NCBI GenBank assembly: GCA_014138725.1
Contig: JACJID010000003.1
Coordinates: forward strand, 434,001 to 498,000
Length of the DNA stretch: 64,000 nt
Source of the DNA: Kutzneria viridogrisea
GTDB taxonomy: Bacteria > Actinomycetota > Actinomycetes > Mycobacteriales > Pseudonocardiaceae
Reading direction: 5' to 3'
The first letter of the stretch is position 1, and each line of letters opens with the position of its first letter. The position numbers were made by a program, and so were the translations under genes. Below, piece after piece: positions 1-64,000 of the stretch. The notes beneath the pieces were generated by a model. That model was not told the DNA's origin. It did no database searches and saw only the letters and a program-made list of their open reading frames with translations.

Positions 1-1764
1 GCCGGTGAGACCGTCAACATCTGGCTGACCAGCACCAACGACTCGGGTGGCCGCAGCCTCACCCGTGGCCTCCAGCAGCAGAGCCCGGTGAGCTTCACCC
101 CGGGCACCGGCTCGGGCGGTCAGACCGTCACCGTCAACGAGAACATGACCTACCAGCAGTTCGAGGGAGCCGGTGCCTCGTTCACCGACACCGCGGCCTG
201 GCTGATGAACTCCAGCGGGGCGCTGTCCCCGGCCACCCGCGAGGCCACCATGCGTAAACTGTTCGACCCGGTCGACGGCATCGGGCTGGGCTTCGTCCGC
301 AACCCGATGGGCGCCTCGGACCTCGCGCGGTACAGCTACTCCTACGACGACGTGCCCGCCGGGCAGACCGATCCGGGGCTGGCCAGGTTCTCCATCGCGC
401 ACGACCTGGCCGACGTGGTGCCGCTGACCAAGCAGGCCCGCGCGCTGAACCCGAACCTGAAGGTCATGGGCTCCCCGTGGACCGCCCCCGGCTGGATGAA
501 GGACAACGACAACCTGGTGCAGGGCTGGCTCCAGTCGCAGTACTACGGCGCCTACGCCCAGTACTTCGTGAAGTACCTCCAGGCCTACGCCGCGCAGGGC
601 GTGCCGGTGGACTACGTGTCCGTGCAGAACGAGCCGACCTGCTGCAACGGCTACCCGTCCATGTCCTGGAACGGCTCGGGCCTGGCCTACTTCACCAAGA
701 ACGACCTGCTGCCCGCGCTGCACTCGGCGAACCTGTCCACGAAGGTGCTCGCGCTGGACTGGAACTGGGACACCTACGGCAACTACGCCGCGGCCACCGT
801 GGACGACTCGGCCGTGCGCAACGACCCGCTGTTCGGCGGCATGGCCTGGCACGGCTACGGCGGCAACGTCGGGCAGCAGACCACGGTGCACGACCAGTAC
901 CCGTCGATGAACGCCTACGACACCGAGCACTCCGGCGGCACCTGGATCGGCAACCAGCAGCAGGAGGACATGAACAACATCATCGACTACACCCGCAACT
1001 GGGGCCGCAGCGTGGTGAAGTGGAGCCTGGCGGTGGACCAGAACATGGGCCCGCACAACGGGGGCTGCGGCACCTGCACCGGTTTGATCACCGTGCACAA
1101 CGGGGACTCGCGCAGCGGGCAGGTCGACTACACCGTGGAGTACTACGACATGGGCCACTTGACCAGGTTCGTCAAGCCCGGCGCCGTGCGCATCGACTCC
1201 ACCGACAACTCCGCGGTGCGCAACGTGGCCTGGCGCAACCCGGACGGCTCCAAGGCGCTGGTGGCCTACAACGGCAGTGGCAGCTCGCAGAACCTGCGGG
1301 TCAACTGGGGCAACCAGTCGTTCAGCTACACCCTGCCAGCGGCCACCTCGGCCACGTTCACCTGGAGCGGCTCGCAGGGTTCGGGCGGTGCCACCGGCGG
1401 GCGGATCACCGGCGTCGCGGGCAAGTGCGTGGACGTGGCGGGCGGCAGTTCCGCCAACGGCACGGCCGTGCAGCTCTACGACTGCAACGGCAGCGCGGCC
1501 CAGCAGTGGACCGTCAGCGGCAACACCGTGCAGGCACTGGGCAAGTGCCTGGACGTGGCCAACGCCAGCTCCGTCAACGGCGCCCAGGTCCAGCTTTACG
1601 ACTGTAACGGCACGGCGGCCCAGCAGTGGACGGCCAGCGGCGGCGGCTTGCGCGCACTGGGCAAGTGCCTGGACGCCACCGGCAACAGCTCCGCCAACGG
1701 CACACGCCTGCAACTGTGGGACTGCACCGGATCCGCCAACCAGACCTGGACCCTCCCGACCTGA
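1..1764 (+). CDS. GH30 family glycoside hydrolase with C-terminal ricin-type lectin domain (5' partial)
   Basis: The frame is open from base 1, so the N-terminus and signal peptide lie upstream of the window. The body resembles family 30 glycosidases (glucosylceramidase/endo-glucanase/xylanase group). It has the acid/base Glu in VSVQNEPT (about base 630) and the nucleophile Glu in YDTEHSGG (about base 925). After the beta-sandwich, a Ser/Gly linker leads to a ricin B/CBM13 module with three repeats ending AQQW, AQQW and NQTW, each with a GKC(V/L)D motif. I infer a secreted polysaccharide-degrading enzyme; the lectin tail would hold it on the polymer. The exact substrate within GH30 cannot be decided from what is visible. 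Confidence 0.9.
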   Translation, partial: AGETVNIWLTSTNDSGGRSLTRGLQQQSPVSFTPGTGSGGQTVTVNENMTYQQFEGAGASFTDTAAWLMNSSGALSPATREATMRKLFDPVDGIGLGFVRNPMGASDLARYSYSYDDVPAGQTDPGLARFSIAHDLADVVPLTKQARALNPNLKVMGSPWTAPGWMKDNDNLVQGWLQSQYYGAYAQYFVKYLQAYAAQGVPVDYVSVQNEPTCCNGYPSMSWNGSGLAYFTKNDLLPALHSANLSTKVLALDWNWDTYGNYAAATVDDSAVRNDPLFGGMAWHGYGGNVGQQTTVHDQYPSMNAYDTEHSGGTWIGNQQQEDMNNIIDYTRNWGRSVVKWSLAVDQNMGPHNGGCGTCTGLITVHNGDSRSGQVDYTVEYYDMGHLTRFVKPGAVRIDSTDNSAVRNVAWRNPDGSKALVAYNGSGSSQNLRVNWGNQSFSYTLPAATSATFTWSGSQGSGGATGGRITGVAGKCVDVAGGSSANGTAVQLYDCNGSAAQQWTVSGNTVQALGKCLDVANASSVNGAQVQLYDCNGTAAQQWTASGGGLRALGKCLDATGNSSANGTRLQLWDCTGSANQTWTLPT

Positions 1765-1850
1765 CCCCGCGAGTCCCGCCCTGGGTTACGCGAGTCCCGC
1801 TCTCCCGCACCTGAGTCCCGCTCACCGGAGTACGAGTCCCGCTCAGCGGT
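1765..1850. repeat. Irregular GAGTCCCGC repeats, inverted relative to the following array
   Basis: Four copies of GAGTCCCGC at irregular spacing directly follow the GH30 stop codon. They are the reverse complement of the GCGGGACTC core of the array that starts near 1871, so repeat orientation switches around 1850-1870. No coding potential is supported here. Confidence 0.75.
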
Positions 1851-1870
1851 GGTCTCTGATCACGGCTGGG

Positions 1871-2455
1871 CGGGACTCACGGGCATGTGGACGAGACTCG
1901 CAGGCGGCTGGACGGGACTCGCAGGCGTGTGGGCGGGACTCGCGCGCCAGAAAGCGGGACTCGCGGGCGGCAGGGCGGGACTCACGGGCAGGTGGGCGGG
2001 ACTCGCGCGCCAGAAAGCGGGACTCGCGGACCGGTGGGCGGGACTCGCGCGCCAGAAAGCGGGACTCGCGGGCGGCAGGGCGGGACTCACGGGCAGGTGG
2101 GCGGGACTCGCGCGCCAGAAAGCGGGACTCGCGGGCGGCAGGGCGGGACTCACGGGCAGGTGGGCGGGACTCGCGCGCCAGAAAGCGGGACTCGCGGACC
2201 GGTGGGCGGGACTCGCGCGCCAGAAAGCGGGACTCGCGGGCGGCAGGGCGGGACTCACGGGCAGGTGGGCGGGACTCGCGCGCCAGAAAGCGGGACTCGC
2301 GGGCGGCAGGGCGGGACTCACGGGCAGGTGGGCGGGACTCGCGCGCCAGAAAGCGGGACTCGCGGGCGGCAGGGCGGGACTCACGGGCAGGTGGGCGGGA
2401 CTCGCGCGCCAGAAAGCGGGACTCGCGGACCGGTGGGCGGGACTCGCGGGGGGCT
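1871..2455. repeat. Array of 28 tandem 21-bp modules with higher-order 63/42-bp structure
   Basis: The CGGGACT core recurs exactly every 21 bp from about 1871 to 2442. The first three units are degenerate. The rest are four types that share CGGGACT and differ after it: A (CGCGCGCCAGAAAG), B (CGCGGGCGGCAGGG), C (CACGGGCAGGTGGG) and D (CGCGGACCGGTGGG). The order is ABC AD ABC ABC AD ABC ABC ABC AD, so the larger repeats are 63 or 42 bp. Because 21 is a multiple of 3, long spurious reading frames run through it. It fills the gap between two convergent genes. Confidence 0.95.
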
Positions 2456-2469
2456 TGGGGCGCTCGGGG

Positions 2470-3432
2470 TTAGACGGTGATGACGACCTTGCCGCGGGCT
2501 TGGCCGGACTGGAGGTGGTGGATCGCGGCGGGGACCTGGCCGAGCGGGTAGGTCCGGTCGAGCACGGGTGTGACGGCACCGGACTCGACGAGTCGCCGCA
2601 GCGACTGGAGGTCCGCCGCGCGTTCGGCCGCGACCAGCCCGATCAGCCGCTGGCCCACGAACGGATTGAGCAGCGCCGCGCGCAGCACGCGGTCGACCCC
2701 GCCGAACAGCCGCCCGCCACCCTCGCCGCCGACGATCACCAGGGTGCCCTTCGGGGTGAGGGCCCGCCGCAGGCGCGGCAGCGGCCGGTTGCCCGCGGTG
2801 TCCAGGACCAGGTCGTACCGGCCCGTGAAGTCCTCACGGGTGTAGTCGACGACCTCGTCCGCACCGATCGAGCGGACCAGGTCCACCTTGCCCGTGCTGC
2901 ACACGCCGGTCACGTGCGCGCCGAACGCCTTGGCCAGTTGCACCGCGAACGTGCCCACGCCGCCCGCGGCACCGATGACCAGCACGCGCTGACCCGGTTG
3001 GACGGATCCCTTGTCGCGCAGGGCTTGCAGGGCAGTGGTCGCCGAGATGGGCACGGCGGCGGCCTGCTCCCAGTCCAGGTTCACCGGCTTGGGCGCGAGC
3101 TTGTCCTGCCGGGCGCGCGCGTACTCGGCGAAGGCTCCGTCGCAGATGCCGAACACCTCGTCGCCAGGCCGGAAACCGGTCACGTCCGCGCCGACCACCT
3201 CGACCCGCCCCGCGAACTCCCTGCCCCGAACCCGGACCTTGGGCGCGCGCAGCCCGTACCCCATGGCGCGCACCAGGTAGGGCAGCCCGGTCATGAGATG
3301 CCAGACCCCGGGGTCCAGCCCGGCCGCGTGCACCCGCACGAGCACCTCCCCAGGACCGGGCTCGGGTCTGTCCACATCAGAGCATCTCAGCACATCCGTT
3401 TCCCCGTAACGGTCCTGCACGACTGCCTTCAC
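2470..3432 (-). CDS. MDR-family NAD(P)-dependent quinone oxidoreductase/alcohol dehydrogenase
   Basis: A 320-aa medium-chain dehydrogenase/reductase of the zinc-free quinone oxidoreductase type. It has an N-terminal GroES-like barrel (MKAVVQDRYGETDVL), a Rossmann domain with the nucleotide loop VIGAAGGVGTFAVQLAK, and the C-terminal ARGKVVITV typical of the family. No structural-zinc cysteine cluster is seen. Its ATG overlaps the stop of the upstream helix-turn-helix gene (ATGA), so the two are translationally coupled and that regulator may control it. The substrate is unknown. Confidence 0.85.
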   Translation of the reverse strand: MKAVVQDRYGETDVLRCSDVDRPEPGPGEVLVRVHAAGLDPGVWHLMTGLPYLVRAMGYGLRAPKVRVRGREFAGRVEVVGADVTGFRPGDEVFGICDGAFAEYARARQDKLAPKPVNLDWEQAAAVPISATTALQALRDKGSVQPGQRVLVIGAAGGVGTFAVQLAKAFGAHVTGVCSTGKVDLVRSIGADEVVDYTREDFTGRYDLVLDTAGNRPLPRLRRALTPKGTLVIVGGEGGGRLFGGVDRVLRAALLNPFVGQRLIGLVAAERAADLQSLRRLVESGAVTPVLDRTYPLGQVPAAIHHLQSGQARGKVVITV

Positions 3433-3659
3433 GGTGCGCCTCCTGCGTCGGGGTACTGGAACACGTCGTCGAGCGGGACCTTGAACACGTGCGCGATCTG
3501 GAAGGCCATCTCCAGCGAGGGCGAGTAGCGGCCCTGTTCGATGGCGATGACGGTCTGCCGGGTGACGCCGATCCGGTCGGCGAGTTCGGCCTGCGTCATC
3601 TGCCCGTGCTGGAACCGCAGCGCGCGGATCGAGTTGGTGACCCGGGTCGGCTTCACCAC
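3429..3659 (-). CDS. Small XRE/Cro-type helix-turn-helix regulator
   Basis: A 76-aa single-domain DNA-binding protein. The HTH runs through MTQAELADRIGVTRQTVIAIE followed by QGRYSPSLEMAFQIA, the typical compact Xre family that often follows a DUF2178-like membrane gene. The GTG at 3659 sits about 8 nt after AGGGGA; GTG 3656 is an alternative. It overlaps the stop of the membrane gene upstream and the ATG of the quinone oxidoreductase downstream, which gives a three-gene coupled unit. Autoregulation of the unit is inference. Confidence 0.85.
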   Translation of the reverse strand: MVKPTRVTNSIRALRFQHGQMTQAELADRIGVTRQTVIAIEQGRYSPSLEMAFQIAHVFKVPLDDVFQYPDAGGAP

Positions 3660-4081
3660 TGCGGCAGTCCCCTGCGGTAGGCGAGGATCCTGGCCACCGA
3701 GCCCAGCACCGCGGAGAGCACGAACGCCAGGTACACGGCGTTGGCGATCCAGAAGTGCGGCAGCTGGGCCAGGGACATCAGCAGGGCGGCCACCCCGCCG
3801 ACGACCACGAAGGACTGGCCGATGCGCTCACCGAACCAGCCGATCTCCCGGTCGCGCTGGTCCTTCTGGTTGGCGCCCTCCGGCGAGACGACCGAGACCA
3901 CGACGTGCAGCACGATCGCGGCCACGATCGCCCCGCCGACGGTCCACAGCAGGGCCGCCGCGTAGGGCACCTCAACCAGCGGGGCGCCACCCGCCCGGCC
4001 GAGCACGGTGATCAGGTAACTCGCGTAGGCGAGAACGCTGACCACCAGCATGATCCACGCTCGCTTCTCCTCGAAGGCCAC
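3653..4081 (-). CDS. Four-helix membrane protein (DUF2178-like)
   Basis: 142 aa, beginning V-A-FEEKRAWIM, a conserved opening of small actinobacterial membrane proteins that pair with a short Xre regulator. Four hydrophobic segments are visible, with a polar loop (GANQKDQRDREIGWFGERIG) between the second and third. The open frame extends upstream, but that part is low-quality sequence antisense to its neighbour. The GTG at 4081 matches the family N-terminus and lies 7 nt after a good -10 box, suggesting leaderless translation. The function of the family is not established; the gene order suggests that the membrane protein and Xre protein act together. Confidence 0.8.
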   Translation of the reverse strand: MAFEEKRAWIMLVVSVLAYASYLITVLGRAGGAPLVEVPYAAALLWTVGGAIVAAIVLHVVVSVVSPEGANQKDQRDREIGWFGERIGQSFVVVGGVAALLMSLAQLPHFWIANAVYLAFVLSAVLGSVARILAYRRGLPQW

Positions 4082-4088
4082 GCGAGGA

Positions 4089-4117
4089 AATGTAAAACAG
4101 ACCAGACATGGTGTCAA
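4089..4117 (-). promoter_or_regulatory. Sigma70-type promoter for the membrane protein/Xre/oxidoreductase unit
   Basis: On the minus strand an exact TTGACA (4112-4117) is followed after 17 nt by TACATT (4089-4094). Only 7 nt separate this -10 box from the GTG at 4081, so the transcript should be leaderless. The -35 box overlaps the stop codon of the upstream LLM gene. Confidence 0.65.
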
Positions 4118-5031
4118 ACATTCTTGACATCGAGCAGCCCGCGGACCTCGGCCAGCCGCTCGTACTGCGCGAACCGCTGGGCGCCGGACAGGTTGACGAC
4201 GAACGTGCCCGCCCCGGCCCGCATGTACTCCTCGACCCGCTCCGCCACGCGCGCGGGCGACCCGCTCACCACCAACCGCTCCATGCGTTCCGCGGGCAAT
4301 CCCGTGAGGTGACAGAGGAATCCGACCAACCGTGCATGGTCGGCCGGGTCCTCGCTCAGCGCGGCGAACAAGGTCGTGCCGACGGCAGGCGCGGGCACGC
4401 CGCGCGCCGCGGCGAGCTCGGCGAGGGCAGCGGTGCGAACGGCCAGCTCGTCCGGCTCCAGCAAGGAGGACAGCCAGCCCACGCCGTGCTCGACCGCGCG
4501 ACACAGGGCACGCTCGGACACACCGCCGATCCAGACGGGCGGCATGGGCACCGCCGGTTCGAGCCGAACGGTCGGCCCACCGGGCACCGATCGCAGCGGC
4601 GTGTCACGCCCGCCGAGCAGGTCGGGCAACGCGGCGAGCAGCTCGTCGGTGCGCGCGCCCCGCCCGGCGAAGGGCACGCCCGCGGGCGGCCACTCCCCGG
4701 GCTTCTCCCCGCCGACGCCCACGCCGAGCAGCACGCGACGCCCGGACAGGTGGTGCAGCGAGCCGATCTGCTTGGCGGCCCACGCCTGCTGGCGCATGGC
4801 GAGCAGGAGCACGCCGAAGCCGAGCCGGATCCGCGAGGTCACGGCGGCGGCAGCGGCCAGGGCGACGGTGCTCTCCAGGAAGGGCGCACCCGTGCTGAGG
4901 TGGTCACCGGCCCAGACGGCGTCGAGTCCGGCCAGCTCCACCTGTCGGGCGTGTTCGGGGATGTCGGGGATGTCCTCGGCGCGGGCGGCGAAGGTCGGCA
5001 GCGAGACGCCCAGACACACGGAGTCAGTCAT
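4114..5031 (-). CDS. LLM-class (F420/flavin-dependent) oxidoreductase
   Basis: 305 aa with the bacterial-luciferase-like TIM barrel. It has an early LGVSLPTFAAR strand, AGLDAVWAGDHL, RIRLGFGVLLLAMRQQAW and the GRRVLLGVGVGG motif that contacts the cofactor. Such enzymes use reduced F420 or FMN for hydride transfer or monooxygenation. The ATG at 5031 is immediately preceded by a 19-bp iron-box-like sequence, so expression is probably iron-repressed. The substrate is unknown. It lies divergently from a small hypothetical gene. Confidence 0.85.
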   Translation of the reverse strand: MTDSVCLGVSLPTFAARAEDIPDIPEHARQVELAGLDAVWAGDHLSTGAPFLESTVALAAAAAVTSRIRLGFGVLLLAMRQQAWAAKQIGSLHHLSGRRVLLGVGVGGEKPGEWPPAGVPFAGRGARTDELLAALPDLLGGRDTPLRSVPGGPTVRLEPAVPMPPVWIGGVSERALCRAVEHGVGWLSSLLEPDELAVRTAALAELAAARGVPAPAVGTTLFAALSEDPADHARLVGFLCHLTGLPAERMERLVVSGSPARVAERVEEYMRAGAGTFVVNLSGAQRFAQYERLAEVRGLLDVKNV

Positions 5032-5050
5032 GAAGGTTAGCCTTGCCTAA
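5032..5050 (-). promoter_or_regulatory. Candidate IdeR/DmdR1 iron box
   Basis: Read on the minus strand, TTAGGCAAGGCTAACCTTC matches 15 of 19 positions of the actinobacterial iron-box consensus TTAGGTTAGGCTAACCTAA. It abuts the LLM start codon at 5031, where a bound repressor would block transcription. Confidence 0.6.
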
Positions 5051-5169
5051 ATTTTAGACTCGTGCCAGTCACCCGCAGACAACTTCCCGTGCACGCATAG
5101 TCAAGACTCCGAATGGCCCAGCGCACTAGATTTCACAACGGCCAGCACCCTGCGCGTGAGGGGAACCCG

Positions 5170-5388
5170 ATGAGCGTTCTGCACCAACCACTGGCACTGG
5201 AGGTGGAGTGGCTGCCGGGCGTTTTCCGGCCACTGCGGCACGCCGTCGCCGTGCACGCCGACAGCATGCAGATCCGCAACCAGAGCCTGACCTTCGCGCT
5301 GTGCCGCAGCCTGACCGCATCGGAGGCCGGTGGCGCGAGCGGCGGCGAGCACTGCCCGGAGTGCCTGCGGCTGGCCGGTTACGCCTGA
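5170..5388 (+). CDS. Small hypothetical protein with C-terminal HCPECL motif
   Basis: 72 aa starting MSVLHQPLALEVEW, with GAGGGG about 5 nt upstream of the ATG; the frame is open further upstream but lacks a ribosome site. The C-terminus has GEHCPECLRLAGYA, a possible half zinc-binding motif. I do not recognise a named family. It lies between two candidate iron boxes and ends just before the alpha/beta hydrolase, with which it may be cotranscribed. Confidence 0.55.
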   Translation: MSVLHQPLALEVEWLPGVFRPLRHAVAVHADSMQIRNQSLTFALCRSLTASEAGGASGGEHCPECLRLAGYA

Positions 5389-5394
5389 TCGAAC

Positions 5395-5413
5395 TTAGGC
5401 TACCCTTACCGAC
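5395..5413 (+). promoter_or_regulatory. Weaker candidate iron box upstream of alpha/beta hydrolase
   Basis: TTAGGCTACCCTTACCGAC matches about 13 of 19 positions of the IdeR/DmdR1 consensus. It sits directly in front of the GGGAGGGG ribosome site of the hydrolase. The match is weak on its own; a better box 350 bp away raises its plausibility. Confidence 0.4.
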
Positions 5414-5426
5414 GGGAGGGGTGGTC

Positions 5427-6284
5427 GTGGTGGGACACAGTCAGGGAGAGCCGGGCCTCGCGCGGACCCGGGACGGCAGGCAGCTGCACCACATGCGGCT
5501 CCAGGGCCCGGCGGGCAGCCCGACGGTGGTGTTCGAGGGCGGGCTCGCCGCGAGCCGTTCGTACTGGGCGCTGGTCCAGCCCGAGGTGGCCCAGTGGGCG
5601 AACGCGGTGGTCTACGACCGCTCGGGCCTGGGCCGCAGCCCCGCCGACCCGCGGCCGCGCCCGCTGCGCCGCCTCGCCGAGGACCTGGGCGACCTGCTCG
5701 ACCACCTCGGCCCCGGCCCGTTCGTGCTGGTCGGCCACAGCTGGGGCGCGCCGGTGGTGCGCATCGCCGCGGCGGCCGACCCCGGGCGCATCGCCGGGCT
5801 GGTGCTGGTGGACCCGACCGACGAGTCCTGCGAGCTGCTCTTCGCCAGGTCCGTGCGCAGGGCGGAGCGGATCGGCCAGGTGGGCAGCGCCCTGCTCGCC
5901 CGCCTCGGCCTGCTCGGGCGCACCTTCCGCTGGATGACCGACGAGTTGCCCGCCGACGCGCGGGCGGACATGGTCGCGGAGGGCTTCACCGTCGAGGCGA
6001 TCCGCACCCGCGCCGCCGAACTGGGTTCCGTGGTCCCCGACCTGCGAGCCCTGCTCGACCACCCGGTGGACCTGGCCGAGGTCCCGCTCACCGTGATCTC
6101 CGCGGGCCAGACCTCGACCGGCATCAACGCCACCGCCCTGGCGGCCATCACCGAGGCCCACGCGTTCCGCGCGCGGCAGTCCGCGCACGGGCGGCACGTC
6201 TGTGCCCGCGAGTCGGGCCACATGGTCCCGATCACCGACCCCGAGATCATCGTCGAGGAGATCAGGCGCCTGGTGGTGGCCTAG
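5427..6284 (+). CDS. Alpha/beta-fold hydrolase
   Basis: About 285 aa. The oxyanion region is VFEGGLAASRSYWALV, the nucleophile elbow is GHSWGAPV, and a late His lies in CARESGHMVPI. Asp candidates follow VLVDPTDES. This is a generic serine hydrolase in which esterase, lipase or lactonase activity cannot be told apart. Starts at 5421, 5427 and 5430 are all GTG; 5427 is best placed after GGGAGGGG. The stop codon TAG is the last three bases of the CTAG that opens the inverted-repeat element, so the element defines the protein end. With the LLM gene it may belong to an iron-responsive pair. Confidence 0.8.
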   Translation: MVGHSQGEPGLARTRDGRQLHHMRLQGPAGSPTVVFEGGLAASRSYWALVQPEVAQWANAVVYDRSGLGRSPADPRPRPLRRLAEDLGDLLDHLGPGPFVLVGHSWGAPVVRIAAAADPGRIAGLVLVDPTDESCELLFARSVRRAERIGQVGSALLARLGLLGRTFRWMTDELPADARADMVAEGFTVEAIRTRAAELGSVVPDLRALLDHPVDLAEVPLTVISAGQTSTGINATALAAITEAHAFRARQSAHGRHVCARESGHMVPITDPEIIVEEIRRLVVA

Positions 6285-6448
6285 TGCGGTGTCCGGCAAC
6301 CCTCGCCGGTCCTTCCGCGCCCAGGCGGCGCCTCGCCGCACCGCCCCCGCGCCCCCATACAACCAGTATGAAGACGCGAGGGCGGCACGCCGATCCATCC
6401 ACCTGGACCGCGAAATCACCCGACGAGGAGTTTTGGACACCGCACTAG
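6281..6448. mobile_element. 168-bp MITE-like element with CTAG ends and 14-bp perfect terminal inverted repeats
   Basis: CTAGTGCGGTGTCC at 6281-6294 is exactly repeated in inverse orientation at 6435-6448. The similarity continues imperfectly inward (AAC-CCTCG-CGG on both sides). It encodes nothing. It separates two convergent genes, and both take their TAG stop codon from the terminal CTAG sequences. The size, terminal repeats and possible CTAG target duplication suggest a non-autonomous transposon remnant; a function as a terminator is also possible. Confidence 0.7.
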
Positions 6449-7956
6449 TCCACCGTGCGCCGCGGCCCGGTGAACCACTTGCGGGCCGACAGCGCCCACC
6501 ACAGCGCGATCAGCAGCACCAGGCCGCCCACGGCGAGCGGGGCGTAGTTCACCGAGGTCCAGCTGAACGCCGGGTCGCCGGGTACCCCCGCGGGCACCGT
6601 GGGCAGCACGAAGTAGACCGAGATCACCACGATCTCGATGATCGCCACCCAGCACATCCACCGGTACCGCCCGCCCAGGGTCCAGGGCCCCGGCCGGAAC
6701 GAGGCGCCCGCGCGCAGCCGCAGCGCGATCGGGATCAGGAAGGCCAGGTACAGCCCGATCACGGCCACCGACACCACCGCGTAGAACGCCGTGGGCACGC
6801 CCGCGGAGCTCTTGTAGAGCGCGGGCAGGGTGAGCACCAGCCCGGCGGCGCAGGCGCCGATCACCGCGTTGACCGGCACCTGGTTGGCGTTGAGCCTGGA
6901 CCAGAGCCGGTGGCCGGGCACGGCGCGGTCCCGGCTGAACGCGTAGGCCATGCGCGAGGTGCTGGTCACGCAGCTCATGCCGCAGAAGAACTGGCCGATG
7001 GCGGAGATCGCCACCACGGCCACGGCCAGCTTGGTGCCCAGCGCGGTGGTGAAGATCGCGCCCACCGCCCCGCCCTGCTTGTTGATCTCGTCCACGTGGG
7101 TGGCGGCGAACAGGAAGGACAGCAGCAGGACCCAGCCGCCGATCGCGGAGTACAGGATGGACTGCCAAATCCCGCGCGCGGCCGTGCGGGCGGCCCCCTT
7201 GGTCTCCTCCGACACGTGTGCGCAGGCGTCGAACCCGGTGATCGTGTACTGGGTGAGCAGGAAACCCAGTGGCAGCACGTAGAACCAGAACGAGCCCTCG
7301 GAGAAGCCGGAGTTGTTGATGCGCTCGGTGAACACGAAGGCAGCGCTCTGGTGCTCGCTGGGGCCGAACACCAGGATGGCCACCACGGCGGCCACGCCGA
7401 GCACGTGCCAGTACACCGAGACGTTGTTGAGCAGGGCCACCAGGTGGCTGCCGAAGATGTTGACCAGCGCGTGCAGCACCAGCACCACAACGAAGATCAG
7501 GAAGATCTGGCCGAGGTCGCCCTGCCAGCCCGGGTCGAGCAGGCCGATCAGCAGGGAGACGAAGGTGGCGCAGCCGTAGTCCACCGAGGCGGTCACCGCG
7601 ATCAGCCCGACCAGGTTGAGCCAGCCGGTGAACCAGCCGTGCACCGGGCGGCCCAGGGTGGCCGCCCACCAGTAGATGCCGCCCGCCGTGGGGTAGGCCG
7701 AGACCAGCTCGGCCATGCACAGCCCGATGACCAGGATGAAGGCCGAGACCACCGGCCAGCCCCAGGAGATGGCGATCGGGCCGCCGTTGTTCCAGGCCTG
7801 GCCGAAGGTGGTGAAGCAGCCGGACAGGATCGAGATGATGGAGAAGGAGATCGCGAAGTTGGAGAACCCGCTCCAGGTCCGGCGCAGCTCCTGCTTGTAG
7901 CCAAGTGCCGCCAGCGCCTCGGCGTCGGCATCGGACTCGGGGTCCCGCACTGTCAT
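6445..7956 (-). CDS. APC-superfamily amino acid/amine permease
   Basis: 503 aa and about 12 membrane helices. The N-terminus ALGYKQELRRTWSGFSNFAISFSIISILSG is the typical opening of the amino-acid/GABA permease branch, and MAELVSAYPTAGGIYWW is the consensus of helix 2-3. The ATG at 7956 overlaps the stop of the phosphotransferase gene (ATGA), so the two are coupled. Next to a choline-kinase-like enzyme and a dimethylglycine-dehydrogenase-like flavoprotein, a quaternary amine, ethanolamine or methylated glycine is a likely substrate (inference). The stop codon lies in the neighbouring inverted-repeat element. Confidence 0.85.
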   Translation of the reverse strand: MTVRDPESDADAEALAALGYKQELRRTWSGFSNFAISFSIISILSGCFTTFGQAWNNGGPIAISWGWPVVSAFILVIGLCMAELVSAYPTAGGIYWWAATLGRPVHGWFTGWLNLVGLIAVTASVDYGCATFVSLLIGLLDPGWQGDLGQIFLIFVVVLVLHALVNIFGSHLVALLNNVSVYWHVLGVAAVVAILVFGPSEHQSAAFVFTERINNSGFSEGSFWFYVLPLGFLLTQYTITGFDACAHVSEETKGAARTAARGIWQSILYSAIGGWVLLLSFLFAATHVDEINKQGGAVGAIFTTALGTKLAVAVVAISAIGQFFCGMSCVTSTSRMAYAFSRDRAVPGHRLWSRLNANQVPVNAVIGACAAGLVLTLPALYKSSAGVPTAFYAVVSVAVIGLYLAFLIPIALRLRAGASFRPGPWTLGGRYRWMCWVAIIEIVVISVYFVLPTVPAGVPGDPAFSWTSVNYAPLAVGGLVLLIALWWALSARKWFTGPRRTVD

Positions 7957-8861
7957 ACCGCCGCCACCAGCCTCCCGTACTCGGGGCCGTCCAGCACGGC
8001 CAGCGCGCGGCCCCACTTGCCCGCGGCCTCGGCGGCGTAGTCGAAGTCCCCGGCCTTGCTCGGCAACAGGCCGTGGTGGATGCGGAACCACAACGTCCAG
8101 GTGTAGTCCGACATCAGCGCGTACAGCCGGACCCTGGCCACCAGCGCCCCGGTCAGTTCCGCGCCGAAGTAGGCCCGCGCGAGCCGTTCGGTCTGCTCCG
8201 GGTCAAGTTGCGCCTCGGCGGCGATGTCGCCCAGCTCGAAGCCGGGGTCGTTCATCCCGCTGAGCTGGTAGTCCACGATGCGCACCCGGTCGTCCTGCGC
8301 GAGGAAGTTCTCGGCGAGCAAATCGTTGTGGCACGGCACTTTCGGCAACGGGTGTGCGGCCAGCGCCCGGCGCAGCGCGTCGATCTCGGGCTGGCGCTGC
8401 TCGAAGCCCTCGGGCAGGCCCAGGTCGTGCGCCCGGCACAACCCGGCCAGTTCCGCCAACTTCGCGAAGACCTCGAACTCGTTGCCGAAGGCCCGGCCGG
8501 AGTGCAACAGGCGGCAGGCCAGCGCGATGCCCTCGATGTGCTGGGGGACGTCGGCGGCGGACAGGGTTTCGCCGTCGACGTACTCCAGCACCAGTGCGCT
8601 GTGCTCGGGCAGCACGCGCACGACCCTGGGACCGGCGCCGGTCTCGGCGGCCAGCACGGTGTTCGCGATCTCCTGTTCCATGGGCACGCCAAGGCCCACC
8701 AGACTGACGGCAGGGTCCAGCAGCCGCAACACGTAGCGCTGGTCCCCGGTCCGCACGCTGAGCACCTGGTGGCTCAGCCCGCCGGTGATCGGGACGCACT
8801 CCACGCGCCGACCGGCCCACTCGGGCACCTGCGCGAGCACCGCCTCGACCGTCACGGACAC
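7953..8861 (-). CDS. Choline kinase/aminoglycoside phosphotransferase-like protein
   Basis: 302 aa with the protein-kinase-like fold. The catalytic loop CHNDLLAENFL has the His-x-Asp-x4-Asn pattern. The metal-binding Asp lies in RIVDYQLSGMNDPGFELGD, which is typical of choline/ethanolamine kinases rather than antibiotic kinases. The GTG at 8861 has GAGAGGGGG about 6 nt upstream; an in-frame start at 8903 has no ribosome site. Coupling to the permease and divergence from a dimethylglycine-type dehydrogenase support a role in choline or related amine metabolism. Confidence 0.75.
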   Translation of the reverse strand: MSVTVEAVLAQVPEWAGRRVECVPITGGLSHQVLSVRTGDQRYVLRLLDPAVSLVGLGVPMEQEIANTVLAAETGAGPRVVRVLPEHSALVLEYVDGETLSAADVPQHIEGIALACRLLHSGRAFGNEFEVFAKLAELAGLCRAHDLGLPEGFEQRQPEIDALRRALAAHPLPKVPCHNDLLAENFLAQDDRVRIVDYQLSGMNDPGFELGDIAAEAQLDPEQTERLARAYFGAELTGALVARVRLYALMSDYTWTLWFRIHHGLLPSKAGDFDYAAEAAGKWGRALAVLDGPEYGRLVAAV

Positions 8862-8986
8862 CGATCGCCCCCTCTCACCGAGGTGATCGCACAGTGTGTG
8901 CACCGCCGCTGGCGGGCGTCAACCCATGGGATCTTCTTCGCCGGTAACGGTTCCGGCAGCGGCCACGAATGGGGTAACAAGAGCGG

Positions 8987-11443
8987 GTGGCAACAGACAG
9001 GGCACTCCCGGCCCGCGCACGGATCGTGATCATCGGTGGCGGTGTGGGCGGCACCAGCATCGCCTACCACCTCGCCAAGCTCGGCGAGCGCGAGGTCCTG
9101 CTGGTGGACCGGGCCGAGCTCACCAGCGGGTCGACCTTCCACTCGGCGGGGCTGGTCGGCCAGCTCCGCGCGGACCCCACCCTGACCAGGATGAACTCCT
9201 ACTCGGCACAGCTGTACCGGGAACTCCAGCAGGGCGAGCACCCGCCCGGCTGGGTGGAGTGCGGCGGGATCCGGCTGGCCTGCACCCCGGACCGCATGGC
9301 CGAGGTGCGCCGCCAGATCGGCTGGGCGCGGGCGTTCGGCCTGCCGCTGGAGGAGATCAGCGCCGAGCAGGCCCGCGAACTGTTCCCGCTGATGTCCACC
9401 GAGGGCGTGCTCGGCGGCTCCTACCTGGCCACCGACGGCTACGTGGACCCCTCGCAACTGGCGTACTCGCTGGCGGCGGGCGCGCGGGCCGGTGGGGTGC
9501 GGATCCACCAGCACACCAGGGTGCTGGGCATCGACACCCGCGGCGGCCGGGTCTGCCGGGTGCGCACCGACCAGGGCGAGGTGGAGTGCGAGATCGTGGT
9601 CAACTGCGGCGGCATGTACGCCGCGGAGATCGCCAGGATGCTGGACGTGCGGGTGCCGATCGTGCCGATGTCGCACCAGTACGTGGTGACCGAGCCGGTG
9701 CGCGAGCGGGACGGCACGCACCTGCCCACCCTGCGGGACCCGGACAACCTCGTGTACTGGCGCGAGGAGGTGGACGGCCTGCTGATGGGCGGGTACGAGC
9801 GGGACTCACGTGCCTGGTCGCTGGGCCGGGGCGAGCTGGACGCGATCCCCGCCGACTTCAACGGCAGGCTGCTGGCCGCCGACTGGGAACGCTTCGCCGA
9901 GATCACGGAGAACGCGCAGCGCCGCGTGCCGGTCATGGGCGAGCTGGGCATCCGCAAGCTGATCAACGGCCCGGAGGCGTTCACCCCGGACAACGAGTTC
10001 TGCCTCGGCGAGACCGAGGTGCCCGGGTTCTTCGTGGCCGCGGGCTTCTGCGCGCACGGCATCGCGGGCGCGGGCGGCATCGGCAGGGTGATGGCGGAGT
10101 GGATCGTGTCCGGGGAGGCGGGCATGGACGTGTCGCACATGGACATCCGCCGCTTCGGCCGCCAGTACCGCTCCCCCGCCTACACCCTGGCCAAGGTCAC
10201 CGAGAACTACGAGACCTACTACGACATCCCGTTCCCGCACCGGCAGCGCTCGGCGGGCCGCCCGCTGCGGGTGTCCCCGGTCTACAACTGGCACGTGCAG
10301 CAGCAGGCCCAGTTCGGCGAGAAGTCGGGCTGGGAACGGGTGGACTACTACCAGAACAACTCCTACCTCGGCGACGAGCTGCTGCGCCCGGCTGGCTGGG
10401 CGGGCATGGGCTGGTCCCCGGCCATCGTGGCCGAGCACCGGGCCACCCGCACCACAGCGGGCCTGTTCGACGAGTCCTCCTTCGCCAAGATCGAGGTCAG
10501 CGGCCCGGGGGCACTGGGCCTGCTGAACTGGTTGTGCGCCAACGAGATCGACCGTCCTGTCGGGACGGTGATCTACACCCAGGCACTGAACTCGCGCGGT
10601 GGCATCGAGTGCGACTTCACGGTGACCCGGCTGGAGCCCGAGCTGTTCCGCATCGTCACCGGAACCGCCTACGGCTCACGGGACCTGGCCTGGCTGCGCC
10701 AGCACGCGCCCCGTGACGGCTCGGTGCGCATCGCCGACGTGACCGGGCAGTACACCTGCTTCGCCCTGTGGGGACCGAAGTCCAGGGAGATCCTCGCCCC
10801 GCTCACACCGTCCAGTTTGGACAACGACGACTTCCCTTACATGACAGCGCGGTCCACCACGGTGGGCGACGTGCCGGTGCAGGCCCTGCGGGTGACCTTC
10901 GTGGGCGAGCTGGGCTGGGAGCTGTACTGCTCGGCGGAGTACGGGGCCGGGCTGTGGACCTCGCTGTGGGAGAACGGGCAGGAACACGGGCTGCTCGCCG
11001 CCGGATACAAGGCGATCGACAGCCTGCGCCTGGAGAAGGGCTACCGGCTGTGGGGCTCCGACCTCACCCCGGACCACAACCCGTACGAGGCGGGCCTGGG
11101 CTTCTGCGTCAGCAAGGACAAGCAGTTCCTCGGCAGGGACGCGCTGCTGGCCGCCAGGGAGCGCGGGATCAGCAGGCGGTTGCGCTGCCTGGTGCTGGCC
11201 GAGGAGAACTCGGTGCCGTTGGGCAGCGAGCCGGTGCGGGTCGGCGAGGAGATCCTCGGACGGGTCACCACCGGCGGTTTCGGCTACACCGTCAACAAGC
11301 CCATCGCCTACGCGTACCTGCCCGCCGAACTGCCCGAGGGCACCGAGGTCTCCGTGGAGCTGTTCGGGCAGTGGGTGCCCGGCACGGTGACCAGGGAGCC
11401 GCTGGTCGACCCGAAGGGCATTCGGATCAGGTCGAAAGTCTGA
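8987..11443 (+). CDS. Dimethylglycine/sarcosine dehydrogenase-like FAD and folate-dependent oxidoreductase
   Basis: 818 aa. An N-terminal DAO-type FAD domain has IVIIGGGVGGTSIAYHLAK and the His of GSTFHSAGLVG, the position of covalent flavin attachment in dimethylglycine dehydrogenases. A FAO_M linker follows, and then a C-terminal GcvT-like tetrahydrofolate domain (SLRLEKGYRLWGSDLTPDHNP, then GRVTTGGFGYT). Members oxidatively demethylate N-methylated glycines and pass the methyl group to folate. The start is GTG at 8987, with only a weak ribosome site. The 125-bp gap to the divergent phosphotransferase must hold both promoters. Confidence 0.85.
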   Translation: MATDRALPARARIVIIGGGVGGTSIAYHLAKLGEREVLLVDRAELTSGSTFHSAGLVGQLRADPTLTRMNSYSAQLYRELQQGEHPPGWVECGGIRLACTPDRMAEVRRQIGWARAFGLPLEEISAEQARELFPLMSTEGVLGGSYLATDGYVDPSQLAYSLAAGARAGGVRIHQHTRVLGIDTRGGRVCRVRTDQGEVECEIVVNCGGMYAAEIARMLDVRVPIVPMSHQYVVTEPVRERDGTHLPTLRDPDNLVYWREEVDGLLMGGYERDSRAWSLGRGELDAIPADFNGRLLAADWERFAEITENAQRRVPVMGELGIRKLINGPEAFTPDNEFCLGETEVPGFFVAAGFCAHGIAGAGGIGRVMAEWIVSGEAGMDVSHMDIRRFGRQYRSPAYTLAKVTENYETYYDIPFPHRQRSAGRPLRVSPVYNWHVQQQAQFGEKSGWERVDYYQNNSYLGDELLRPAGWAGMGWSPAIVAEHRATRTTAGLFDESSFAKIEVSGPGALGLLNWLCANEIDRPVGTVIYTQALNSRGGIECDFTVTRLEPELFRIVTGTAYGSRDLAWLRQHAPRDGSVRIADVTGQYTCFALWGPKSREILAPLTPSSLDNDDFPYMTARSTTVGDVPVQALRVTFVGELGWELYCSAEYGAGLWTSLWENGQEHGLLAAGYKAIDSLRLEKGYRLWGSDLTPDHNPYEAGLGFCVSKDKQFLGRDALLAARERGISRRLRCLVLAEENSVPLGSEPVRVGEEILGRVTTGGFGYTVNKPIAYAYLPAELPEGTEVSVELFGQWVPGTVTREPLVDPKGIRIRSKV

Positions 11444-11534
11444 TCCGGTCTACCGCGCTGGTCTGATGTGCCCCCACCGCGAAGGCGGAACACTCGGTGA
11501 CCTTGGCAGTACCGCCACCGAGGAGGGGGAATCC

Positions 11535-13013
11535 TTGACGAGCAAGAAGATGCTCGCCGCCGCGCTCGTGCTGAGCGCGGCGGCGAGTGGCGCGGCGGTC
11601 ACACCCGCCAGCGCGGGTACCGAGCAGGCCAGGACGATCAACTGGCGGCCCTGCGTGGAGAACGCGCAGGCCGACTGCGGCACGCTGACCGTGCCGATCG
11701 ACTGGGCCAACCCCGCGCTGGGCACCATCGACCTGGCGCTGGCCAGGCGGAAGGCCACCGACCCCGCGCACCGGATCGGCTCGGTCGTGGTGGACCCCGG
11801 TGGGCCGGGCGGTCCGGGCGCGGAGTGGGTGGCCACCGGTTCCGTGCTGTCCGAGCAGGTGCGGCAGCGCTTCGACGTGATCGGCTTCGACCCGCGCGGT
11901 GTCACCAAGAGCCACGCCCTGACCTGTGACAGGTCGGTGCTCACACAGGTGCCCACGACTGATCCCGGCACGCCACAGGGCTTCGCCGACCTGGTGGCCT
12001 ACAACCGCAGGGTCGCCGAGAACTGCCGCCACAACTCCGGTCCGCTCTACGACCATGTGGACGACCTCAGCGTGGTGCGGGACATCGACGCCATCCGGGC
12101 CGCGGTGGGCGACCGCAAACTGACCTACTACGGCACCTCCTACGGCACGCTGATGGGGCAGCAGTACGCGGAGCTGTTCCCGGACCGGGTGCGCGCGCTC
12201 GTGCTGGACAGCAACATGGACCACTCGTTGCCAGGCGCGGACTTCTTCCGCACCGAGGCGGCCACGGCCGAGGACGGCTTCACCGAGTTCACCAAGTGGT
12301 GCGCCGCGAACACCGCCTGTGCGCTGCACGGCCAGGACCTCGGTACGGTGTTCGACCAGTTGCGCGCCAAGGCCGAACGGGGTGAGCTGCACCTGCCCGG
12401 CTCCAGTCAGGTGCTGACCCCGATGCTGCTCACCGCGTACACGACGAGCTACCTGTACGGGCCGGACTGGGCCAGGCTGGCCAACTGGCTCAAGTCCGCG
12501 TCCGAGGGCGGGCAGCTCACGGCTTCGAGCGTGCCGGACGAGCAGCAGCCCTTCTACCCCCAGGCCTCGTTCTGCTCGGACTGGACCCCTGGCCTGGACA
12601 GTGCCGCCACCGTGGCCGCCCAGCGGCGCGCCGACGCCGTGCAGGCCCCGCACCTGCGGCTGTCCGGACTTGCCTGGCGGGCCAGCCTGAACTGCGTCGG
12701 GCACCCGGTGCGCACCACCAACCCGCCGCACCGGTACCGGACCGCGGGCGCCCCGCCGATCCTGATGGTGAACAGCCTGCACGACCCGGCGACCCCGTAC
12801 GCCTGGGCGCAGCACGCCGCGAGCCAGATCCCCAGCGCCACCCTGCTCACCTACGAGGGCTGGGGACACGTCGCCTACGACAAGAGCCCCTGCGTCGCCG
12901 CCCTGACCGACCAGTACCTGGTCACGCTCGAACTGCCCGCCAAGGGCACGCGCTGCGCCGCCGTGCCACCCGCCACGACGGCCGCCAGCGCGCCGCGAGC
13001 GGTCCAGTTCTGA
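11535..13013 (+). CDS. Secreted S33 peptidase (tripeptidyl aminopeptidase-like alpha/beta hydrolase)
   Basis: 492 aa from the TTG at 11535, chosen because AGGAGGGGG ends 5 nt before it and because the sequence then opens as a signal peptide (TSKKMLAAALVLSAAASGAAV, cleavage after ASA). The catalytic Ser is in YYGTSYGTLMG, the Asp in NSLHDPATPY and the His in GWGHVAY. The oxyanion region is VDPGGPGGPG, and the TAP-like C-terminal domain is present. Streptomyces homologues remove tripeptides from secreted proteins; related enzymes act as exported proline iminopeptidases. The longer frame from 11466 looks untranslated. Confidence 0.85.
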   Translation: MTSKKMLAAALVLSAAASGAAVTPASAGTEQARTINWRPCVENAQADCGTLTVPIDWANPALGTIDLALARRKATDPAHRIGSVVVDPGGPGGPGAEWVATGSVLSEQVRQRFDVIGFDPRGVTKSHALTCDRSVLTQVPTTDPGTPQGFADLVAYNRRVAENCRHNSGPLYDHVDDLSVVRDIDAIRAAVGDRKLTYYGTSYGTLMGQQYAELFPDRVRALVLDSNMDHSLPGADFFRTEAATAEDGFTEFTKWCAANTACALHGQDLGTVFDQLRAKAERGELHLPGSSQVLTPMLLTAYTTSYLYGPDWARLANWLKSASEGGQLTASSVPDEQQPFYPQASFCSDWTPGLDSAATVAAQRRADAVQAPHLRLSGLAWRASLNCVGHPVRTTNPPHRYRTAGAPPILMVNSLHDPATPYAWAQHAASQIPSATLLTYEGWGHVAYDKSPCVAALTDQYLVTLELPAKGTRCAAVPPATTAASAPRAVQF

Positions 13014-13016
13014 GTG

Positions 13017-13069
13017 GTCATGAAGGTGCCCTTTGAGACGTTGAACGTCTCAAAGGGCACCTTCATGAC
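13017..13069. terminator. 53-nt near-perfect palindrome, shared 3' end of two convergent genes
   Basis: Two perfectly complementary 26-nt arms meet at a single G. The outer part is GTCATGAAGGTGCC and the centre is GTTGAAC. It begins 3 nt after the peptidase stop and contains the stop of the convergent LuxR gene. The same framework with a different middle stem occurs at 19201-19253. A bidirectional terminator is the simplest role. Confidence 0.8.
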
Positions 13070-13701
13070 ACCGGGGGCGACTCGTCCGCGGGCCCTATTC
13101 CGTGCTGCTTGGCGTACCGCACGGCCTCGGCCCTGCTGTGCAGCCCCGCCTTGGTGTAGGCGTGGTTGAGGTGGGTCTTCACGGTGGCCTCGCTGACGGA
13201 GAGCCTGCGGGCGATCTCGGCGTTGGTGAGCCCGGCGGCGACGAGCCCGAGCACGTCGATCTCGCGGGCGGTCAGTTCCTCGCGGCGGTCACGTGGGGCG
13301 GGCCGGCGGCCACTGGTGCTGGCCACGGCCACGCGCAGGGCGCGGACCACGGCCTCGCGGTCGGGTGTGGCGGACAGGTAGCCGGCGGCACCGGCCAGCA
13401 GCACCGCGCGCACGGCCTCGTCGGCGGGGGCCGAGCCCACCACGACCAGGGCGGTGGCGGGGTGCTCGGCACGCAGCCGCCTGGTCAGCTCCGCGGGGTC
13501 CCCGCCCGGCAGCGTCAGCCCCAGCAGCACCACCTCGGGCTGTTCGCGCTGCGTGTGCTCCGCGACCTGTCGTTGGTGCGTCGCCGTGGCCACCACGGCG
13601 ACGCCGGGTAACAGGCGCAACACGGTGCTCAGGGCCGTACGAACCGCGGGGCGGTCGTCGGCGACGAGCACCCGGATGACCGGAGTCTCCTTAGCCGTCA
13701 T
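13063..13701 (-). CDS. LuxR/NarL-family regulator with an atypical receiver lacking the phospho-Asp
   Basis: 212 aa. The receiver domain keeps the acidic pair in VLVADDRPAVR and the Ser in VVVGSA, but the phospho-acceptor position reads VVLLGLTLPGG, with Gly where Asp is expected. The conserved Lys in GYLSATPD is also absent. The C-terminal HTH (LTAREIDVLGLVAAGLTNAEIARRLSVSEATVKTHL) is canonical. No sensor kinase is adjacent. Phosphorylation-independent control by protein or ligand contact is therefore likely (inference). The ATG at 13701 was chosen because the receiver begins soon after. Confidence 0.85.
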   Translation of the reverse strand: MTAKETPVIRVLVADDRPAVRTALSTVLRLLPGVAVVATATHQRQVAEHTQREQPEVVLLGLTLPGGDPAELTRRLRAEHPATALVVVGSAPADEAVRAVLLAGAAGYLSATPDREAVVRALRVAVASTSGRRPAPRDRREELTAREIDVLGLVAAGLTNAEIARRLSVSEATVKTHLNHAYTKAGLHSRAEAVRYAKQHGIGPADESPPVS

Positions 13702-13753
13702 GGGGAGATGATGGTAGGACCAACCGCCCCGGCGCAGCCGTACGGGCAAGAAA

Positions 13754-14362
13754 CTAGGCTGACAGCGCAGCCAGCACGAAGTCGGCGATCTCGGTGCCCA
13801 ACTGCTGCGGGGACTTCGGACCGTCCGGCCGATACCAGGTGGGCAGCTGGTTGACCACCCCGAGCGCGATCAGCACCGCCGTGTCCGCGGGGACCACCGT
13901 GCCCAGCTCACCCGCGGTCTGTGCCCGGTCAATGACCTCGCGGAAGGTCTCGTGGTAACGCCGCCGATCGGCCCGGAACGCCGCCATGCGGTCGGCGTTG
14001 AGCTTGTGCATCTCGCGGGTGAACACCGCCGCCTCGTCTACCCGCGAGGCCGTGGTCTCCACCAGGTTCACCAGGATGGCCCGCACCGTGTCGGCCGCGC
14101 TCAGCCGCAGCGCGATGATCCGGTCCAGGTCGGCCATCTGCGAACTGATCAGCGAGTGGTAGATCTCGAAGAGCAGGTCGTCCTTGGCGTCGAAGTAGTG
14201 GTAGAGCGCGCCCTTGGTGACCTCGGCCGCGTCCACGATCTCCTGCACCGTGGTCGCGTCGAAACCCTTCTCGGCGAACAGCCGCACGGCCGCGCGCAGG
14301 ATCCTGCTCTCCATCGGGGTCAGCTCGCCCCGGCCCTGCGCCGATCTCGTCACGCCTCTCAT
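13754..14362 (-). CDS. TetR-family repressor
   Basis: 202 aa. The N-terminal HTH spans RILRAAVRLFAEKGFDATTVQEIVDAAEVTKGALYHYFDAKDDLL. The ligand domain (RRYHETFREVIDRAQ) resembles TetR proteins that control acyl-CoA or lipid catabolism. It is coupled by ATGA to the LLM oxidoreductase and forms an operon with the SDR gene. The 18-bp imperfect palindrome between the two divergent SDR genes (16121-16138) is the likely operator. Confidence 0.85.
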   Translation of the reverse strand: MRGVTRSAQGRGELTPMESRILRAAVRLFAEKGFDATTVQEIVDAAEVTKGALYHYFDAKDDLLFEIYHSLISSQMADLDRIIALRLSAADTVRAILVNLVETTASRVDEAAVFTREMHKLNADRMAAFRADRRRYHETFREVIDRAQTAGELGTVVPADTAVLIALGVVNQLPTWYRPDGPKSPQQLGTEIADFVLAALSA

Positions 14363-15306
14363 GGTGCCAGGGCCTTCACCAGGGAGATCGGGTCGGCCCC
14401 GGTGGGCAGCACCATGATCGCCGGGGTGTCCAGGCCCTGCGCCACGTACTCGCACACCCGCTCCCGGCACTGCTCCACGCTGCCGTGCACGACCAGGTCG
14501 TCCACCACGTGGTCGGGGATCGCCGCGTTGGCGGCCTTGCGGTCACCCGCCTGCCACGCGGCGTGCATCGCGGCCAGGTCCTCGCCGCGCCCCAGCCAGT
14601 CGTGGAAGGCCGCGTAGGCCGGCACGGTCAGGTAGCTGCTGATCAGCAGGCGGCCCAGTCCGCGCGCCGCGGCCACGTCCTCGGTCGGGCACACGAAGAC
14701 CCTGGCCACCAGCTCCTTGTCGGCGCCCAGCTCGGCGCGGACCCGCGGCACGTCGGAGGGGGCGAGCCAGTTGGTGATCGCCCCGTCGGCCTCGCGGGCG
14801 GCCAGCCGGAGCATGCCGGGGCGCAGCGCCGCCAGCATCACCTGCGGGGCCTGCTCGGGCACCCGCTCCAGCTTGAACCGCTTGACCGAGAAGGAGCCGA
14901 AGTCCCCGTCCACCTTCTCCCCGGCCAGTGCGGGCCGCAGGAAGCGCAGGGTGTCGCGCACGTGGGCGAAGGGCTCGCTGAACTCGCGGGCGTTCCAGCC
15001 GTTGACGATCACCGGCGAGGAGGAGCCGATGCCCAGCACGAACCGGCCGGGGGCCAGCTCCGCGATGGTGGCCGCGCTCATCGCGAGCAGGCCGGGGCCG
15101 CGGGTGTAGACCGGGGCGATGGCGGTGCCCAGCCGCAGCTGCGGCGCCCACTCGGCGACCAGCGCCAGCGGGGTGAACGCGTCGGTACCTGCGGTCTCGG
15201 CGGACCAGACGTCGGTGTAGCCCAGGTCGGGCAGGGACTTGACCAGCTCGCGCTGCGCGGGCAGCGGGATCCCGGTCAACGGCAGCGTGATGCCCCAGCG
15301 AGTCAT
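14359..15306 (-). CDS. LLM-class F420-dependent oxidoreductase
   Basis: 315 aa with the luciferase-like fold: WGITLPLTGIPLPAQREL, LGYTDVWSAETAGTDAF, LRLGTAIAPVYTRGPGLLAMSA and the GRFVLGIGSSSPVIVNGW loop. These features match the F420-dependent subfamily common in mycobacteria and relatives. It lies in an operon with a TetR repressor and an SDR that is probably involved in degrading a lipid-like or cyclic substrate (inference). The substrate is unknown. Confidence 0.85.
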   Translation of the reverse strand: MTRWGITLPLTGIPLPAQRELVKSLPDLGYTDVWSAETAGTDAFTPLALVAEWAPQLRLGTAIAPVYTRGPGLLAMSAATIAELAPGRFVLGIGSSSPVIVNGWNAREFSEPFAHVRDTLRFLRPALAGEKVDGDFGSFSVKRFKLERVPEQAPQVMLAALRPGMLRLAAREADGAITNWLAPSDVPRVRAELGADKELVARVFVCPTEDVAAARGLGRLLISSYLTVPAYAAFHDWLGRGEDLAAMHAAWQAGDRKAANAAIPDHVVDDLVVHGSVEQCRERVCEYVAQGLDTPAIMVLPTGADPISLVKALAP

Positions 15307-15317
15307 GTCCTACCCTC

Positions 15318-16085
15318 TCAGACGATCAGGGGGCGCACCGAGGCGCCGCCGTCGATGACCAGCGTCTGCCCCGTCATCCAGGACGACTGCTGCCCGGCCA
15401 GGAACACCGCCGCGTTGGCGATGTCCACGGGCTCGCCGATCCGGCTCAGCGGCAGGGCCTTGTTGATCTGCTCCTCGTGGTTCTCCCACAGCGCCCGGGC
15501 CAGGTCGGTGCGCACCACCCCGGGCGCGATCGCGTTGACCCGCACCGAGGGCGCCAGCTCCATGGCGAACTGCCTGGTCAGGTGGATCACCGCGGCCTTG
15601 GTGGCGTTGTAGTAGCCGATGCCGACCTCCGGCTCCAGCCCGCCGAGCGAGGCGATGTTGATGATCGACCCGCCGTTGGCGGCCATGTGCGCCTTCCAGG
15701 CCAGCTGGGTCCACAGCACCACGGAGAGCTGGTTGACCTGCACGGTCTTCTCCGCGCGCGGCACGTCGATGTCCACCATCGGCCCGAAGTACGGGTTGGT
15801 GCCCGCGTTGTTCACCAGCACGTCCAGCGCGCCGAACTCGGCGATCGTGGCCGCCACGCAGGCCTGCGCCTGCTCGGCCAGGCCCACGTGCGCGGCCTTG
15901 GCCAGCACGCCGACCCCGGGGTGCTCGGCCCGCAACTCGGCGGCCACGTGGTCCAGGGCCTCCTGCTTGCGCGAGGACAGCACCACGTTGCAGCCCTGGG
16001 CGGCCAGTGCGAACGCGATCGCCCTGCCGATGCCCCGGGACGCCCCGGTGATCAGTGCGGTCTTGCCGGTCAGTCCGGTGGACAT
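15318..16085 (-). CDS. Short-chain dehydrogenase/reductase
   Basis: 255 aa from the ATG at 16085, preceded by GAGGAGG. It has the cofactor loop TGASRGIGRA, NNAGTNPYFGP, the catalytic Ser in INIASLGG and the YNATK pair, and ends in a classical DGGASVRP tail. The sequence resembles SDRs of the 3-hydroxyacyl or sterol type. It is transcribed divergently from another SDR across a candidate TetR operator and leads the LLM-TetR operon. Confidence 0.88.
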   Translation of the reverse strand: MSTGLTGKTALITGASRGIGRAIAFALAAQGCNVVLSSRKQEALDHVAAELRAEHPGVGVLAKAAHVGLAEQAQACVAATIAEFGALDVLVNNAGTNPYFGPMVDIDVPRAEKTVQVNQLSVVLWTQLAWKAHMAANGGSIINIASLGGLEPEVGIGYYNATKAAVIHLTRQFAMELAPSVRVNAIAPGVVRTDLARALWENHEEQINKALPLSRIGEPVDIANAAVFLAGQQSSWMTGQTLVIDGGASVRPLIV

Positions 16086-16120
16086 GCTGCCTCCTCGCGC
16101 GTGGCTGCCCCCACGGTACA

Positions 16121-16138
16121 ATACCGACCAGTTGGTAT
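16121..16138. promoter_or_regulatory. Candidate TetR operator between divergent SDR genes
   Basis: ATACCGACCAGTTGGTAT is an imperfect palindrome with ATACC/GGTAT arms. It lies midway in the 78-bp gap between the two SDR starts, where one repressor could control both directions. The likely ligand-responsive repressor is encoded at 13754-14362 in the same operon. Confidence 0.55.
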
Positions 16139-16163
16139 GCAGCACCTTCCGAGGAGGTTCGGC

Positions 16164-16964
16164 GTGCTCGTGCGCGACAGCGTGGTTGTGGTGACCGGAG
16201 GCGGCCGCGGGATCGGGGCCGCGCTGGCCCGGCGGTTCGCCGCGGAGGGGGCGGCCGGGGTGCTGGTCTCCGACCTGGACGGGGACGCGGCCCAGGCGGT
16301 GGCCGAGTCGCTGGAGGGCACGAAGGCGCTGGCCGTGCGGGCCGACGTCGCCGACGAGGCGCAGGTCACCGAGCTGGTGCGGACCGCGGAGCGCGAGCTC
16401 GGGCCGATCGACCTGTTCTGCTCCAACGCGGGCATCGGCACCGGCCACACGCTGGAGGAGTCCACCGCAGAGGACTGGTCGCGGGCCTGGTCGGTGAACC
16501 TGCTCTCGCACGTGCACGCGGCCAGGGCCGTGCTGCCCTCGATGCTCGCCCGCGGCAGGGGCTACCTGCTCAACACCGCCTCCGCCGCCGGTCTGCTCAT
16601 CGCACCCGGCGACCCCGCCTACACCGCCACCAAGCACGCGGCGGTCGGCTTCGCGGAGTACCTGTCGGTGACCTACGGCTCGCGCGGCATCAAGGTCAGC
16701 GCCCTGTGCCCGATGGGCGTGCGCACCGACCTGCTGATGCCCGGCGTGGAGCAGGGCAACCTGTCCGCGCTGGCGGTGGCCGCCAGCGGCGAGATCCTGG
16801 AGCCCGACGAAGTGGCGGGCGTCGTCGTGCAGGGCCTGGCCGAGGAGCGGTTCCTGATCCTGCCGCACCCCGAGGTGGCGAAGTTCGTGGAGCGCAAGGC
16901 CGTGGACCGTGACCGCTGGCTGGCGGGCATGCGGCGCAACGTGGACCAACTCCCCCAGCAGTGA
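16164..16964 (+). CDS. Short-chain dehydrogenase/reductase
   Basis: 266 aa starting at GTG 16164, 6 nt after GAGGAGG. The Rossmann loop is TGGGRGIGAALARR, and the catalytic residues are in NTASAAG and AYTATKHAA. The C-terminus (HPEVAKFVERKAVDRDRWLAGMRR) resembles SDRs that act on cyclic or acyl substrates in actinobacterial catabolic operons. It is controlled from the same intergenic region as the LLM-TetR operon. Confidence 0.88.
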   Translation: MLVRDSVVVVTGGGRGIGAALARRFAAEGAAGVLVSDLDGDAAQAVAESLEGTKALAVRADVADEAQVTELVRTAERELGPIDLFCSNAGIGTGHTLEESTAEDWSRAWSVNLLSHVHAARAVLPSMLARGRGYLLNTASAAGLLIAPGDPAYTATKHAAVGFAEYLSVTYGSRGIKVSALCPMGVRTDLLMPGVEQGNLSALAVAASGEILEPDEVAGVVVQGLAEERFLILPHPEVAKFVERKAVDRDRWLAGMRRNVDQLPQQ

Positions 16965-16968
16965 GGAA

Positions 16969-17013
16969 AACCGGGTAGGACGCGCGTGAGGGTTGTGCGC
17001 GTCCCACCCGGTT
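16969..17013. terminator. Hairpin terminator after SDR gene
   Basis: AACCGGGT-a-GGACGCGC pairs with GCGCGTCC-c-ACCCGGTT around a short loop, 4 nt after the SDR stop codon. A strong stem in the gap between convergent genes fits a bidirectional terminator. Confidence 0.7.
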
Positions 17014-17024
17014 CGCAGGCGAGT

Positions 17025-17105
17025 CCCAGTTGTCGCGCGGACCTGCTGCCTGCGATGGGGGACGGCAGACAGGCCCGAGCGGAGGGGTGGGCGGGACTCG
17101 CGGGT
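17025..17105. repeat. Single copies of the GAGTCCC repeat in both orientations
   Basis: A degenerate GCGAGTCCCA (about 17031) and an inverted GGGCGGGACTCGCGGG (about 17090) flank the space between terminator and MFS stop. They belong to the same family as the 21-bp array at 1871-2455 and again lie between convergent genes. Confidence 0.55.
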
Positions 17106-18269
17106 CTACCTGTAGCGGGCCCGGCCGAGCGCGGCAGCCGCGGTCAGCGGCACGGCGAGCACGGCGGCCAGCAGGAACAGGCCCTGGTAGCCCTGGTGCT
17201 CCGCGGCGGGCGCGGCCAGGGTGGTGGCCAGCGCGCTGCCCACGTACAGCGCCACCCCGAACAGCGCGACCCCGGTGGCGCGGGCTGTCGGCGAGAGCTG
17301 GGTGGCCCAGGACTGGATCGTGGAGTGCATGAACGACCAGCCGCCGCCCAGCAGCAGCGAGGTCACCACCAGCGCCGGGGTGGCCAGGCTGGCCGAGGCC
17401 ACCAGGTAGGCCAGCACCATCTGCACCCCGCCGATCAGGATGATCACCGCGGGGCTGACCCTGCCCACCAGCCGCTTCACCAGCTGCGCCGCCGACATCG
17501 CGCCGACCCCGTAGAGCGCGGACACCGCACCGGCCAGCGCCGTGGGCACGCCCTGGTCCTCCAGCGCGGGCGCCACGTAGGTCAGGAAGCCGAGCAGCAC
17601 GGCGCCTTCCAGGAAGGCCACGGCCATCACGTACCACTGCCAGCCCGAGCTGAGCACCGCCTTGACCGGGGCCAGCACCGAGGTCACCGGCTCGCGCTGC
17701 GGCTCGGGCAGCCTGCGCAGCTCCACGGCGAGGTAGGCGGCCAGCAGACCGGGCAGCAGGAACACCACCCGCCAGCTCACCCAGTGCGCCAGCGCGCCCG
17801 CCACCAGCGTGGCCAGGGCCGTGCCCAGCGCCAGCGTGGTCATCAGGTCGCTGAGCGAGCGCTGACGGGTCTCGGCGGGCACCGTGTCGCCCACGTAGGT
17901 CAGGGTGGCGGCGATGGCCGCCGCGAAGAAGCCACCGGCCACCGCGCGGGCCGCGACCAGCACCGTGGCGTTGGGCGCCAGCGCCGACACGACCGCGGCC
18001 AGTGCGGCGCCCGCGAAGGAGAAGCGCATGACCCACACGCGGCCGATCCGGTCGCTGAGCACGCCCCACACCGGCTGCATCAGGCCGTAGCAGAGGTAGT
18101 AGCCGCTGGCGGCCAGCACCACGGTGGGCAGCGGCACCCCGAGCTGGGTGCCGATCAGCACCAGCATGGGCGCGATGGAGAACCGGTCGAAGTTGCTGAT
18201 GAAGCTGGCTGCCCGCAGCAGCCAGAAGGACCTGGCGGGCAGGCCGGTCGGGGCGAGTGTGGCGGTCAT
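17106..18269 (-). CDS. MFS transporter
   Basis: 387 aa, about 12 membrane helices. The loop 2-3 signature GVLSDRIGRVWVM matches the MFS consensus and a second-half repeat is present. The ATG at 18269 follows AAGGAG at a long spacing. It is transcribed divergently from an MmyB-type regulator, a common arrangement for regulated efflux. The substrate is unknown; a drug or metabolite export role is inference. Confidence 0.85.
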   Translation of the reverse strand: MTATLAPTGLPARSFWLLRAASFISNFDRFSIAPMLVLIGTQLGVPLPTVVLAASGYYLCYGLMQPVWGVLSDRIGRVWVMRFSFAGAALAAVVSALAPNATVLVAARAVAGGFFAAAIAATLTYVGDTVPAETRQRSLSDLMTTLALGTALATLVAGALAHWVSWRVVFLLPGLLAAYLAVELRRLPEPQREPVTSVLAPVKAVLSSGWQWYVMAVAFLEGAVLLGFLTYVAPALEDQGVPTALAGAVSALYGVGAMSAAQLVKRLVGRVSPAVIILIGGVQMVLAYLVASASLATPALVVTSLLLGGGWSFMHSTIQSWATQLSPTARATGVALFGVALYVGSALATTLAAPAAEHQGYQGLFLLAAVLAVPLTAAAALGRARYR

Positions 18270-18292
18270 CGAGGTCGTGCTCCTTCGCTGAT

Positions 18293-19207
18293 GTGCGCAC
18301 CACCACCTCACCACTGGTCACGGCCCGCCGGAGCCGTCAACCGATTACCATCGCTGACAGCTTTGGGGGGTGGGCCACCACGAACACGCCACGTGAGGAG
18401 CTCGGCGCCTTCCTGCGGTCGCGCCGGGAGCGGTTGACCCCCGGCGAGCTCGGACTGCCGGTGGCGCCACGTCGGCGCACGCCCGGGCTGCGCCGCGCCG
18501 AGGTCGCCGAACTGGCCGGGATCAGCGGCTCCTGGTACGCCTGGCTCGAACAGGGCCGGGTCCGCACCTCCGAGCAGGTGCTGCGCTCAGTGGCCCGTGC
18601 GCTGCGGCTGGACGAGGCCGAGGCCGCGCACGTGCTGTCCTTCGCCGAGGAGAACTCGGCGCCCAGTGACCGGCGTGCCCGCTGGGTGTCGATGAACCTG
18701 CTGTCCCTGGTCGACTCGATGACCCCCAACCCCGCGCTGGTGATCGACCCGCACTGGGACCTGCTCGCCTGGAACCCCAGCTACGCCGCGCTGCTGACCG
18801 ACCCCGCCCGGCTGGCCCCCGAGCACCGCAACCTGCTCTGGCTCGTCTTCCGCTGGCCGCCGTGCCGGGACCTGTTGGTGGACTGGGAGTCCGAGGCCCG
18901 CGTGCTGCTCGGCCAGTTCCGCGCCAAGGCCGCCCGCAGCCCCGGGGACCCCCGCTACGCCGAGATCGTCAACGCCATCCTCGCCGACCCCGACGCCGCC
19001 CGCTGGTACGGGGACCGCGAGACCGCCGCCTTCCACCCGGCCGTCAAGCACTTCCGCCACCCCGTGGTCGGCGACCTGCGCCTGCGCTACGTCAAACTCG
19101 CCGCCGTGGACGAGCCCAGCCACCACTTCCTGGCCTACCTGCCCGACGACTCGGCGGCGGAGGCGGGGGTTCGGGCGCTGGTAGCCGGGGCCCCACACGT
19201 GCCATGA
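18293..19207 (+). CDS. MmyB-like XRE-family regulator (start uncertain)
   Basis: The protein has an N-terminal HTH (RTPGLRRAEVAELAGISGSWYAWLEQGR) and a C-terminal MmyB-like ligand domain (NPALVIDPHWDLLAWNPSYAAL). Recognisable sequence begins at ATTNTPREELGAFLRSRRER (about 18374), but no in-frame ATG, GTG or TTG lies there. The nearest usable one is GTG 18293. A run of six G at 18365-18370 next to an out-of-frame GTG suggests an indel or a sequencing error. It probably regulates the divergent MFS pump. Its stop codon falls inside the following palindrome. Confidence 0.75.
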   Translation: MRTTTSPLVTARRSRQPITIADSFGGWATTNTPREELGAFLRSRRERLTPGELGLPVAPRRRTPGLRRAEVAELAGISGSWYAWLEQGRVRTSEQVLRSVARALRLDEAEAAHVLSFAEENSAPSDRRARWVSMNLLSLVDSMTPNPALVIDPHWDLLAWNPSYAALLTDPARLAPEHRNLLWLVFRWPPCRDLLVDWESEARVLLGQFRAKAARSPGDPRYAEIVNAILADPDAARWYGDRETAAFHPAVKHFRHPVVGDLRLRYVKLAAVDEPSHHFLAYLPDDSAAEAGVRALVAGAPHVP

Positions 19208-19253
19208 AAGTGCCGTTCCTGGCGTTGAACGCCAGGAACGGCACTTTCATGGC
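19201..19253. terminator. Second 53-nt palindrome of the CATGAA-GTGCC family
   Basis: Two 26-nt complementary arms flank a single G, with the same outer (CATGAAAGTGCC) and central (GTTGAAC) sequences as the copy at 13017-13069. The middle stem differs on both sides in a compensating way (GTTCCTGGC paired with GCCAGGAAC). It contains the stop of the MmyB-like gene and ends 8 nt before the stop of the convergent alcohol dehydrogenase. Confidence 0.8.
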
Positions 19254-19261
19254 ATCGGGGG

Positions 19262-20359
19262 TTAGCTGGCGAAGACGGCCTTCATGACGGAGCCCTCGGC
19301 GACGGCGGCCAGGGCGGCGGCGTGCTCGTCGAGGGCGAAGGCGGTGACGAGGCTGGCCAGGTCGAAGCGGGCGGCCAGCGCGGGCAGCAGGCGGACGTAC
19401 TCGACGAGGTGCGCCCCGGTGAAGGCCCAGGAGCCGACGACGTCGAGTTGGCGGTGCACGATCTGGTGCGGGTTGAGCGTGGTGTCCCCGGCGTCGGTGT
19501 ACTGGCCGATGACGAGGTACGAACCACCGCGCCGGGCCAGGCGCAGGCCCTGGGAGACCGCGGCGGGCACACCGGCGCACTCGATGACCAGGTCGGCGCC
19601 CAGCCCACCGGTCTCGGCGAGCACCTGTGCCAGCACGGCATCGGGGTCGGCGGCCTCGGCGATGTTCAGGTGCACCTCGCCGATACCGGCGGCAGCGGCC
19701 TGGGTGAGGCGAGCGGCGGGGCCGCCGACGAGGATGACCTTGGCGGCACCGGCGAGCTGGGCGAAGGCCGCGGCGGCCAGGCCGACCGGGCCGCTGCCCT
19801 GGACGACGACGGTCTCACCCAGGCGCACGGGGCGCCGCTCGTAGAGTGCGTGCACCACGGTGGGCCCCGCACAGGCCAGGGACATGGCGGCCAGCGGATC
19901 CGTGCCCTCGGCGACCTTGATCACGGTCGTACCGGCTTGCAGCACGATGTGGTCGGCCCACGCACCGGACAGCTCGGGACCATCCACAGTGGACCGGTTG
20001 ACCCCGTAGGTGCGGCGGTTCTCGCACAGCGTGGGCTCCCGGTGCAGGCGGCACGGAACGCAGGTACCGCAGGCGATCGAGGAGGCCCACATGACGGTGT
20101 CACCGACCGACAGGGGGGCACCCGCGGCGTCCTTGTCCACGCCGGGTGCGAGTTCGCGCACGACGCCGAGGCCCTCGTGACCGAGCACGAGCGGGGTCGG
20201 GATGTTCAGGTGACCGGCGTGCAGGTGCAGGTCGGTGCCGCAGATCCCGCCGAACCCGCAGGCGACGATCATGCCGCCCGCAGGGGCTTCTGGGATGGTG
20301 AACTCCCGCAGCGCCAAGGGCTTCCCGAACTCCTCCAGGACGACAGCACGCGCGCTCAT
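19262..20359 (-). CDS. Zinc-dependent alcohol dehydrogenase (MDR family)
   Basis: 365 aa. Catalytic-zinc ligands are in GGICGTDLHLHAGH and LVLGHEGLG. The structural-zinc cysteines are in CGTCVPCRLHREPTLC, and the Rossmann loop is QGSGPVGLAAAAFA. This is a classical zinc alcohol or threonine-type dehydrogenase. The ATG overlaps the stop of the dioxygenase gene, which makes it the last gene of the long biosynthetic operon. An oxidation of a hydroxyl introduced by that dioxygenase would be a logical role (inference). Confidence 0.85.
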   Translation of the reverse strand: MSARAVVLEEFGKPLALREFTIPEAPAGGMIVACGFGGICGTDLHLHAGHLNIPTPLVLGHEGLGVVRELAPGVDKDAAGAPLSVGDTVMWASSIACGTCVPCRLHREPTLCENRRTYGVNRSTVDGPELSGAWADHIVLQAGTTVIKVAEGTDPLAAMSLACAGPTVVHALYERRPVRLGETVVVQGSGPVGLAAAAFAQLAGAAKVILVGGPAARLTQAAAAGIGEVHLNIAEAADPDAVLAQVLAETGGLGADLVIECAGVPAAVSQGLRLARRGGSYLVIGQYTDAGDTTLNPHQIVHRQLDVVGSWAFTGAHLVEYVRLLPALAARFDLASLVTAFALDEHAAALAAVAEGSVMKAVFAS

Positions 20360-21162
20360 GCCGACACCTGGCCGGTCAGGAAGGATTCGGCCAGCGGGCG
20401 CAGCGGCTCGGTGTCGCGGCAGACCACGTAGTCCGGCCGCGGCTCACCGGGCCAGCTGGGCAGGTTGGCCACGTCGTTGTAGGTGGCGATGAGCAGCCTG
20501 CGCGGGAACGGGGACATGTTGGGCGCCGAGCCGTGCACGATCTCCGGGGAGAAGAACACGATCGAGCCCGCGGGCCCCTTGGGGCTGACCATGCCGCGCC
20601 GGTCCACGTGCTCGGCCAGCTGCTCGGCGCTCAGCGCGATGTCGTCGGGGTCCAGGTGCTGCTCCGACTTGGCCTGCTCGGTGCGGCCCTCGTGCACCAG
20701 CCCGTTGCGGTGCGAACCGGGCAGGAAGATCACCGGGCCGTTGAACTCGGTGACGTCGTCGAGGAACACGCCGATGTTGACCTGGCGCGGGGCGGGCAGG
20801 TTGTCGGCGATGCGCCAGGCAAGGTAGTCCTGGTGCCAGGACCACTTCTCGCCGCCGAAGGCGGGCTTGGCGTTGATCTTGAACTGGTAGACGTAGACGT
20901 CCTCGGTCAGCAGCTGCTGCACCGGGACCAGCACGCGCGGGTCGCGGACCAGCCCGGAGAACTCCGGCTGGCGCTGGTGCGAGGCGTAGACCGCGCGCAC
21001 CTGGCTGCCGTCCTCCTCGGCGACCAGGTGCGGGCCGGGGGTCTCGCAGTCGCGCTGGAAGCTCGCGCGAAGCTGCTCCACCTCCTGCTGGTCGAGTGCG
21101 GACTCGACCAGCAGGAAACCGTCCTCGTGGTACTGCGCGAGCTGCTTGTCGTTCAAACGCAT
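20356..21162 (-). CDS. Phytanoyl-CoA dioxygenase-family Fe(II)/2-oxoglutarate oxygenase
   Basis: 268 aa. The iron triad is visible as His-x-Asp in WSWHQDYLAWR and the distal His in SPEIVHGSAPN; the fold motif FNGPVIFLPGSH is between them. The architecture resembles ectoine hydroxylase and other PhyH enzymes that hydroxylate free or carrier-bound amino acids. The ATG at 21162 begins a domain-complete protein (MRLNDKQLAQYHEDGFLLV); longer starts lie in non-homologous sequence. It is coupled to the alcohol dehydrogenase by a 4-nt overlap. Confidence 0.88.
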   Translation of the reverse strand: MRLNDKQLAQYHEDGFLLVESALDQQEVEQLRASFQRDCETPGPHLVAEEDGSQVRAVYASHQRQPEFSGLVRDPRVLVPVQQLLTEDVYVYQFKINAKPAFGGEKWSWHQDYLAWRIADNLPAPRQVNIGVFLDDVTEFNGPVIFLPGSHRNGLVHEGRTEQAKSEQHLDPDDIALSAEQLAEHVDRRGMVSPKGPAGSIVFFSPEIVHGSAPNMSPFPRRLLIATYNDVANLPSWPGEPRPDYVVCRDTEPLRPLAESFLTGQVSA

Positions 21163-21194
21163 GGTTGTTCCACTCCAGATCTCGGGTATGGGCC

Positions 21195-21929
21195 TCAGCC
21201 CATGAAGTGCCCGCCGTCCACGATGAGCTGCTGTCCGGTGACGTAGGCGCTGCGCGCGGTCACCAGGTACTCCAGCGCGTCGGCGATGTCCTGGGTGCCG
21301 CCGATCCGTCCCTGCGGGATCCGTTGCAGCACTTCGGAAAGGCGGTCGGGGTCGTCGAGCCGGTAACGCTCGGTGACCTCCGCGGTGTCGGTGAACCCGG
21401 GCAGCAGGGCGTTGACCCTGACGTGCGGCGCCAGTTCCAGCGCCATGCACTTGGTCAGTTGCAACAACCCGGCCTTGCTGGCGCAGTAGTTCGCGCCATC
21501 GCGCCTGGGCCGGATCGCCGTGGTGGCACCGATGTTGACGATCACGCCCGCGCCCTGCTCCACCATCGCCGGGGCCAGCGCCCTGCTGAGGTGGAACGGG
21601 CCGGAGAGGTTGGTGGCCAGCACCTCGTCCCAGTCCTGTTCGGACAGTTCGAGGAAGGAGCGGTCCCGGTTGACCCCGGCATTGTTCACCAGTACGCGGA
21701 CAGTGCCGTGCTCGCCGAGGATCCGTTCGCAGGCCGAGCGGATCTCCCGCGGTTGGGCCAGGTCCACCTTCAGCGGCAGCAGGTGCTCGTGCTCGGCGGC
21801 CTGCTTGGCGGCCAGTTCGTCAGCACGGTACAGCGCGATCACGTTGTGCCCCAGTGCGATCAGGCGCAGGCTCAGCGCGAGCCCGATGCCCTTGGTGCCA
21901 CCGCTGACGACCGCGAGCGGCTTGCTCAC
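21195..21929 (-). CDS. SDR-family oxidoreductase with altered catalytic Ser
   Basis: 244 aa of the FabG type: [30 protein letters not shown] and a DGGHFMG C-terminus. The residue normally Ser before the YxxxK motif (FabG INIGS) reads VNIGATT, so Ala replaces Ser, with Thr following. Activity may be altered or use the Thr. It overlaps the panD stop by 4 nt. It may act on a carrier-bound keto or hydroxy intermediate of the cluster. Confidence 0.82.
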
Positions 21930-22348
21930 ACCGGCTCCGCGACGCGGTCACCGCGCAGCAGACCGGATCCCTCGGGCACGGCGGCCGGGTCGCTGCCCAG
22001 GTCGAGCACCTTGTTGTCGGCGTCCACGAACACCACGCTGGGCTCGAACTGCTTCGCCTCGGCGTCGGCCATGTTCGCGTAGGCGATGATGATCACCAGG
22101 TCACCGGGGCTGATCAGCCGGGCGGCGGCCCCGTTGATACCGATGATCCCGGAGTCGCGCGGGCCCTCGATCACATAGGTGGACAGGCGGTTGCCGTTGT
22201 CGATGTCGACGATGTCCACCTTCTCCCCCGGCAGCAGGTCGGCGGCCTCCATCAGGTCGGCGGAGATCGTCAGCGAGCCCACGTAGTGCAGGTCGGCCTG
22301 CGTCACGGTGGCACGGTGGATCTTCGACTTCATCATGGTGCGGTCCAT
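21926..22348 (-). CDS. panD: Aspartate 1-decarboxylase
   Basis: 140 aa, with the hallmark N-terminus [21 protein letters not shown]. Self-cleavage at Gly-Ser in YVGSLTIS generates the pyruvoyl cofactor. [20 protein letters not shown] is the conserved core. It makes beta-alanine from L-aspartate. The usual partner panBC genes are absent; instead it sits inside a biosynthetic operon between a flavin reductase and an SDR. It therefore probably supplies beta-alanine, or another decarboxylated precursor, to the product. Whether the cell has another panD cannot be seen here. Confidence 0.92.
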
Positions 22349-22355
22349 CGTGACC

Positions 22356-22886
22356 TCAATCCCTCGGTGTGGTTTCGGTGGCGGGTGGCCAGGTTGCGTA
22401 GGTGCGCAGGCCGTACAGCAGCGCCTGTGCGGGATCGCCGCACGAGCCGGTGCGCACGACCTCGCCGAGCACGATCGTGTGGTCGCCCGCCGGGTCCAGG
22501 CGCACCACGCGGCACTCGGCCACGGTGTGCGCGTCCTGCTCCAGCAGTGGCAGGCCCGAGCCGGGCGCGGGCCGCCACGGCACGGCGGAGAACCGGTCCG
22601 CGGTCCGGCTGGTGAAGGCCTCGGCCGCGCGCTGCCCCCTGGTGTGCAACAGGTTCACCGCGAAGTGCCCGCTGCGGGTCAGCACCGGCAGGGTGCGCCC
22701 GGTGTTGGCGGCGCACACCAGCAGCATCGGCGGGTCCAGCGAGACGGCGCACAGGGCGGTGCAGGTGAACCCGTGCGGGGTGCCCTGCTCGTCGATGGTG
22801 GTGATCACGGCCACCGAGCTGGGATGCGCTCCCATCAGTTCGCGGAACTGCTCCGCGCTGACGGTGCCGGTGGTCGCGGCGGTCAC
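22356..22886 (-). CDS. Flavin reductase (HpaC-like)
   Basis: 176 aa from the GTG at 22886, which overlaps the stop of the upstream acyl-CoA-dehydrogenase-like gene (GTGA). The conserved pattern [45 protein letters not shown] is the flavin-reductase-like split barrel. Such proteins give reduced FMN or FAD to a two-component monooxygenase. Direct coupling to the acyl-CoA-dehydrogenase-fold gene at 22883-24073 suggests that gene is an oxygenase rather than a dehydrogenase. Confidence 0.88.
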
Positions 22887-24073
22887 CAGTCGAACGCCTG
22901 TGCGTCGTACAGGTTCACGCCCAGCGCGGCCTTGCCCAGGTACTCCAGGCACTCGTCGGGCTTGGCGGGCATCACCGAGGAGAACGAGGCCTCCCGGATG
23001 TAGCGCTCCAGCGGCTGCGAGCGGCTGACCGCGGCCGAGCCGCAGACCCGCAGCGCGTCCTGGGCCAGCGCGGGCCCCACCTCGCCGACCAGGTACTTGG
23101 CGGCGTGCACCATGGCGTTGGCCTCCAGGCTGCCGCGCTCGGCGTCCACCTGCGCGCCCGCGGCGTGCACCAGGGCGCGGGCCGCCCGCAGCCGAGCCGA
23201 CATGCGGCCCAGATCCCGTTGCAGCACAGCGGATTCCGCCCGCTTGGGCGAGGCTGCCACGTAGTCGGCGCTGAACTGGTAGATCGCCTCGGCGATGCCA
23301 AGGTAGGCACCGGTGTAGCCGGCGGCCATCCAGTGCGGCTCGCGGACGAGCTTGAACAGGGACATGCCCTCCACACCGAGGAACAGGCGTGCGCGCGGGA
23401 CCTTCACCCCGTCCAGCTTCATCGCGGCGGTGCTGGTGCCGTACATGGCCGACAGGCCGTGCACCTCGCCGAAGCTGATGCCCTCGTCCTGCGCGGAGAC
23501 CACGAAGTGCGAGACCTCGCCGGTGCCCTCGCTGCCCTCGGCGCGGGCGACGACCACGTAGTAGTCGGCGACCCCGGCCAGCGAGACGAAGGACTTCTCG
23601 CCGGTGATCACGAAGTGCTCGCGGTCCTCGCTGAGCCGGTAGCTGGTGCGGATGCCGCGCAGCTTGGCCCCGGTGCCCAGCTCGGAGGTGGCCGAGGCGA
23701 ACATCTTGCGCCCGGACACCACCTCGTCGAACAGCCAGGCGCGGAACTTCTCGGCGGCGGGCGGCAGTGCGGTGCCCGCCGACTCGGAGAGCGCGCCGAT
23801 CGCCACGTTGTGCATGTTGAAGCCCAGTGCGGCGGCACCGTTGTGGGCGCCGAGCACCGCCAGAACCCTTGAGTAGTCGGCGAAGCCGAGCCCGGCACCG
23901 CCCGCCTCGCGGGGCACGAGCAGGCCGAGCAGCCCGGCATCGCGCAGGATGCGGTAGGTCTCGTGGCCGTTGCTGCGACCGGCGTCCACGTCGGCGGCCA
24001 GCGGGGCCAGTGCGGCGCCGGTCTGCTCGGCCAGCTTGAGGATCTCGTCCATGGTTGTGGGCAACGTCGTCAT
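22883..24073 (-). CDS. Acyl-CoA dehydrogenase-fold flavoenzyme, probable two-component monooxygenase
   Basis: 396 aa with the ACAD fold: FASATSELGTG and the ITGEKSFVSLAGVADYYVV middle domain. The C-terminal catalytic region is unusual (REASFSSVMPAKPDECLEYLG): it lacks the EGT motif of ordinary acyl-CoA dehydrogenases. The helix carrying the alternative base reads REPHWMAAGY. ACAD-fold N-hydroxylases and nitrososynthases (VlmH, KijD3, DnmZ families) work with reduced flavin from a partner, and here a flavin reductase overlaps by 4 nt. Oxygenation of an amine or a carbon is inferred; the substrate is unknown. Confidence 0.75.
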   Translation of the reverse strand: MTTLPTTMDEILKLAEQTGAALAPLAADVDAGRSNGHETYRILRDAGLLGLLVPREAGGAGLGFADYSRVLAVLGAHNGAAALGFNMHNVAIGALSESAGTALPPAAEKFRAWLFDEVVSGRKMFASATSELGTGAKLRGIRTSYRLSEDREHFVITGEKSFVSLAGVADYYVVVARAEGSEGTGEVSHFVVSAQDEGISFGEVHGLSAMYGTSTAAMKLDGVKVPRARLFLGVEGMSLFKLVREPHWMAAGYTGAYLGIAEAIYQFSADYVAASPKRAESAVLQRDLGRMSARLRAARALVHAAGAQVDAERGSLEANAMVHAAKYLVGEVGPALAQDALRVCGSAAVSRSQPLERYIREASFSSVMPAKPDECLEYLGKAALGVNLYDAQAFDW

Positions 24074-24085
24074 CGGTTGTCCTTG

Positions 24086-25216
24086 TCAGTTCTCGACCGG
24101 GAGGCCGAATTGGCGGGCGACGCCCACACGCAACAGGTCGTTGGGACCGGCGTAGGTCAGCGCGGCCATCGGGCTGTGCAGGTCTGCCGGGAGTTCGGAG
24201 TCGGCGATGAACGCGCGCACCCCGGACAGGGCCGTGGCGTGCTCGGTCAGCCGCACGTAGTCCTCGGAGACGGAGATCTTGGTCAGCGCGGCCTCGGCGG
24301 CCAACTGCCTGGCGGGCGTGCCCGCGTCCAGCCGCGCCGCCATGGCGTACAACAGAGTGCGCGAGCGGTGCACGGCCATCGCCATGTCGCTGATCCGGGC
24401 GGCCACCTGGTGGCTGTTGCCCATCACACGGCCGAACTGCTCGCGCCGGGCGGCCCACTCGGTGATACGCCGCAGCAGCCTGCGCATCGGGCCCAGGGCG
24501 TAGCCGAGGATCACCGCGCGCTCCCACGCCGTGGTGGAGGCCATCACGGCCAGGCCGGAGCCCTCCTCCCCGACCAGGCTGTCGGCGGGCAGCCGCACCC
24601 CGTCGAAGACCAGCTCCCCCATCGGGACCGTGCTCAGCGCGGTCTTGTCGAACTCGCTGCCGCGGATCACACCCGGCGTGTCGGCCGGGAACAGGAAGGC
24701 CGACAGCGCGAACGGGGAACGGCCCTCGGCGGTGCGGGCGAAGGTCAGCACCAGGTCGGCCACCGGGGCCGCGGTGATGAAGGTCTTGGCCCCGTCGAGC
24801 ACGTACCCGTCACCCTCGCGGCGGGCACGGGTGTCCATGGACAGCGGATCGCTGCCGCCCCTGCGCTCGGTCAGCGCGTGGCACACCAGTGTCTGTCCAT
24901 TTTGGACGTGCGCGAACTCGGCCCAGGCCGCCTCGGACAGGGTTGCCCGCAGCGGGAACTGCATGCCGAACAGCTGGGAGGCCAGCGCGTAGACCACGCC
25001 GGGATCGATCCCGGCCAGGCCGATGCCCTCGATGACCGCCAGGCTGCGGGTGACCGTGCCCTGTGCCATGCGCAGCACGCCGAGCTCGGCCATTGCCTGC
25101 CACTGGTCGAGGAAACCCTTGCCCGCCAACAGCTCCGCGATCGGCGTTGCCCGGTCGCGGAACTCGGCGACCACCTCCTCGGTGGCGGCGCAGCCCAGCC
25201 GGGGCAGCTCGGTCAC
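24086..25216 (-). CDS. Acyl-CoA dehydrogenase-family oxidase acting on a carrier-bound substrate (probable)
   Basis: 376 aa from the GTG at 25216, overlapping the carrier-protein stop. ACAD signatures include CHALTERRGGSDPL, DGAKTFITAAP and REQFGRVMGNSHQ. The usual C-terminal base is missing (TYAGPND instead of YEGTN). A Glu in helix G (about residue 232, AWERAVILG) matches the base position of isovaleryl-CoA dehydrogenase. Position directly after an adenylation enzyme and a peptidyl carrier protein mirrors PltE/PltF/PltL-type systems, where the ACAD oxidises a prolyl-S-carrier. The amino acid used here is not certain. Confidence 0.8.
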   Translation of the reverse strand: MTELPRLGCAATEEVVAEFRDRATPIAELLAGKGFLDQWQAMAELGVLRMAQGTVTRSLAVIEGIGLAGIDPGVVYALASQLFGMQFPLRATLSEAAWAEFAHVQNGQTLVCHALTERRGGSDPLSMDTRARREGDGYVLDGAKTFITAAPVADLVLTFARTAEGRSPFALSAFLFPADTPGVIRGSEFDKTALSTVPMGELVFDGVRLPADSLVGEEGSGLAVMASTTAWERAVILGYALGPMRRLLRRITEWAARREQFGRVMGNSHQVAARISDMAMAVHRSRTLLYAMAARLDAGTPARQLAAEAALTKISVSEDYVRLTEHATALSGVRAFIADSELPADLHSPMAALTYAGPNDLLRVGVARQFGLPVEN

Positions 25217-25476
25217 TGGGTCGCCCCCGCGGGCAGCGACTCGATGAGCTTCCACAGCGCGGCGGGGCTGCGGAAGTTGGCCGCCACGATCTCGGTGTCC
25301 GGCAGCACGATCCCGGCCTGGCTGTTCAGCGCGGTGACGATCTGCATGATCGCCAGCGAGTCGAGCAGGCCCATCTCCAGCAGCATCGTGTCCGGGGTCA
25401 GCTGCTGGGGGCTCTGGCCGCGGCCCCAAGTGATCTGGCCGCTGATCAGGGTGCAGAGGTCTTCGACGCTGGTCAT
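25213..25476 (-). CDS. Stand-alone acyl/peptidyl carrier protein
   Basis: 87 aa. The phosphopantetheine attachment Ser is in GLLDSLAIMQIV, preceded by a helix and followed by the acidic VLPDTEIVAANF recognition region. Its ATG and stop overlap the adenylation and ACAD genes by 4 nt each. It would carry the amino acid activated by the adjacent enzyme while ACAD-fold enzymes modify it. Confidence 0.9.
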   Translation of the reverse strand: MTSVEDLCTLISGQITWGRGQSPQQLTPDTMLLEMGLLDSLAIMQIVTALNSQAGIVLPDTEIVAANFRSPAALWKLIESLPAGATQ

Positions 25477-27032
25477 ACCGGGATCTCCTCGGTGCTAGTG
25501 GTGGTGGGGGCGGCGGGGAACTCGCCGCCGAGTGCGCGGCGGTCGACCTTGCCGCTGGTCGTGGTGGGCAGGCTCGGCAGCACCACCACGCGGTCGGGCA
25601 GCATGCGCTTGGGCAGCGCGGCACCCAGCGCGGTGAGCACCTCGGCCTCGGTGGAACCGGTCTGCACGTAGGCCCAGAACTGCCCGCTGTGCTCGCCCTG
25701 CTTGGCGACCACGGCCGCGGTGGCCACGCCGGGCAGTTCCAGCACGGCGCTCTCCACGTCGAGCAGGTCGATGCGGTGACCGCGCCGCTTGACCTGGGAG
25801 TCGCGCCGGCCGCGCAGGTACACCAGGCCGTCGGCGGTGATGCGGCCGATGTCCCCGCTGAAGTAGGCGCGCTGCACGCTGCCGTCGCGGAAGGCCACCA
25901 GCGCGGTGGGATCGCGCAGCACACCCCGCTCCAGGTAGCCCTGGAACACCGTGGGGCCGCCGACGACGATCTCGCCCTCCCCGTCGGTGGGCCGCCCGTC
26001 CTCGTCGAGCACCTCGATGGTGACCCCGCCGATGCCCCGGCCGATGGTCAGCTCCTGCTCGGCGGTCCAGTCCGCGGGCATCCGGTAGTAGGTGCAGGCG
26101 TTGGTCTCGGTGGGGCCGTACAGGTTGTAGAACGGCACGTCCCCGAGCAGTTCCAGGTAGCGCTCCAGGTGGCGCGGGGCGAAGGCCTCGCCGCCGAAGG
26201 CCGCCACCCGCAGCGTGGGCGGCACGGACTCGGCGAAACCGCCCTGGAGCAACATGTTGTGGTACAGGGAGGGCACCGCCATGAACGCGGTGATCTGGTT
26301 GTCGTTGAGCCAGTTCACCACGTCGCGCGGGAAGGCGCGCAGCACGTCGGGCATCAGCACGGCGCAGGCACCGGCCGAGGCCGCGCTGTAGAGGTCGAAG
26401 GTGGTCAGGTCGAAGGTCAGCGCGGCCTGCGAGCCGATCCGGTCCCGCTCGGTGAGGCCGAACTCCTCGGCGGCCCACAGCGCGTAGTGCGCCACGTTCT
26501 CGTGCGAGAGCAGCACTCCCTTGGGCCAGCCGGTGCTGCCCGAGGTGAACAGGATGTAGCCGCCCTGGTCGGTGGGCGCGGGCAGGGCCTCGGGGCGGTC
26601 GGCCTCGGCGATGGTGCGGACCCAGTTCAGCCCGCAGTCCAGCTCACCCGAGCCCAGGTCCACGCCCTCGGTGGCCAGCTCGGCGGCCTCGCGGCAGGCG
26701 CCAAGCGAGCGGTCCACGGTCAGCAGCACCGACAGCCCCGCGTTGTGCACCATGCGGGCGGTGCGGGCGGGCGGGTCGGCCACGTCCATCGGGGCCACGA
26801 CGGCACCAGCGCGCAGCCCGGCGTAGATCGCCATGACGGCGGAGGAGCCCTTGCCCGCGTACACCCCGATCCGGTCACCGGTGCGGATCCCGGCCGCGCT
26901 GAGCTGCCAGGACAGCTCCTCGACGAGCTGCTCCAGCTCGGCGTAGGTCCAGGTGCGGCCCTCGGCGGCCAGCGCGGGCCGCTCCGGGTACAGCTTGGCC
27001 GCGGTGCTCAGCAGTGCGTCCAGCCTGGTCAC
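25473..27032 (-). CDS. Stand-alone amino acid adenylation enzyme
   Basis: 519 aa from the GTG at 27032. Core motifs: A3 LFTSGSTGWPKG, A4 TFDLTTFDLY, A5 NLYGPTE, A7 YFSGDIGR, A8 GRRDSQVKRRGHRIDLLDVE and A10 TTSGKVDRRAL. Reading the ten-residue pocket by alignment to GrsA from memory gives about D-L-F-M-A-G-L-A-C-K. The Asp at the first position favours an alpha-amino acid, and the DL...L-x-CK pattern is reminiscent of stand-alone prolyl-AMP ligases (PltF type) without matching them. It overlaps carrier and hydrolase genes by 4 nt each. Confidence 0.88.
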   Translation of the reverse strand: MTRLDALLSTAAKLYPERPALAAEGRTWTYAELEQLVEELSWQLSAAGIRTGDRIGVYAGKGSSAVMAIYAGLRAGAVVAPMDVADPPARTARMVHNAGLSVLLTVDRSLGACREAAELATEGVDLGSGELDCGLNWVRTIAEADRPEALPAPTDQGGYILFTSGSTGWPKGVLLSHENVAHYALWAAEEFGLTERDRIGSQAALTFDLTTFDLYSAASAGACAVLMPDVLRAFPRDVVNWLNDNQITAFMAVPSLYHNMLLQGGFAESVPPTLRVAAFGGEAFAPRHLERYLELLGDVPFYNLYGPTETNACTYYRMPADWTAEQELTIGRGIGGVTIEVLDEDGRPTDGEGEIVVGGPTVFQGYLERGVLRDPTALVAFRDGSVQRAYFSGDIGRITADGLVYLRGRRDSQVKRRGHRIDLLDVESAVLELPGVATAAVVAKQGEHSGQFWAYVQTGSTEAEVLTALGAALPKRMLPDRVVVLPSLPTTTSGKVDRRALGGEFPAAPTTTSTEEIPV

Positions 27033-27814
27033 GAGAGTTCCTCGGCTTTCTGCGTGCGGTTCGCGTGCTCGGCGAGGAAGACGCAGGTCTGCTCGATGAC
27101 CAGGTCGGGGCAGACCAGGTGCGGGTAGTGGTCCACACCTTCGGGCACCACCCGCTTGACCGGCCCGGACACCGAGCGCTCCAGGGCGTCGAGCTGGTCG
27201 AGGCTGCCGTACTCGTCGCGGTCGCCCTGGATCATCAGCACGGGGTCGGTGACCGCGGCCACGTCCGCCTCGATGTTCCAGCGGCTGAACTCCTCGGAGA
27301 GCCAGACCTGGCTCCACCGGTCGAAAACAGACTTCGGGTCCCGGTGGACCAGCCCCATCTTCCTCGCGAGTGGACCGTCCGCATAGGACTGTTGCGCGGC
27401 CAGGATGCCCAGCCGGTTCTGCTCCTCGAAGTACAGGTGGGGACCCAACGCGACCACGGCCTCCACCGGGCGGATCGCCGCGTACAGCAGGCCCATGGAG
27501 CCGCCGTCGCTGTGCCCGACGAAGACCGGGCGCCGCACGTCGAGCAGGTCGAGCAGTTCCGGCAACGCCTCCTGCCCCTCCTCGTGCACGTAGCGCGCGG
27601 TCTTGGGCCTGGTGGCCGGGCCCGAGTAGCCGCTGCCGATGCGGGAGAACAGCAGGGCGCGGCGGCCGGTCTCGGCGGCCAGCAGGGACGGGAAACGCCC
27701 CCAGGAGGCGGTGCAGCCCAGCCCGCCGTGCAGGAATACCAGCGGAGCCAGATCAGGGTCCCCATCGATGAAGAAATGTTCGACGGGGCCATTCCGTGTC
27801 TCGACTACAGGCAC
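27029..27814 (-). CDS. Alpha/beta hydrolase of the biosynthetic operon
   Basis: 261 aa from the GTG at 27814, with AAAGGG 8 nt upstream. An in-frame ATG at 27925 would add 37 residues that look uncharacteristic. The fold markers are VFLHGGLGCTASWG, the nucleophile elbow VGHSDGGSMG, Asp in QGDRDEYGSL and His in EGVDHYPHL. It could release or trim a carrier-bound intermediate, or act as a thioesterase-like editing enzyme (inference). It is the first gene after the 280-bp gap that divides the operon. Confidence 0.75.
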   Translation of the reverse strand: MPVVETRNGPVEHFFIDGDPDLAPLVFLHGGLGCTASWGRFPSLLAAETGRRALLFSRIGSGYSGPATRPKTARYVHEEGQEALPELLDLLDVRRPVFVGHSDGGSMGLLYAAIRPVEAVVALGPHLYFEEQNRLGILAAQQSYADGPLARKMGLVHRDPKSVFDRWSQVWLSEEFSRWNIEADVAAVTDPVLMIQGDRDEYGSLDQLDALERSVSGPVKRVVPEGVDHYPHLVCPDLVIEQTCVFLAEHANRTQKAEELS

Positions 27815-28015
27815 GCGACTACCCTTTCGGAAAATATCGGCAACAAGGTGCCGGAACGCAGCGCTCGCCCTCACGAGCGCAGGTTCAAGAAACGGACCCA
27901 CCCCGGATCCGCGCAGGCTCCACATGGGAGCAGGAAGTGTGAAGAGCGACTACGCGCTCAGAGATGTACTCACGAAAACAACGCCCCCCAGCGTTATCGA
28001 ATTCCCCCAGACGCA

Positions 28016-28049
28016 GTTGACCGTACCCGAGCAAAACTCGATGGTCAAC
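28016..28049. promoter_or_regulatory. Promoter with inverted repeat in front of the left half of the cluster
   Basis: On the minus strand TTGACC (28043-28048) and TACGGT (28020-28025) are separated by 17 nt and could drive the hydrolase-to-alcohol-dehydrogenase genes. The boxes lie within an inverted repeat of GTTGACC and GGTCAAC (7-nt arms, 20-nt gap), a possible operator. The predicted leader is about 200 nt. The surrounding 27815-28094 gap is lower in GC than the rest; I see no convincing gene in it. Confidence 0.45.
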
Positions 28050-28094
28050 CGGTGGTTGAGTGACCAATCCTACGAACAACCAAGGGCGAATCGG

Positions 28095-29225
28095 TCATAC
28101 CGCACACCGGGCGAGCACCTCACCCAAACGACGCAACCCCTCGGTGAGCTGGTGTTCGCCGGTGGCGAAAGAAATCCTCACATGTCCCTCACCGGCCGGG
28201 CCGAACTCGCCGCCCGCCCGTACCGCGACCCCGCCCGCGGCCAGCAACCGCACCAGCTCCGCGGAGCGGATCTTGGCTTGGTAGCGGGGAAAGACGTAGA
28301 ACGCGCCCTCCGGCCGCACCGGCAGGTCGAGCCCCGGCACCGCCGCCAGCTCGCGCACCACGAGGTCCCGGCGCGCTTGGTAGGCGGCCACCATCGGCGC
28401 CGCGAGGTCCGGTCCCAGGCGCAGCGCGGTCAGCGCCGCCCGCTGCACCGCGGCGTTCACCGAGGCGTTGAGCCCGCGGTGCACCAGGCTGATCGCGCGC
28501 ATCAGTGGGCGGGCGGCCACCACGTAGCCGATCCGCCAGCCAGTCATGGCGTAGGTCTTGGACAAGGTCACGCACAGCACCAGCTTCGCCCGCAGTGCGG
28601 GCACTTCCAGCGCGGAGACGAAGCGGCGCCCGTCGTAGACCAGGTCCCGGTACGCCTCGTCGGCCAGCACCGCCGTGTCCGTGCCGTGCACCAACTCGCC
28701 CAGCGCGTGCAGTTCCTCCACTGTGAACACCGAACCGGTCGGGTTGCCGGGGTTGCACAGCACGAGGAGCTTCGCGCCGCGCAGTGCGGGCGCCAGCGCG
28801 TCCAGGTCCAGGTGGCCGTCCGGCCGGGTGGGTACCCGGACCGGGTGGCCGCCCGCCAGGTGGACCTGGTCGGCGTACAGCGAGTAGGTCGGGTCCAGCA
28901 GCACCACGGAGTCGCCGGGGTCCACCAGCGCGAGGATCGTGGCGGCCAGCCCGGCCGAACCGCCGTGCGTGATCAGCACCTCCTCGGCGGTCCAGCCGGG
29001 CCCGCACTGCTCGGCGACCAGCGCGCGCAGTTCCGGGTCCCCGTTGAGGTCCCCGTAGCGGGTCCAGCCCTCGCGCAGCGCGGCGACGGCCGCCGCCACG
29101 ATCGGTTGCGGCGTGGGAAAGTCCGGCTCCCCCATCGCCAGCGAGATCACCCCGGGCGGCGGGGCGGACCCGCCTGGTCGCAGCGAGCCCGCCCGGATTC
29201 TGCCGACCGCCCGCGAGGCCCTCAC
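28095..29225 (-). CDS. PLP-dependent class I/II aminotransferase
   Basis: 376 aa from the GTG at 29225, which overlaps the ATP-grasp stop. Fold type I motifs: LAMGEPDFPTPQPI, GSAGLAATI, CNPGNPTG, DEAYRDLVYDG and the PLP-binding Lys in TLSKTYAMTGWRIGY, followed by the phosphate-binding Arg pattern. It would interconvert an amino acid and an oxo acid for the cluster product. Next to an amino-acid ligase it recalls the aminotransferase/ligase pairs of dipeptide antibiotics such as bacilysin. Confidence 0.87.
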   Translation of the reverse strand: MRASRAVGRIRAGSLRPGGSAPPPGVISLAMGEPDFPTPQPIVAAAVAALREGWTRYGDLNGDPELRALVAEQCGPGWTAEEVLITHGGSAGLAATILALVDPGDSVVLLDPTYSLYADQVHLAGGHPVRVPTRPDGHLDLDALAPALRGAKLLVLCNPGNPTGSVFTVEELHALGELVHGTDTAVLADEAYRDLVYDGRRFVSALEVPALRAKLVLCVTLSKTYAMTGWRIGYVVAARPLMRAISLVHRGLNASVNAAVQRAALTALRLGPDLAAPMVAAYQARRDLVVRELAAVPGLDLPVRPEGAFYVFPRYQAKIRSAELVRLLAAGGVAVRAGGEFGPAGEGHVRISFATGEHQLTEGLRRLGEVLARCAV

Positions 29226-30489
29226 GTGCCGATGTCCTCGTAGTCCAGGCGGATCCGCTCGTCCAGCTCGCGGTGGAACGCGGCGGTCTGCTCGTCGCTG
29301 TCGTGGTGGGACATGATGAACGCCGGGTAGCCCGACCAGTCCGGGTAGGGCCGCACCACGTCGCCGGGCCACAGCATCTGCACCGCGTAGTCCACCCTCG
29401 GGTCCTCGTGCAGCTCCGCGATCCCGTGCACCGCCACGATCCTGCCGTGCCCGCCGCAGGGCACGATGTAGCCCCCGCAGTGCCCGTGGTGCTCGATCGG
29501 CTTGCCCCAGCAGTGCGGGCGCTGCCCGGTGAGGATGCGGATGGTCTCCGCGGCGTAGTCGATGCCGGTGACGATTCGCGCGACCTGGTGGGTCATGCCG
29601 CCACCACCGATGCGCGCGCCCATCTCCAGCAGGTGCGGGCGCCCGCGGTGCAGGCGCAGCTCGGTGTGCGTGGCGGCGTCGGTGATGCCGAACGCGGCGT
29701 GTGCCGCGGCGACCTCGCGCACGATCTCGTCCCGGACCTCCTCCGGCAGCACGGCGGGGCTACGGAAGCCCACCTCCTCGAAGTACGGACCGACCGGCTT
29801 TCCCTTGTCGCTGACCACGACCACGGTCACCTCACCCTGGAAGGCCAGCGACTCCACGGAGATCTCCGGCCCGTCCAGGTACTCCTCGACCACCAGGCCG
29901 AGCAGCTGCTCGGGGTGCTCGCTGTAGGCGTCGAGCTCGACCCCGCACTGGGCCCAGACCGCGTTCACGGTCCGCGCCAACTCCTCGACACTGTCCACTT
30001 TGGTCACACCGAAGCTGCCGTACCCGTTGGCGGGCTTGACCACCACGGGGAACTCAAGCCTCGCGGCCAGCTCCCACTGTTCGGGCGCGGTGATCGCCAC
30101 GAACCCCGGGGTGTTCAGCCCGGCGGCACGCAGCCGCTCGCGCATCAGCCGCTTGTCCCTGGCCACCTCGGCCGCCTCGAGGGCAAGCCCCGGCAGGCCC
30201 AGTTCGGCGGCGGCCCTGGCCACGAAGGGCACCGCGGGGTCGCAGCCGGACAGGATCCCGGCAAACGGGGACTCCGCGTGCCGCCGCGCCAACTCGGCGA
30301 TGGCCCCGGCCGGGTCGGTGTAGAGCTGCAACGGCAGGCACTCCACGACGACCGGCGGCAGCTTGGCTGGGTCCACCACCTCGTCGTGCCTGGGCACGAG
30401 CACGATGTCGACGCCCACGCGCTCAGCGGCCTCGAACACCCAGGGCAGCGTCGTGCGCTGGTTGACCAGAACCAGCTTGGGTCTGGGGC

Positions 30490-30493
<4 letters not shown>
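29222..30493 (-). CDS. ATP-grasp ligase, L-amino acid ligase-like
   Basis: 423 aa. ATP-grasp signatures: FPVVVKPANGYGSFGVTKV (adenine and phosphate loop), VVEEYLDGPEISVESL and the metal-binding LEMGARIGGGGMTHQV. The arrangement matches the BacD/L-amino acid ligase group that forms peptide or amide bonds through acyl phosphates. GTG 30493 overlaps the stop of the FAD-oxidase gene. I infer that it joins an unusual amino acid of the cluster to another amino acid or amine. Confidence 0.85.
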
Positions 30494-31907
<1,414 letters not shown>

Positions 31908-31911
<4 letters not shown>

Positions 31912-33695
31912 GAGCCCGTCCGCAGCGTCCGGACCTGCTCCAGCCACAGGTCCAGGACGAGCAGCGCCCACAGGGACTTCGCCACGGGGTCGCTGGGCCG
32001 CTCGCGCTGCTCCGCCAGCAGACCGGCCACCGCGCTGGGCACGAGGTAGTCGGCCAGCGCGGTGGACCCACGCAGCCGCTCGGTGGCGTAGCCGAACAGC
32101 GGCTGCCCCTCGCGCAGCATGGCGCCCACCGGCAGCGTGAACGGCTGCTTCTTGCGGTGCAACACCTCCGCGGGCACCAGGCCCTCGGCGGCGGCGTAGA
32201 CCGGGCGCTTGACCTTGCCCTCGGAGATCTTCAACTCCGGGCCGAGCGAGCGCGCGAAGTCCACGATCCTGGGCTGGCAGAACGGCACGCGGACCTCCAC
32301 CGAACTGGCCATGCTCAGGTGGTCGGCCCGGCGCAGGATGTAGTACGGGAACCGGTCCACCTGGTCGAACCGCAGCAGGTCCTCCAGGGTCGGCCGCGCG
32401 CCGAGACCTGCCATGGTGGCGCGGATCCGCGAGGTCGGGCTGTCCGCGTGCGAGGAGATCGCGGCGAACCGCGGGGTGTAGATCGCGTCCCGGATCCGCG
32501 CGGGAACCGGTGCCATGGCGTCCAGGTAGCGCTCGGCCCACCCGGGACCGCCCTGTGCGGCCACGGCGAAGCGCTCGTAGCCACCGAACAGCTCGTCGGC
32601 GCCCTCACCGGCCACGGCCACCTTGAAGCCCGCGGCACGCACCTCGCGGAACAGCACGTAGGTGCTCAGACAGTGCGGGGCCGCGTTGGGCTGCCCGAGG
32701 TGGGCCACCATCTGCGGCAGCAGTTCGGGGAAATCCGCGGGATCGGCCTCCACCTGGTGGTAGACCGCGCCGCTGGCCCGCGCCACCTGCTCGGCGTACC
32801 CGCGCTCGTCGGCGGGCCAGTCACCGCGGTAGGCGATGTTGAAGGTGTGCAGGCCGGGCTGGTGCCGTGCCGCCATTGCGGTGAGCAGGCTGGAGTCCAA
32901 GCCACCACTGGTGATCAGCGCGACGGGCACGTCCGCGCTGAGCAGCGAGCGCACCTCCTCGTCCAGCAGTTCGCGCAACTGCACACCCACCTTGGCCAGG
33001 TCCTGGGCGGGCTCGGGCGCCACGATGCTGGTGCGGTAGGTACGGACCACCGGCGCCCGACCCGGCTCCACGACCACATGGCTGGCGGGGGCGAGCTGCT
33101 GCACGTCGCGGAAGGCGGTGTCGCTGCCCAGCACCGCCAGCATGGACAGGTACAGGTCGATCGCCTCGGGTCGCAGCTCGCTGCTCACCCGGGACACCGC
33201 CAGCAGCGCGGGCAGCTCGGAGGAGAACACGAACTCGCCCGCCCGGTACCAGAAGTACGCCGACTTCGTGCCCAGCGGGTCGTTGGCCAGCAGCAGCCGC
33301 GGGCGGCCCTGCTGGCGCAGGTCGATCACGGCCAGCGCGAACATGCCGTCCAGCAGTTCCACGAACCGGTCCCCGTGTTCCAGGTACAGCGCGGGGATCA
33401 GGCTGCCGTCGCAGTGGTCGGCGAACCGGTAGCCGCGGGCGCGCAGGTCCTGCCGGAGCTGGTCGTGGTTGTAGATCTCCCCGTTGAGCACGGCGATAAT
33501 GTCCTCGCCGTGCCGGTAGGGCTGCGCCCCGCCGTCCAGGCCCTGGATGGCCAGCCGGTTGGCGCCCAGCGACCAGCTGGGGCCGCTGCGGTGGGCCTGC
33601 TGGTCGGGCCCGCCACCGCGCTGGTGCCGGTGCAGGGCGTCGAGATCGCGCTCGGACAGCGGGCTCGCGCCGAGGTTGCCGAAGATCCTGCACAT
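31908..33695 (-). CDS. Glutamine-dependent asparagine synthetase-like amidotransferase
   Basis: 595 aa from ATG 33695, giving the required N-terminal Met-Cys (MCRIFGNLG) of class II glutaminases. The N-terminal domain has LNGEIYNHDQL. The synthetase domain has the PP-loop ITSGGLDSS and GEGADELFGGYERF, with KKQPFTLPVG at the end. The Cys means that it can use glutamine, unlike beta-lactam synthetases, which have lost it. In a biosynthetic operon it probably makes a primary amide or another amide of an intermediate. Confidence 0.88.
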
Positions 33696-33697
33696 GG

Positions 33698-34651
33698 TCA
33701 GGCCCCCAGTCCGGTCGCGGCCAGCGCGGCGCGGCGGCCCACCGGCTCGGTCTGCACTGCCTCGGGCAGGTGGGTGCCCACGATCTCGCGCACGATGGAC
33801 GCCTGCTGGGCCATGCGCCGCGCCTGCTCCACGGTGGTGGCGTGGCCGTGCTCCCCGACGGCGGAGTTGCCCGCCTTGAGGTAGACCGGCGCGAGCAGCC
33901 GCACGAACTCCGGCGCCTCGTACACGCGGATGAACCCGCCGGAGGCCGCCGGGTTGTCGGTGTGGCAGTCCAGCGGCACGGAGATCGCCGACCGCAGCGC
34001 GGCCAGCATGCCCAGTTGCAGGTCCCGCACCGGGTTGATGCTGTCGGCGCCAAGCCGCTCCAGCAGCATCAGGGAGGCGGCGTTGCCGTGCCCGCAGTGC
34101 GCGGAGACCTTCAGGTGCACCTCGCTGGGCAGCGCCCCGCACAGCCGCATCTCGTTGAGTGTCCACAACAGACCCTCGTCGTAGACGACGAAGGAGCGCA
34201 CACCCAGGTCACAGGCGCGCTTGACGTCCTCGATCGCGCGCACGAGCTGTTCCTGGCCGCGCAGGCGGTAACCCATCCGGCTGCCCTGGCTGGACAGGGC
34301 CGAGGCGCTGGTGTCGTAGGTGGCCCGCGGGCCGGGGGACATCACCAGCTCGCAGCCGTAGTCGGCGCACAGGGCCACCATCTCGCGGATCTCCGCCGTG
34401 GTGTGCCGGAACAGGCCCAGGGTCTCGGTGATCCGGTTGACCTGCACGCCGAGGCGGTCGGCCTCGGCCAGCACGGCCTCAGTGGCGGCGGCGGAGTTGA
34501 CGGTGGGGATCTCCAGGCGGAACCAGGCCCCGTCGGCGAAGCGCCGCTGCGAGGCGGGCAGGTTCCAGGCGTCGCGGTCGGGCAGGCCCAGTCCGCGCAA
34601 CTGGGTACGGGTGTGGGCGAACAGCTCGTGCCGGGATGTTTCCTCGGGCAT
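33698..34651 (-). CDS. TIM-barrel protein, U32-peptidase-like
   Basis: 317 aa. The pattern FRLEIPTVNS, then RSFVVYDEGLLWTLNEMR, LKVSAHCGHGNAASLMLLERLGADSINPV and PLDCHTDNPAASGGFIRVYE suggests a U32-like or related TIM barrel with several Cys and His residues that could hold a metal or cluster. U32 homologues include UbiU/UbiV and RNA hydroxylases, which are not proteases. I do not know its reaction. It begins the core operon, 2 nt before the amidotransferase. Confidence 0.6.
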   Translation of the reverse strand: MPEETSRHELFAHTRTQLRGLGLPDRDAWNLPASQRRFADGAWFRLEIPTVNSAAATEAVLAEADRLGVQVNRITETLGLFRHTTAEIREMVALCADYGCELVMSPGPRATYDTSASALSSQGSRMGYRLRGQEQLVRAIEDVKRACDLGVRSFVVYDEGLLWTLNEMRLCGALPSEVHLKVSAHCGHGNAASLMLLERLGADSINPVRDLQLGMLAALRSAISVPLDCHTDNPAASGGFIRVYEAPEFVRLLAPVYLKAGNSAVGEHGHATTVEQARRMAQQASIVREIVGTHLPEAVQTEPVGRRAALAATGLGA

Positions 34652-34726
34652 GGGAAGTCCTCTCGGGCTCGTGGCCTTGCCGGGTGCCGCCGCTCCGGGT
34701 CACGGGGTCGGCGGGTGGGCGGAGGT

Positions 34727-35944
34727 TCAGGGAACTGCCGGTACCGGCAGCGGTTGCGGCTCGGGTGGTGCCGTCGCGCGTCTGCGGCCCAGCAGCAGGT
34801 GGCCCGCCGCGCAGAGCACGCCGACCACCGCGCAGGCGGTCCACACCAGCCAGGTGCCCGCGTACTGCATGGCCAGGCCGCTGAGCACCGGGGCCACCGC
34901 GGAGGCCGCGCCCCAGGCGAGGTTGTAGACCCCCTGGTAGCGCCCGCGCATGGAGTTCGGGGACAGGTCGGCGACCACCGCCATGGAGGTCGGGGAGTTG
35001 GCGATCTCGCCAACCGACCAGATGACCACCGTCGCGGCGTAGAGCAGTGCGGTGCTGGCGAAGGTGGTCAGCCCGAAGCCGACACCGGCGACCAGGGCCG
35101 CGACCGCGAGCACCACCCACGGGTCGGCCCGCTGGGTGAGCTTGCCGATCGGCAGTTGCAGCAGCACGATGGCCACCCCGTTGAGGCCCATCACCAGGCC
35201 GTACTGCGCGGCGGGCACCCCGCTGGCGGTCATCTGCACCGGCAGCGCGACCAGGTACTGCTGGTACACCATGGCCATCAGGAAGGTCAGCACCAGGAAG
35301 CCGAGGAAGAACCGGTCCCGCAGCACGGATTCCCGCCGCGGCCGGGGTCTTGCCTCGGATCGGGTGGTGGGGCTGGTCTCGGGCAGCTTGTAGTAGACGA
35401 TCAGCCCGCAGAGCAGGTTGGCCAGGGCGTTGGCCAGGAACAGCCACAGGAAGCCGTTGCCCGCCAAGGCTCCCGCCATCGCGGGCGCCACGGCGAAGCC
35501 CAGGTTGATCGCCCAGAAGTTCAGCGTGTAGGCGCGGACCCGGTCGGCGGGGGCCACCAGGTCGGCCATCATCGCCGCGCGGGCGGGCCGGGCGGCGTTG
35601 AGCCCGGCGCCGACCAGGAAGGCGAAGACGCCGATGCAGATCGGGTCCACGGCCAGTCCGAGGCCGGTCATGCTGACCGCGGCCAGCACCTGCGCGCCGA
35701 GCAGCGCGGGGCGTCTGCCCAACCGGTCGGTGAGAATGCCGCCGACCAGGCAGGCCAGCATGTTGCCGACCCCGTAGAGCGTCACGGCCAGCCCGGCGAA
35801 GGCCGTGGAATATCCAAGTTGAACGGTCAGGTAAATAGCCATGAACGGAACGACGAAGCCGCCCAGTGCATTGATCAGGGTTCCCGACCACAGCCACCAG
35901 TACTGAGCAGGCAGACCTTGCAGAGAACGCAGCGCGATACGCAC
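34727..35944 (-). CDS. MFS exporter of the biosynthetic cluster
   Basis: 405 aa with 12 predicted helices and the loop signature VGGILTDRLGRRPALLG. The start is taken at GTG 35944 (VRIALRSLQGLPAQYWW); upstream frame sequence is not family-like. It lies 75 bp before the core operon on the same strand and faces a second MFS gene across a 379-bp gap. Export of, and self-resistance to, the cluster product is the natural inference. Confidence 0.83.
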   Translation of the reverse strand: MRIALRSLQGLPAQYWWLWSGTLINALGGFVVPFMAIYLTVQLGYSTAFAGLAVTLYGVGNMLACLVGGILTDRLGRRPALLGAQVLAAVSMTGLGLAVDPICIGVFAFLVGAGLNAARPARAAMMADLVAPADRVRAYTLNFWAINLGFAVAPAMAGALAGNGFLWLFLANALANLLCGLIVYYKLPETSPTTRSEARPRPRRESVLRDRFFLGFLVLTFLMAMVYQQYLVALPVQMTASGVPAAQYGLVMGLNGVAIVLLQLPIGKLTQRADPWVVLAVAALVAGVGFGLTTFASTALLYAATVVIWSVGEIANSPTSMAVVADLSPNSMRGRYQGVYNLAWGAASAVAPVLSGLAMQYAGTWLVWTACAVVGVLCAAGHLLLGRRRATAPPEPQPLPVPAVP

Positions 35945-36323
35945 GACACAACTCTCACGTGGACGATCCCCAGCGGGTCGCACGTAAAGAAAGCGCAAAG
36001 AATTGCACCCGCCATACCGTGACACCGCCCAGGAGCAGGCGAAATACCGACCGAAGACGGCCGTCAACCCTGCGAATGAGTGAATGAGTGGCCAGATTTG
36101 ACCAGGCCAGAACACACCGGTAACGGCATACGCAAACCCCCCAGTCAGCGTGATCGGAACTCGTCATCGTTCCGTGGACCACGCTAGTGGTGAACGTGAG
36201 CCGCACTAGCACTACTCGGCGGTAAGTGAGACAGATCATAGCAACTGTGCCCGAATTGACGACGGTAGGCTGAAACCACACAACGATGAATTGGTCTGTA
36301 CCACAAAAACGGGGGAAACTTCG
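35945..36323. other. 379-bp divergent regulatory gap between two MFS genes
   Basis: The region is less GC-rich than its neighbours. It holds a short palindrome ACCAC-GCTA-GTGGT (36178-36191) and must contain promoters for both exporters. Open frames across it have no family features and no plausible ribosome sites. I find no gene or strong promoter consensus that I can support. Confidence 0.5.
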
Positions 36324-37697
36324 ATGAGCACGGCCACGCCGATCAGGGCAGGCCTGGTGGTGGCGGCGATCGCCACCGGCACCGTCCTCAACCCGCTGGA
36401 CGCCACCATGGTGGCCGTGGCGCTGGCCAGGGTGCAGGCTCACTTCGGTGTCTCGGTGACCGCGGTCTCCTGGTTGGTCAGCGGGTTCTTCGTGGCGGGC
36501 ACCATCGGCCAGGCGCTGATGGGCAGGCTGGTGGACCGGCTCGGAGCGCGCCGCGTGTTCCGCTGGGGTCTGCTGGTGGTGGCGATCAGCTGCGCACTGG
36601 CCCCGCTGTGCCCCTCACTGGGCTGGCTGGTCGGGCTGCGCGTGGTGCAGGCACTGGGCACCTCGGTGGCCTTCCCCGCCGGGCTGGTGATCATCCGACG
36701 GCACCTCACCCTGCCGGACGGCACCCCGCCCGCCCGCGCGATCGGCGCGGTCACCACCACGAACACGCTCTCCGCGGCGGTCGGCCCGTTCGCGGGCGGG
36801 CTGCTGGTGAGCTGGGCGGGCTGGCAGGCCACCTTCCTGGCCAACGTGCCGGTGGCGCTGCTGGCCGTGCTGCTGGCCGGGAAGTGGCTGCCCGCCGACG
36901 AACCGCGCCCCGCGGGGCGCCGCGCACTGTCCGGTTTGGACATACCGGGCGCGCTGCTCTACAGCCTGACGCTGATCTCCGTGCTGGTGTTCCTGTTGCA
37001 GCCGGGCAGTACGGCCTCCTGGATCGCGCTGGCCGCCACCGTGCCCTGCACGGTGCTGTTCCTCCAGCGCGAGCGGCGGACCGAGGAGCCGTTCCTGGAC
37101 GTGCGGCTGATGGCCCGCCGCCCGGAACTGCTGGGCGTGTTCGCGCAGTACGGGCTGGCCAACCTCGCCTACTACGGACTGCTCTACGCGGTTCCCCTGT
37201 GGCTGCAAGGGGTTCGCGGCACCGATCCGACCACCGCGGGGCTGATCCTGGTGCCGATCGCGGTGTGCAGCGCGGCGGTGACCCCGTTCGCGGCGCGGTG
37301 GATCCAGGGCGGCGGCCCCGCTCCCGTGCTGCTGACCGCCTCGCTGGTGCTGGCCATCGGCGGGGCGCTGATGCTCACAGTGGACAGTGCCACCCCGCTG
37401 GTGCTCGTGGCGGCGATCGGCGCGCTGGTCGGAATGGTCAACAACCCCAACACGCTCGGCCTGCAGGCGGTGCTCTACGCGGGCACGCCCACCGAGCAGA
37501 CCGGCACGGTCAGCGGGGTGTTCCAGAGCTTCCGCTACGTGGGCTCGATCCTGTCCACCGCGGTGCTCGGGCTCGCCTTCGGCGGGCACGCCGATGACCA
37601 CAGCCTGCACCTGACGGCGTGGCTGCTGCTGGCCACCGGCGTGCTGATCACCGCGATGAACCTGGTGACCAGGCGGGTCAGCCCAGGGCGCGCTTGA
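36324..37697 (+). CDS. MFS drug-resistance transporter (EmrB/QacA-like)
   Basis: 457 aa from ATG 36324 after GGGGGAAAC. The helix-1 motif LNPLDATMVAVAL and GRLVDRLGARRVF are typical of proton-dependent multidrug pumps (DHA family). It lies divergently from the cluster exporter and may be a second resistance gene. Its stop overlaps the convergent S9 peptidase gene by 20 bp, so the two 3' ends interlock. Confidence 0.85.
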   Translation: MSTATPIRAGLVVAAIATGTVLNPLDATMVAVALARVQAHFGVSVTAVSWLVSGFFVAGTIGQALMGRLVDRLGARRVFRWGLLVVAISCALAPLCPSLGWLVGLRVVQALGTSVAFPAGLVIIRRHLTLPDGTPPARAIGAVTTTNTLSAAVGPFAGGLLVSWAGWQATFLANVPVALLAVLLAGKWLPADEPRPAGRRALSGLDIPGALLYSLTLISVLVFLLQPGSTASWIALAATVPCTVLFLQRERRTEEPFLDVRLMARRPELLGVFAQYGLANLAYYGLLYAVPLWLQGVRGTDPTTAGLILVPIAVCSAAVTPFAARWIQGGGPAPVLLTASLVLAIGGALMLTVDSATPLVLVAAIGALVGMVNNPNTLGLQAVLYAGTPTEQTGTVSGVFQSFRYVGSILSTAVLGLAFGGHADDHSLHLTAWLLLATGVLITAMNLVTRRVSPGRA

Positions 37698-39753
37698 GGA
37701 AGTCCACCTGTAGCAGCAACAGGTTCTCGGCGACCTGCTCCTGCGGGGTCATGTGCGTGACGCCGGACAGCGGCAGCACGGTGTGCGGGCGGCCCGCGGC
37801 CAGCAGCGCGCTGCTCAGCCGGAGTGTGTGCGCAGCGACCACGTTGTCGTCGGCCAGCCCGTGGATGATCATCAGCTCGCTGCGCAGCTTGGCGGCGTCG
37901 GAGATCAGCGAGTTGGCGTCGTACACCTCGGGCCGCTCCTGCGGGTGGCCCAGGTAGCGCTCCGTGTAGTGCGTGTCGTACAGCCGCCAGTCGGTGACCG
38001 GGGCACCGGCGATGCCCGCGCGGAACACGTCGGGGCGGCGCAGCACGGCCAGCGCCGACAGGTAGCCGCCGTAGGACCAGCCGCGGATGCCGACCCGGTC
38101 CAGGTCCAGGAACGGGTGCTCGGCCGCCACCGCGTGCAGGGCGTCGACCTGGTCGTCCAGCGTGGCGCCCGCGAAGTCGAGGTGGATCGCGCGGTCCCAG
38201 TCCGGGCCCCGGCCCGGCGTGCCGCGCCCGTCCACGACCAGCACCGCGAAGCCCTGGTCGGCCAGCCACTGTGAGGCCACGTAGGCGTTGCGCGCCGACA
38301 TGACCCGCTGCGCGTGCGGCCCGCCGTACGGGTCGAGCAGCACCGGCAGCTTGCCGGTGGTGTGCCCGGTCGGCAGCAGCAGGGCGCAGCGCAGGCCGCG
38401 CTCCCCCGCGGTCAGCAGCCGCACGTTGGGCGTGATCGACGGGGTCTCGGCCAGCGAGTCGATCCCGGCCACACGCTCCCCGCCGCGCAGCACGGACACG
38501 CGCGAACCGAAGTGGTCCATGCCGGTCTCCACGTGCACGGTGACGTCCCCGCCGCGGGCCAGCGAGTGCACGCCGGGGGCCTCGGTGAGCCGCCGCACGC
38601 CCTGCGCGCCGACCGAGTAGACGTGCACCTGCGTGGGGTCGGACTCCGAGGCGCGGATCAGCACGTCCTGCGCGCCGATCGCGGACACCGAGCGGACCTG
38701 CAACTCGGGGCCGGTGACCTCCTCGTCACCGATTACCAGCCGGTACGCCCCCTCGCGCGCGGTGATCCGCAGCAGCTTGCCGTCCCGGGTCCACGCGGGC
38801 ACCCCGGGCAGGATCTCCACCCAGCGCTCGTCGGTCTCCTCGTGCAGCACGGTGGTCTTGCCGCTGGCGGTGTTCACCGCCAGCACGAGCATGCTGCGCT
38901 GGTCCCGGCTCTGCACGGCCAGCAGCGGTGCGCCGCCGGTGGACCAGTGCACGCTCGCCAGGTACGGGTGGGCGTCCCGGTCCCAGTCCACGTCCACCCG
39001 GCTGCCGTCCAGCCCGAGCACCGACACGCCGACCTCGGCGTTGGGCGTGCCCGCCGCCGGGTAGCCCACCTCGGCGGGCACCGTGCCGGGGTTGGCCGGG
39101 TCGGCGATGTACCAGCGCTGCACGGGCGAGTTGTCCACGCGGGCGGCCAGCAGGTGCATGCCGTCGGGTGACCACCAGTAGCCCCGCGAGCGGCTCATCT
39201 CCTCCGCGGCGATGAACTCCGCGAGCCCCCAGGTGATCTGCTCACCCTCCGGGCTGGCCAGCGCGCGGTCCTCACCGCCTGCCAGGCCGACCACCCGCAG
39301 TTCGCCGTTGGCCACGTAGGCGATGTGCCGCCCCGTCGGGTCCGGCCGGGGGTCGATCACCGGGGTGGCGGTGGCCAGCTCGCGGTTCTCCCCGGTGAGC
39401 AGGTCCAGTGCGTGCAGCCGCCCGGACAGGGCGAACGCCGCCACCCGGACCTCGCCGTCGGTGGCGTAGCCGACCACGCCCGCGGCCTGCTCCCGGCTGC
39501 GCTCGCGGCGGGCCCGCTCCTGCGCGGACAGCTCCTCGGCCCCGGCAAGGGGGTCGAACAGCTGGCGGTGCTCCCCGCTGGCCACGTCCACCGACCACAC
39601 GCCGGTGCGCCGGTCGGTGCCGGAGGCCGACCTCAGGTACACCACGCGCGAGCCGTCCGGGGCCACGGTGAACGCCTTGGGCACACCGAGGGTGTAGCGC
39701 TGCGTGCGGGCGTGCTGACGAGGAAACGACAGTTCGGCGGTCACGCCGAGCAC
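37678..39753 (-). CDS. S9 family serine peptidase (dipeptidyl-peptidase IV-like)
   Basis: 691 aa. The N-terminal beta-propeller (YTLGVPKAFTVAPDGSRVVYLRS, then EEMSRSRGYWWSPDG, which includes the Glu pair that binds the substrate N-terminus in DPP4) precedes an alpha/beta hydrolase domain. Catalytic residues: Ser in IRGWSYGGYLSA, Asp in IHGLADDNVV, His in SGVTHMTP. No signal peptide is seen, so it is probably cytosolic. GTG 39753 or 39744 may start the protein. It shares a palindromic operator region with the divergent TetR gene. Confidence 0.87.
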   Translation of the reverse strand: MLGVTAELSFPRQHARTQRYTLGVPKAFTVAPDGSRVVYLRSASGTDRRTGVWSVDVASGEHRQLFDPLAGAEELSAQERARRERSREQAAGVVGYATDGEVRVAAFALSGRLHALDLLTGENRELATATPVIDPRPDPTGRHIAYVANGELRVVGLAGGEDRALASPEGEQITWGLAEFIAAEEMSRSRGYWWSPDGMHLLAARVDNSPVQRWYIADPANPGTVPAEVGYPAAGTPNAEVGVSVLGLDGSRVDVDWDRDAHPYLASVHWSTGGAPLLAVQSRDQRSMLVLAVNTASGKTTVLHEETDERWVEILPGVPAWTRDGKLLRITAREGAYRLVIGDEEVTGPELQVRSVSAIGAQDVLIRASESDPTQVHVYSVGAQGVRRLTEAPGVHSLARGGDVTVHVETGMDHFGSRVSVLRGGERVAGIDSLAETPSITPNVRLLTAGERGLRCALLLPTGHTTGKLPVLLDPYGGPHAQRVMSARNAYVASQWLADQGFAVLVVDGRGTPGRGPDWDRAIHLDFAGATLDDQVDALHAVAAEHPFLDLDRVGIRGWSYGGYLSALAVLRRPDVFRAGIAGAPVTDWRLYDTHYTERYLGHPQERPEVYDANSLISDAAKLRSELMIIHGLADDNVVAAHTLRLSSALLAAGRPHTVLPLSGVTHMTPQEQVAENLLLLQVDFLKRALG

Positions 39754-39780
39754 CCTAATACCCGCACGGGAGTGCGCTAC

Positions 39781-39807
39781 ACTGACCAGAAAACTAATCT
39801 GGTCAGT
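39781..39807. promoter_or_regulatory. TetR operator between peptidase and TetR genes
   Basis: ACTGACCAGA and TCTGGTCAGT form perfect 10-bp arms around a 7-bp centre. It lies 16 bp before the TetR start and 27 bp before the peptidase start, so a bound repressor could control both. Confidence 0.7.
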
Positions 39808-39823
39808 TAGTCAGGAGTGGGCG

Positions 39824-40495
39824 GTGGACAAGCCGGGGCGCATCCTCGACGCGGCGGAGCGGCTGCTGGTCGACCACGGCTACCGCAGGGTCACCGTGGA
39901 CGAGGTGGCGAAGCGGGCCGGAGTGGGCAAGGGCACCGTGTACCTGTACTGGCCCAGCAAACTGGAGCTGTTCGGCGCGGTGATCTCCCGCCGCACGGCC
40001 GAACTGGTCCGCGAGCAGCTCGCGGCGCTGCGGGCCGATCCCGCCGAGGTGCTGCTGCACAGGGCCTTCAGCTGGACCTTCCGCCAGGTGCTGCGCGAGC
40101 CGCTGACCAGGGCGCTGTACACCGGGAACCAGGACGTGCTCGGTGAGCTGATGACGGTGCAGGGCGGGCGGTTCGCCGGGGGCAAGGCGGCCACGACCGC
40201 GCGGTACCTGGAGGTGCTGCACGCGCACGGCCTGCTCGCCGGGGACCCGGCGGCCGATCCGCTGCTGTCCTACCGGCTCTCCGCGACGATCAGCGGGTTC
40301 TTCCTGCTGGAAACGGTTCCCGGCGCGGCCGAGCACGAGGTGGCGGACAAGGCACAGGCGCTGGCGACCACGCTGCGGCTGGCCTTCGAACCCACCGGAA
40401 GGCCCGCGCCGCAGGCGGTCCGCGCGGCGGCCACGGAGCTGGCGGGCCGGTACGAGCAGTGGGCCGAGGAGCTGACGAAGGAGGCGACCCCGTGA
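39824..40495 (+). CDS. TetR-family regulator
   Basis: 223 aa from GTG 39824, with AGGAG 6 nt upstream. The HTH spans RILDAAERLLVDHGYRRVTVDEVAKRAGVGKGTVYLYWPSKLELF. It overlaps the start of the methyltransferase gene by 4 nt (GTGA) and follows a 27-bp palindromic operator. It probably represses its own operon and perhaps the divergent peptidase. The ligand is unknown. Confidence 0.87.
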   Translation: MDKPGRILDAAERLLVDHGYRRVTVDEVAKRAGVGKGTVYLYWPSKLELFGAVISRRTAELVREQLAALRADPAEVLLHRAFSWTFRQVLREPLTRALYTGNQDVLGELMTVQGGRFAGGKAATTARYLEVLHAHGLLAGDPAADPLLSYRLSATISGFFLLETVPGAAEHEVADKAQALATTLRLAFEPTGRPAPQAVRAAATELAGRYEQWAEELTKEATP

Positions 40496-41301
40496 AGGTG
40501 CGACTGGCCGGTTCCATGGAGACGGCGCTGATCACCCTGTACGGCAAGGCCTTGGACGCGGGCATGACGCCCTCGCTGTTGCACGACACGATGGCGGCAC
40601 AGGCCGTCGAGAGGATCGACTACGACTTCGGCCGGATCGGCATGACGCCCCGGCTGGCCCCCAACGTGGCGGCCCGTTCCCTGCACTTCGACGGCTGGGC
40701 AAGGGAATTCCTCGCCCGGCACGAGCAGGCCACCGTCGTGCACCTGGGCGCGGGGCTGGACACGCGCGTGTGGCGGGTCGACCCCGGTCCCGGCGTGCGC
40801 TGGTACGAGGTGGACTACCCGGAGGTCGTGGCCGTGCGGCGGCAGTTGTACCCGGAACGGGAGAACTACCAGCTGATCGGCTGCTCGGCGACCGCACCGG
40901 AGTGGCTGGCGCAGGTGCCCGCCGACCGGCCGACGCTGGTGCTGGGTGAGGGCCTGCTGATGTACCTGGAACCCGCGCAGGGCCACGAACTGCTGCGCCG
41001 GATCACCGACCGGTTCCCCAGCGGGGTGTTCGCCGGGGACACGCACAACCGGCTGGCCGTCCGCATGGTGAACCGGAACCTGGCCCGTACCTTCGGCGCC
41101 CCGCTGCTGCGCTGGGCCATCGAGGACCCGCACGAGTTGGAACGCGCCAACCCCGCGCTGCGGCTGACCGACGCGGTGAGCGCGCTGAGCAGCCCGTCGT
41201 TGCCCAGGGCCACAAGGATCCTCGCCACGCTGACCAGGCCGGTCCGCGCGGTGCGCGACCTGGGCATGTACCTGCGGCTGGAGTTCGGCCCTCAGGGCTG
41301 A
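40492..41301 (+). CDS. Leucine carboxyl methyltransferase-type SAM-dependent methyltransferase
   Basis: 269 aa from GTG 40492, with AAGGAGG upstream. SAM-binding VVHLGAGLDTRVWRVD and TLVLGEGLLMYL are hallmarks of the PPM/LCMT family, which also includes polyketide and small-molecule O-methyltransferases (TcmP type). Cotranscription with a TetR regulator suggests ligand-induced modification of a small molecule. The substrate is unknown. Confidence 0.85.
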   Translation: MKVRLAGSMETALITLYGKALDAGMTPSLLHDTMAAQAVERIDYDFGRIGMTPRLAPNVAARSLHFDGWAREFLARHEQATVVHLGAGLDTRVWRVDPGPGVRWYEVDYPEVVAVRRQLYPERENYQLIGCSATAPEWLAQVPADRPTLVLGEGLLMYLEPAQGHELLRRITDRFPSGVFAGDTHNRLAVRMVNRNLARTFGAPLLRWAIEDPHELERANPALRLTDAVSALSSPSLPRATRILATLTRPVRAVRDLGMYLRLEFGPQG

Positions 41302-41390
41302 GCCCCGGCGAGCTGCACCGCGAGGCCGCCCAGTTCGAGGCGGACCAGGTGCAGCACCCCGCCGACCATCGCGCACACAGCGGGATCGGC

Positions 41391-42194
41391 TCAATCGTGC
41401 GGGTCGGTGATGGTCACCTCGAACCCGCCATGCACGGTCAACGGGGTGGTCAGCGCCCAGTTGCCCTCATCGGCAAGCTGCTGCAACGCGTCGGTGCGAC
41501 CGGTGGCCGAGGGCCAGTCGTTCTCCCGGCCCGGCGTGCAGGGGTGGCGCATGTGCTCGGCGCGGATCTGGTTGAACCGGCTCAGCCAGCTGGCCTCGTC
41601 CACCCCGCTGGCCGGGTCCCCGCCCAGTGCGGAGCTGGTCTCGCCGATGATCTTGGGCAGGCCGTCGCAGTCGGTCGGGCCGGGGCCCATCATCAGTGCG
41701 GTGTCGAAGAAGTTCGCCAGCCCGAGGTTGGTGCGCAACCCGTGCTGTGCGACCAGGTCGCGGGCCGGGTTGAGGTACAGCTCGTGGCCGGTGGCCAGTT
41801 GCAGCTCGGTGAAGGTGCTGTCCTGCGCGGCCTGCTTCCAGTCGGACTCGAAGCTCCCGCCCAGCGCGCTGGTGTCGTCGCTGCCGGAACCGGCCAGTTG
41901 CCGCAGGGTGTCGGTGTACTTGGCCAGCACGTTGTCCGGGGCGGCCTGGTTGTAGCGCTCGACGAGCTTGAGCAGGTCCCCGGTCTGGGTGCAGAACCCG
42001 ATCCAGCCCGCGGTGTAGCCGCAGCCGTCGTTGAGGTTCTCGATGTAGCCGTACTGCGGGGAGTTGGCGCCGTTCTCGAACACGGCGGTGATGTCGTCCA
42101 GGGTCGCGACCAGCGGGTCGGCGGCCAGGGCCGGGGCGGCGGCGGTCAGGCAGAGCAGGGCGGACAGGCAGGCGGGGACGAGTGCGCGGCGCAC
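41391..42194 (-). CDS. Secreted GH46 chitosanase
   Basis: 267 aa with a clear signal peptide (MRRALVPACLSALLCLTAAAPALA). The family 46 core is intact: general acid Glu in FENGANSPQYGYIE, general base Asp in NDGCGYTAGWIGFCTQTGDLL, and the PDNVLAKY helix. It hydrolyses beta-1,4 bonds of chitosan outside the cell. The GTG start follows GGAGG. A 15-bp palindrome about 40 bp upstream resembles operators reported for actinobacterial chitosanase genes. Confidence 0.9.
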   Translation of the reverse strand: MRRALVPACLSALLCLTAAAPALAADPLVATLDDITAVFENGANSPQYGYIENLNDGCGYTAGWIGFCTQTGDLLKLVERYNQAAPDNVLAKYTDTLRQLAGSGSDDTSALGGSFESDWKQAAQDSTFTELQLATGHELYLNPARDLVAQHGLRTNLGLANFFDTALMMGPGPTDCDGLPKIIGETSSALGGDPASGVDEASWLSRFNQIRAEHMRHPCTPGRENDWPSATGRTDALQQLADEGNWALTTPLTVHGGFEVTITDPHD

Positions 42195-42234
42195 GGTGAC
42201 CTCCGGGGGTCGGTGGCGTGGCGGCGCCTTTCAT

Positions 42235-42249
42235 TAGGAAAGTTTCCTA
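42235..42249. promoter_or_regulatory. Palindromic operator upstream of chitosanase
   Basis: TAGGAAA-G-TTTCCTA is a perfect palindrome. Its AGGAAAGTTTCCT core resembles the conserved element that I recall from Streptomyces chitosanase promoters bound by the CsnR repressor. No such regulator gene is in the window. Confidence 0.6.
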
Positions 42250-42267
42250 TTTATTAGCGCACACCAT

Positions 42268-42310
42268 AAACGCCCGCGGCGCACCGGTCAACGGTGCGCC
42301 GCGGGCGTTT
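42268..42310. terminator. Strong hairpin terminator after the dehydrogenase gene
   Basis: Nineteen-bp perfectly complementary arms (AAACGCCCGCGG... ) around a GTCAA loop, with short T runs on both sides. It lies 13 bp after the stop of the minus-strand dehydrogenase and insulates the chitosanase gene. Confidence 0.85.
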
Positions 42311-42322
42311 TCCGAGCGGAGG

Positions 42323-43825
42323 TCAGGTGTTCTGCGGGAAGCCCAGGTTGATGCCGCCGTGTGAGGGGTCCAGCCAGCGGCTGGTGACGACCTTGGTCCT
42401 GGTGAAGAAGTGCACGCCCTCCGGGCCGTAGGCGTGCGAGTCCCCGAACAGCGAGTCCTTCCAGCCGCCGAAGGAGTAGTAGGACACCGGCACCGGGATC
42501 GGCACGTTGACCCCGACCATGCCCACCTCGATCTCGTTCTGGTACCGGCGGGCCGCTCCCCCGTCGTTGGTGAAGATCGCGGTGCCGTTGCCGTACCGGT
42601 TGGCGTTGACCAGTTCCACGGCCGCGTCGTAACTGGGGCAGCGCAGCACCGACAGCACAGGACCGAAGATCTCGTCGGTGTAGACCGACATCTCGGGCCG
42701 CACGCGGTCGAACAGCGTGGGGCCGAGCCAGAAGCCCTGCTCCCCGCCGTTGATCGGGTGCGCCCGCCCGTCCACGACCAGCTCCGCGCCCTCGGCCACG
42801 CCACTGTCCAGATAGGACGCGACCTTGTCCCGGTGCACCGCGGTCACCAGCGGGCCCATCTCGCTGTCGGCCTGCCGCCCGTCGCCCACCTTGAGCCCCG
42901 GCATGCGCTGCGCGATCTTGGCCACCAGCTCGTCGCCGACCGGGTCCACCGCGACCACCACGGAGACCGCCATGCAGCGCTCCCCGGCCGAGCCGAAGCC
43001 CGCGGACACCGCCGCGTCGGCGGCCAGGTCCAGGTCGGCGTCGGGCAGCACCACCATGTGGTTCTTGGCCCCGCCCAACGCCTGCACCCGCTTGCCCGAT
43101 GCGGTGCCGCGCTCGTAGACGTACTTGGCGATGGGCGTGGACCCGACGAAGGAGATCGCCTTGACCTCGGGGTGCTCCAGCAACCGGTCCACGGCCACCT
43201 TGTCCCCGTGCACCACGTTGAGCACGCCCTCGGGCAGCCCGGCCTCGGCCCACAGCTCGGCGATGAAGTTCGCCGCCGACGGGTCCTTCTCGCTGGGCTT
43301 GAGCACCACGGCGTTGCCGCAGGCGATGGCGTTGGGCACGAACCACAGCGGCACCATCGCCGGGAAGTTGAACGGGGAGATCACCCCGACCACGCCGAGG
43401 GACTGCTGGATGGAGTAGACGTCCACCCGCGTGGAGGCGTTCTCGCTGAAGCCGCCCTTGAGCAGTTGCGGTATGCCGCAGGCGAACTCCACGGCCTCCA
43501 GCGCGCGCTGCACCTCGCCCGCGGCGTCGGAGAGCACCTTGCCGTGCTCGGCGGTGACGATGGCCGCCAGCTCGGACTTGCGCGAGTTGAGCAGTTCCCG
43601 GAAGGAGAACAGCACGTTGGCGCGGGCCGTCAGCGAAGCGCCACGCCAGCTCCGCCACGCGGCACGGGCCGTCTCCACAGCCAGGTCCACTTCGGACTCC
43701 GCCGCGAAGTCCACATAGGACGCAACGGAACCCGTTGCGGGGTCGAACACCTCGCCGTGCCGCTGGGCGGTGCCGCTCCACGGCTTGCCGCCGATCCAGT
43801 GCGTGATGCGGGAGATCTCAGTCAT
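42323..43825 (-). CDS. mmsA: CoA-acylating (methyl)malonate-semialdehyde dehydrogenase
   Basis: 500 aa of the aldehyde dehydrogenase fold. Cofactor contacts are in VISPFNFPAMVPLWF and the active-site Cys is in GSAGERCMAVSV. The characteristic MMSDH tail has SFGGWKDSLFGDSHAYGPEGVHFFTRTKVVTSRW. It converts methylmalonate or malonate semialdehyde to propionyl- or acetyl-CoA. Its ATG overlaps the stop of the aminotransferase, whose product from beta-alanine would be malonate semialdehyde; that favours a beta-alanine route here. Confidence 0.9.
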   Translation of the reverse strand: MTEISRITHWIGGKPWSGTAQRHGEVFDPATGSVASYVDFAAESEVDLAVETARAAWRSWRGASLTARANVLFSFRELLNSRKSELAAIVTAEHGKVLSDAAGEVQRALEAVEFACGIPQLLKGGFSENASTRVDVYSIQQSLGVVGVISPFNFPAMVPLWFVPNAIACGNAVVLKPSEKDPSAANFIAELWAEAGLPEGVLNVVHGDKVAVDRLLEHPEVKAISFVGSTPIAKYVYERGTASGKRVQALGGAKNHMVVLPDADLDLAADAAVSAGFGSAGERCMAVSVVVAVDPVGDELVAKIAQRMPGLKVGDGRQADSEMGPLVTAVHRDKVASYLDSGVAEGAELVVDGRAHPINGGEQGFWLGPTLFDRVRPEMSVYTDEIFGPVLSVLRCPSYDAAVELVNANRYGNGTAIFTNDGGAARRYQNEIEVGMVGVNVPIPVPVSYYSFGGWKDSLFGDSHAYGPEGVHFFTRTKVVTSRWLDPSHGGINLGFPQNT

Positions 43826-45126
43826 CGGGCCAGCTCCGCGCTCGTCGCGGCGATCGAGTCGGCCAGGATGCCCAGCGCCTCCTCGGCCTCCGCCTCGGTC
43901 AGGGTCATCGGCGGGGCCAGGCGCAACACGTTGCCGCCCTGCCCGCCCTTGCCGATCAGCAGCCCGCGCTCGCGGGTGTGCTCCATCATCCGTGCCGCCG
44001 CCCGCGAACTCGGCTGGTCCGTACCGGGCTCGACCAGCTCCACTCCGATCATCAGCCCCTTGCCGCGCACGTCCCCGATCACCGGCTCCTCCTGGGCGAT
44101 GCGGCGCAGCCCGTCCATGAGCTGGTTGCCCACCTTGAACGCGTTGGCCTGAAGGTCGTGGTCGAGCAGGTAGTCCAGGGTGGCGTTGGCCGCCGCGGTG
44201 GACACCGGGTTGCCGCCGAAGGTGGAGATGGAGTTGGCGGTCAGGCAGTCCATCAGGTCCCCGCGGGCGACCAGGCCGCCGATGGCCAGCCCGTTGCCCA
44301 GCCCCTTGGCGAAGGTCATCATGTCCGGCACCACCCCGTGCGCCTGGATGCCCCAGAAGTGCTCCCCGGTACGGCCCCAGCCGGTCTGCACCTCGTCGGA
44401 GATCAGCAGGATGCCGAACTCGTCGAGCACCTCCTTGAACGCGCCGAGCAGGCCGTCCGGCGGGGTGGTGAAGCCGCCGACGCCCTGGATCGGCTCGGCG
44501 ATCAGGCAGGCCACGTCCCCGGAGGTGGCGGTGGCCAGCATCTCGCGTAGGTCCGCGACGCAGGCCCTGATGTACTCGGCGTCGCTGAAGTCCTTGAACG
44601 GCCCGCGGTTGCGGTTGCCGCCGTGCACGTAGCTGACGTTGACCGGGCTGAGCGAGGAGGCCGACCAGCCCCGGTTGCCGGTGATGGCGATCGTGCCGAA
44701 ACCCCTGCCGTGGTAGGAGTTGCGCAGCGCGAGCACCTGGTTGCTGCGGCGGTGCTGGGTGGCCAGCATCAGCGCCGTCTCGTTGGCCTCGGTCCCGGAG
44801 TTGGTGAAGAACACCTTGGCGTCCGGGATGCCCGACAGGCGCGCGATCTTCTCCGCCAGCTCCACCTGCTGGCGGATCAGGTACAGGGTGGAGGTGTGCA
44901 CGACCCCGCTGTCGAGCTGGGCGCGGACCGCCTCGCGGATCTCGGCGATGTCGTAGCCGATCGCGTTGGTCAGGATGCCCGCGAACAGGTCCAGGTAGGT
45001 GCGGCCCTCGCCGTCGGTGACCCGGCGGCCCTCGCCGCGCACGATCTCGATCGGCTGCTCGTAGTAGAGGGCAAGCCAGCTCGGCAGCACGGCCCTGTGC
45101 CTGGCGAGCAGCTCCTCGTGCACCAT
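43822..45126 (-). CDS. Class III aminotransferase, probable beta-alanine/omega-amino acid:pyruvate transaminase
   Basis: 434 aa from ATG 45126 after GGAGG. Markers are TNSGTEANETALML, SYHGRGFGT, ISDEVQTGWGRTGEHFWG and the PLP Lys in TFAKGLGNGLAIGG. The family covers beta-alanine, GABA and ornithine transaminases. Coupling with a malonate-semialdehyde dehydrogenase supports beta-alanine or 3-aminoisobutyrate as substrate. The PucR gene is divergent and is the likely regulator. Confidence 0.85.
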   Translation of the reverse strand: MVHEELLARHRAVLPSWLALYYEQPIEIVRGEGRRVTDGEGRTYLDLFAGILTNAIGYDIAEIREAVRAQLDSGVVHTSTLYLIRQQVELAEKIARLSGIPDAKVFFTNSGTEANETALMLATQHRRSNQVLALRNSYHGRGFGTIAITGNRGWSASSLSPVNVSYVHGGNRNRGPFKDFSDAEYIRACVADLREMLATATSGDVACLIAEPIQGVGGFTTPPDGLLGAFKEVLDEFGILLISDEVQTGWGRTGEHFWGIQAHGVVPDMMTFAKGLGNGLAIGGLVARGDLMDCLTANSISTFGGNPVSTAAANATLDYLLDHDLQANAFKVGNQLMDGLRRIAQEEPVIGDVRGKGLMIGVELVEPGTDQPSSRAAARMMEHTRERGLLIGKGGQGGNVLRLAPPMTLTEAEAEEALGILADSIAATSAELAR

Positions 45127-45210
45127 GGGTCCTCCACAACTCGAAGTGGTCGGGCTACCCGCCGAGTGTGGCGTCACCGACCTGTGACCGCCATGGACAA
45201 GGTGTCGCCC

Positions 45211-45222
45211 ATTGCGGGCAAT
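45211..45222. promoter_or_regulatory. Candidate PucR operator
   Basis: ATTGC-GG-GCAAT is a short palindrome in the 107-bp gap between the divergent aminotransferase and PucR genes, close to the PucR start at 45234. The assignment to PucR rests on position only. Confidence 0.4.
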
Positions 45223-45233
45223 ACCATGACACT

Positions 45234-46853
45234 GTGTCCACCCTGGCCCGCAGCTCCGCGTTCCCCACCGTCGCCGACGTGCTCACCATGCCGGTGATCC
45301 GGCGGGGACGGCCGAGGCTGGCGGCGGGCTCGGCGGGGCTGGAGCACAAGGTGCGCTGGGTGCACGTGGCCGAGGTCGCCGACATCGGGCACCTGTTGCG
45401 CGGCGGCGAACTGGTGCTGACCACCGGCATCGCCCTGCCCGCCGAGGACAGCGCGCTGGTGGCCTACGTGGACGAGTTGGTCGGCGCGGGCGCGAGCGGG
45501 CTGGTCATCGAACTGGTCCGCCGCTGGCCGGACGCGCTGCCGCAGGCCCTGGTCGGGGCCGCCGAGCGACACGGCCTGCCGGTGATCACCCTGGCCGAGG
45601 AGACCCGGTTCGTGGCCGTCACGGAGGCGGTCGTCGCACTGATCGTGGACGCCCAGGTCGCCGAGCTGCGCGCGGCCGAGCAGGTGCACGAGACCTTCAC
45701 CGCGCTGACCGTGTCCGGGGCGGAGCCCTCGCAGGTGCTGCGCGAGGTGGCCGCCATGTCGGGGCTGCCGGTGGTGCTGGAGACCCTGTCGCACGAGGTG
45801 CTGGCCTACGACGCGGCCGGAGGCGACCCGAGTGAGCTGCTCGCCGGGTGGGCGCAGCGCTCGCGGTCGGTCAACCTGGTGGAGCGGACCTCGTACCACC
45901 CCGAGCCCGGCTGGCTGGTGACCGTGGTGGGCGCCCGGGGCAACGACTGGGGCCGCCTGGTGCTGGTGACCCCCGACACACCCCCGCACCGGCACGTGGT
46001 CGTGGCCGAGCGCGCCGCCTCCGCGCTGGCGGTCAACCGGCTGGTGGCCCGGGACCGGGAGAGCCTGGAACGGCACACGCACCGCACCCTGCTGACCGAG
46101 TTGCTGGCGACCGGCGCACCGCCGGTGGACCTGGCCGCACGGGCAACCGCGCTGGGCGTGCCGCTGGAGGGCAGGCAGTTGGTCGGCGTGGCCGTGCGAC
46201 CGCAGGACGTGGTCTGCGCGCCGACCATGGCTACCCAGGAGGTGCTGCGCGACCTGGCCGAGGCCATGGCGCTGGCGGCCCGCCGGGCCCGGGTGCCCGC
46301 GCTGGTCGGCGGGGTGGACGACACCAGTGTGAGAGCACTGCTCTCGGTTCCGGCCCAGTCGGCGGTGGACCTGGTGCTGGACCGGCTCGCCGCGCAGATC
46401 AGCAACGGGGACGCCACGCTGGTGGTCATCGGGGTGGGCACGACGGTCCGCTCCGTGGCCGACGCGCGCCGGAGCCTGGTCGAGGCCGCGCACGTGGCCG
46501 GGGCCGCGCTGCGTTCCCCGGGCACGAGCAGTTACCACCGGCTCGCCGACGTGCGGTTACGCGGGCTGCTGCACCTGCTCCGCGAGGACGAACGGCTGTC
46601 GGCCTTCGCCGAGCGCGAGCTGGGGCCGCTGCTGGCCCGTGACGCCGCGACCGGCAGCAGGCTGGTCGACGTGCTGCGGGTGTACTGCGAACACGGTGGC
46701 AACAAGTCGGCCGCGGCCGCGGCGGCACACCTGTCGCGCACGGCCTACTACCAGCAGTTGGCGCGGATCGAGTCCGTGCTGGGCGTGTCGCTGGAGGACC
46801 CCGAGTCCATGCTGTCGCTCTACGTGGCGCTGCTGGCCACCGACCTGCACTGA
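45234..46853 (+). CDS. PucR-family transcriptional regulator
   Basis: 539 aa from GTG 45234. The N-terminal PucR domain (FPTVADVLTMPVIRRGRPRLAAG, RWVHVAEVADIGHLLRGGELVLTTG) is followed by a GAF-like/CdaR region. The C-terminal HTH_30 is DVLRVYCEHGGNKSAAAAAAHLSRTAYYQQLARIESVLG. PucR proteins commonly activate catabolism of purines, GABA or amino acids. Divergence from the transaminase/dehydrogenase pair makes it their probable regulator. A TACCAT box 6 nt before the GTG hints at a leaderless start. Confidence 0.87.
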   Translation: MSTLARSSAFPTVADVLTMPVIRRGRPRLAAGSAGLEHKVRWVHVAEVADIGHLLRGGELVLTTGIALPAEDSALVAYVDELVGAGASGLVIELVRRWPDALPQALVGAAERHGLPVITLAEETRFVAVTEAVVALIVDAQVAELRAAEQVHETFTALTVSGAEPSQVLREVAAMSGLPVVLETLSHEVLAYDAAGGDPSELLAGWAQRSRSVNLVERTSYHPEPGWLVTVVGARGNDWGRLVLVTPDTPPHRHVVVAERAASALAVNRLVARDRESLERHTHRTLLTELLATGAPPVDLAARATALGVPLEGRQLVGVAVRPQDVVCAPTMATQEVLRDLAEAMALAARRARVPALVGGVDDTSVRALLSVPAQSAVDLVLDRLAAQISNGDATLVVIGVGTTVRSVADARRSLVEAAHVAGAALRSPGTSSYHRLADVRLRGLLHLLREDERLSAFAERELGPLLARDAATGSRLVDVLRVYCEHGGNKSAAAAAAHLSRTAYYQQLARIESVLGVSLEDPESMLSLYVALLATDLH

Positions 46854-46862
46854 CCAACCCCC

Positions 46863-47100
46863 GCGTGTCGGCGCTACCGGCACCGCGTGTCGGCGCTCCA
46901 AGGACCGCGTGTCGGCGCTTCCGGTACGCCGTGTCGGCGCTTCCGGTGCAGGTTCCCACCGGCTGGGAAATCGCCCACGAAGCGCAGAAACACCGTGCGC
47001 GAAGCGCCGACACGCGCCTCCGGAACGTCCGACACGCGCTGTTGTGGCGGGCGAGTCCCGCTCTGGAGCACGCGAGTCCCGCCCAGGTGCGGGCGAGTCC
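46863..47100. repeat. Adjacent 22-bp GTGTCGGCGCT and 21-bp GAGTCCCGC repeats
   Basis: GTGTCGGCGCT occurs at 46865, 46887, 46909 and 46931 (22-bp period). It recurs inverted as CCGACACGCG at 47007 and 47029, again 22 bp apart. Then GAGTCCCGC occurs at 47053, 47074 and 47095 (21-bp period), the same family and period as the array at 1871-2455. The block fills the gap between two convergent genes and ends against the LuxR stop codon. Confidence 0.85.
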
Positions 47101-47103
47101 CGC

Positions 47104-47715
47104 TCAGATGATCCCGGCGCGCAGGGCGTGCGCCACGGCGTGCACCCGGTTGTGCGCGCCCAGCCGCTTGGCCGCGGCGAACAACGTGTTCTTCACGGTC
47201 CGCTCCGAGCAGCCCAGCTGGCTGGCGATCTCCCCGGTGTCCCGGCCCTCGGAGAGCAGCCGCAGCACGGCGATCTCGCGTTCGCCCAGGCTGGCGGCGT
47301 TGAGCACGTCGGGCGGCAGCACCTCGCGGTGCAGGGTCTCGACCTCGGCGCGCAGGTCACCGGGCAGCGCCTCGCGCCCGGCGGCGAGCACGGTCTCGTG
47401 CAGCCGGGGGCTGAGCACAGCGGACATGGGCAGCACCGCGACGACCCCGCAGGCGGTCAGCGCGGAGGCGGTCACCTCGGCGGCCCGGTTGGTGACGAGC
47501 ACGGTGGGCACCGAGCCCTCGGCGGCGAGCCCGCGCAGGAGCTCCAGCGTGGGCACGGCCACCCGTTCCACGGCGAACACCGCGACCTGCACGGCGGAAC
47601 GGGGCCGTCCGGCGACCACCACCACGCCCTGGCTGGACCGCAGGTAGCCGACCAGCCCGGTGTGCATCACGGGGTCGGTTGCATGTGCCGCAACGCGAAG
47701 TCTGTCCACCGGCAC
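47104..47715 (-). CDS. LuxR-family regulator with a degenerate receiver-like domain
   Basis: About 203 aa. The C-terminal HTH is typical (LGEREIAVLRLLSEGRDTGEIASQLGCSERTVKNTLFAAAKRLG). The N-terminal domain has the length of a receiver but reads RVAAHATDPVMHTGLV where the acidic pair should be and VAVFAVERVAVPTLELL where the phospho-Asp should be. Phosphorylation is therefore unlikely. The start is unclear: GTG at 47748, 47715 or 47709. No kinase gene is adjacent. Confidence 0.8.
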   Translation of the reverse strand: MPVDRLRVAAHATDPVMHTGLVGYLRSSQGVVVVAGRPRSAVQVAVFAVERVAVPTLELLRGLAAEGSVPTVLVTNRAAEVTASALTACGVVAVLPMSAVLSPRLHETVLAAGREALPGDLRAEVETLHREVLPPDVLNAASLGEREIAVLRLLSEGRDTGEIASQLGCSERTVKNTLFAAAKRLGAHNRVHAVAHALRAGII

Positions 47716-47797
47716 AGCCTGCGTGGCGCGACTACACAAGTTGTCCACGTTCTCTGGATCGATGCCGGGCGCCCGCTGCCGACCGCCCGGCCCGACC

Positions 47798-48676
47798 TCA
47801 GACCTGCCCCGGCAGCCGCTCGGCGATGTCCTTGATCGTCCACGGCCCGTCGGTCTCGATGGTGCGGGCGCCCTGCCACCCGCTCAGCTCGGAGATCGCA
47901 CCGCCCTGCACGGCGAACACCTTGCCGGTGACCGGGCAGTCCTCAGTGGCCAGGTACGCCACGACGGGCGCGATGTTCACAGGGCTGAACAGATCGAACT
48001 CGCCCTCGGGCACCTCCATGGCGAACATCGCGCCCATGCCGGGGGTGGCCAGGGTCAGCCGGGTCCTGGCCACCGGGGCGATCGCGTTGGCGCGGACCCC
48101 GTAGCGGCCCAGTTCCTCCGCGGCCACCAGCGTCATCGCGGCGATGCCCGCCTTGGCCGCGCCGTAGTTGGCCTGACCGGCGTTGGCGATCAGCACCCCC
48201 GAGGCCGAGGACGTGTTGATCACCGAGGCGCGCACCTGCTCACCCGCCTTGTGCCGGGACTTCCAGTGCTCCGCCGCGTGCCGCAGCACGGCGAAGTGCC
48301 CCTTGAGGTGCACGGCGATCACGTCGTCCCACTGCTGCTCGTCCATGCCCGCGAGGAAGGCGTCGCGCAGGATGCCCGCGTTGTTGACCACCACGTCCAG
48401 TCGGCCGAACTCCTCGACGGCCTGGGCCACCAGCTCCGCGGCCCCCGCCCAGGTCGCGATGTTCGCGGTGTTGGCCACCGCCTGCCCGCCCTCGGCGATG
48501 ATCTCCTCGACCACCTCGTGCGCCGGACCGGCGTCGGTTCCCGAGCCGTCGTTGCCGCCGCCGAGGTCGTTGACCACGACCTTGGCCCCCTCGCGGGCGA
48601 ACAGCAGGGCGTGCTCGCGGCCGATGCCCCGGCCCGCACCCGTGATCACCGCGACGCGGTCCTGGAGTACTCCCAT
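47798..48676 (-). CDS. SDR of the MFE-2 (3R-hydroxyacyl-CoA dehydrogenase) type
   Basis: 292 aa from ATG 48676. The nucleotide-binding part TGAGRGIGREHALLFAREGAKVVVNDLGGG with a long insertion matches multifunctional-enzyme-2 dehydrogenases. The catalytic residues are in NTSSASG and ANYGAAKAG. It probably performs the dehydrogenation step of beta-oxidation, together with the MaoC-like hydratase and SCP-x-like thiolase of the same operon. Confidence 0.85.
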   Translation of the reverse strand: MGVLQDRVAVITGAGRGIGREHALLFAREGAKVVVNDLGGGNDGSGTDAGPAHEVVEEIIAEGGQAVANTANIATWAGAAELVAQAVEEFGRLDVVVNNAGILRDAFLAGMDEQQWDDVIAVHLKGHFAVLRHAAEHWKSRHKAGEQVRASVINTSSASGVLIANAGQANYGAAKAGIAAMTLVAAEELGRYGVRANAIAPVARTRLTLATPGMGAMFAMEVPEGEFDLFSPVNIAPVVAYLATEDCPVTGKVFAVQGGAISELSGWQGARTIETDGPWTIKDIAERLPGQV

Positions 48677-48691
48677 GTCTTGACCCTCCAC

Positions 48692-49525
48692 TCAGGACAG
48701 TTCGGCCAGGCCGTCGCGGATCACCAGCGCGTCCCCGGCCCAGGTCTGGTAGGCGAATCGGCCACCGCCGGTGGACCACAGGCGGGTCGTGATGTCCTGG
48801 CCGGGGAACACCGGCTTGGCGAAGCGCACGGCGAGCCTGCGCAGCCGCTCGACCTGACCGTCGGCCAGCTCGGTCAGCACCGCCCAGGAGGTGAACGCCA
48901 TCGTGCACAGGCCGTGCGCGATGATGCCGGGCAGCCCGGCCAGCCGGGCCGCGTCCTCGTCGAGGTGGATCGGCATCGGGTCGCCGGAAGCCGGGCTGTA
49001 CCGGAAGGTCTGGTCGGAGTCCACGTGCTGCACCACCTCCGCCACCGGCTCCAGTTCCAGCAACGTCTGATCGAACTCGTGCGGTTCCCCTTGTACGCCA
49101 CGGCTCTCGCCGATCTCGTGACGGCGGAAGAAGAAGGTCACCCACTGCTCGTTGACCAGCTCACCCGCCGCACCCCTCGTCTCGGCGTACACCGTTGCCG
49201 TGCTGCCGCTGGAGTTGTCGTGGTAGCCGACGGCCTTGGCGCGGCAGGACAGGGTCTGCCCCGGCAGGATCGGCCGGTGGAAGCGGAAGTCCTGCTCCCC
49301 GTGCAGCACCCTGCCCAGCAGCTCCGGCGGCATGATCTCCAGCGCGGCGGGCAGCAGGGAGTCGAAGGTCGGCACGCAGGCGAACACCGGTGGCGCGATC
49401 TCCCCCGCGCGGTGCGCCCTGATCGGGTCGTTGGTGGCCTCGGCGTACGCGGCGACCCGCTCCGCCCTCACCTCGAAGGTCGAGGTCTCACACCACTTGT
49501 CCAGGCCCTCGGGGTTGAACTCCAT
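48692..49525 (-). CDS. MaoC-like enoyl-CoA hydratase 2 (double hot-dog)
   Basis: 277 aa from ATG 49525 (TGATG junction with the SRPBCC gene). The N-terminal hot-dog half (ATNDPIRAHRAGEIAPPVFACV) and the C-terminal half with the hydratase-2 motif (YSPASGDPMPIHLDEDAARLAGLPGIIAHGLCTM) match two-domain (R)-specific hydratases. The active-site Asp and His are in that motif. It would hydrate enoyl-CoA to 3R-hydroxyacyl-CoA for the neighbouring SDR. Confidence 0.87.
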   Translation of the reverse strand: MEFNPEGLDKWCETSTFEVRAERVAAYAEATNDPIRAHRAGEIAPPVFACVPTFDSLLPAALEIMPPELLGRVLHGEQDFRFHRPILPGQTLSCRAKAVGYHDNSSGSTATVYAETRGAAGELVNEQWVTFFFRRHEIGESRGVQGEPHEFDQTLLELEPVAEVVQHVDSDQTFRYSPASGDPMPIHLDEDAARLAGLPGIIAHGLCTMAFTSWAVLTELADGQVERLRRLAVRFAKPVFPGQDITTRLWSTGGGRFAYQTWAGDALVIRDGLAELS

Positions 49526-49956
49526 CAGCCCAGCAGCCCGGCGAAGGTGTCCAGGGACTGCTCCAACTCCTTGCGCGCGGTCTTGGCGATCGCGGTGCCG
49601 ATGGCGCCGACGACCATCTGCCCGCTGAAGTCGGCGTCGATGCTCGCGGCGGAGCCGGATCCGTTCTCCTGCACCGAGAGCGTGAAGGCGATCTTCACCC
49701 CGGCCATGCCGGTGCCGGACATGCGCACGGTGGAGGGCGCCTCGTAGGAGTCGAAGTTCCACTCGATCTTGTTGGCCATGCCCATGATCGCGATGATCTC
49801 GGTGACCTTCGCACCCTGGGAGAGCTCCGCGGGCAGCTCACTGCGCCAGCCCTGGTGCAGGCTCAGCCACTCCTCGTAACGGGAGAGATCGGTGAGCAGC
49901 GCCCAGGCCTGCTCCTTGCTAACGGGCAGTTCCTTGCTCACGGTGACGTTGGGCAT
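49525..49956 (-). CDS. SRPBCC-family (START-like) lipid-binding protein
   Basis: 143 aa from ATG 49956 with GAGGAG upstream. The helix-grip fold pattern is MPNVTVSKELPVSKEQAWALLTDLSRYEEWLSLHQGW, with a long C-terminal helix (TAIAKTARKELEQSLDTF). Family members bind hydrophobic ligands. In this operon it may present a lipid or steroid substrate to the beta-oxidation enzymes; no catalysis is implied. Confidence 0.8.
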   Translation of the reverse strand: MPNVTVSKELPVSKEQAWALLTDLSRYEEWLSLHQGWRSELPAELSQGAKVTEIIAIMGMANKIEWNFDSYEAPSTVRMSGTGMAGVKIAFTLSVQENGSGSAASIDADFSGQMVVGAIGTAIAKTARKELEQSLDTFAGLLG

Positions 49957-49966
49957 CGCTGGCTCC

Positions 49967-51157
49967 TCAGCGGTTGGCGGGGCGGTAGGCGGTGACCACG
50001 ACGGCGCCGCCGAGGCCGATGTTGTGCTGGAGGGCGACCTGTGCGCCCGCGACCTGGCGCCGGTCGGCGGTGCCGCGCAGCTGCCAGGTGAGCTCGCTGC
50101 ACTGGGCAAGGCCGGTGGCGCCCAGCGGGTGGCCCTTGGAGATCAGGCCGCCGCTGGGGTTGACCACCCAGCGCCCGCCGTAGGTGGTGTCCCCGGCGTC
50201 GACCAGCTTGCCGCCCTCGCCCTCACCGCACAGGCCCAGGGCCTCGTAGGTGAGCAGTTCGTTGGTGGAGAAGCAGTCGTGCAGCTCGATGACGTCCACA
50301 TCGGACGGTGCGAACCCGGCCTGCTCGTACACCTCGCGGGCGGCCCGTTCGGTCATGCGCGCGCCGACCAGGCTGATCGCGCTGTTGTCGGCGAAGGTAC
50401 TGGGCAGGTCGGTGACCATGGACTGGCCGACGATCTCCACGGCCTGCGCGGACAGGTCGTGCCGCTCCACGAACTCCTCGCTGGCGATCACGACCGCGGC
50501 CGAGCCGTCCGAGGTGGGCGAGCACTGCAACTTGGTCAGCGGCTCGTACACCGTGTTGGCGGCCAGCACCTCCTCCAGCGTGTACTCCACCTGGAACTGG
50601 GCGTAGGGGTTGTGCACCGAGTGCCGGTGGTTCTTCACGCCGATCTTCGCGAACTGCTCGGGCGTGGTGCCGTAGCGCCGCATGTGCTCGCGCCCGGCGG
50701 CGCCGAACATCCACGGGGCGGCGGGCATGGCGAACTCGGCCAGCTCGGCGAGCGCGGCGATGTGCCGCATCAGCGGCTGTTCGCGGTCGTCGAAGGTGGT
50801 GCCCAGCGAACCGCGCTGCATCTTCTCGAAACCCAGTGCCAGCGCGCAGTCCACGGTGCCGCTGCGCACCGCCTGCGCGGCCAGGAACAGCGCGGTGGAA
50901 CCGGTGGAGCAGTTGTTGTTGACGTTGACCACGGGGATGCCGGTGATGCCCAGCTCGTAGACCGCGCGCTGGCCCGCGGTGGACTCGCCGTACACGTAGC
51001 CGACGTACGCCTGGCGGACCAGTTCGTAGCCGATGCCCGCGTCCTGCAATGCCTTGGTACCCGCCTCGCGGGCCATGTCCGGGTAGTCCCAGTCCCTCGA
51101 ACCGGGTTTCTCGAACTTGGTCATGCCCACGCCGACGACGAAGGTCCGGGTGCTCAT
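49967..51157 (-). CDS. SCP-x-type thiolase/lipid-transfer protein
   Basis: 396 aa from ATG 51157. The thiolase nucleophile Cys is in [17 protein letters not shown]. His residues are in [11 protein letters not shown] and in [14 protein letters not shown]; the QHN replacement of the second Cys is typical of SCP-x thiolases, which cleave branched or sterol-derived 3-oxoacyl-CoAs. It is first in the operon and faces a TetR gene across a palindrome-rich gap. Confidence 0.87.
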
Positions 51158-51180
51158 GGCGAGCAGCCTAGGCAAGAAAC

Positions 51181-51202
51181 ATACATGCACGCCAGAATGT
51201 AT
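51181..51202. promoter_or_regulatory. Palindromic operator between thiolase operon and TetR
   Basis: ATACAT and ATGTAT arms are separated by 10 nt. A second inverted repeat, GGGTGA-cccagc-TCACCC, lies at 51205-51222. Both are between the divergent starts 51157 and 51250; either could be the TetR site. Confidence 0.55.
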
Positions 51203-51249
51203 TTGGGTGACCCAGCTCACCCGGAACCACGCGTGCGAGACTGCGCACC

Positions 51250-51858
51250 GTGACCACGACCCGCTCGCAGCGCCGGACCCAGGCGGAACGACGCGCGGCC
51301 ACCCGGCAGGCGCTGCTGGAGGCCACGATCGACTGCCTGTGCGAGCACGGCTACCCCAACCTCACCGGGGCGCAGATCTCCGCGCGGGCCGGGGTGACCC
51401 GTGGCGCGCAGGCGTACTACTTCACCACCAAGGTCGAACTCGTGATCGCGGCGCTGGAGTACGCCATGGAGCGGATGATCACCAGCTTCCGCACCGACCC
51501 GCCCCGGCTGGAGACTGAGTCGGCCACGGCGATGGCGCTGGTGGACCGGGTCTGGGCGCTGCACGAGAGCCCCGCGTTCACCGCGGCGGCCGAGGTGGCC
51601 TTCGCCGCGCGCACCGACGAGGAGCTGCGCGAGAAGGTGGGCACGCTCAACCGGCGGCTGGTCAGCGCGCTGACCGAGCTCGTGCAGCAGCAGCTGCCCG
51701 GACTGACCGAGCACGGCGAGGCGTACGCGGTGATGCTGACCGCGCTGGCCGCGGTGCGCGGGGTGCTGGTGATGGGCGTGGTCTCCGACGCGCAGACCAT
51801 CGAGAGCCTGTGGCTCACCGTGCGTGGTCAGCTGGAGAAGCTCATCAGCACTATGTGA
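51250..51858 (+). CDS. TetR-family regulator of the beta-oxidation operon
   Basis: 202 aa from GTG 51250. The HTH is [47 protein letters not shown]. The divergent position next to the thiolase operon, with palindromes between, suggests that it represses that operon and itself in the absence of an acyl-CoA ligand (inference). Confidence 0.85.
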
Positions 51859-51935
51859 TTCAGCTCACCGGCATTACAAGCTGGCAGGCATGAATGTTTT
51901 TGCCCTACCCTGGCCCCCTTCCCGAATACTGGGCG

Positions 51936-52511
51936 GTGACGACGGCAATGGTCGACGAGAACGGACCGGGCCAGGTCTGGCAACTCGTGCGCGCGGCACA
52001 ATCGGGTGATGGTGCGGCTTTCAGCGAGCTCTACGCCGGTTATGTGGACATGGTGTACCGCTACGTGTGGTTCCGCGTCGGCGACCGGGCGCTGGCCGAG
52101 GACCTGACCAGTGAGACCTTCCTGCGCGCGCTGCGCCGCATCACCAGCGTGGACTACCAGGGCCGCGACCTCGGCGCCTGGTTCATGACCATCGCGCGCA
52201 ACCTGGTGCTGGACAACGCCAAGTCGGGCCGGGCCAGACTGGAGATCAGCTCCGCCGACGCGGGCAGCGACGCGGTGTCCCACGAGGGCCCCGAACAGGC
52301 GGTGCTGACCAGGGAGCGCAGCACGGTGCTGCTGGACTGCGTTCGGCAGCTCAAGCACGAGCAGCGGGAGTGCATCGTGCTGCGCTTCCTGCACGGCCTG
52401 TCGATCTCCGAGACGGCGCTGCGACTGGGCAGCACCGAGGGCGCGGTCAAGGCGCTGCAACACCGCGCGGTGCGCAGGCTGGCCACACTCCTGCCCGAGA
52501 GTTATCACTGA
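51936..52511 (+). CDS. BldN-like ECF RNA polymerase sigma factor
   Basis: About 191 aa from GTG 51936 (ATG 51948 is an alternative). Region 2 (YVDMVYRYVWFRVGDRALAEDLTSETFLRALRRI, then GRDLGAWFMTIARNLVLD) and region 4 (RECIVLRFLHGLSISETALRLGSTEGAVKALQHRAVRRLA) are very like Streptomyces BldN, which controls aerial development. BldN normally has an N-terminal extension and an adjacent anti-sigma factor RsbN. Neither is seen here, so it is an orphan paralogue or a differently regulated relative. Confidence 0.83.
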   Translation: MTTAMVDENGPGQVWQLVRAAQSGDGAAFSELYAGYVDMVYRYVWFRVGDRALAEDLTSETFLRALRRITSVDYQGRDLGAWFMTIARNLVLDNAKSGRARLEISSADAGSDAVSHEGPEQAVLTRERSTVLLDCVRQLKHEQRECIVLRFLHGLSISETALRLGSTEGAVKALQHRAVRRLATLLPESYH

Positions 52512-52581
52512 ATCGAGAAGAAACCGCGAACCCGGTTCTCGGGAAAAACGATTTCGACGAGGCCGCGGAAATTGTCCGCAC

Positions 52582-53550
52582 TCAGATCGTGAGCAGAACG
52601 CGACCCGTCCTGGCGCGATCAGCCAGCATTTCGTGTGCGCGCCGCGCATCGGCCAGCGGCAGGCTCGCGTGCACCACGGAGCGCAACCGCCCGGCACTCG
52701 CCCACCCGGCCAGTTCGGCGATCTCCGCCCGCGCCTGCTCGGGCCGCGCTCGCCGCCAGGCCAGCAGCGAGAAGCCCACCACGTACTTCAACTGCGCGAG
52801 CTGCATGAACGTCGGTGTGCCGAAGTCCCCGGCGATCGCCCCGTACAGCACGGTGCGACCGAGCGGCGCGAGCAGGTCCATGTTGGTCGCGGTCACCGCG
52901 CCGCCGATCGAGTCGGCGATCACGTCCACCCCGCCCGGCGCGACCGCACGCACCTGCTCGGCCCAGTCCGGTTCGCTGGTGTTCACACCGAAGTCGGCAC
53001 CCAGCCCGCGCGCGAAGTCCAGTTTGGACGGTGAGCTGGCCGCCGCGATGACCTTGCCCGCACCGAGCAGCTTCGCCAGCTGCACCGCCAGGTGCCCGAT
53101 GGCGCCCGCCGCGGCGTGCACCAGCACGGTCTCCCCCTCGGCGAGCTGCCCGGTGCGCAGCACGCGCAGCGCAACCGGTGCGTTCATCGGCAGCACCGTG
53201 GCCGTACCGATGTCGACATTGGTCGGCACGTCGACCAGCCAGTCCGCCTCGACCAGCACCTGCTCGGCGTAGGCCGGGTCGGCCAGGGCAGCCACCCGCG
53301 CGCCGATCCGCGCCGGGTCCACGCCGGGGCCGACCGCCTCGACCGTGCCCACCACCTCACCGGTCAGGTCCGCGGGCAGCTCACGCCGGAACACCCCGGC
53401 CGTCCCGGTGCGGAACTGCACGTCCACGTAGTTGGTGCCGATCACCTCGGTGCGCAGCCGCACCTGCCCCTCTCCCGGATCGGGCACCTCGGCCTGCTCC
53501 AGCCGCAGCACCTCCGGCCCGCCGTACTCGTAGTACCGCACTCGCCGCAT
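52582..53550 (-). CDS. NADPH:quinone reductase (MDR family)
   Basis: 322 aa: MRRVRYYEYGGPEVLRLEQ opening, VIGTNYVDVQFRTG and the nucleotide loop VHAAAGAIGHLAVQLAKLLG with no zinc ligands. This is the zeta-crystallin-like quinone reductase type, which often responds to electrophilic stress. The gene is divergent from a MarR regulator across a nested palindrome, so it is very likely the MarR target. Confidence 0.87.
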   Translation of the reverse strand: MRRVRYYEYGGPEVLRLEQAEVPDPGEGQVRLRTEVIGTNYVDVQFRTGTAGVFRRELPADLTGEVVGTVEAVGPGVDPARIGARVAALADPAYAEQVLVEADWLVDVPTNVDIGTATVLPMNAPVALRVLRTGQLAEGETVLVHAAAGAIGHLAVQLAKLLGAGKVIAAASSPSKLDFARGLGADFGVNTSEPDWAEQVRAVAPGGVDVIADSIGGAVTATNMDLLAPLGRTVLYGAIAGDFGTPTFMQLAQLKYVVGFSLLAWRRARPEQARAEIAELAGWASAGRLRSVVHASLPLADARRAHEMLADRARTGRVLLTI

Positions 53551-53569
53551 GGCACGTCCCCCTCGTTTG

Positions 53570-53601
53570 TGTTGGCCTCACCAACGTTGGCAAGGCCAAC
53601 A
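53570..53601. promoter_or_regulatory. Nested 32-bp palindrome, probable MarR operator
   Basis: Outer arms TGTTGGCCT/AGGCCAACA surround a self-complementary CAACGTTG, each separated by 3 nt. It lies 19 bp from the reductase start and 17 bp from the regulator start, so one site could control both. Confidence 0.75.
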
Positions 53602-53618
53602 TAGCACGGCGCGGTACC

Positions 53619-54107
53619 GTGACCGCTGTGATCGGTGATGAGGTGTGCCAGCCCAACCGGCTGAGCGGCACAGTGGTGTGGCTGCTGGGCAGGGCCTCGC
53701 TGCGCGCACACCGCACCGTGCAGGAACGGCTGGCGGCGCACGGCATCCGCAAGTGGCACTACGGGGTGCTGGCCACGCTGTTCGAGTTCGGGCCGGGCAC
53801 GCAGGCGCAGATCGGGCGGCGGCTGGGCGTGGACCGCAGCGACATGGTCGCGATCCTCAACGACCTGGAGCGCGAGGGCTACGTGCACCGCGCGCCGGAC
53901 CCGGCGGACCGGCGGCGCAACACGGTGACGCTGACCGAGCCGGGCCGCACCGCGCTGGCCGGGTTCGACCAGGTGGTCGCGGCCACCGACGACGAACTGC
54001 TCGGCCACCTGTCCGCGGCCGACCGCGCGGACCTGGAGCGGATCCTGCGCACGCTGGCCGGGGATCAGCCCTTGGGCACCGCGTCCAGCGCGGAGCGCGC
54101 GATCTGA
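53619..54107 (+). CDS. MarR-family regulator
   Basis: About 162 aa from GTG 53619 (GTG 53628 also possible; neither has a ribosome site). The winged helix is RKWHYGVLATLFEFGPGTQAQIGRRLGVDRSDMVAILNDLEREGYVHRAPDPADRRRNTVTLTEPG. It probably represses the divergent quinone reductase. Its 3' end overlaps the convergent TetR gene by 43 bp. Confidence 0.85.
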   Translation: MTAVIGDEVCQPNRLSGTVVWLLGRASLRAHRTVQERLAAHGIRKWHYGVLATLFEFGPGTQAQIGRRLGVDRSDMVAILNDLEREGYVHRAPDPADRRRNTVTLTEPGRTALAGFDQVVAATDDELLGHLSAADRADLERILRTLAGDQPLGTASSAERAI

Positions 54108-54655
54108 CGGGTCGCGGCGCGGCCGATGCCGGTCTGCCCCAGGAACCGGATGCCCTCCACCACCGCGAGCAGCAGCCTGGCCTGCTCGCGCGGGTCGGCC
54201 TCGGCCGCGATCTCCCCGCGATCCCGTGCCATCTCAAGGCATTGCGCGAGCACGTCCTCCAGCGCCGCGAAGGTGCTGCGGGAGCGGGCCAGCACCTCGG
54301 GATCGCGGTTGTTCAGCTCCGCGCTGGAGTTGGCCAGCAGGCAGCCGCGCAGGCCCTGCTCGGTGCTCGCGCCCTCGGCGATCGCCATGACGAACGCCTT
54401 CAGGCGCCGCCACGGCGATCCCGTGCCCTCCAGCAGCGTGGACCGGATCCCGCACAGGAACCGCTCGCGGTAGTCGTCCAGTGCGCGCAGGAAGAGCTGG
54501 TGCTTGTCCCCGAACGCCCCGTAGAGGCTGCCCTTGCCCAGACCGGTCGCGGACATCAGGTCGTCCAGCGAGGTGGCCGCGTAGCCGTTGTCCCAGAACC
54601 GGTTGCAGGCCGCCGCGAGAACCTCCTCCTCGTCGAAACCGCGCGGTCTGGGCAT
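54065..54655 (-). CDS. TetR-family regulator
   Basis: 196 aa: MPRPRGFDEEEVLAAACNRFWDNGYAATSLDDLMSATGLGKGSLYGAFGDKHQLFLRAL, the AcrR-like type with C-terminal TetR_C domain. It follows the SDR gene by 14 bp on the same strand and probably controls that SDR. Its 3' end overlaps the MarR gene on the opposite strand. Confidence 0.86.
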   Translation of the reverse strand: MPRPRGFDEEEVLAAACNRFWDNGYAATSLDDLMSATGLGKGSLYGAFGDKHQLFLRALDDYRERFLCGIRSTLLEGTGSPWRRLKAFVMAIAEGASTEQGLRGCLLANSSAELNNRDPEVLARSRSTFAALEDVLAQCLEMARDRGEIAAEADPREQARLLLAVVEGIRFLGQTGIGRAATRQIARSALDAVPKG

Positions 54656-54669
54656 GGCAGCAGTCTACT

Positions 54670-55455
54670 TCAGACGTTGCTGATCGAGCCGCCGTCGATC
54701 ACGAACTCGCTGCCGGTGATCCAGCGGGCACGGTCGGAAGCCAGGTAGGCCACCAGGTCCGCGACCTCCTCCGGCCGCCCCGGCCTGCCAAGCGGGATGC
54801 CGCCGACCTCCGCCAGCAGCGCCGCGCGGGCCCCTTCGATGTCCAGCCCCCTGGCCTGCGCCATCTCACCGAGCAGCACCTGCACCGCCGGAGTCTCGAT
54901 CATGCCTGGCGACACCCGGTTGACCCGGACGTTGTTGCCCGCCACCGCCTTGGACAGCGCCTTGCTGTACGAGGACAGCGCCGCCTTGGCCGCCGAGTAG
55001 TGCGGGATCGTCGTCTGCGGCTCGCGGGCCACGATGGAGCTGATGTGCACCACCACCCCCGAGCCCCGCTCGACCATCTGCGGGACCAGGGCGTTGTCCA
55101 GCCGCACCGCGCTGAGGTAGTTGGTCTGCAACGCGTCCAGCCAGTCCTTTTCGGACAGGGTGAGCGGGCCACCGGGGAAGAGCTGCCCACCACCGGCGTT
55201 GTTGACCAGCACGTCCACCCCGCCCAGTTGGCCGAGGGCCTGCTCGGCCAGCGCGCTCGCGCCCTGCGCCGTGCTCAGGTCGCCGCGCACGAACCGCACG
55301 CCCTCGGGCAGCTCGTCCACCGGGTTGCGCGCCGAGGTCAGCACGGTGGCCCCCTGCTCCACCAGCCTGCGCACGATGGCGGCACCGATCCCCTTGGTGC
55401 CGCCGGTGACCACGGCCCGCAGGCCGTCGAGTTCCTTCGTCGAGTTCTGAACCAT
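54670..55455 (-). CDS. Short-chain dehydrogenase/reductase
   Basis: 261 aa from ATG 55455. It has TGGTKGIGAAIV, NNAGGGQLFPGG, the catalytic Ser in VHISSIVA and Tyr/Lys in HYSAAKAAL, and a C-terminal DGGSISNV. The TetR gene follows in the same direction. An inverted repeat GGTCCA/TGGACC (55458-55481) directly upstream is a candidate operator. The substrate is unknown. Confidence 0.86.
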   Translation of the reverse strand: MVQNSTKELDGLRAVVTGGTKGIGAAIVRRLVEQGATVLTSARNPVDELPEGVRFVRGDLSTAQGASALAEQALGQLGGVDVLVNNAGGGQLFPGGPLTLSEKDWLDALQTNYLSAVRLDNALVPQMVERGSGVVVHISSIVAREPQTTIPHYSAAKAALSSYSKALSKAVAGNNVRVNRVSPGMIETPAVQVLLGEMAQARGLDIEGARAALLAEVGGIPLGRPGRPEEVADLVAYLASDRARWITGSEFVIDGGSISNV

Positions 55456-55457
55456 GT

Positions 55458-55481
55458 GGTCCAGAATTGCCGTTATGGACC
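55458..55481. promoter_or_regulatory. Candidate TetR operator before the SDR-TetR pair
   Basis: GGTCCA and TGGACC arms are separated by 12 nt, 3 bp upstream of the SDR start. A minus-strand TTGACC/AATTCT pair with 17-nt spacing overlaps it. Confidence 0.45.
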
Positions 55482-55599
55482 GCACGGTCAAGAACGCGTG
55501 AGTGGGCTCACAGGGCGCCTGTCACTACGGCTGGCCATACCTCCAGGACTACGGCCAAACGCAGGGACCCGGGCCGTTCACGCGGCTAGCGTGCTCGGT

Positions 55600-56919
55600 G
55601 TGACTCCCCGTAACGCACTGGAATCGGTGGCCAGTCCCCGGTTCCTGCTCAGCTGGTGGCCCTGGCGCTCGGTCGGCTACCTGCTCAGCTCCCTGCCCGT
55701 GCTCGCGGTGCTGGCGATGCCGCTGGCCTGGCTCACCCTGCCGTGGCTGGTGGCCGGCGGCCTGCTGATCACCCGGCCGACCAGCGCGATCGTCGGGATC
55801 CTCGTGCTGGTGCTGCTCGGCGCGGTACTGGTGGGCGCGGGCGCACCGCTGGTGGCCATCCCGCTCGCGGTGGCGGAGCGCTGGCGGCTGGGACTCGTCG
55901 ACACCCGCCCGCTGTGGGAGGACCACCGGCTGCCACCGGGCCCGGGGCTGTGGAACTGGTTGCGCACCAGGTACTCCGAGACGGCCACCTGGCGCGAGGT
56001 GGGCTACGTGTTCCTGTTCGTGGTCTGGCAGGGGCTGTACCTCACGCTGTGCGGGGTCGGGTTGGTGCTCGTGTTCCTGGTCGCCTCGCCGGCGATCCTG
56101 ATGACCGGAGACGGCCCGGTGGCCATGGGCCCGTGGACGATCACCCAACCCGAGCAGGCCTGGTGGCTGCCGCTGGTCGGCCTGCTGCTGGCCCCGGTGC
56201 TGCTGTACCTGGTGGGGATCGCGGTCGGGGCGCACGCCGCCGCGGCGCGGGCGCTGCTCGGCGGGAACCGGGCCCGCACGGAACTGGTGGAGGTGGCGCG
56301 GTCGCGGGCGCGGCTGGTCGACGCCTTCGAGGCCGAGCGCAGGCGCATCGAGCGGGACCTGCACGACGGGGCGCAGGAACGCCTGGTCAGCCTCACGTTG
56401 CGGCTCGGCCTGGCCAAGCTGGACCTGCCGGAGGACTCCCCGGCGCGGCAGAACGTGGCCGACGCGCACGACCAGGCCAAGCAGGTGATGGCCGAGCTGC
56501 GCGAACTGGTGCGCGGCCTCAACCCGAGGGTGCTGGCCGACCGCGGTCTGGGCGCCGCACTGGCCGAACTCGGCGACCGGTCGGCGATCCCCGCCCAGGT
56601 GCGCACCGACCTGCCCGAGTGGCTGCCGCCCCACGTGGAGTCCACCGCCTACTTCGTCGCGGCGGAGGCACTGACCAACGTGGCCAAGCACAGCGGGGCG
56701 ACTGCGGTGACGGTCAGCGCGTGGACGGGGGCGGGGCTGCTGGTGATCGAGGTCGGCGACAACGGGCGGGGCGGTGCGGACCCGGCGAACGGCAGCGGTC
56801 TGACCGGGCTGGCCGACCGGGCGGCCACGCTCGACGGCAGGATGTTGTTGTCCAGTCCGGTCGGCGGACCGACCCTGCTGCGAGTGGAGTTGCCGTGCGG
56901 CGACAACCGATCCGAGTAG
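55600..56919 (+). CDS. Two-component sensor histidine kinase (HisKA_3/NarX type)
   Basis: 439 aa from GTG 55600. Several N-terminal membrane helices form a sensor region. The dimerisation and phospho-acceptor motif is ERRRIERDLHDGAQERLVSLTLRLG. The ATPase part has EALTNVAKHSGA and DNGRGGADPANGSGLTGLADRA. The stop lies inside the response regulator gene (25-nt overlap). The signal is unknown; the membrane-only sensor suggests an envelope signal. The start may be leaderless. Confidence 0.87.
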   Translation: MTPRNALESVASPRFLLSWWPWRSVGYLLSSLPVLAVLAMPLAWLTLPWLVAGGLLITRPTSAIVGILVLVLLGAVLVGAGAPLVAIPLAVAERWRLGLVDTRPLWEDHRLPPGPGLWNWLRTRYSETATWREVGYVFLFVVWQGLYLTLCGVGLVLVFLVASPAILMTGDGPVAMGPWTITQPEQAWWLPLVGLLLAPVLLYLVGIAVGAHAAAARALLGGNRARTELVEVARSRARLVDAFEAERRRIERDLHDGAQERLVSLTLRLGLAKLDLPEDSPARQNVADAHDQAKQVMAELRELVRGLNPRVLADRGLGAALAELGDRSAIPAQVRTDLPEWLPPHVESTAYFVAAEALTNVAKHSGATAVTVSAWTGAGLLVIEVGDNGRGGADPANGSGLTGLADRAATLDGRMLLSSPVGGPTLLRVELPCGDNRSE

Positions 56920-57554
56920 TGCTCGCCGAGGATGGCGTGCTGCTGCGCGAGGGACTGGCGGGCCTGTTGGGGCGCTTCGACTTCGAGGTGCTGGCCGCGG
57001 TGGGCGACGGGACCGCGCTGCGGCGGGCCGTGGCCGAGCACCGCCCCGAGCTGGTGATCACCGACATCAGGATGCCGCCCGGACTGCGCGACGAGGGGCT
57101 GCGCGCGGCGGTGGAGTTGCGCCGGGCCGACCCGGACCTGGCGGTGGTGGCGCTGAGCCAGTACGTGGAGCGCAGCTACGCGGCCGAGCTGCTCGACTCC
57201 GGCGGCGGCAGGCGGGTTGGCTACCTGCTCAAGGACCGGGTGGTCGACGTGGAGGAGTTCGTGACCGTGCTGCGCCAGGTGGTGGCGGGCGGCACGGTGG
57301 TGGACCCACAGGTGGTCCGCCAGCTGCTCAACCGCCAGCGCGACCCGCTGACCAAACTCTCAGTCAGGGAGCGCGAGGTGCTGGCCCTGGTGGCGGAGGG
57401 CAGGTCGAACACCTCGATCGCCGCACACCTGGTGGTGACCGAGGCCGCGGTGACCAAGCACGTGGGCAACATCCTGGCCAAGCTGGACCTGCCGCCGCAC
57501 GAGGACAGCAACCGCCGGGTGCTCGCCGTGCTGGCCTACCTGCGCTCCTCTTGA
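56895..57554 (+). CDS. NarL/LuxR-family response regulator
   Basis: 219 aa from GTG 56895. The receiver is intact: acidic pair in VVLAEDGVLLREG, phospho-Asp in LVITDIRMPPG, Lys in GYLLKDRV. The HTH is LSVREREVLALVAEGRSNTSIAAHLVVTEAAVTKHVGNIL. It is the cognate partner of the overlapping histidine kinase. It contrasts with the two degenerate LuxR regulators in this window. Confidence 0.9.
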   Translation: MRRQPIRVVLAEDGVLLREGLAGLLGRFDFEVLAAVGDGTALRRAVAEHRPELVITDIRMPPGLRDEGLRAAVELRRADPDLAVVALSQYVERSYAAELLDSGGGRRVGYLLKDRVVDVEEFVTVLRQVVAGGTVVDPQVVRQLLNRQRDPLTKLSVREREVLALVAEGRSNTSIAAHLVVTEAAVTKHVGNILAKLDLPPHEDSNRRVLAVLAYLRSS

Positions 57555-57580
57555 GCTCTGTACCTACTGGTATGTACAGT
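57551..57580 (+). promoter_or_regulatory. Promoter and palindromic operator of the TetR-DUF4865 operon
   Basis: TTGAGC (57551-57556) and TACAGT (57575-57580) are 18 nt apart, and GTG 57587 follows 6 nt later, so the transcript is probably leaderless. A 22-bp near-palindrome with CTGTAC/GTACAG arms (57558-57579) fills the spacer and -10 region, which is ideal for repression by the TetR protein that follows. Confidence 0.6.
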
Positions 57581-57586
57581 CTGCTC

Positions 57587-58141
57587 GTGGACACCAGGGA
57601 CAAGCTGATCGAGAGCACCCGCGAGCTGCTGTGGGAGCGCGGGTACGTGGGCACCAGCCCGAAGGCGATCCAGGCGCTGTCCGGGGTCGGCCAGGGCAGC
57701 ATGTACCACCACTTCAGCGGCAAGCCCGAGCTGGCGCTGGCCGCGCTGCGCCGCAGTGCCGAGCTGCTGCGCGCCGAGGCGGAGCGCTCGCTGCTGGGTC
57801 CGGGCACCGCGGTGGAACGGGTCACCGGCTACCTGCGCCGCGAGCGGGAGGTGCTGCGCGGCTGCCGGATCGGCCGCATGGCCCAGGACCCCGAGGTGAT
57901 CGCGGACCCCCAGCTGCGCGCCCCGCTGACCGAGACCTTCGACTGGCTGCGCGAGACGATCACCACCGTGCTCGCCGAGGGCCGGTCCCGCGGCGAGGTC
58001 GCCCCCGACCTGGTGCCCGAGACGACCGCGGCCACGGTGCTCGCCGTGGTGCAGGGCGGCTACGTGCTCGCCCGCTCCGCGGACTCGGCGGAGCCGTTCC
58101 GCCAGGCCGTGGACGGGCTCATCGCCCTGATCTCCCGCTGA
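57587..58141 (+). CDS. TetR-family regulator
   Basis: 184 aa from GTG 57587. ATG 57572 lies inside the operator and is less likely. The HTH is DKLIESTRELLWERGYVGTSPKAIQALSGVGQGSMYHHFSGKPEL. It leads a four-gene operon (DUF4865, phosphotriesterase-like, phosphatase) and probably autoregulates through the overlapping palindrome. Confidence 0.85.
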   Translation: MDTRDKLIESTRELLWERGYVGTSPKAIQALSGVGQGSMYHHFSGKPELALAALRRSAELLRAEAERSLLGPGTAVERVTGYLRREREVLRGCRIGRMAQDPEVIADPQLRAPLTETFDWLRETITTVLAEGRSRGEVAPDLVPETTAATVLAVVQGGYVLARSADSAEPFRQAVDGLIALISR

Positions 58142-58155
58142 CCGGAGGACTCGCC

Positions 58156-58725
58156 GTGCACGCCATGCAGTACGAGATCACCCTGCCCGCCGACTACGAC
58201 ATGGGCATCATCCGACGGCGCGTCGCCGACAAGGGGCCGCTGCTGGACAACTTCCCCGGCCTGGGGCTCAAGGCGTACTGCGTGCGCGAGCGCGACAGCT
58301 CGCCGGTCAACCAGTACGCGCCGTTCTACCTGTGGCACAACACCTCCGGCATGAGCCGGTTCCTGGTGGGCGGCAGCGGTTTCCGCGGCATCATCGACTC
58401 GTTCGGGCGGACCGTGGTGCGGCACTGGGTCGGCGCGGGCTTCCAGCGCGGACCGGCGTTCGGCGCGAAGGCGGTGGCCGCGAGCAAGCAGCTCACGGCG
58501 ATTCCCGCCGAGGCCGATCCGGAGGCCGTCACCGAGCTGGCCTTGGCCGAACTCCGTGCGCGGACAAGTGATCCGGCCGTGCTGTGCGGGGCCGTCGCGA
58601 TCGACCCGAGTTCCTGGGAACTGGTGCACTTCACGCTGTGCGCGGAGCCTGTCGAGAGCGGCTACCAGGTGCTGCACCTGTCCTGCCCCGAACTGGCCGA
58701 GCTCGCCGAGGGGCGGAGCTGGTGA
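58156..58725 (+). CDS. DUF4865 family protein
   Basis: 189 aa from GTG 58156 after GGAGGA. The opening MQYEITLPADYDMGIIRRRV and the patterns KAYCVRER and NQYAPFYLWH match DUF4865, a family usually found beside TetR regulators. The function is unknown; the ferredoxin-like appearance may suggest a small-molecule monooxygenase or binding protein (inference). It overlaps the next gene by 4 nt. Confidence 0.75.
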   Translation: MHAMQYEITLPADYDMGIIRRRVADKGPLLDNFPGLGLKAYCVRERDSSPVNQYAPFYLWHNTSGMSRFLVGGSGFRGIIDSFGRTVVRHWVGAGFQRGPAFGAKAVAASKQLTAIPAEADPEAVTELALAELRARTSDPAVLCGAVAIDPSSWELVHFTLCAEPVESGYQVLHLSCPELAELAEGRSW

Positions 58726-59615
58726 TCCGCACCGTGCTGGGCGACATCGCGCCCGAGGAGTTGGGCGTCTGCGACTCGCATGACCACTTGTTCTTCCGCA
58801 GCGAACTGTTGCCAGGCCAGGAACTGGACGACGTGGCAGCCGCCGAGGCCGAACTGCGGGCGTTCGGCGCCGCGGGCGGGCAGGCGCTGGTCCAGTGGAC
58901 CCCGGCCGGTCTGGGGCGGCGCCGTGACGCGCTGGCGGAACTGTCCCGCGCGACGGGTGTGGCCGTGGTCGCCGCGACCGGGCTGCACCAGGCGGCGCAC
59001 TACGCCCCCGACCGGCTCGGCGGGCTCGTCGACCGGCTGACTGAAATTTCAGTCGGCGACCTGACCAGCGGGATCCGCGCCGGGATGATCAAAGTCGCGG
59101 GCCAGTTCCACCACCTCGACGCGCACGCCGAGCGGGTCATGACCGCCGCCGCGCAGGCCCACCACGAGACCGGCGCCCCGATCGGCGTGCACCTGGAACT
59201 GGGCACCGCCCCGCTGGAGGTGCTGGACCTGTTGTGCGCCAAGCACGGCGTGCCGCCGAACAGGGTGATCCTGGGCCACCTCAACCGGTTCCCGGAACAG
59301 CGCGTGCACCGGGCCGCCGCCGAGGCGGGCGCGTTCCTCGCCTTCGACGGGCCCTCCCGCGCCAACCACGCCACCGACTGGCGACTGTTCGACGTGCTCA
59401 CCTCGCTGGTCGAGTCCGGTCACGGCGGGCAGGTGCTGCTCGGCGGGGACACCACCACGGCCGCCGCGAGGGCCTCGACCGGCGGCGGGCCCGGCATCCC
59501 GTACCTGCTGACCAGCCTGCGCCCCAGGCTGTCCCGCGAACTGGGCAAGGAGGCGGTCACGAGCATGTTCGTGGCCAACCCGGCGCGCGCGTTCTCGGTA
59601 CCTTGGCGGAGGTGA
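58722..59615 (+). CDS. Phosphotriesterase-family metal-dependent hydrolase
   Basis: 297 aa from GTG 58722. The binuclear metal site is complete: HxH in CDSHDHLFF, the bridging Lys in AGMIKVAGQ, His in GVHLELGT and LGHLNRF, and Asp in LLGGDTTT. The family covers phosphotriesterases, lactonases and related hydrolases. Physiological substrate unknown; a lactone is as likely as an organophosphate. It overlaps both neighbours by 4 nt. Confidence 0.82.
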   Translation: MIRTVLGDIAPEELGVCDSHDHLFFRSELLPGQELDDVAAAEAELRAFGAAGGQALVQWTPAGLGRRRDALAELSRATGVAVVAATGLHQAAHYAPDRLGGLVDRLTEISVGDLTSGIRAGMIKVAGQFHHLDAHAERVMTAAAQAHHETGAPIGVHLELGTAPLEVLDLLCAKHGVPPNRVILGHLNRFPEQRVHRAAAEAGAFLAFDGPSRANHATDWRLFDVLTSLVESGHGGQVLLGGDTTTAAARASTGGGPGIPYLLTSLRPRLSRELGKEAVTSMFVANPARAFSVPWRR

Positions 59616-60322
59616 CGACACGACACCTGGACTGGCCCGGCTGCTACAACGCGCGTGACCTGGGCGGACTGCCCACCGCGGACGGCGGGCGGACCCGGCG
59701 TGGCGTGGTGGTCCGCTCGGACGCGCCGGACGAGGTGCCCACCGAGGTCATGCGGGCCTACGGCATCCGCACCGTGGTCGACCTGCGCGGGGAGGAACTG
59801 CCGCCGCGCGAGGGGCTCACCACGTTCCAGTTCAGGCTGGACCGGACCGAGGACACGCAGTTCTGGGACCAGTACACCAACGGCCTGCACGCGACCCCGA
59901 TCTACTACGTGCCCTACCTGCACAGGTACCCGCACCTGGTCGCCGAGGTGGTCACGGCGATCGCCCGCGCCGAGGGCGGGGTCCTGGTGCACTGCGGCTC
60001 GGGCCGTGACCGGGCGGGGCTGATCAGCTTGGTGCTGCTGGCATTCGTGGGCGTGCCCGCGGCGGAGATCGCCGAGGACCACGCGCTGAGCACCGACCGG
60101 CTGCGACCGGCGTGGGCGGCGCTGGGCCACGCCGACCAGGGGCCGCTGATCGAGAGGCTGCTGACCGAGCAGGGCACCACCGCGCGCAAGGAGTTGCTGC
60201 ACACGGTGTCGGCGTTCCACTTCGGTGCGTACCTGCGCGAGGCTGGCGTCGACGAGCAGGACCTGACGACGTTGCGCGAGCGGCTCACCCAGCCGAGCGC
60301 TGTTCCCCGAAGCCCTCGATGA
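59612..60322 (+). CDS. Tyrosine-protein phosphatase-like protein (Y_phosphatase3)
   Basis: 236 aa from GTG 59612 with GGCGGAGG upstream. The N-terminus NARDLGGLPTADGGRTRRGVVVRSD is characteristic, and the P-loop is VHCGSGRDRAG (Cys-x5-Arg). Relatives dephosphorylate phosphotyrosine and phosphoinositides or small phosphate esters. It is the last gene of the TetR operon. Its 3' end overlaps the convergent sigma factor gene by 38 bp. Confidence 0.83.
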   Translation: MTTRHLDWPGCYNARDLGGLPTADGGRTRRGVVVRSDAPDEVPTEVMRAYGIRTVVDLRGEELPPREGLTTFQFRLDRTEDTQFWDQYTNGLHATPIYYVPYLHRYPHLVAEVVTAIARAEGGVLVHCGSGRDRAGLISLVLLAFVGVPAAEIAEDHALSTDRLRPAWAALGHADQGPLIERLLTEQGTTARKELLHTVSAFHFGAYLREAGVDEQDLTTLRERLTQPSAVPRSPR

Positions 60323-60824
60323 GGTCGGTGCGGGCGCGGAACACCCGTGAGCGGATCGTGCCCACCGGGCAGCCGCACACCTCGGCGGCCTCCTGGTAGG
60401 ACAGGCCGACCACCCTGGTCAGCACGAACGCCTCACGCCGATCGGCGTCCAGTGCCTGCACGGCCTGCCGCAGCGCGATCAACCCCTCGTGCCCGGCCTG
60501 CGGCTGCGCCAGGTCCTGCCACTGCGGCACCGCGGAGATCCGCGGGGTGCGGCGGGCGGCGCGCACGTAGTCGGCGGCCACCCTGCGGGCTATCGCCAGC
60601 AGCCACATCCTCGCCGGTGACCTGCCCTCGAACCGGGGCAGCGCGGCGAACGCGCGCAGGTAGGTCTCCTGGGCCAGGTCATCGGCCTGGCCGGGGTCGG
60701 ACAGGTAGCCGAGCAACCTGCGCAGCTGGTGCTGGGTAGCCCGGACGAACGCGGCCGCGGCCGCCCGGTCACCGTGCTGCGCGGCCACGGCCAACCGCGT
60801 GATCTCGGCGTCGTCTGTGCCCAC
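60285..60824 (-). CDS. sigC: SigC-type ECF RNA polymerase sigma factor
   Basis: 179 aa from GTG 60824. Region 2 (GYLSDPGQADDLAQETYLRAFAALPRFEGRSPARMWLLAIARRVAADYVR) and region 4 (REAFVLTRVVGLSYQEAAEVCGCPVGTIRSRVFRAR) are very like Mycobacterium tuberculosis SigC, which has been linked to copper acquisition. A GTGAACC-N16-CGTATC promoter ends 7 nt before the GTG, so it is probably autoregulated and leaderless. The copper genes start divergently 72 bp away. Confidence 0.85.
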   Translation of the reverse strand: MGTDDAEITRLAVAAQHGDRAAAAAFVRATQHQLRRLLGYLSDPGQADDLAQETYLRAFAALPRFEGRSPARMWLLAIARRVAADYVRAARRTPRISAVPQWQDLAQPQAGHEGLIALRQAVQALDADRREAFVLTRVVGLSYQEAAEVCGCPVGTIRSRVFRARTDLIEGFGEQRSAG

Positions 60825-60831
60825 GACCCCC

Positions 60832-60860
60832 GATACGCCTCCCGCCCTCGGGAGGTTCAC
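60832..60860 (-). promoter_or_regulatory. ECF-type promoter of the sigma factor gene
   Basis: Minus strand: GTGAACC (60854-60860), 16-nt spacer, CGTATC (60832-60837), then 7 nt to the GTG start at 60824. The GAAC and CGT elements are typical of ECF promoters and imply autoregulation. Confidence 0.6.
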
Positions 60861-60889
60861 GGGAACTACCCAGCGGGGTGAGACGACCT
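60861..60889 (+). promoter_or_regulatory. Divergent ECF-type promoter of the anti-sigma/copper genes
   Basis: GGGAAC (60861-60866) and CGACCT (60884-60889) are 17 nt apart, and the ATG at 60897 follows 7 nt later. The -35 box abuts that of the minus-strand promoter, so one sigma factor could serve both directions. Confidence 0.5.
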
Positions 60890-60896
60890 GCCCGTC

Positions 60897-62210
60897 ATGG
60901 ACTGTGGCATCGCACGCGAAGCGCTCTCGGCGGTCGTGGACGGGGAGGAACCGGGCCTCAGCGGGCTGGACGCCCACCTGGCGGCCTGCCCGGCGTGCAC
61001 GACCTGGCAGGCACAGGCGAGCCGGATCGGCAGACTGGCCGCGATCTCCGCCGCCGAACCAGGCCCGGACCTGACCTCGTCGGTACTGGCCAGGGTCAGC
61101 CTGCCGCGACCGGCACGCGGCAGGTCGGCGCTGCGCGTGGCGCTGCTGGCGGTCGCCGTGGCCCAGGTGCTGGTCGGCGCGGTGGAGCTGCTGGCGACCG
61201 GGTCCATGCCGATGATGAGCATGCAGGGTCACGTCCAGCACGAGACCTCGGCGTTCAACCTGGCGCTGGGTGTGGTGCTGCTCCGGGTGGCCGCCGACCC
61301 CACGCGGGCGCGTGCCCAACTGCCGCTGCTGGCCAGCCTGGTCGGCGTGCTGGCAGCGATCTCCGCGGTGGACCTGGTGCACAGCAGCGTGAGCTGGCAG
61401 CGGCTGGCCACGCACGTCCCGGTGCTGCTCGGCCTGCTGCTGACGCTGGTGTCGAGCCGCACGGGAACCGATCGGCGCCCGGGGACGACCCGGCGTCGGG
61501 GGGCAGGCCAGACGTGGAGGTTGTTGATGGACTTCAGGACGCGCCGGACCACCGCGGTGGGTGCTCTCGTGCTCGGCGGGCTGCTGGCCGGGGTGGGCAG
61601 TGCGGCGGCGCACGTCACTGCGCAGCCGTCCACGGCGGCCCAGGGCGGCTTCACCAAGATCGCGTTCCGGGTGCCCAACGAGCAGGACAAGGCGTCCACC
61701 AACAGCGTGGAGGTGAGCCTGCCCGCCGACCACCCGATCGCCTCGGTGGCCACCCGCGCGCTGCCCGGCTGGACGGTGAAGGTGGACAAGTCCGCGCTGG
61801 CCAAGCCGGTGAAGACCGATGACGGTGAGGTCACCGAGGCCGTCTCGAAGATCACCTGGTCCGGGGGCAGGATCGGCCCGGGTTCCTTCGAGGACTTCGA
61901 GGTCTCGCTCGGCCCGCTGCCCACCGACACCAGCACCCTGGTGTTCAAGGCGATCCAGACCTACGACAACGGGGACGTGGTGCGCTGGATCGACACCGCC
62001 AAACCCGGTGGGGCCGAGCCCGAGCATCCCGCGCCCACGCTGGCGCTGACCCCGAAGGCCACCGCCGAGCCCGTGGCCACCAAGGCAAGCGTGGCCGACT
62101 CCACCAGCGACTCCACCGGCGTCCTGCTCGGCGGGATCGCGACCGTGCTCGCCGTGGTCGCGGCGGTGTTCTCGGTGCTGGCCTGGCGCCGCTCGCGCGA
62201 GTCGGCGTGA
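60897..62210 (+). CDS. Zinc-finger anti-sigma membrane protein fused in frame to a YcnI (DUF1775) copper-binding domain
   Basis: 437 aa without an internal stop. Residues 1-60: zf-HC2 anti-sigma domain with the His-x3-Cys-x2-Cys motif in LDAHLAACPACTTW. Residues 75-200: about four membrane helices. Then a basic linker and a second start-like segment (MDFRTRRTTAVGALVLGG) that opens a signal peptide. The YcnI domain follows, whose mature N-terminus would be His (AAAHVTAQPS), the copper ligand in this family, and a C-terminal anchor ends in WRRSRESA. The YcnI part has its own ribosome site (see 61516). It is either a true fusion that signal peptidase separates, or two genes that have lost a stop codon. 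Confidence 0.75.
   Translation: MDCGIAREALSAVVDGEEPGLSGLDAHLAACPACTTWQAQASRIGRLAAISAAEPGPDLTSSVLARVSLPRPARGRSALRVALLAVAVAQVLVGAVELLATGSMPMMSMQGHVQHETSAFNLALGVVLLRVAADPTRARAQLPLLASLVGVLAAISAVDLVHSSVSWQRLATHVPVLLGLLLTLVSSRTGTDRRPGTTRRRGAGQTWRLLMDFRTRRTTAVGALVLGGLLAGVGSAAAHVTAQPSTAAQGGFTKIAFRVPNEQDKASTNSVEVSLPADHPIASVATRALPGWTVKVDKSALAKPVKTDDGEVTEAVSKITWSGGRIGPGSFEDFEVSLGPLPTDTSTLVFKAIQTYDNGDVVRWIDTAKPGGAEPEHPAPTLALTPKATAEPVATKASVADSTSDSTGVLLGGIATVLAVVAAVFSVLAWRRSRESA
61516..61529 (+). promoter_or_regulatory. Internal ribosome site and ATG for the YcnI part
   Basis: GGAGG (61516-61520) is followed after 6 nt by ATG 61527, in frame with the anti-sigma sequence upstream. It can make a separate YcnI precursor (61527-62210, 227 aa) even though no stop codon lies between the two domains. 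Confidence 0.6.
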
Positions 62211-63883
62211 GGGCGGCGGCACTCGTCCTGCTGCTGGCCGTCGCCGGGCTGCTGCTGGGCAGCGGTTCGGCGGCGGCCCACGCCATGCTCGAATCCACCA
62301 ATCCCGTGCAGGGCTCCGTGGTGCAGGCCATGCCGAGCCGGATCGAGCTGACCTTCGGTGAGCCGGTGCAGGTCTCCGCCGACTCGGTCCGGGTCATCGC
62401 ACCCGACGGGTCCACTGTGGACACAGGTAGGGCGGAACACCCCGAGGGGCACGGGGAGACCGTCGGCGTGCCAATGTCCGGCGCGGCCGAGGGCACCTAC
62501 ACCGTGTCCTGGCACGTGGTCTCCGCCGACTCGCACCCCATCTCCGGGGCGTTCACCTTCTCCCTCGGCCACACCAGCACGCCAGCCTCCGCGCCACCGG
62601 CCGCACAGCAGAGCGACTCGGCGGTGTCCCTGCTGTACGGCCTGACCCGCGCGCTGGGCTACGCCGCCTTCGCGCTGCTCGCGGGGTCGGCAGCCTTCGT
62701 GTACCTGTGCTGGCCGCAGGGCGCGGTACGGCGGACCGTGCGCAGGCTCATCGGCGGTGCGTGGCTGGGCCTGCTGCTCACCACGATCGCCAGTGCGCTG
62801 CTGCAAGGCCCCTACGGCGCGGGCCTCGGCCTGGACCACCTCTTCGACGGCGAGCTGTTTTCGTCCACAATGGACATAGAGCTGGGCGTAGGACTGGCCG
62901 TGCGGGTCTGCCTGCTGGCCCTGGCCGCGCCCTACCTGGGTGAGCTGCTGGCCACGGTGGACTGGACCCCGGCGAGGCGGGCGCTGGTCGGGGCGGGCGG
63001 TGTGGTGCTGCTCAACGGCTTCGCCTGGACCTGGGCCGGGTCCGGGCACGCCATCGCGGGGTTGCAACCGGAGTTCGCCCTGCCGGTGGACCTGCTGCAC
63101 CTGGACGCCATGGCGGTGTGGCTGGGCGGGCTGGCGGTGCTGGCCGTGGTGCTGTGGCGCGGCCGGGAGCTGCCGGAGTCCATGGCGCTGGCGGTGCTGC
63201 GGTTCTCGAAGATCGCCTTCGGCTGCGTGGTGGTGCTGGTGGCCACCGGCACGTACCAGAGCTGGCGCCAGCTCGGCTCGTGGCAGGGCTTCACCGACAC
63301 CGGCTACGGCCGACTGCTGCTGGTGAAGGTCCTCGGCGTGGCCGCCGTGCTGGTCGCCGCCTGGTACTCCCGCCGCTGGGTGCGCGGCCAGGGCAGGATC
63401 CGGCTTCGGCGCTCGGTGCTGGCCGAGGCCCTCGGCGCCGTGCTGGTCATCGGCCTGACTGGATTTTTGGTCAGTGCCGAACCCGCCCGCACCGCCCTGG
63501 CCGACACGCCCAGGCGCCAGGCCACGCCCTCCGCGCAGACCGTGCCCTTCGACACCGGCGGCCCGCACGGCAGGGGCCAGCTGAGGATCAACGCCCTGCC
63601 GCTGCGGCCGGGCACCAACCTGGTGGACGTGCTGGTGGTCGACGAGACCGGCACGCCGACCGACGTGGCCGAGCTGACCGCGACGCTGAGCCTGCCCGAG
63701 CGCGGCCTGGGACCGCTCAAGATCGACATGGCGCACCAGGGCCGGGGCGGCTACCGGGCGGGCACCGCGGAGATCCCCCTGGCCGGGGACTGGCAGCTGG
63801 CGGTGACCGTGCGCACCAGCGATGTGGACCAGACCACAGTGACGGCCAGGCTGCTCGTCTCGGGAACCGGGGAGGGCGGCTGA
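62207..63883 (+). CDS. CopC-CopD fusion copper transport protein with a C-terminal extracellular domain
   Basis: 558 aa from GTG 62207, which overlaps the previous stop by 4 nt. A signal peptide ends in SAAA, followed by a mature His ([12 protein letters not shown]), the CopC Cu(II) ligand; its partners are in [15 protein letters not shown]. Eight or so membrane helices of the CopD domain follow. The tail ([20 protein letters not shown], then [18 protein letters not shown]) resembles the YtkA/FixH-like domain seen in actinobacterial CopD proteins. It probably brings copper into the cell or to cuproenzymes. Confidence 0.87.
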
Positions 63884-63896
63884 CCGACTCACTGGT

Positions 63897-64000
63897 GTGG
63901 TCGAACTAGCCATTGGCGGCATGACCTGCGCCGCCTGCGCGAACCGGGTGGAACGCAAGCTGAACAAGCTCGACGGCGTGCGAGCCAGCGTCAACTACGC
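63897..64000 (+). CDS. P1B-type heavy-metal ATPase (3' partial)
   Basis: Only about 35 residues are visible: [20 protein letters not shown], which is the N-terminal HMA domain with the GMTCAAC copper-binding site. The start is taken at GTG 63897. In this position a copper-translocating ATPase that supplies or exports Cu(I) is expected. The rest lies outside the window. Confidence 0.75.

Follow-up and report, generated by a model that had tools for sequence, protein, structure and literature searches.

In the available sections of PMC10849742 (2024) it is stated that no enzymes forming the N-hydroxypyrrole heterocycle had been characterised before the proline route described there for chalkophomycin. 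The same source reports that Glu in ChmH and Met in ChmG are the signature of dehydrogenase versus N-oxygenase, that the N-hydroxypyrrole acyl group is a metal ligand in chalkophomycin, and that N-hydroxypyrrole clusters form four classes, some of them with non-assembly-line enzymes. A leucine-type cluster may already be drawn among these classes. A leucine origin is also stated there for some N-hydroxypyrroles, with citation of a 1991 study on the biogenesis of glycerinopyrin, to which, in our reading, the statement belongs. It is by this origin, and not by structure, that glycerinopyrin and the surugapyrroles, N-hydroxypyrroles of Streptomyces, are compared with the present locus; no genes for them are reported in the available sections of PMC10849742, PMC8878140 and PMC7397340.

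In the biosynthesis of griselimycin, GriE and GriF take part in 4-methylproline synthesis, and deletion of griH in the producer had no effect, which the authors credited to ProC (PMC5676206, available text). The griE and griF genes have been mined in actinobacteria, where the hits without known product were described as mainly NRPS (PMC10817943, available text). Stand-alone proline adenylases share the consensus L(L/F)YLALVC. In LmbC, the 4-propylproline adenylase of lincomycin, the switch from proline to 4-propylproline is accompanied by V-to-G at position 330 and Y-to-L at position 278, the V/G exchange having been tested by mutation; glycine is required at the key position but does not suffice by itself (PMC3874040, available text).

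The locus described here lies in a window of 64,000 nucleotides (the whole stretch of DNA analysed) from Kutzneria viridogrisea. Pfam and NCBIfam scans indicated that the genes of the cluster are real and mostly recognisable, and the gene set given in the original prediction was thereby borne out. They fall into two adjacent same-strand units, module 1 (17106-27814) and module 2 (28095-35947), with 280 nt between them. Judged from its genes, the cluster most likely turns leucine into a rare N-hydroxy-methylpyrrole acid and then couples further small building blocks. In particular, we think it likely, with some reserve, that module 1 makes 1-hydroxy-4-methylpyrrole-2-carboxylic acid from L-leucine and that module 2 couples an amide-bearing amino acid. 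The features of module 1 are as follows.

17106..18269, minus strand: MFS0, exporter kept with module 1 (Pfam MFS_1)
18461..19207, plus strand: MmyB-type HTH regulator, kept with module 1 (Pfam MLTR_LBD and HTH_31)
19262..20359, minus strand: zinc-dependent dehydrogenase, proposed GriF role (ADH_zinc_N, ADH_N; beside the GriE homologue)
20356..21162, minus strand: putative GriE-type Fe(II)/2OG leucine 5-hydroxylase, "PhyH" (homology to GriE)
21195..21929, minus strand: SDR, possible pyrroline reductase (adh_short)
21926..22348, minus strand: PanD, dedicated second aspartate 1-decarboxylase (TIGR00223 above cut-off)
22356..22886, minus strand: flavin reductase, proposed FADH2 supply for the N-oxygenase (Flavin_Reduct)
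22883..24052, minus strand: ACAD2, putative ChmG-type aminoacyl-carrier N-oxygenase (ACAD fold)
24086..25216, minus strand: ACAD1, putative ChmH/RedW-type prolyl-carrier dehydrogenase (best PDB matches are prolyl-ACP/PCP dehydrogenases)
25213..25476, minus strand: free-standing peptidyl carrier protein (PP-binding)
25473..27032, minus strand: free-standing adenylating enzyme, code DLFMAGLACK, proposed 4-methylproline specificity (AMP-binding; code comparison)
27029..27814, minus strand: alpha/beta hydrolase, putative ChmF-type release enzyme (Abhydrolase_1)

The core of module 1 resembles ChmFGHIJ of chalkophomycin (and HrmKLMN of hormaomycin) in its clustered free-standing adenylase, carrier, Glu-type ACAD, Met-type ACAD and alpha/beta hydrolase, the match being one of gene content and published residue signatures and not of Chm or Hrm sequences. 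The catalytic Glu was present in ACAD1 of 23/23 loci, while ACAD2 carried Met at this position in 24/24, the window being included in both counts. The attachment Ser of the carrier protein (23/23 loci), the Lys of the last adenylase motif (24/24) and the GHS(D/E)G nucleophile motif and His of the hydrolase (22/22 loci with a match) were likewise retained. The plain-sequence scores of ACAD2, 94 bits against ordinary acyl-CoA dehydrogenases and 48-59 bits against N-oxygenase structures, count against the N-oxygenase reading. At the related locus G399 the order MFS, two ABC, hydrolase, ACAD2, ACAD1, carrier, adenylase and second adenylase is the ChmC-K order tabulated in the available part of PMC11085572. 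The window cluster differs from ChmFGHIJ by the lack of a ChmK-like adenylase and of an NRPS, by the additional GriE-type oxygenase, zinc dehydrogenase and PanD, and by an adenylase code which departs from the proline type at positions 278, 301 and 330. In the proposed sequence of events the adenylase would attach 4-methylproline to the free carrier protein, ACAD2 would hydroxylate the ring nitrogen with reduced flavin from the flavin reductase, ACAD1 would dehydrogenate the ring to the N-hydroxypyrrole and the hydrolase would release the acid.

The 4-methylproline itself would be provided by the neighbouring genes. The PhyH protein is identical to GriE (PDB 5nch) at 140/255 residues (54.9%, E 1e-95) in a gap-free alignment. 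The metal and carboxylate ligands, that is the iron ligands H110, D112 and H210 together with R242, were retained in 15/15 loci, and V170 of GriE, a backbone contact, was Leu in 15/15 PhyH proteins. A GriE homologue (55% identity) adjoining a zinc-dependent dehydrogenase recalls 4-methylproline synthesis in the griselimycin pathway (PMC5676206); the GriF role is proposed from this position, which the dehydrogenase holds in 15/15 loci, the sole solved structure matching the dehydrogenase at E<=1e-30 being 1vj0. The oxygenase would hydroxylate C5 of leucine, the dehydrogenase would oxidise 5-hydroxyleucine to the semialdehyde, which would cyclise to methylpyrroline carboxylate, and the SDR or the host ProC would reduce the latter to 4-methylproline. 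The SDR had no match in G723 and was split into three pieces in G1238 (2/15 PanD-containing loci), thus it is apparently dispensable, which fits the dispensability of griH. Unlike in griselimycin, a dedicated F420-dependent GriH-type reductase was absent among the cluster proteins scanned with Pfam and NCBIfam, and the 4-methylproline, built into an NRPS peptide there, is predicted here to be oxidised on the carrier protein.

The other panD of the genome was found on a different contig, between the pantoate-beta-alanine ligase and type III pantothenate kinase genes. Since the cluster has a dedicated second copy of PanD, beta-alanine probably serves as a building block; PanD would supply it, probably as an amide partner. 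No beta-alanine ligase common to the PanD-containing clusters was found, so that the presence of PanD has no explanation at loci with module 1 only. Beta-alanine as the substrate of the adenylase, an idea suggested by PanD, was dropped because the enzyme retains Asp235 and a proline-type pocket. Pathways of the azaserine, dapdiamide, bolagladin and capreomycidine types were weighed and none fitted; for bolagladin, free beta-alanine has been excluded as an intermediate (PMC7756342, available text).

Module 1 is found with the same gene order, regulator and exporter included, in 14 further genomes of the class to which the window genome belongs. Counterparts of MFS0 (65-78% identical), which adjoins the regulator, and of the regulator itself (69-77% identical) occurred in 14/14 other PanD-containing loci and also in G945 and G1249. 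The PanD/PhyH/ADH trio was present in 15 of the 23 module 1-type loci (window included) and absent from 8, and within the stretch read the zinc dehydrogenase followed the same division (15/15 versus 0/8). The conserved syntenic set proposed as a check in the original prediction thus exists for module 1, in 14 other loci, while the whole 16-gene cluster was seen in none of the other loci read. A literature search on gene combinations did not find it among the matches listed. The original description of the cluster as unrecognised holds in part, since half of it is a chalkophomycin-type N-hydroxypyrrole cassette (PMC10849742) combined with a GriE/GriF-type 4-methylproline pathway (PMC5676206).

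Module 2 contains an aminotransferase, an ATP-grasp enzyme of the L-amino-acid-ligase type, an FAD oxidase, an AsnB-type enzyme, a U32-like protein and an exporter.

27815..28094, no strand: intergenic gap between modules 1 and 2 (280 nt)
28095..29225, minus strand: class I aminotransferase-fold PLP enzyme (Aminotran_1_2; best NCBIfam match GntC, below cut-off; start set by a GTGA overlap)
29222..30493, minus strand: putative ATP-grasp L-amino acid ligase (ATPgrasp_N, ATP-grasp_4, LAL_C2)
30490..31911, minus strand: GlcD-type FAD-linked 2-hydroxyacid oxidase (FAD_binding_4, FAD-oxidase_C; GlcD model below cut-off)
31908..33695, minus strand: AsnB-type glutamine amidotransferase, N-terminal Cys2 (TIGR01536 above cut-off; starts MCRIFG)
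33698..34651, minus strand: U32-like protein, U32L, putative TIM barrel (structure model and fold search)
34727..35947, minus strand: MFS1, exporter at the head of module 2 (MFS_1; start uncertain, longer start read)

Of the 423 residues of the ATP-grasp protein, 6-420 align with the L-amino acid ligase BL00235 (E 1e-79), a similarity of near whole length, but the protein is embedded in a biosynthetic cluster. The originally proposed combination of carrier-tethered amino acid chemistry with an ATP-grasp ligase is supported at the sequence level. Among 397 genomes of the order, matches to the ATP-grasp protein were found in 53 at E<=1e-30, the closest outside the window being 48-49% identical (G242, G317). 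No other cluster enzymes surrounded the relatives in G317, G242, G124 and G333, just more ATP-grasp, weak SDR (28-31%) and weak MFS (27%) matches and one adenylation match (33%, G124). Neither Pfam nor NCBIfam, U32 profiles included, gave a match to U32L at E<=0.001, and with its predicted model Foldseek and VIA-align returned generic TIM barrels. Its relatives were detected at 15 loci in other phyla, some with annotated dicarboxylate or sugar-acid genes as neighbours; among 7 genomes of the genus the window genome alone matched. No invariant Cys was present in the 16-sequence U32L alignment. U32L lies near AsnB in L006 and L008, which belong to the 15 loci, and also in G770 and G781. The probable contribution of module 2 is an amino acid bearing an amide; the aminotransferase, the FAD oxidase, the AsnB-type enzyme and the U32-like protein would make it and the ATP-grasp ligase would couple it on.

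The two modules may, on the other hand, be unrelated neighbouring clusters, module 1 giving a complete small product and module 2 a separate dipeptide amide, and we regard this as a serious alternative although we lean against it. The 280-nt gap speaks for it, as do the one MFS gene in each module and the 12/14 other PanD-containing loci where module 1 comes with a regulator and an exporter of its own but, in the stretch read, lacks any U32L or AsnB relative. The gap is without a sigma-70-type match and holds one weak terminator-like hairpin versus 0.9 expected by chance. Against separate clusters, U32L, AsnB and ATP-grasp genes adjoin module 1 also in G770 and G781, in a different arrangement. 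The module 2 sets of these two genomes differ from that of the window, and this argument is weakened by the finding that only 5/17 related genomes searched whole have a U32L relative, and a distant one (37-39%).

The ligase and the AsnB-type enzyme make a small amide or dipeptide product, as originally suggested, plausible. The fuller version of that proposal, in which a carrier-tethered amino acid would be modified and then built by ligation into a dipeptide-like antimetabolite, appears unlikely: the L-amino-acid-ligase-type ATP-grasp protein, the AsnB-type amidotransferase and the exporters would suit it, but the annotation holds no sign of a target or of self-resistance, and the core chemistry predicts an N-hydroxypyrrole acyl group, a metal ligand in chalkophomycin (PMC10849742).

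The choice between proline and 4-methylproline turns on the adenylase code. Positions 278, 301 and 330 were M/V, G and A in 15/15 loci with PanD, PhyH and ADH, and Y, A and V in 8/8 loci without them. The code of the latter was DLFYAALVC in 7/8 and DLFYAAWVC in 1/8; that of the window, DLFMAGLAC, is not of the proline type. As in LmbC, a stand-alone proline-type adenylase has been opened at positions 278 and 330, but these are L and G there and M/V and A here. In addition, LmbC has Ala at the changed position 239 and keeps A301 (PMC3874040), whereas the present enzyme retains Phe at 239 and has acquired Gly at 301. Its pocket thus differs from that of LmbC, and it would accommodate other bulky proline analogues as well. 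On the adenylase tree the code shift maps to a single event, on the ACAD tree to two, some ACAD nodes having low support (0.21, 0.38); the 15 and 8 loci thus do not amount to 23 independent observations. From the co-occurrence of PhyH and ADH with the remodelled code we infer a route from leucine through 4-methylproline to 1-hydroxy-4-methylpyrrole-2-carboxylate. It is improbable that the cassette still uses L-proline to make plain N-hydroxypyrrole-2-carboxylate as in chalkophomycin, with the 4-methylproline of PhyH and ADH a separate block or used elsewhere, since, although every core enzyme is related to the proline cassette, LmbC keeps weak proline activity (PMC3874040) and position 239 retains the Phe of proline-type enzymes, the pocket change follows PanD/PhyH/ADH (15/15 versus 0/8) and opens two positions also opened in LmbC, and no second adenylating enzyme for 4-methylproline is common to the PanD-containing clusters, other adenylation domains lying nearby in single loci (G770, G1180).

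Among the matches listed in the literature search, no paper was found which joins N-hydroxypyrrole with 4-methylproline. A wider, tentative and rather doubtful proposal is that small peptides of a new class, probably metal-binding, are made without an assembly line. Leucine would be converted on a stand-alone carrier protein into N-hydroxy-4-methylpyrrole acid, which would be joined with beta-alanine and then, in the window genome and two others, coupled by the ATP-grasp enzyme to an amide amino acid made with the U32-like enzyme; on this view module 1 would supply the genes hitherto missing for leucine-derived N-hydroxypyrroles such as glycerinopyrin. For a route from leucine to N-hydroxypyrroles, the analysis provides specific conserved genes and a sequence of steps open to testing, and it offers a reason for the difference in adenylase code. 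A rule of thumb is also suggested: a remodelled adenylase code accompanied by genes for a GriE-like enzyme and a zinc dehydrogenase would mark a 4-methylpyrrole cluster. Module 2 draws attention to a widespread family of putative TIM-barrel enzymes recurring near asparagine-synthetase-type enzymes.

The cluster lies in a genome of 10.25 Mb (11 contigs); base composition and gene families suggest that this genome and its relatives belong to the actinomycetes. The original prediction of an unrecognised cluster of fifteen minus-strand genes at 19262..37697 was confirmed as to the cluster itself, and its boundaries were corrected: a codon-position GC gene call placed 16 minus-strand genes in an unbroken row from 19262 to about 35947, with 4-nt overlaps at nine of the 15 junctions when the corrected aminotransferase start, 29225, is used. 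The predicted gene families were found again by Pfam and NCBIfam models, except that the U32-like protein matched none at E≤0.001. The region is laid out as follows.

13754-16448, left of the transporter gene MFS0: TetR regulator, luciferase-like oxidoreductase and SDR genes, outside the families common to the module 1 loci
17106-27814 (minus strand from 19262), module 1: MFS0, regulator, zinc dehydrogenase (ADH), PhyH oxygenase, SDR, PanD, flavin reductase, ACAD2, ACAD1, carrier, adenylase, hydrolase
27815-28094: 280-nt gap dividing the row of 16 genes in two, in which pattern scans gave nothing above chance
28095-35947, minus strand, module 2: aminotransferase, ATP-grasp ligase, FAD oxidase, AsnB-type enzyme, U32-like protein (33698-34651), MFS1
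36324-39753, right of module 2: EmrB-type MFS gene (plus strand) and S9 peptidase gene, by protein clustering outside the families common to the module 1 loci

Related genomes were surveyed with the cluster ACADs as queries (E≤1e-60). ACAD1 was matched in 3 of 397 genomes of the order and ACAD2 in 4 of 394 genomes of the class, both counts including the genome of the window; ACAD1 was also matched in 9 of 394 genomes of the family of a related genome, G723, and in 15 of 392 of its genus, four of which were already among the nine. The locus set comprised all 20 distinct genomes of the family and genus surveys, three others (G399, G087 and G632) and the window. Adenylase, carrier, ACAD1 and ACAD2 were all present in 23 loci, the window included. 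G632, with an adenylase and ACAD2 and without a close ACAD1, was held apart; these relatives (C12, L073-L074) lie near beta-ketoacyl synthase genes, and a polyketide may be started there from an N-oxygenated unit. Each locus was read over about 24-39 kb, and gene absences are valid for those stretches.

PanD was found in 15 of the 23 loci (window, G723, G891, G1019, G770, G781, G947, G899, G1280, G1415, G1180, G1238, G1364, G1370 and G1111), in the order hydrolase, adenylase, carrier, ACAD1, ACAD2, flavin reductase, PanD, SDR, PhyH and ADH, followed by the regulator and MFS0. The exceptions concern the SDR, which is missing in G723 and in three pieces in G1238; the three matches (C1, L121) lie in different frames, reflecting either decay or sequencing error. 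In the stretches read of the other eight loci (G945, G1249, G1299, G1158, G1056, G1183, G399 and G087) no relative of PanD, PhyH or ADH and no SDR of at least 45% identity was detected. Among these PanD-negative loci, G945 and G1249 still carry three genes of the PanD-positive set, those for the flavin reductase, the regulator and MFS0, the adenylase and hydrolase of G1056 lie away from the remaining cassette genes, and no hydrolase match was found in the stretch read of G1183. Clustering of the called proteins at 45% identity, with families listed if present in at least four loci, gave no further family common to the PanD-positive loci beyond a LysR regulator, which occurs in 13 of the 15 and is absent from the window. 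A ChmK-like second adenylating protein was confined, among the 24 loci clustered, to G399, G087, G1158 and G1299, all PanD-negative. Module 1 is a conserved unit.

The core of module 1 is, by its predicted proteins, an N-hydroxypyrrole cassette. In a plain sequence search with ACAD2, ordinary acyl-CoA dehydrogenases scored best (94 bits), followed by 3m9v/4kcf, the N-oxygenase KijD3 (59 bits), and DnmZ (49 bits). For chalkophomycin, PMC10849742 describes in vitro loading of proline on ChmI by ChmJ, N-oxygenation by ChmG and dehydrogenation by ChmH, and names ChmF as the release enzyme; the catalytic Glu of pyrrole-forming ACADs is kept in ChmH, and ChmG has Met at that position. ACAD1 resembles ChmH in having Glu (23 of 23 loci) and ACAD2 resembles ChmG in having Met (24 of 24). 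The gene order of G399 (MFS, ABC, ABC, hydrolase, ACAD2, ACAD1, carrier, adenylase, second adenylase) equals that from ChmC to ChmK tabulated in PMC11085572, and therefore its adenylase code could be used as a proline reference.

The adenylase code was taken at the motif positions, in GrsA numbering. PanD-positive loci carry DLFMAGLACK (12 of 15), DLFVAGLACK (two) or DLFMFGLACK (one), PanD-negative loci DLFYAALVCK (seven of eight) or DLFYAAWVCK (one), and G632 DLFYLAFVCK. According to PMC3874040, stand-alone proline adenylases have the consensus L(L/F)YLALVC, the 4-propylproline enzyme LmbC has VALVAIGC, and the Val/Gly position (330) governs acceptance of a 4-substituent, as established by mutation. 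Like LmbC, the PanD-positive adenylases have positions 278 and 330 opened; unlike LmbC, which does neither, they retain Phe239 and alter 301. The substrate has thus probably changed from proline in these loci. In an adenylase tree of 24 tips built without the code columns the PanD-positive loci formed one group (one change), whereas in the ACAD1+ACAD2 tree of 23 tips G1299 and G1158 stood beside the window (two changes; supports 0.93 and 0.996, remaining nodes down to 0.11); the association of code and PanD therefore represents one or two evolutionary events.

The PhyH protein matched the leucine hydroxylase GriE (5nch) with E 1e-95, well above ectoine hydroxylase; the alignment is gap-free, and 140 of its 255 residues are identical. 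H110, D112, H210 and R242 of GriE are conserved in all 15 PhyH proteins, and V170, a backbone contact, is replaced by Leu in all of them. In griselimycin biosynthesis, as described in PMC5676206, GriE and the zinc dehydrogenase GriF convert leucine to methylpyrroline carboxylate, and griH is dispensable, for which the authors credit ProC. By analogy, the ADH adjoining PhyH would be the natural GriF candidate, and an SDR that is absent at times is in keeping with a reductase that can be replaced. The remodelled adenylase pocket predicts a substrate of the 4-methylproline kind, so the relationship of the oxygenase to GriE and the adenylase code are two lines that agree on it.

The cluster PanD shares 80 of 118 aligned residues with the other PanD of the genome. 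Since the latter stands on a different contig, flanked by genes for pantoate-beta-alanine ligase and type III pantothenate kinase, the cluster copy was taken as dedicated. That, in clusters lacking a ligase, the hydrolase acts as a transferase forming an amide is a guess; a weak hint bearing on it may be the residue preceding the conserved His, which is Asp in all 15 PanD-positive loci and Gly in six, Asp in one, of the seven PanD-negative loci with a hydrolase match.

In module 2, the ATP-grasp protein aligned with the L-amino acid ligase BL00235 over residues 6-420, and the AsnB-type enzyme, which carries the N-terminal Cys, exceeded the asparagine synthase cut-off. The U32-like protein belongs to a predicted TIM-barrel family of about 300 residues with relatives at 15 loci (L006-L020; 37-62% identity) of several phyla, in bacteria and in Methanobrevibacter. 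It lies near AsnB in L006 and L008; in the former, an alphaproteobacterial MAG, U32-like, AsnB-type, Asp/Arg-hydroxylase-type and MFS genes form a four-gene row (1435-6339), perhaps a minimal pathway in its own right. At the other annotated loci its neighbours are fumarase-type, malic-enzyme, malate/lactate-dehydrogenase-type, MmgE/PrpD, IlvD-type or sodium:sulfate-symporter-type genes, and some relatives adjoin fumarase/tartrate-dehydratase-type or sugar-acid genes. The invariant Arg/Lys residues of the family suggest an acidic substrate.

Next to module 1 of G770 and G781 stand genes for an MFS, an A-T-beta-lactamase-fold protein, ATP-grasp (27-28% identity to the window protein), U32-like (56-57%) and AsnB (45-46%) proteins. 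A domain scan of the G770 copy of the A-T-beta-lactamase-fold protein (L090:8827-12501) revealed partial condensation, adenylation, carrier and beta-lactamase-fold domains; in G781 too it stands beside the ATP-grasp, U32-like and AsnB genes. A U32-like relative was present in five of 17 related genomes searched whole (37-39% identity). These neighbourhoods are moderate evidence that the two modules cooperate.

The interpretation first given to the cluster, carrier-tethered amino acid chemistry combined with an ATP-grasp ligase towards a small amide- or dipeptide-type antimetabolite, was supported in part. The best reading of the cluster is a leucine-derived N-hydroxy-4-methylpyrrole pathway, which would be extended here by an amide-forming module.
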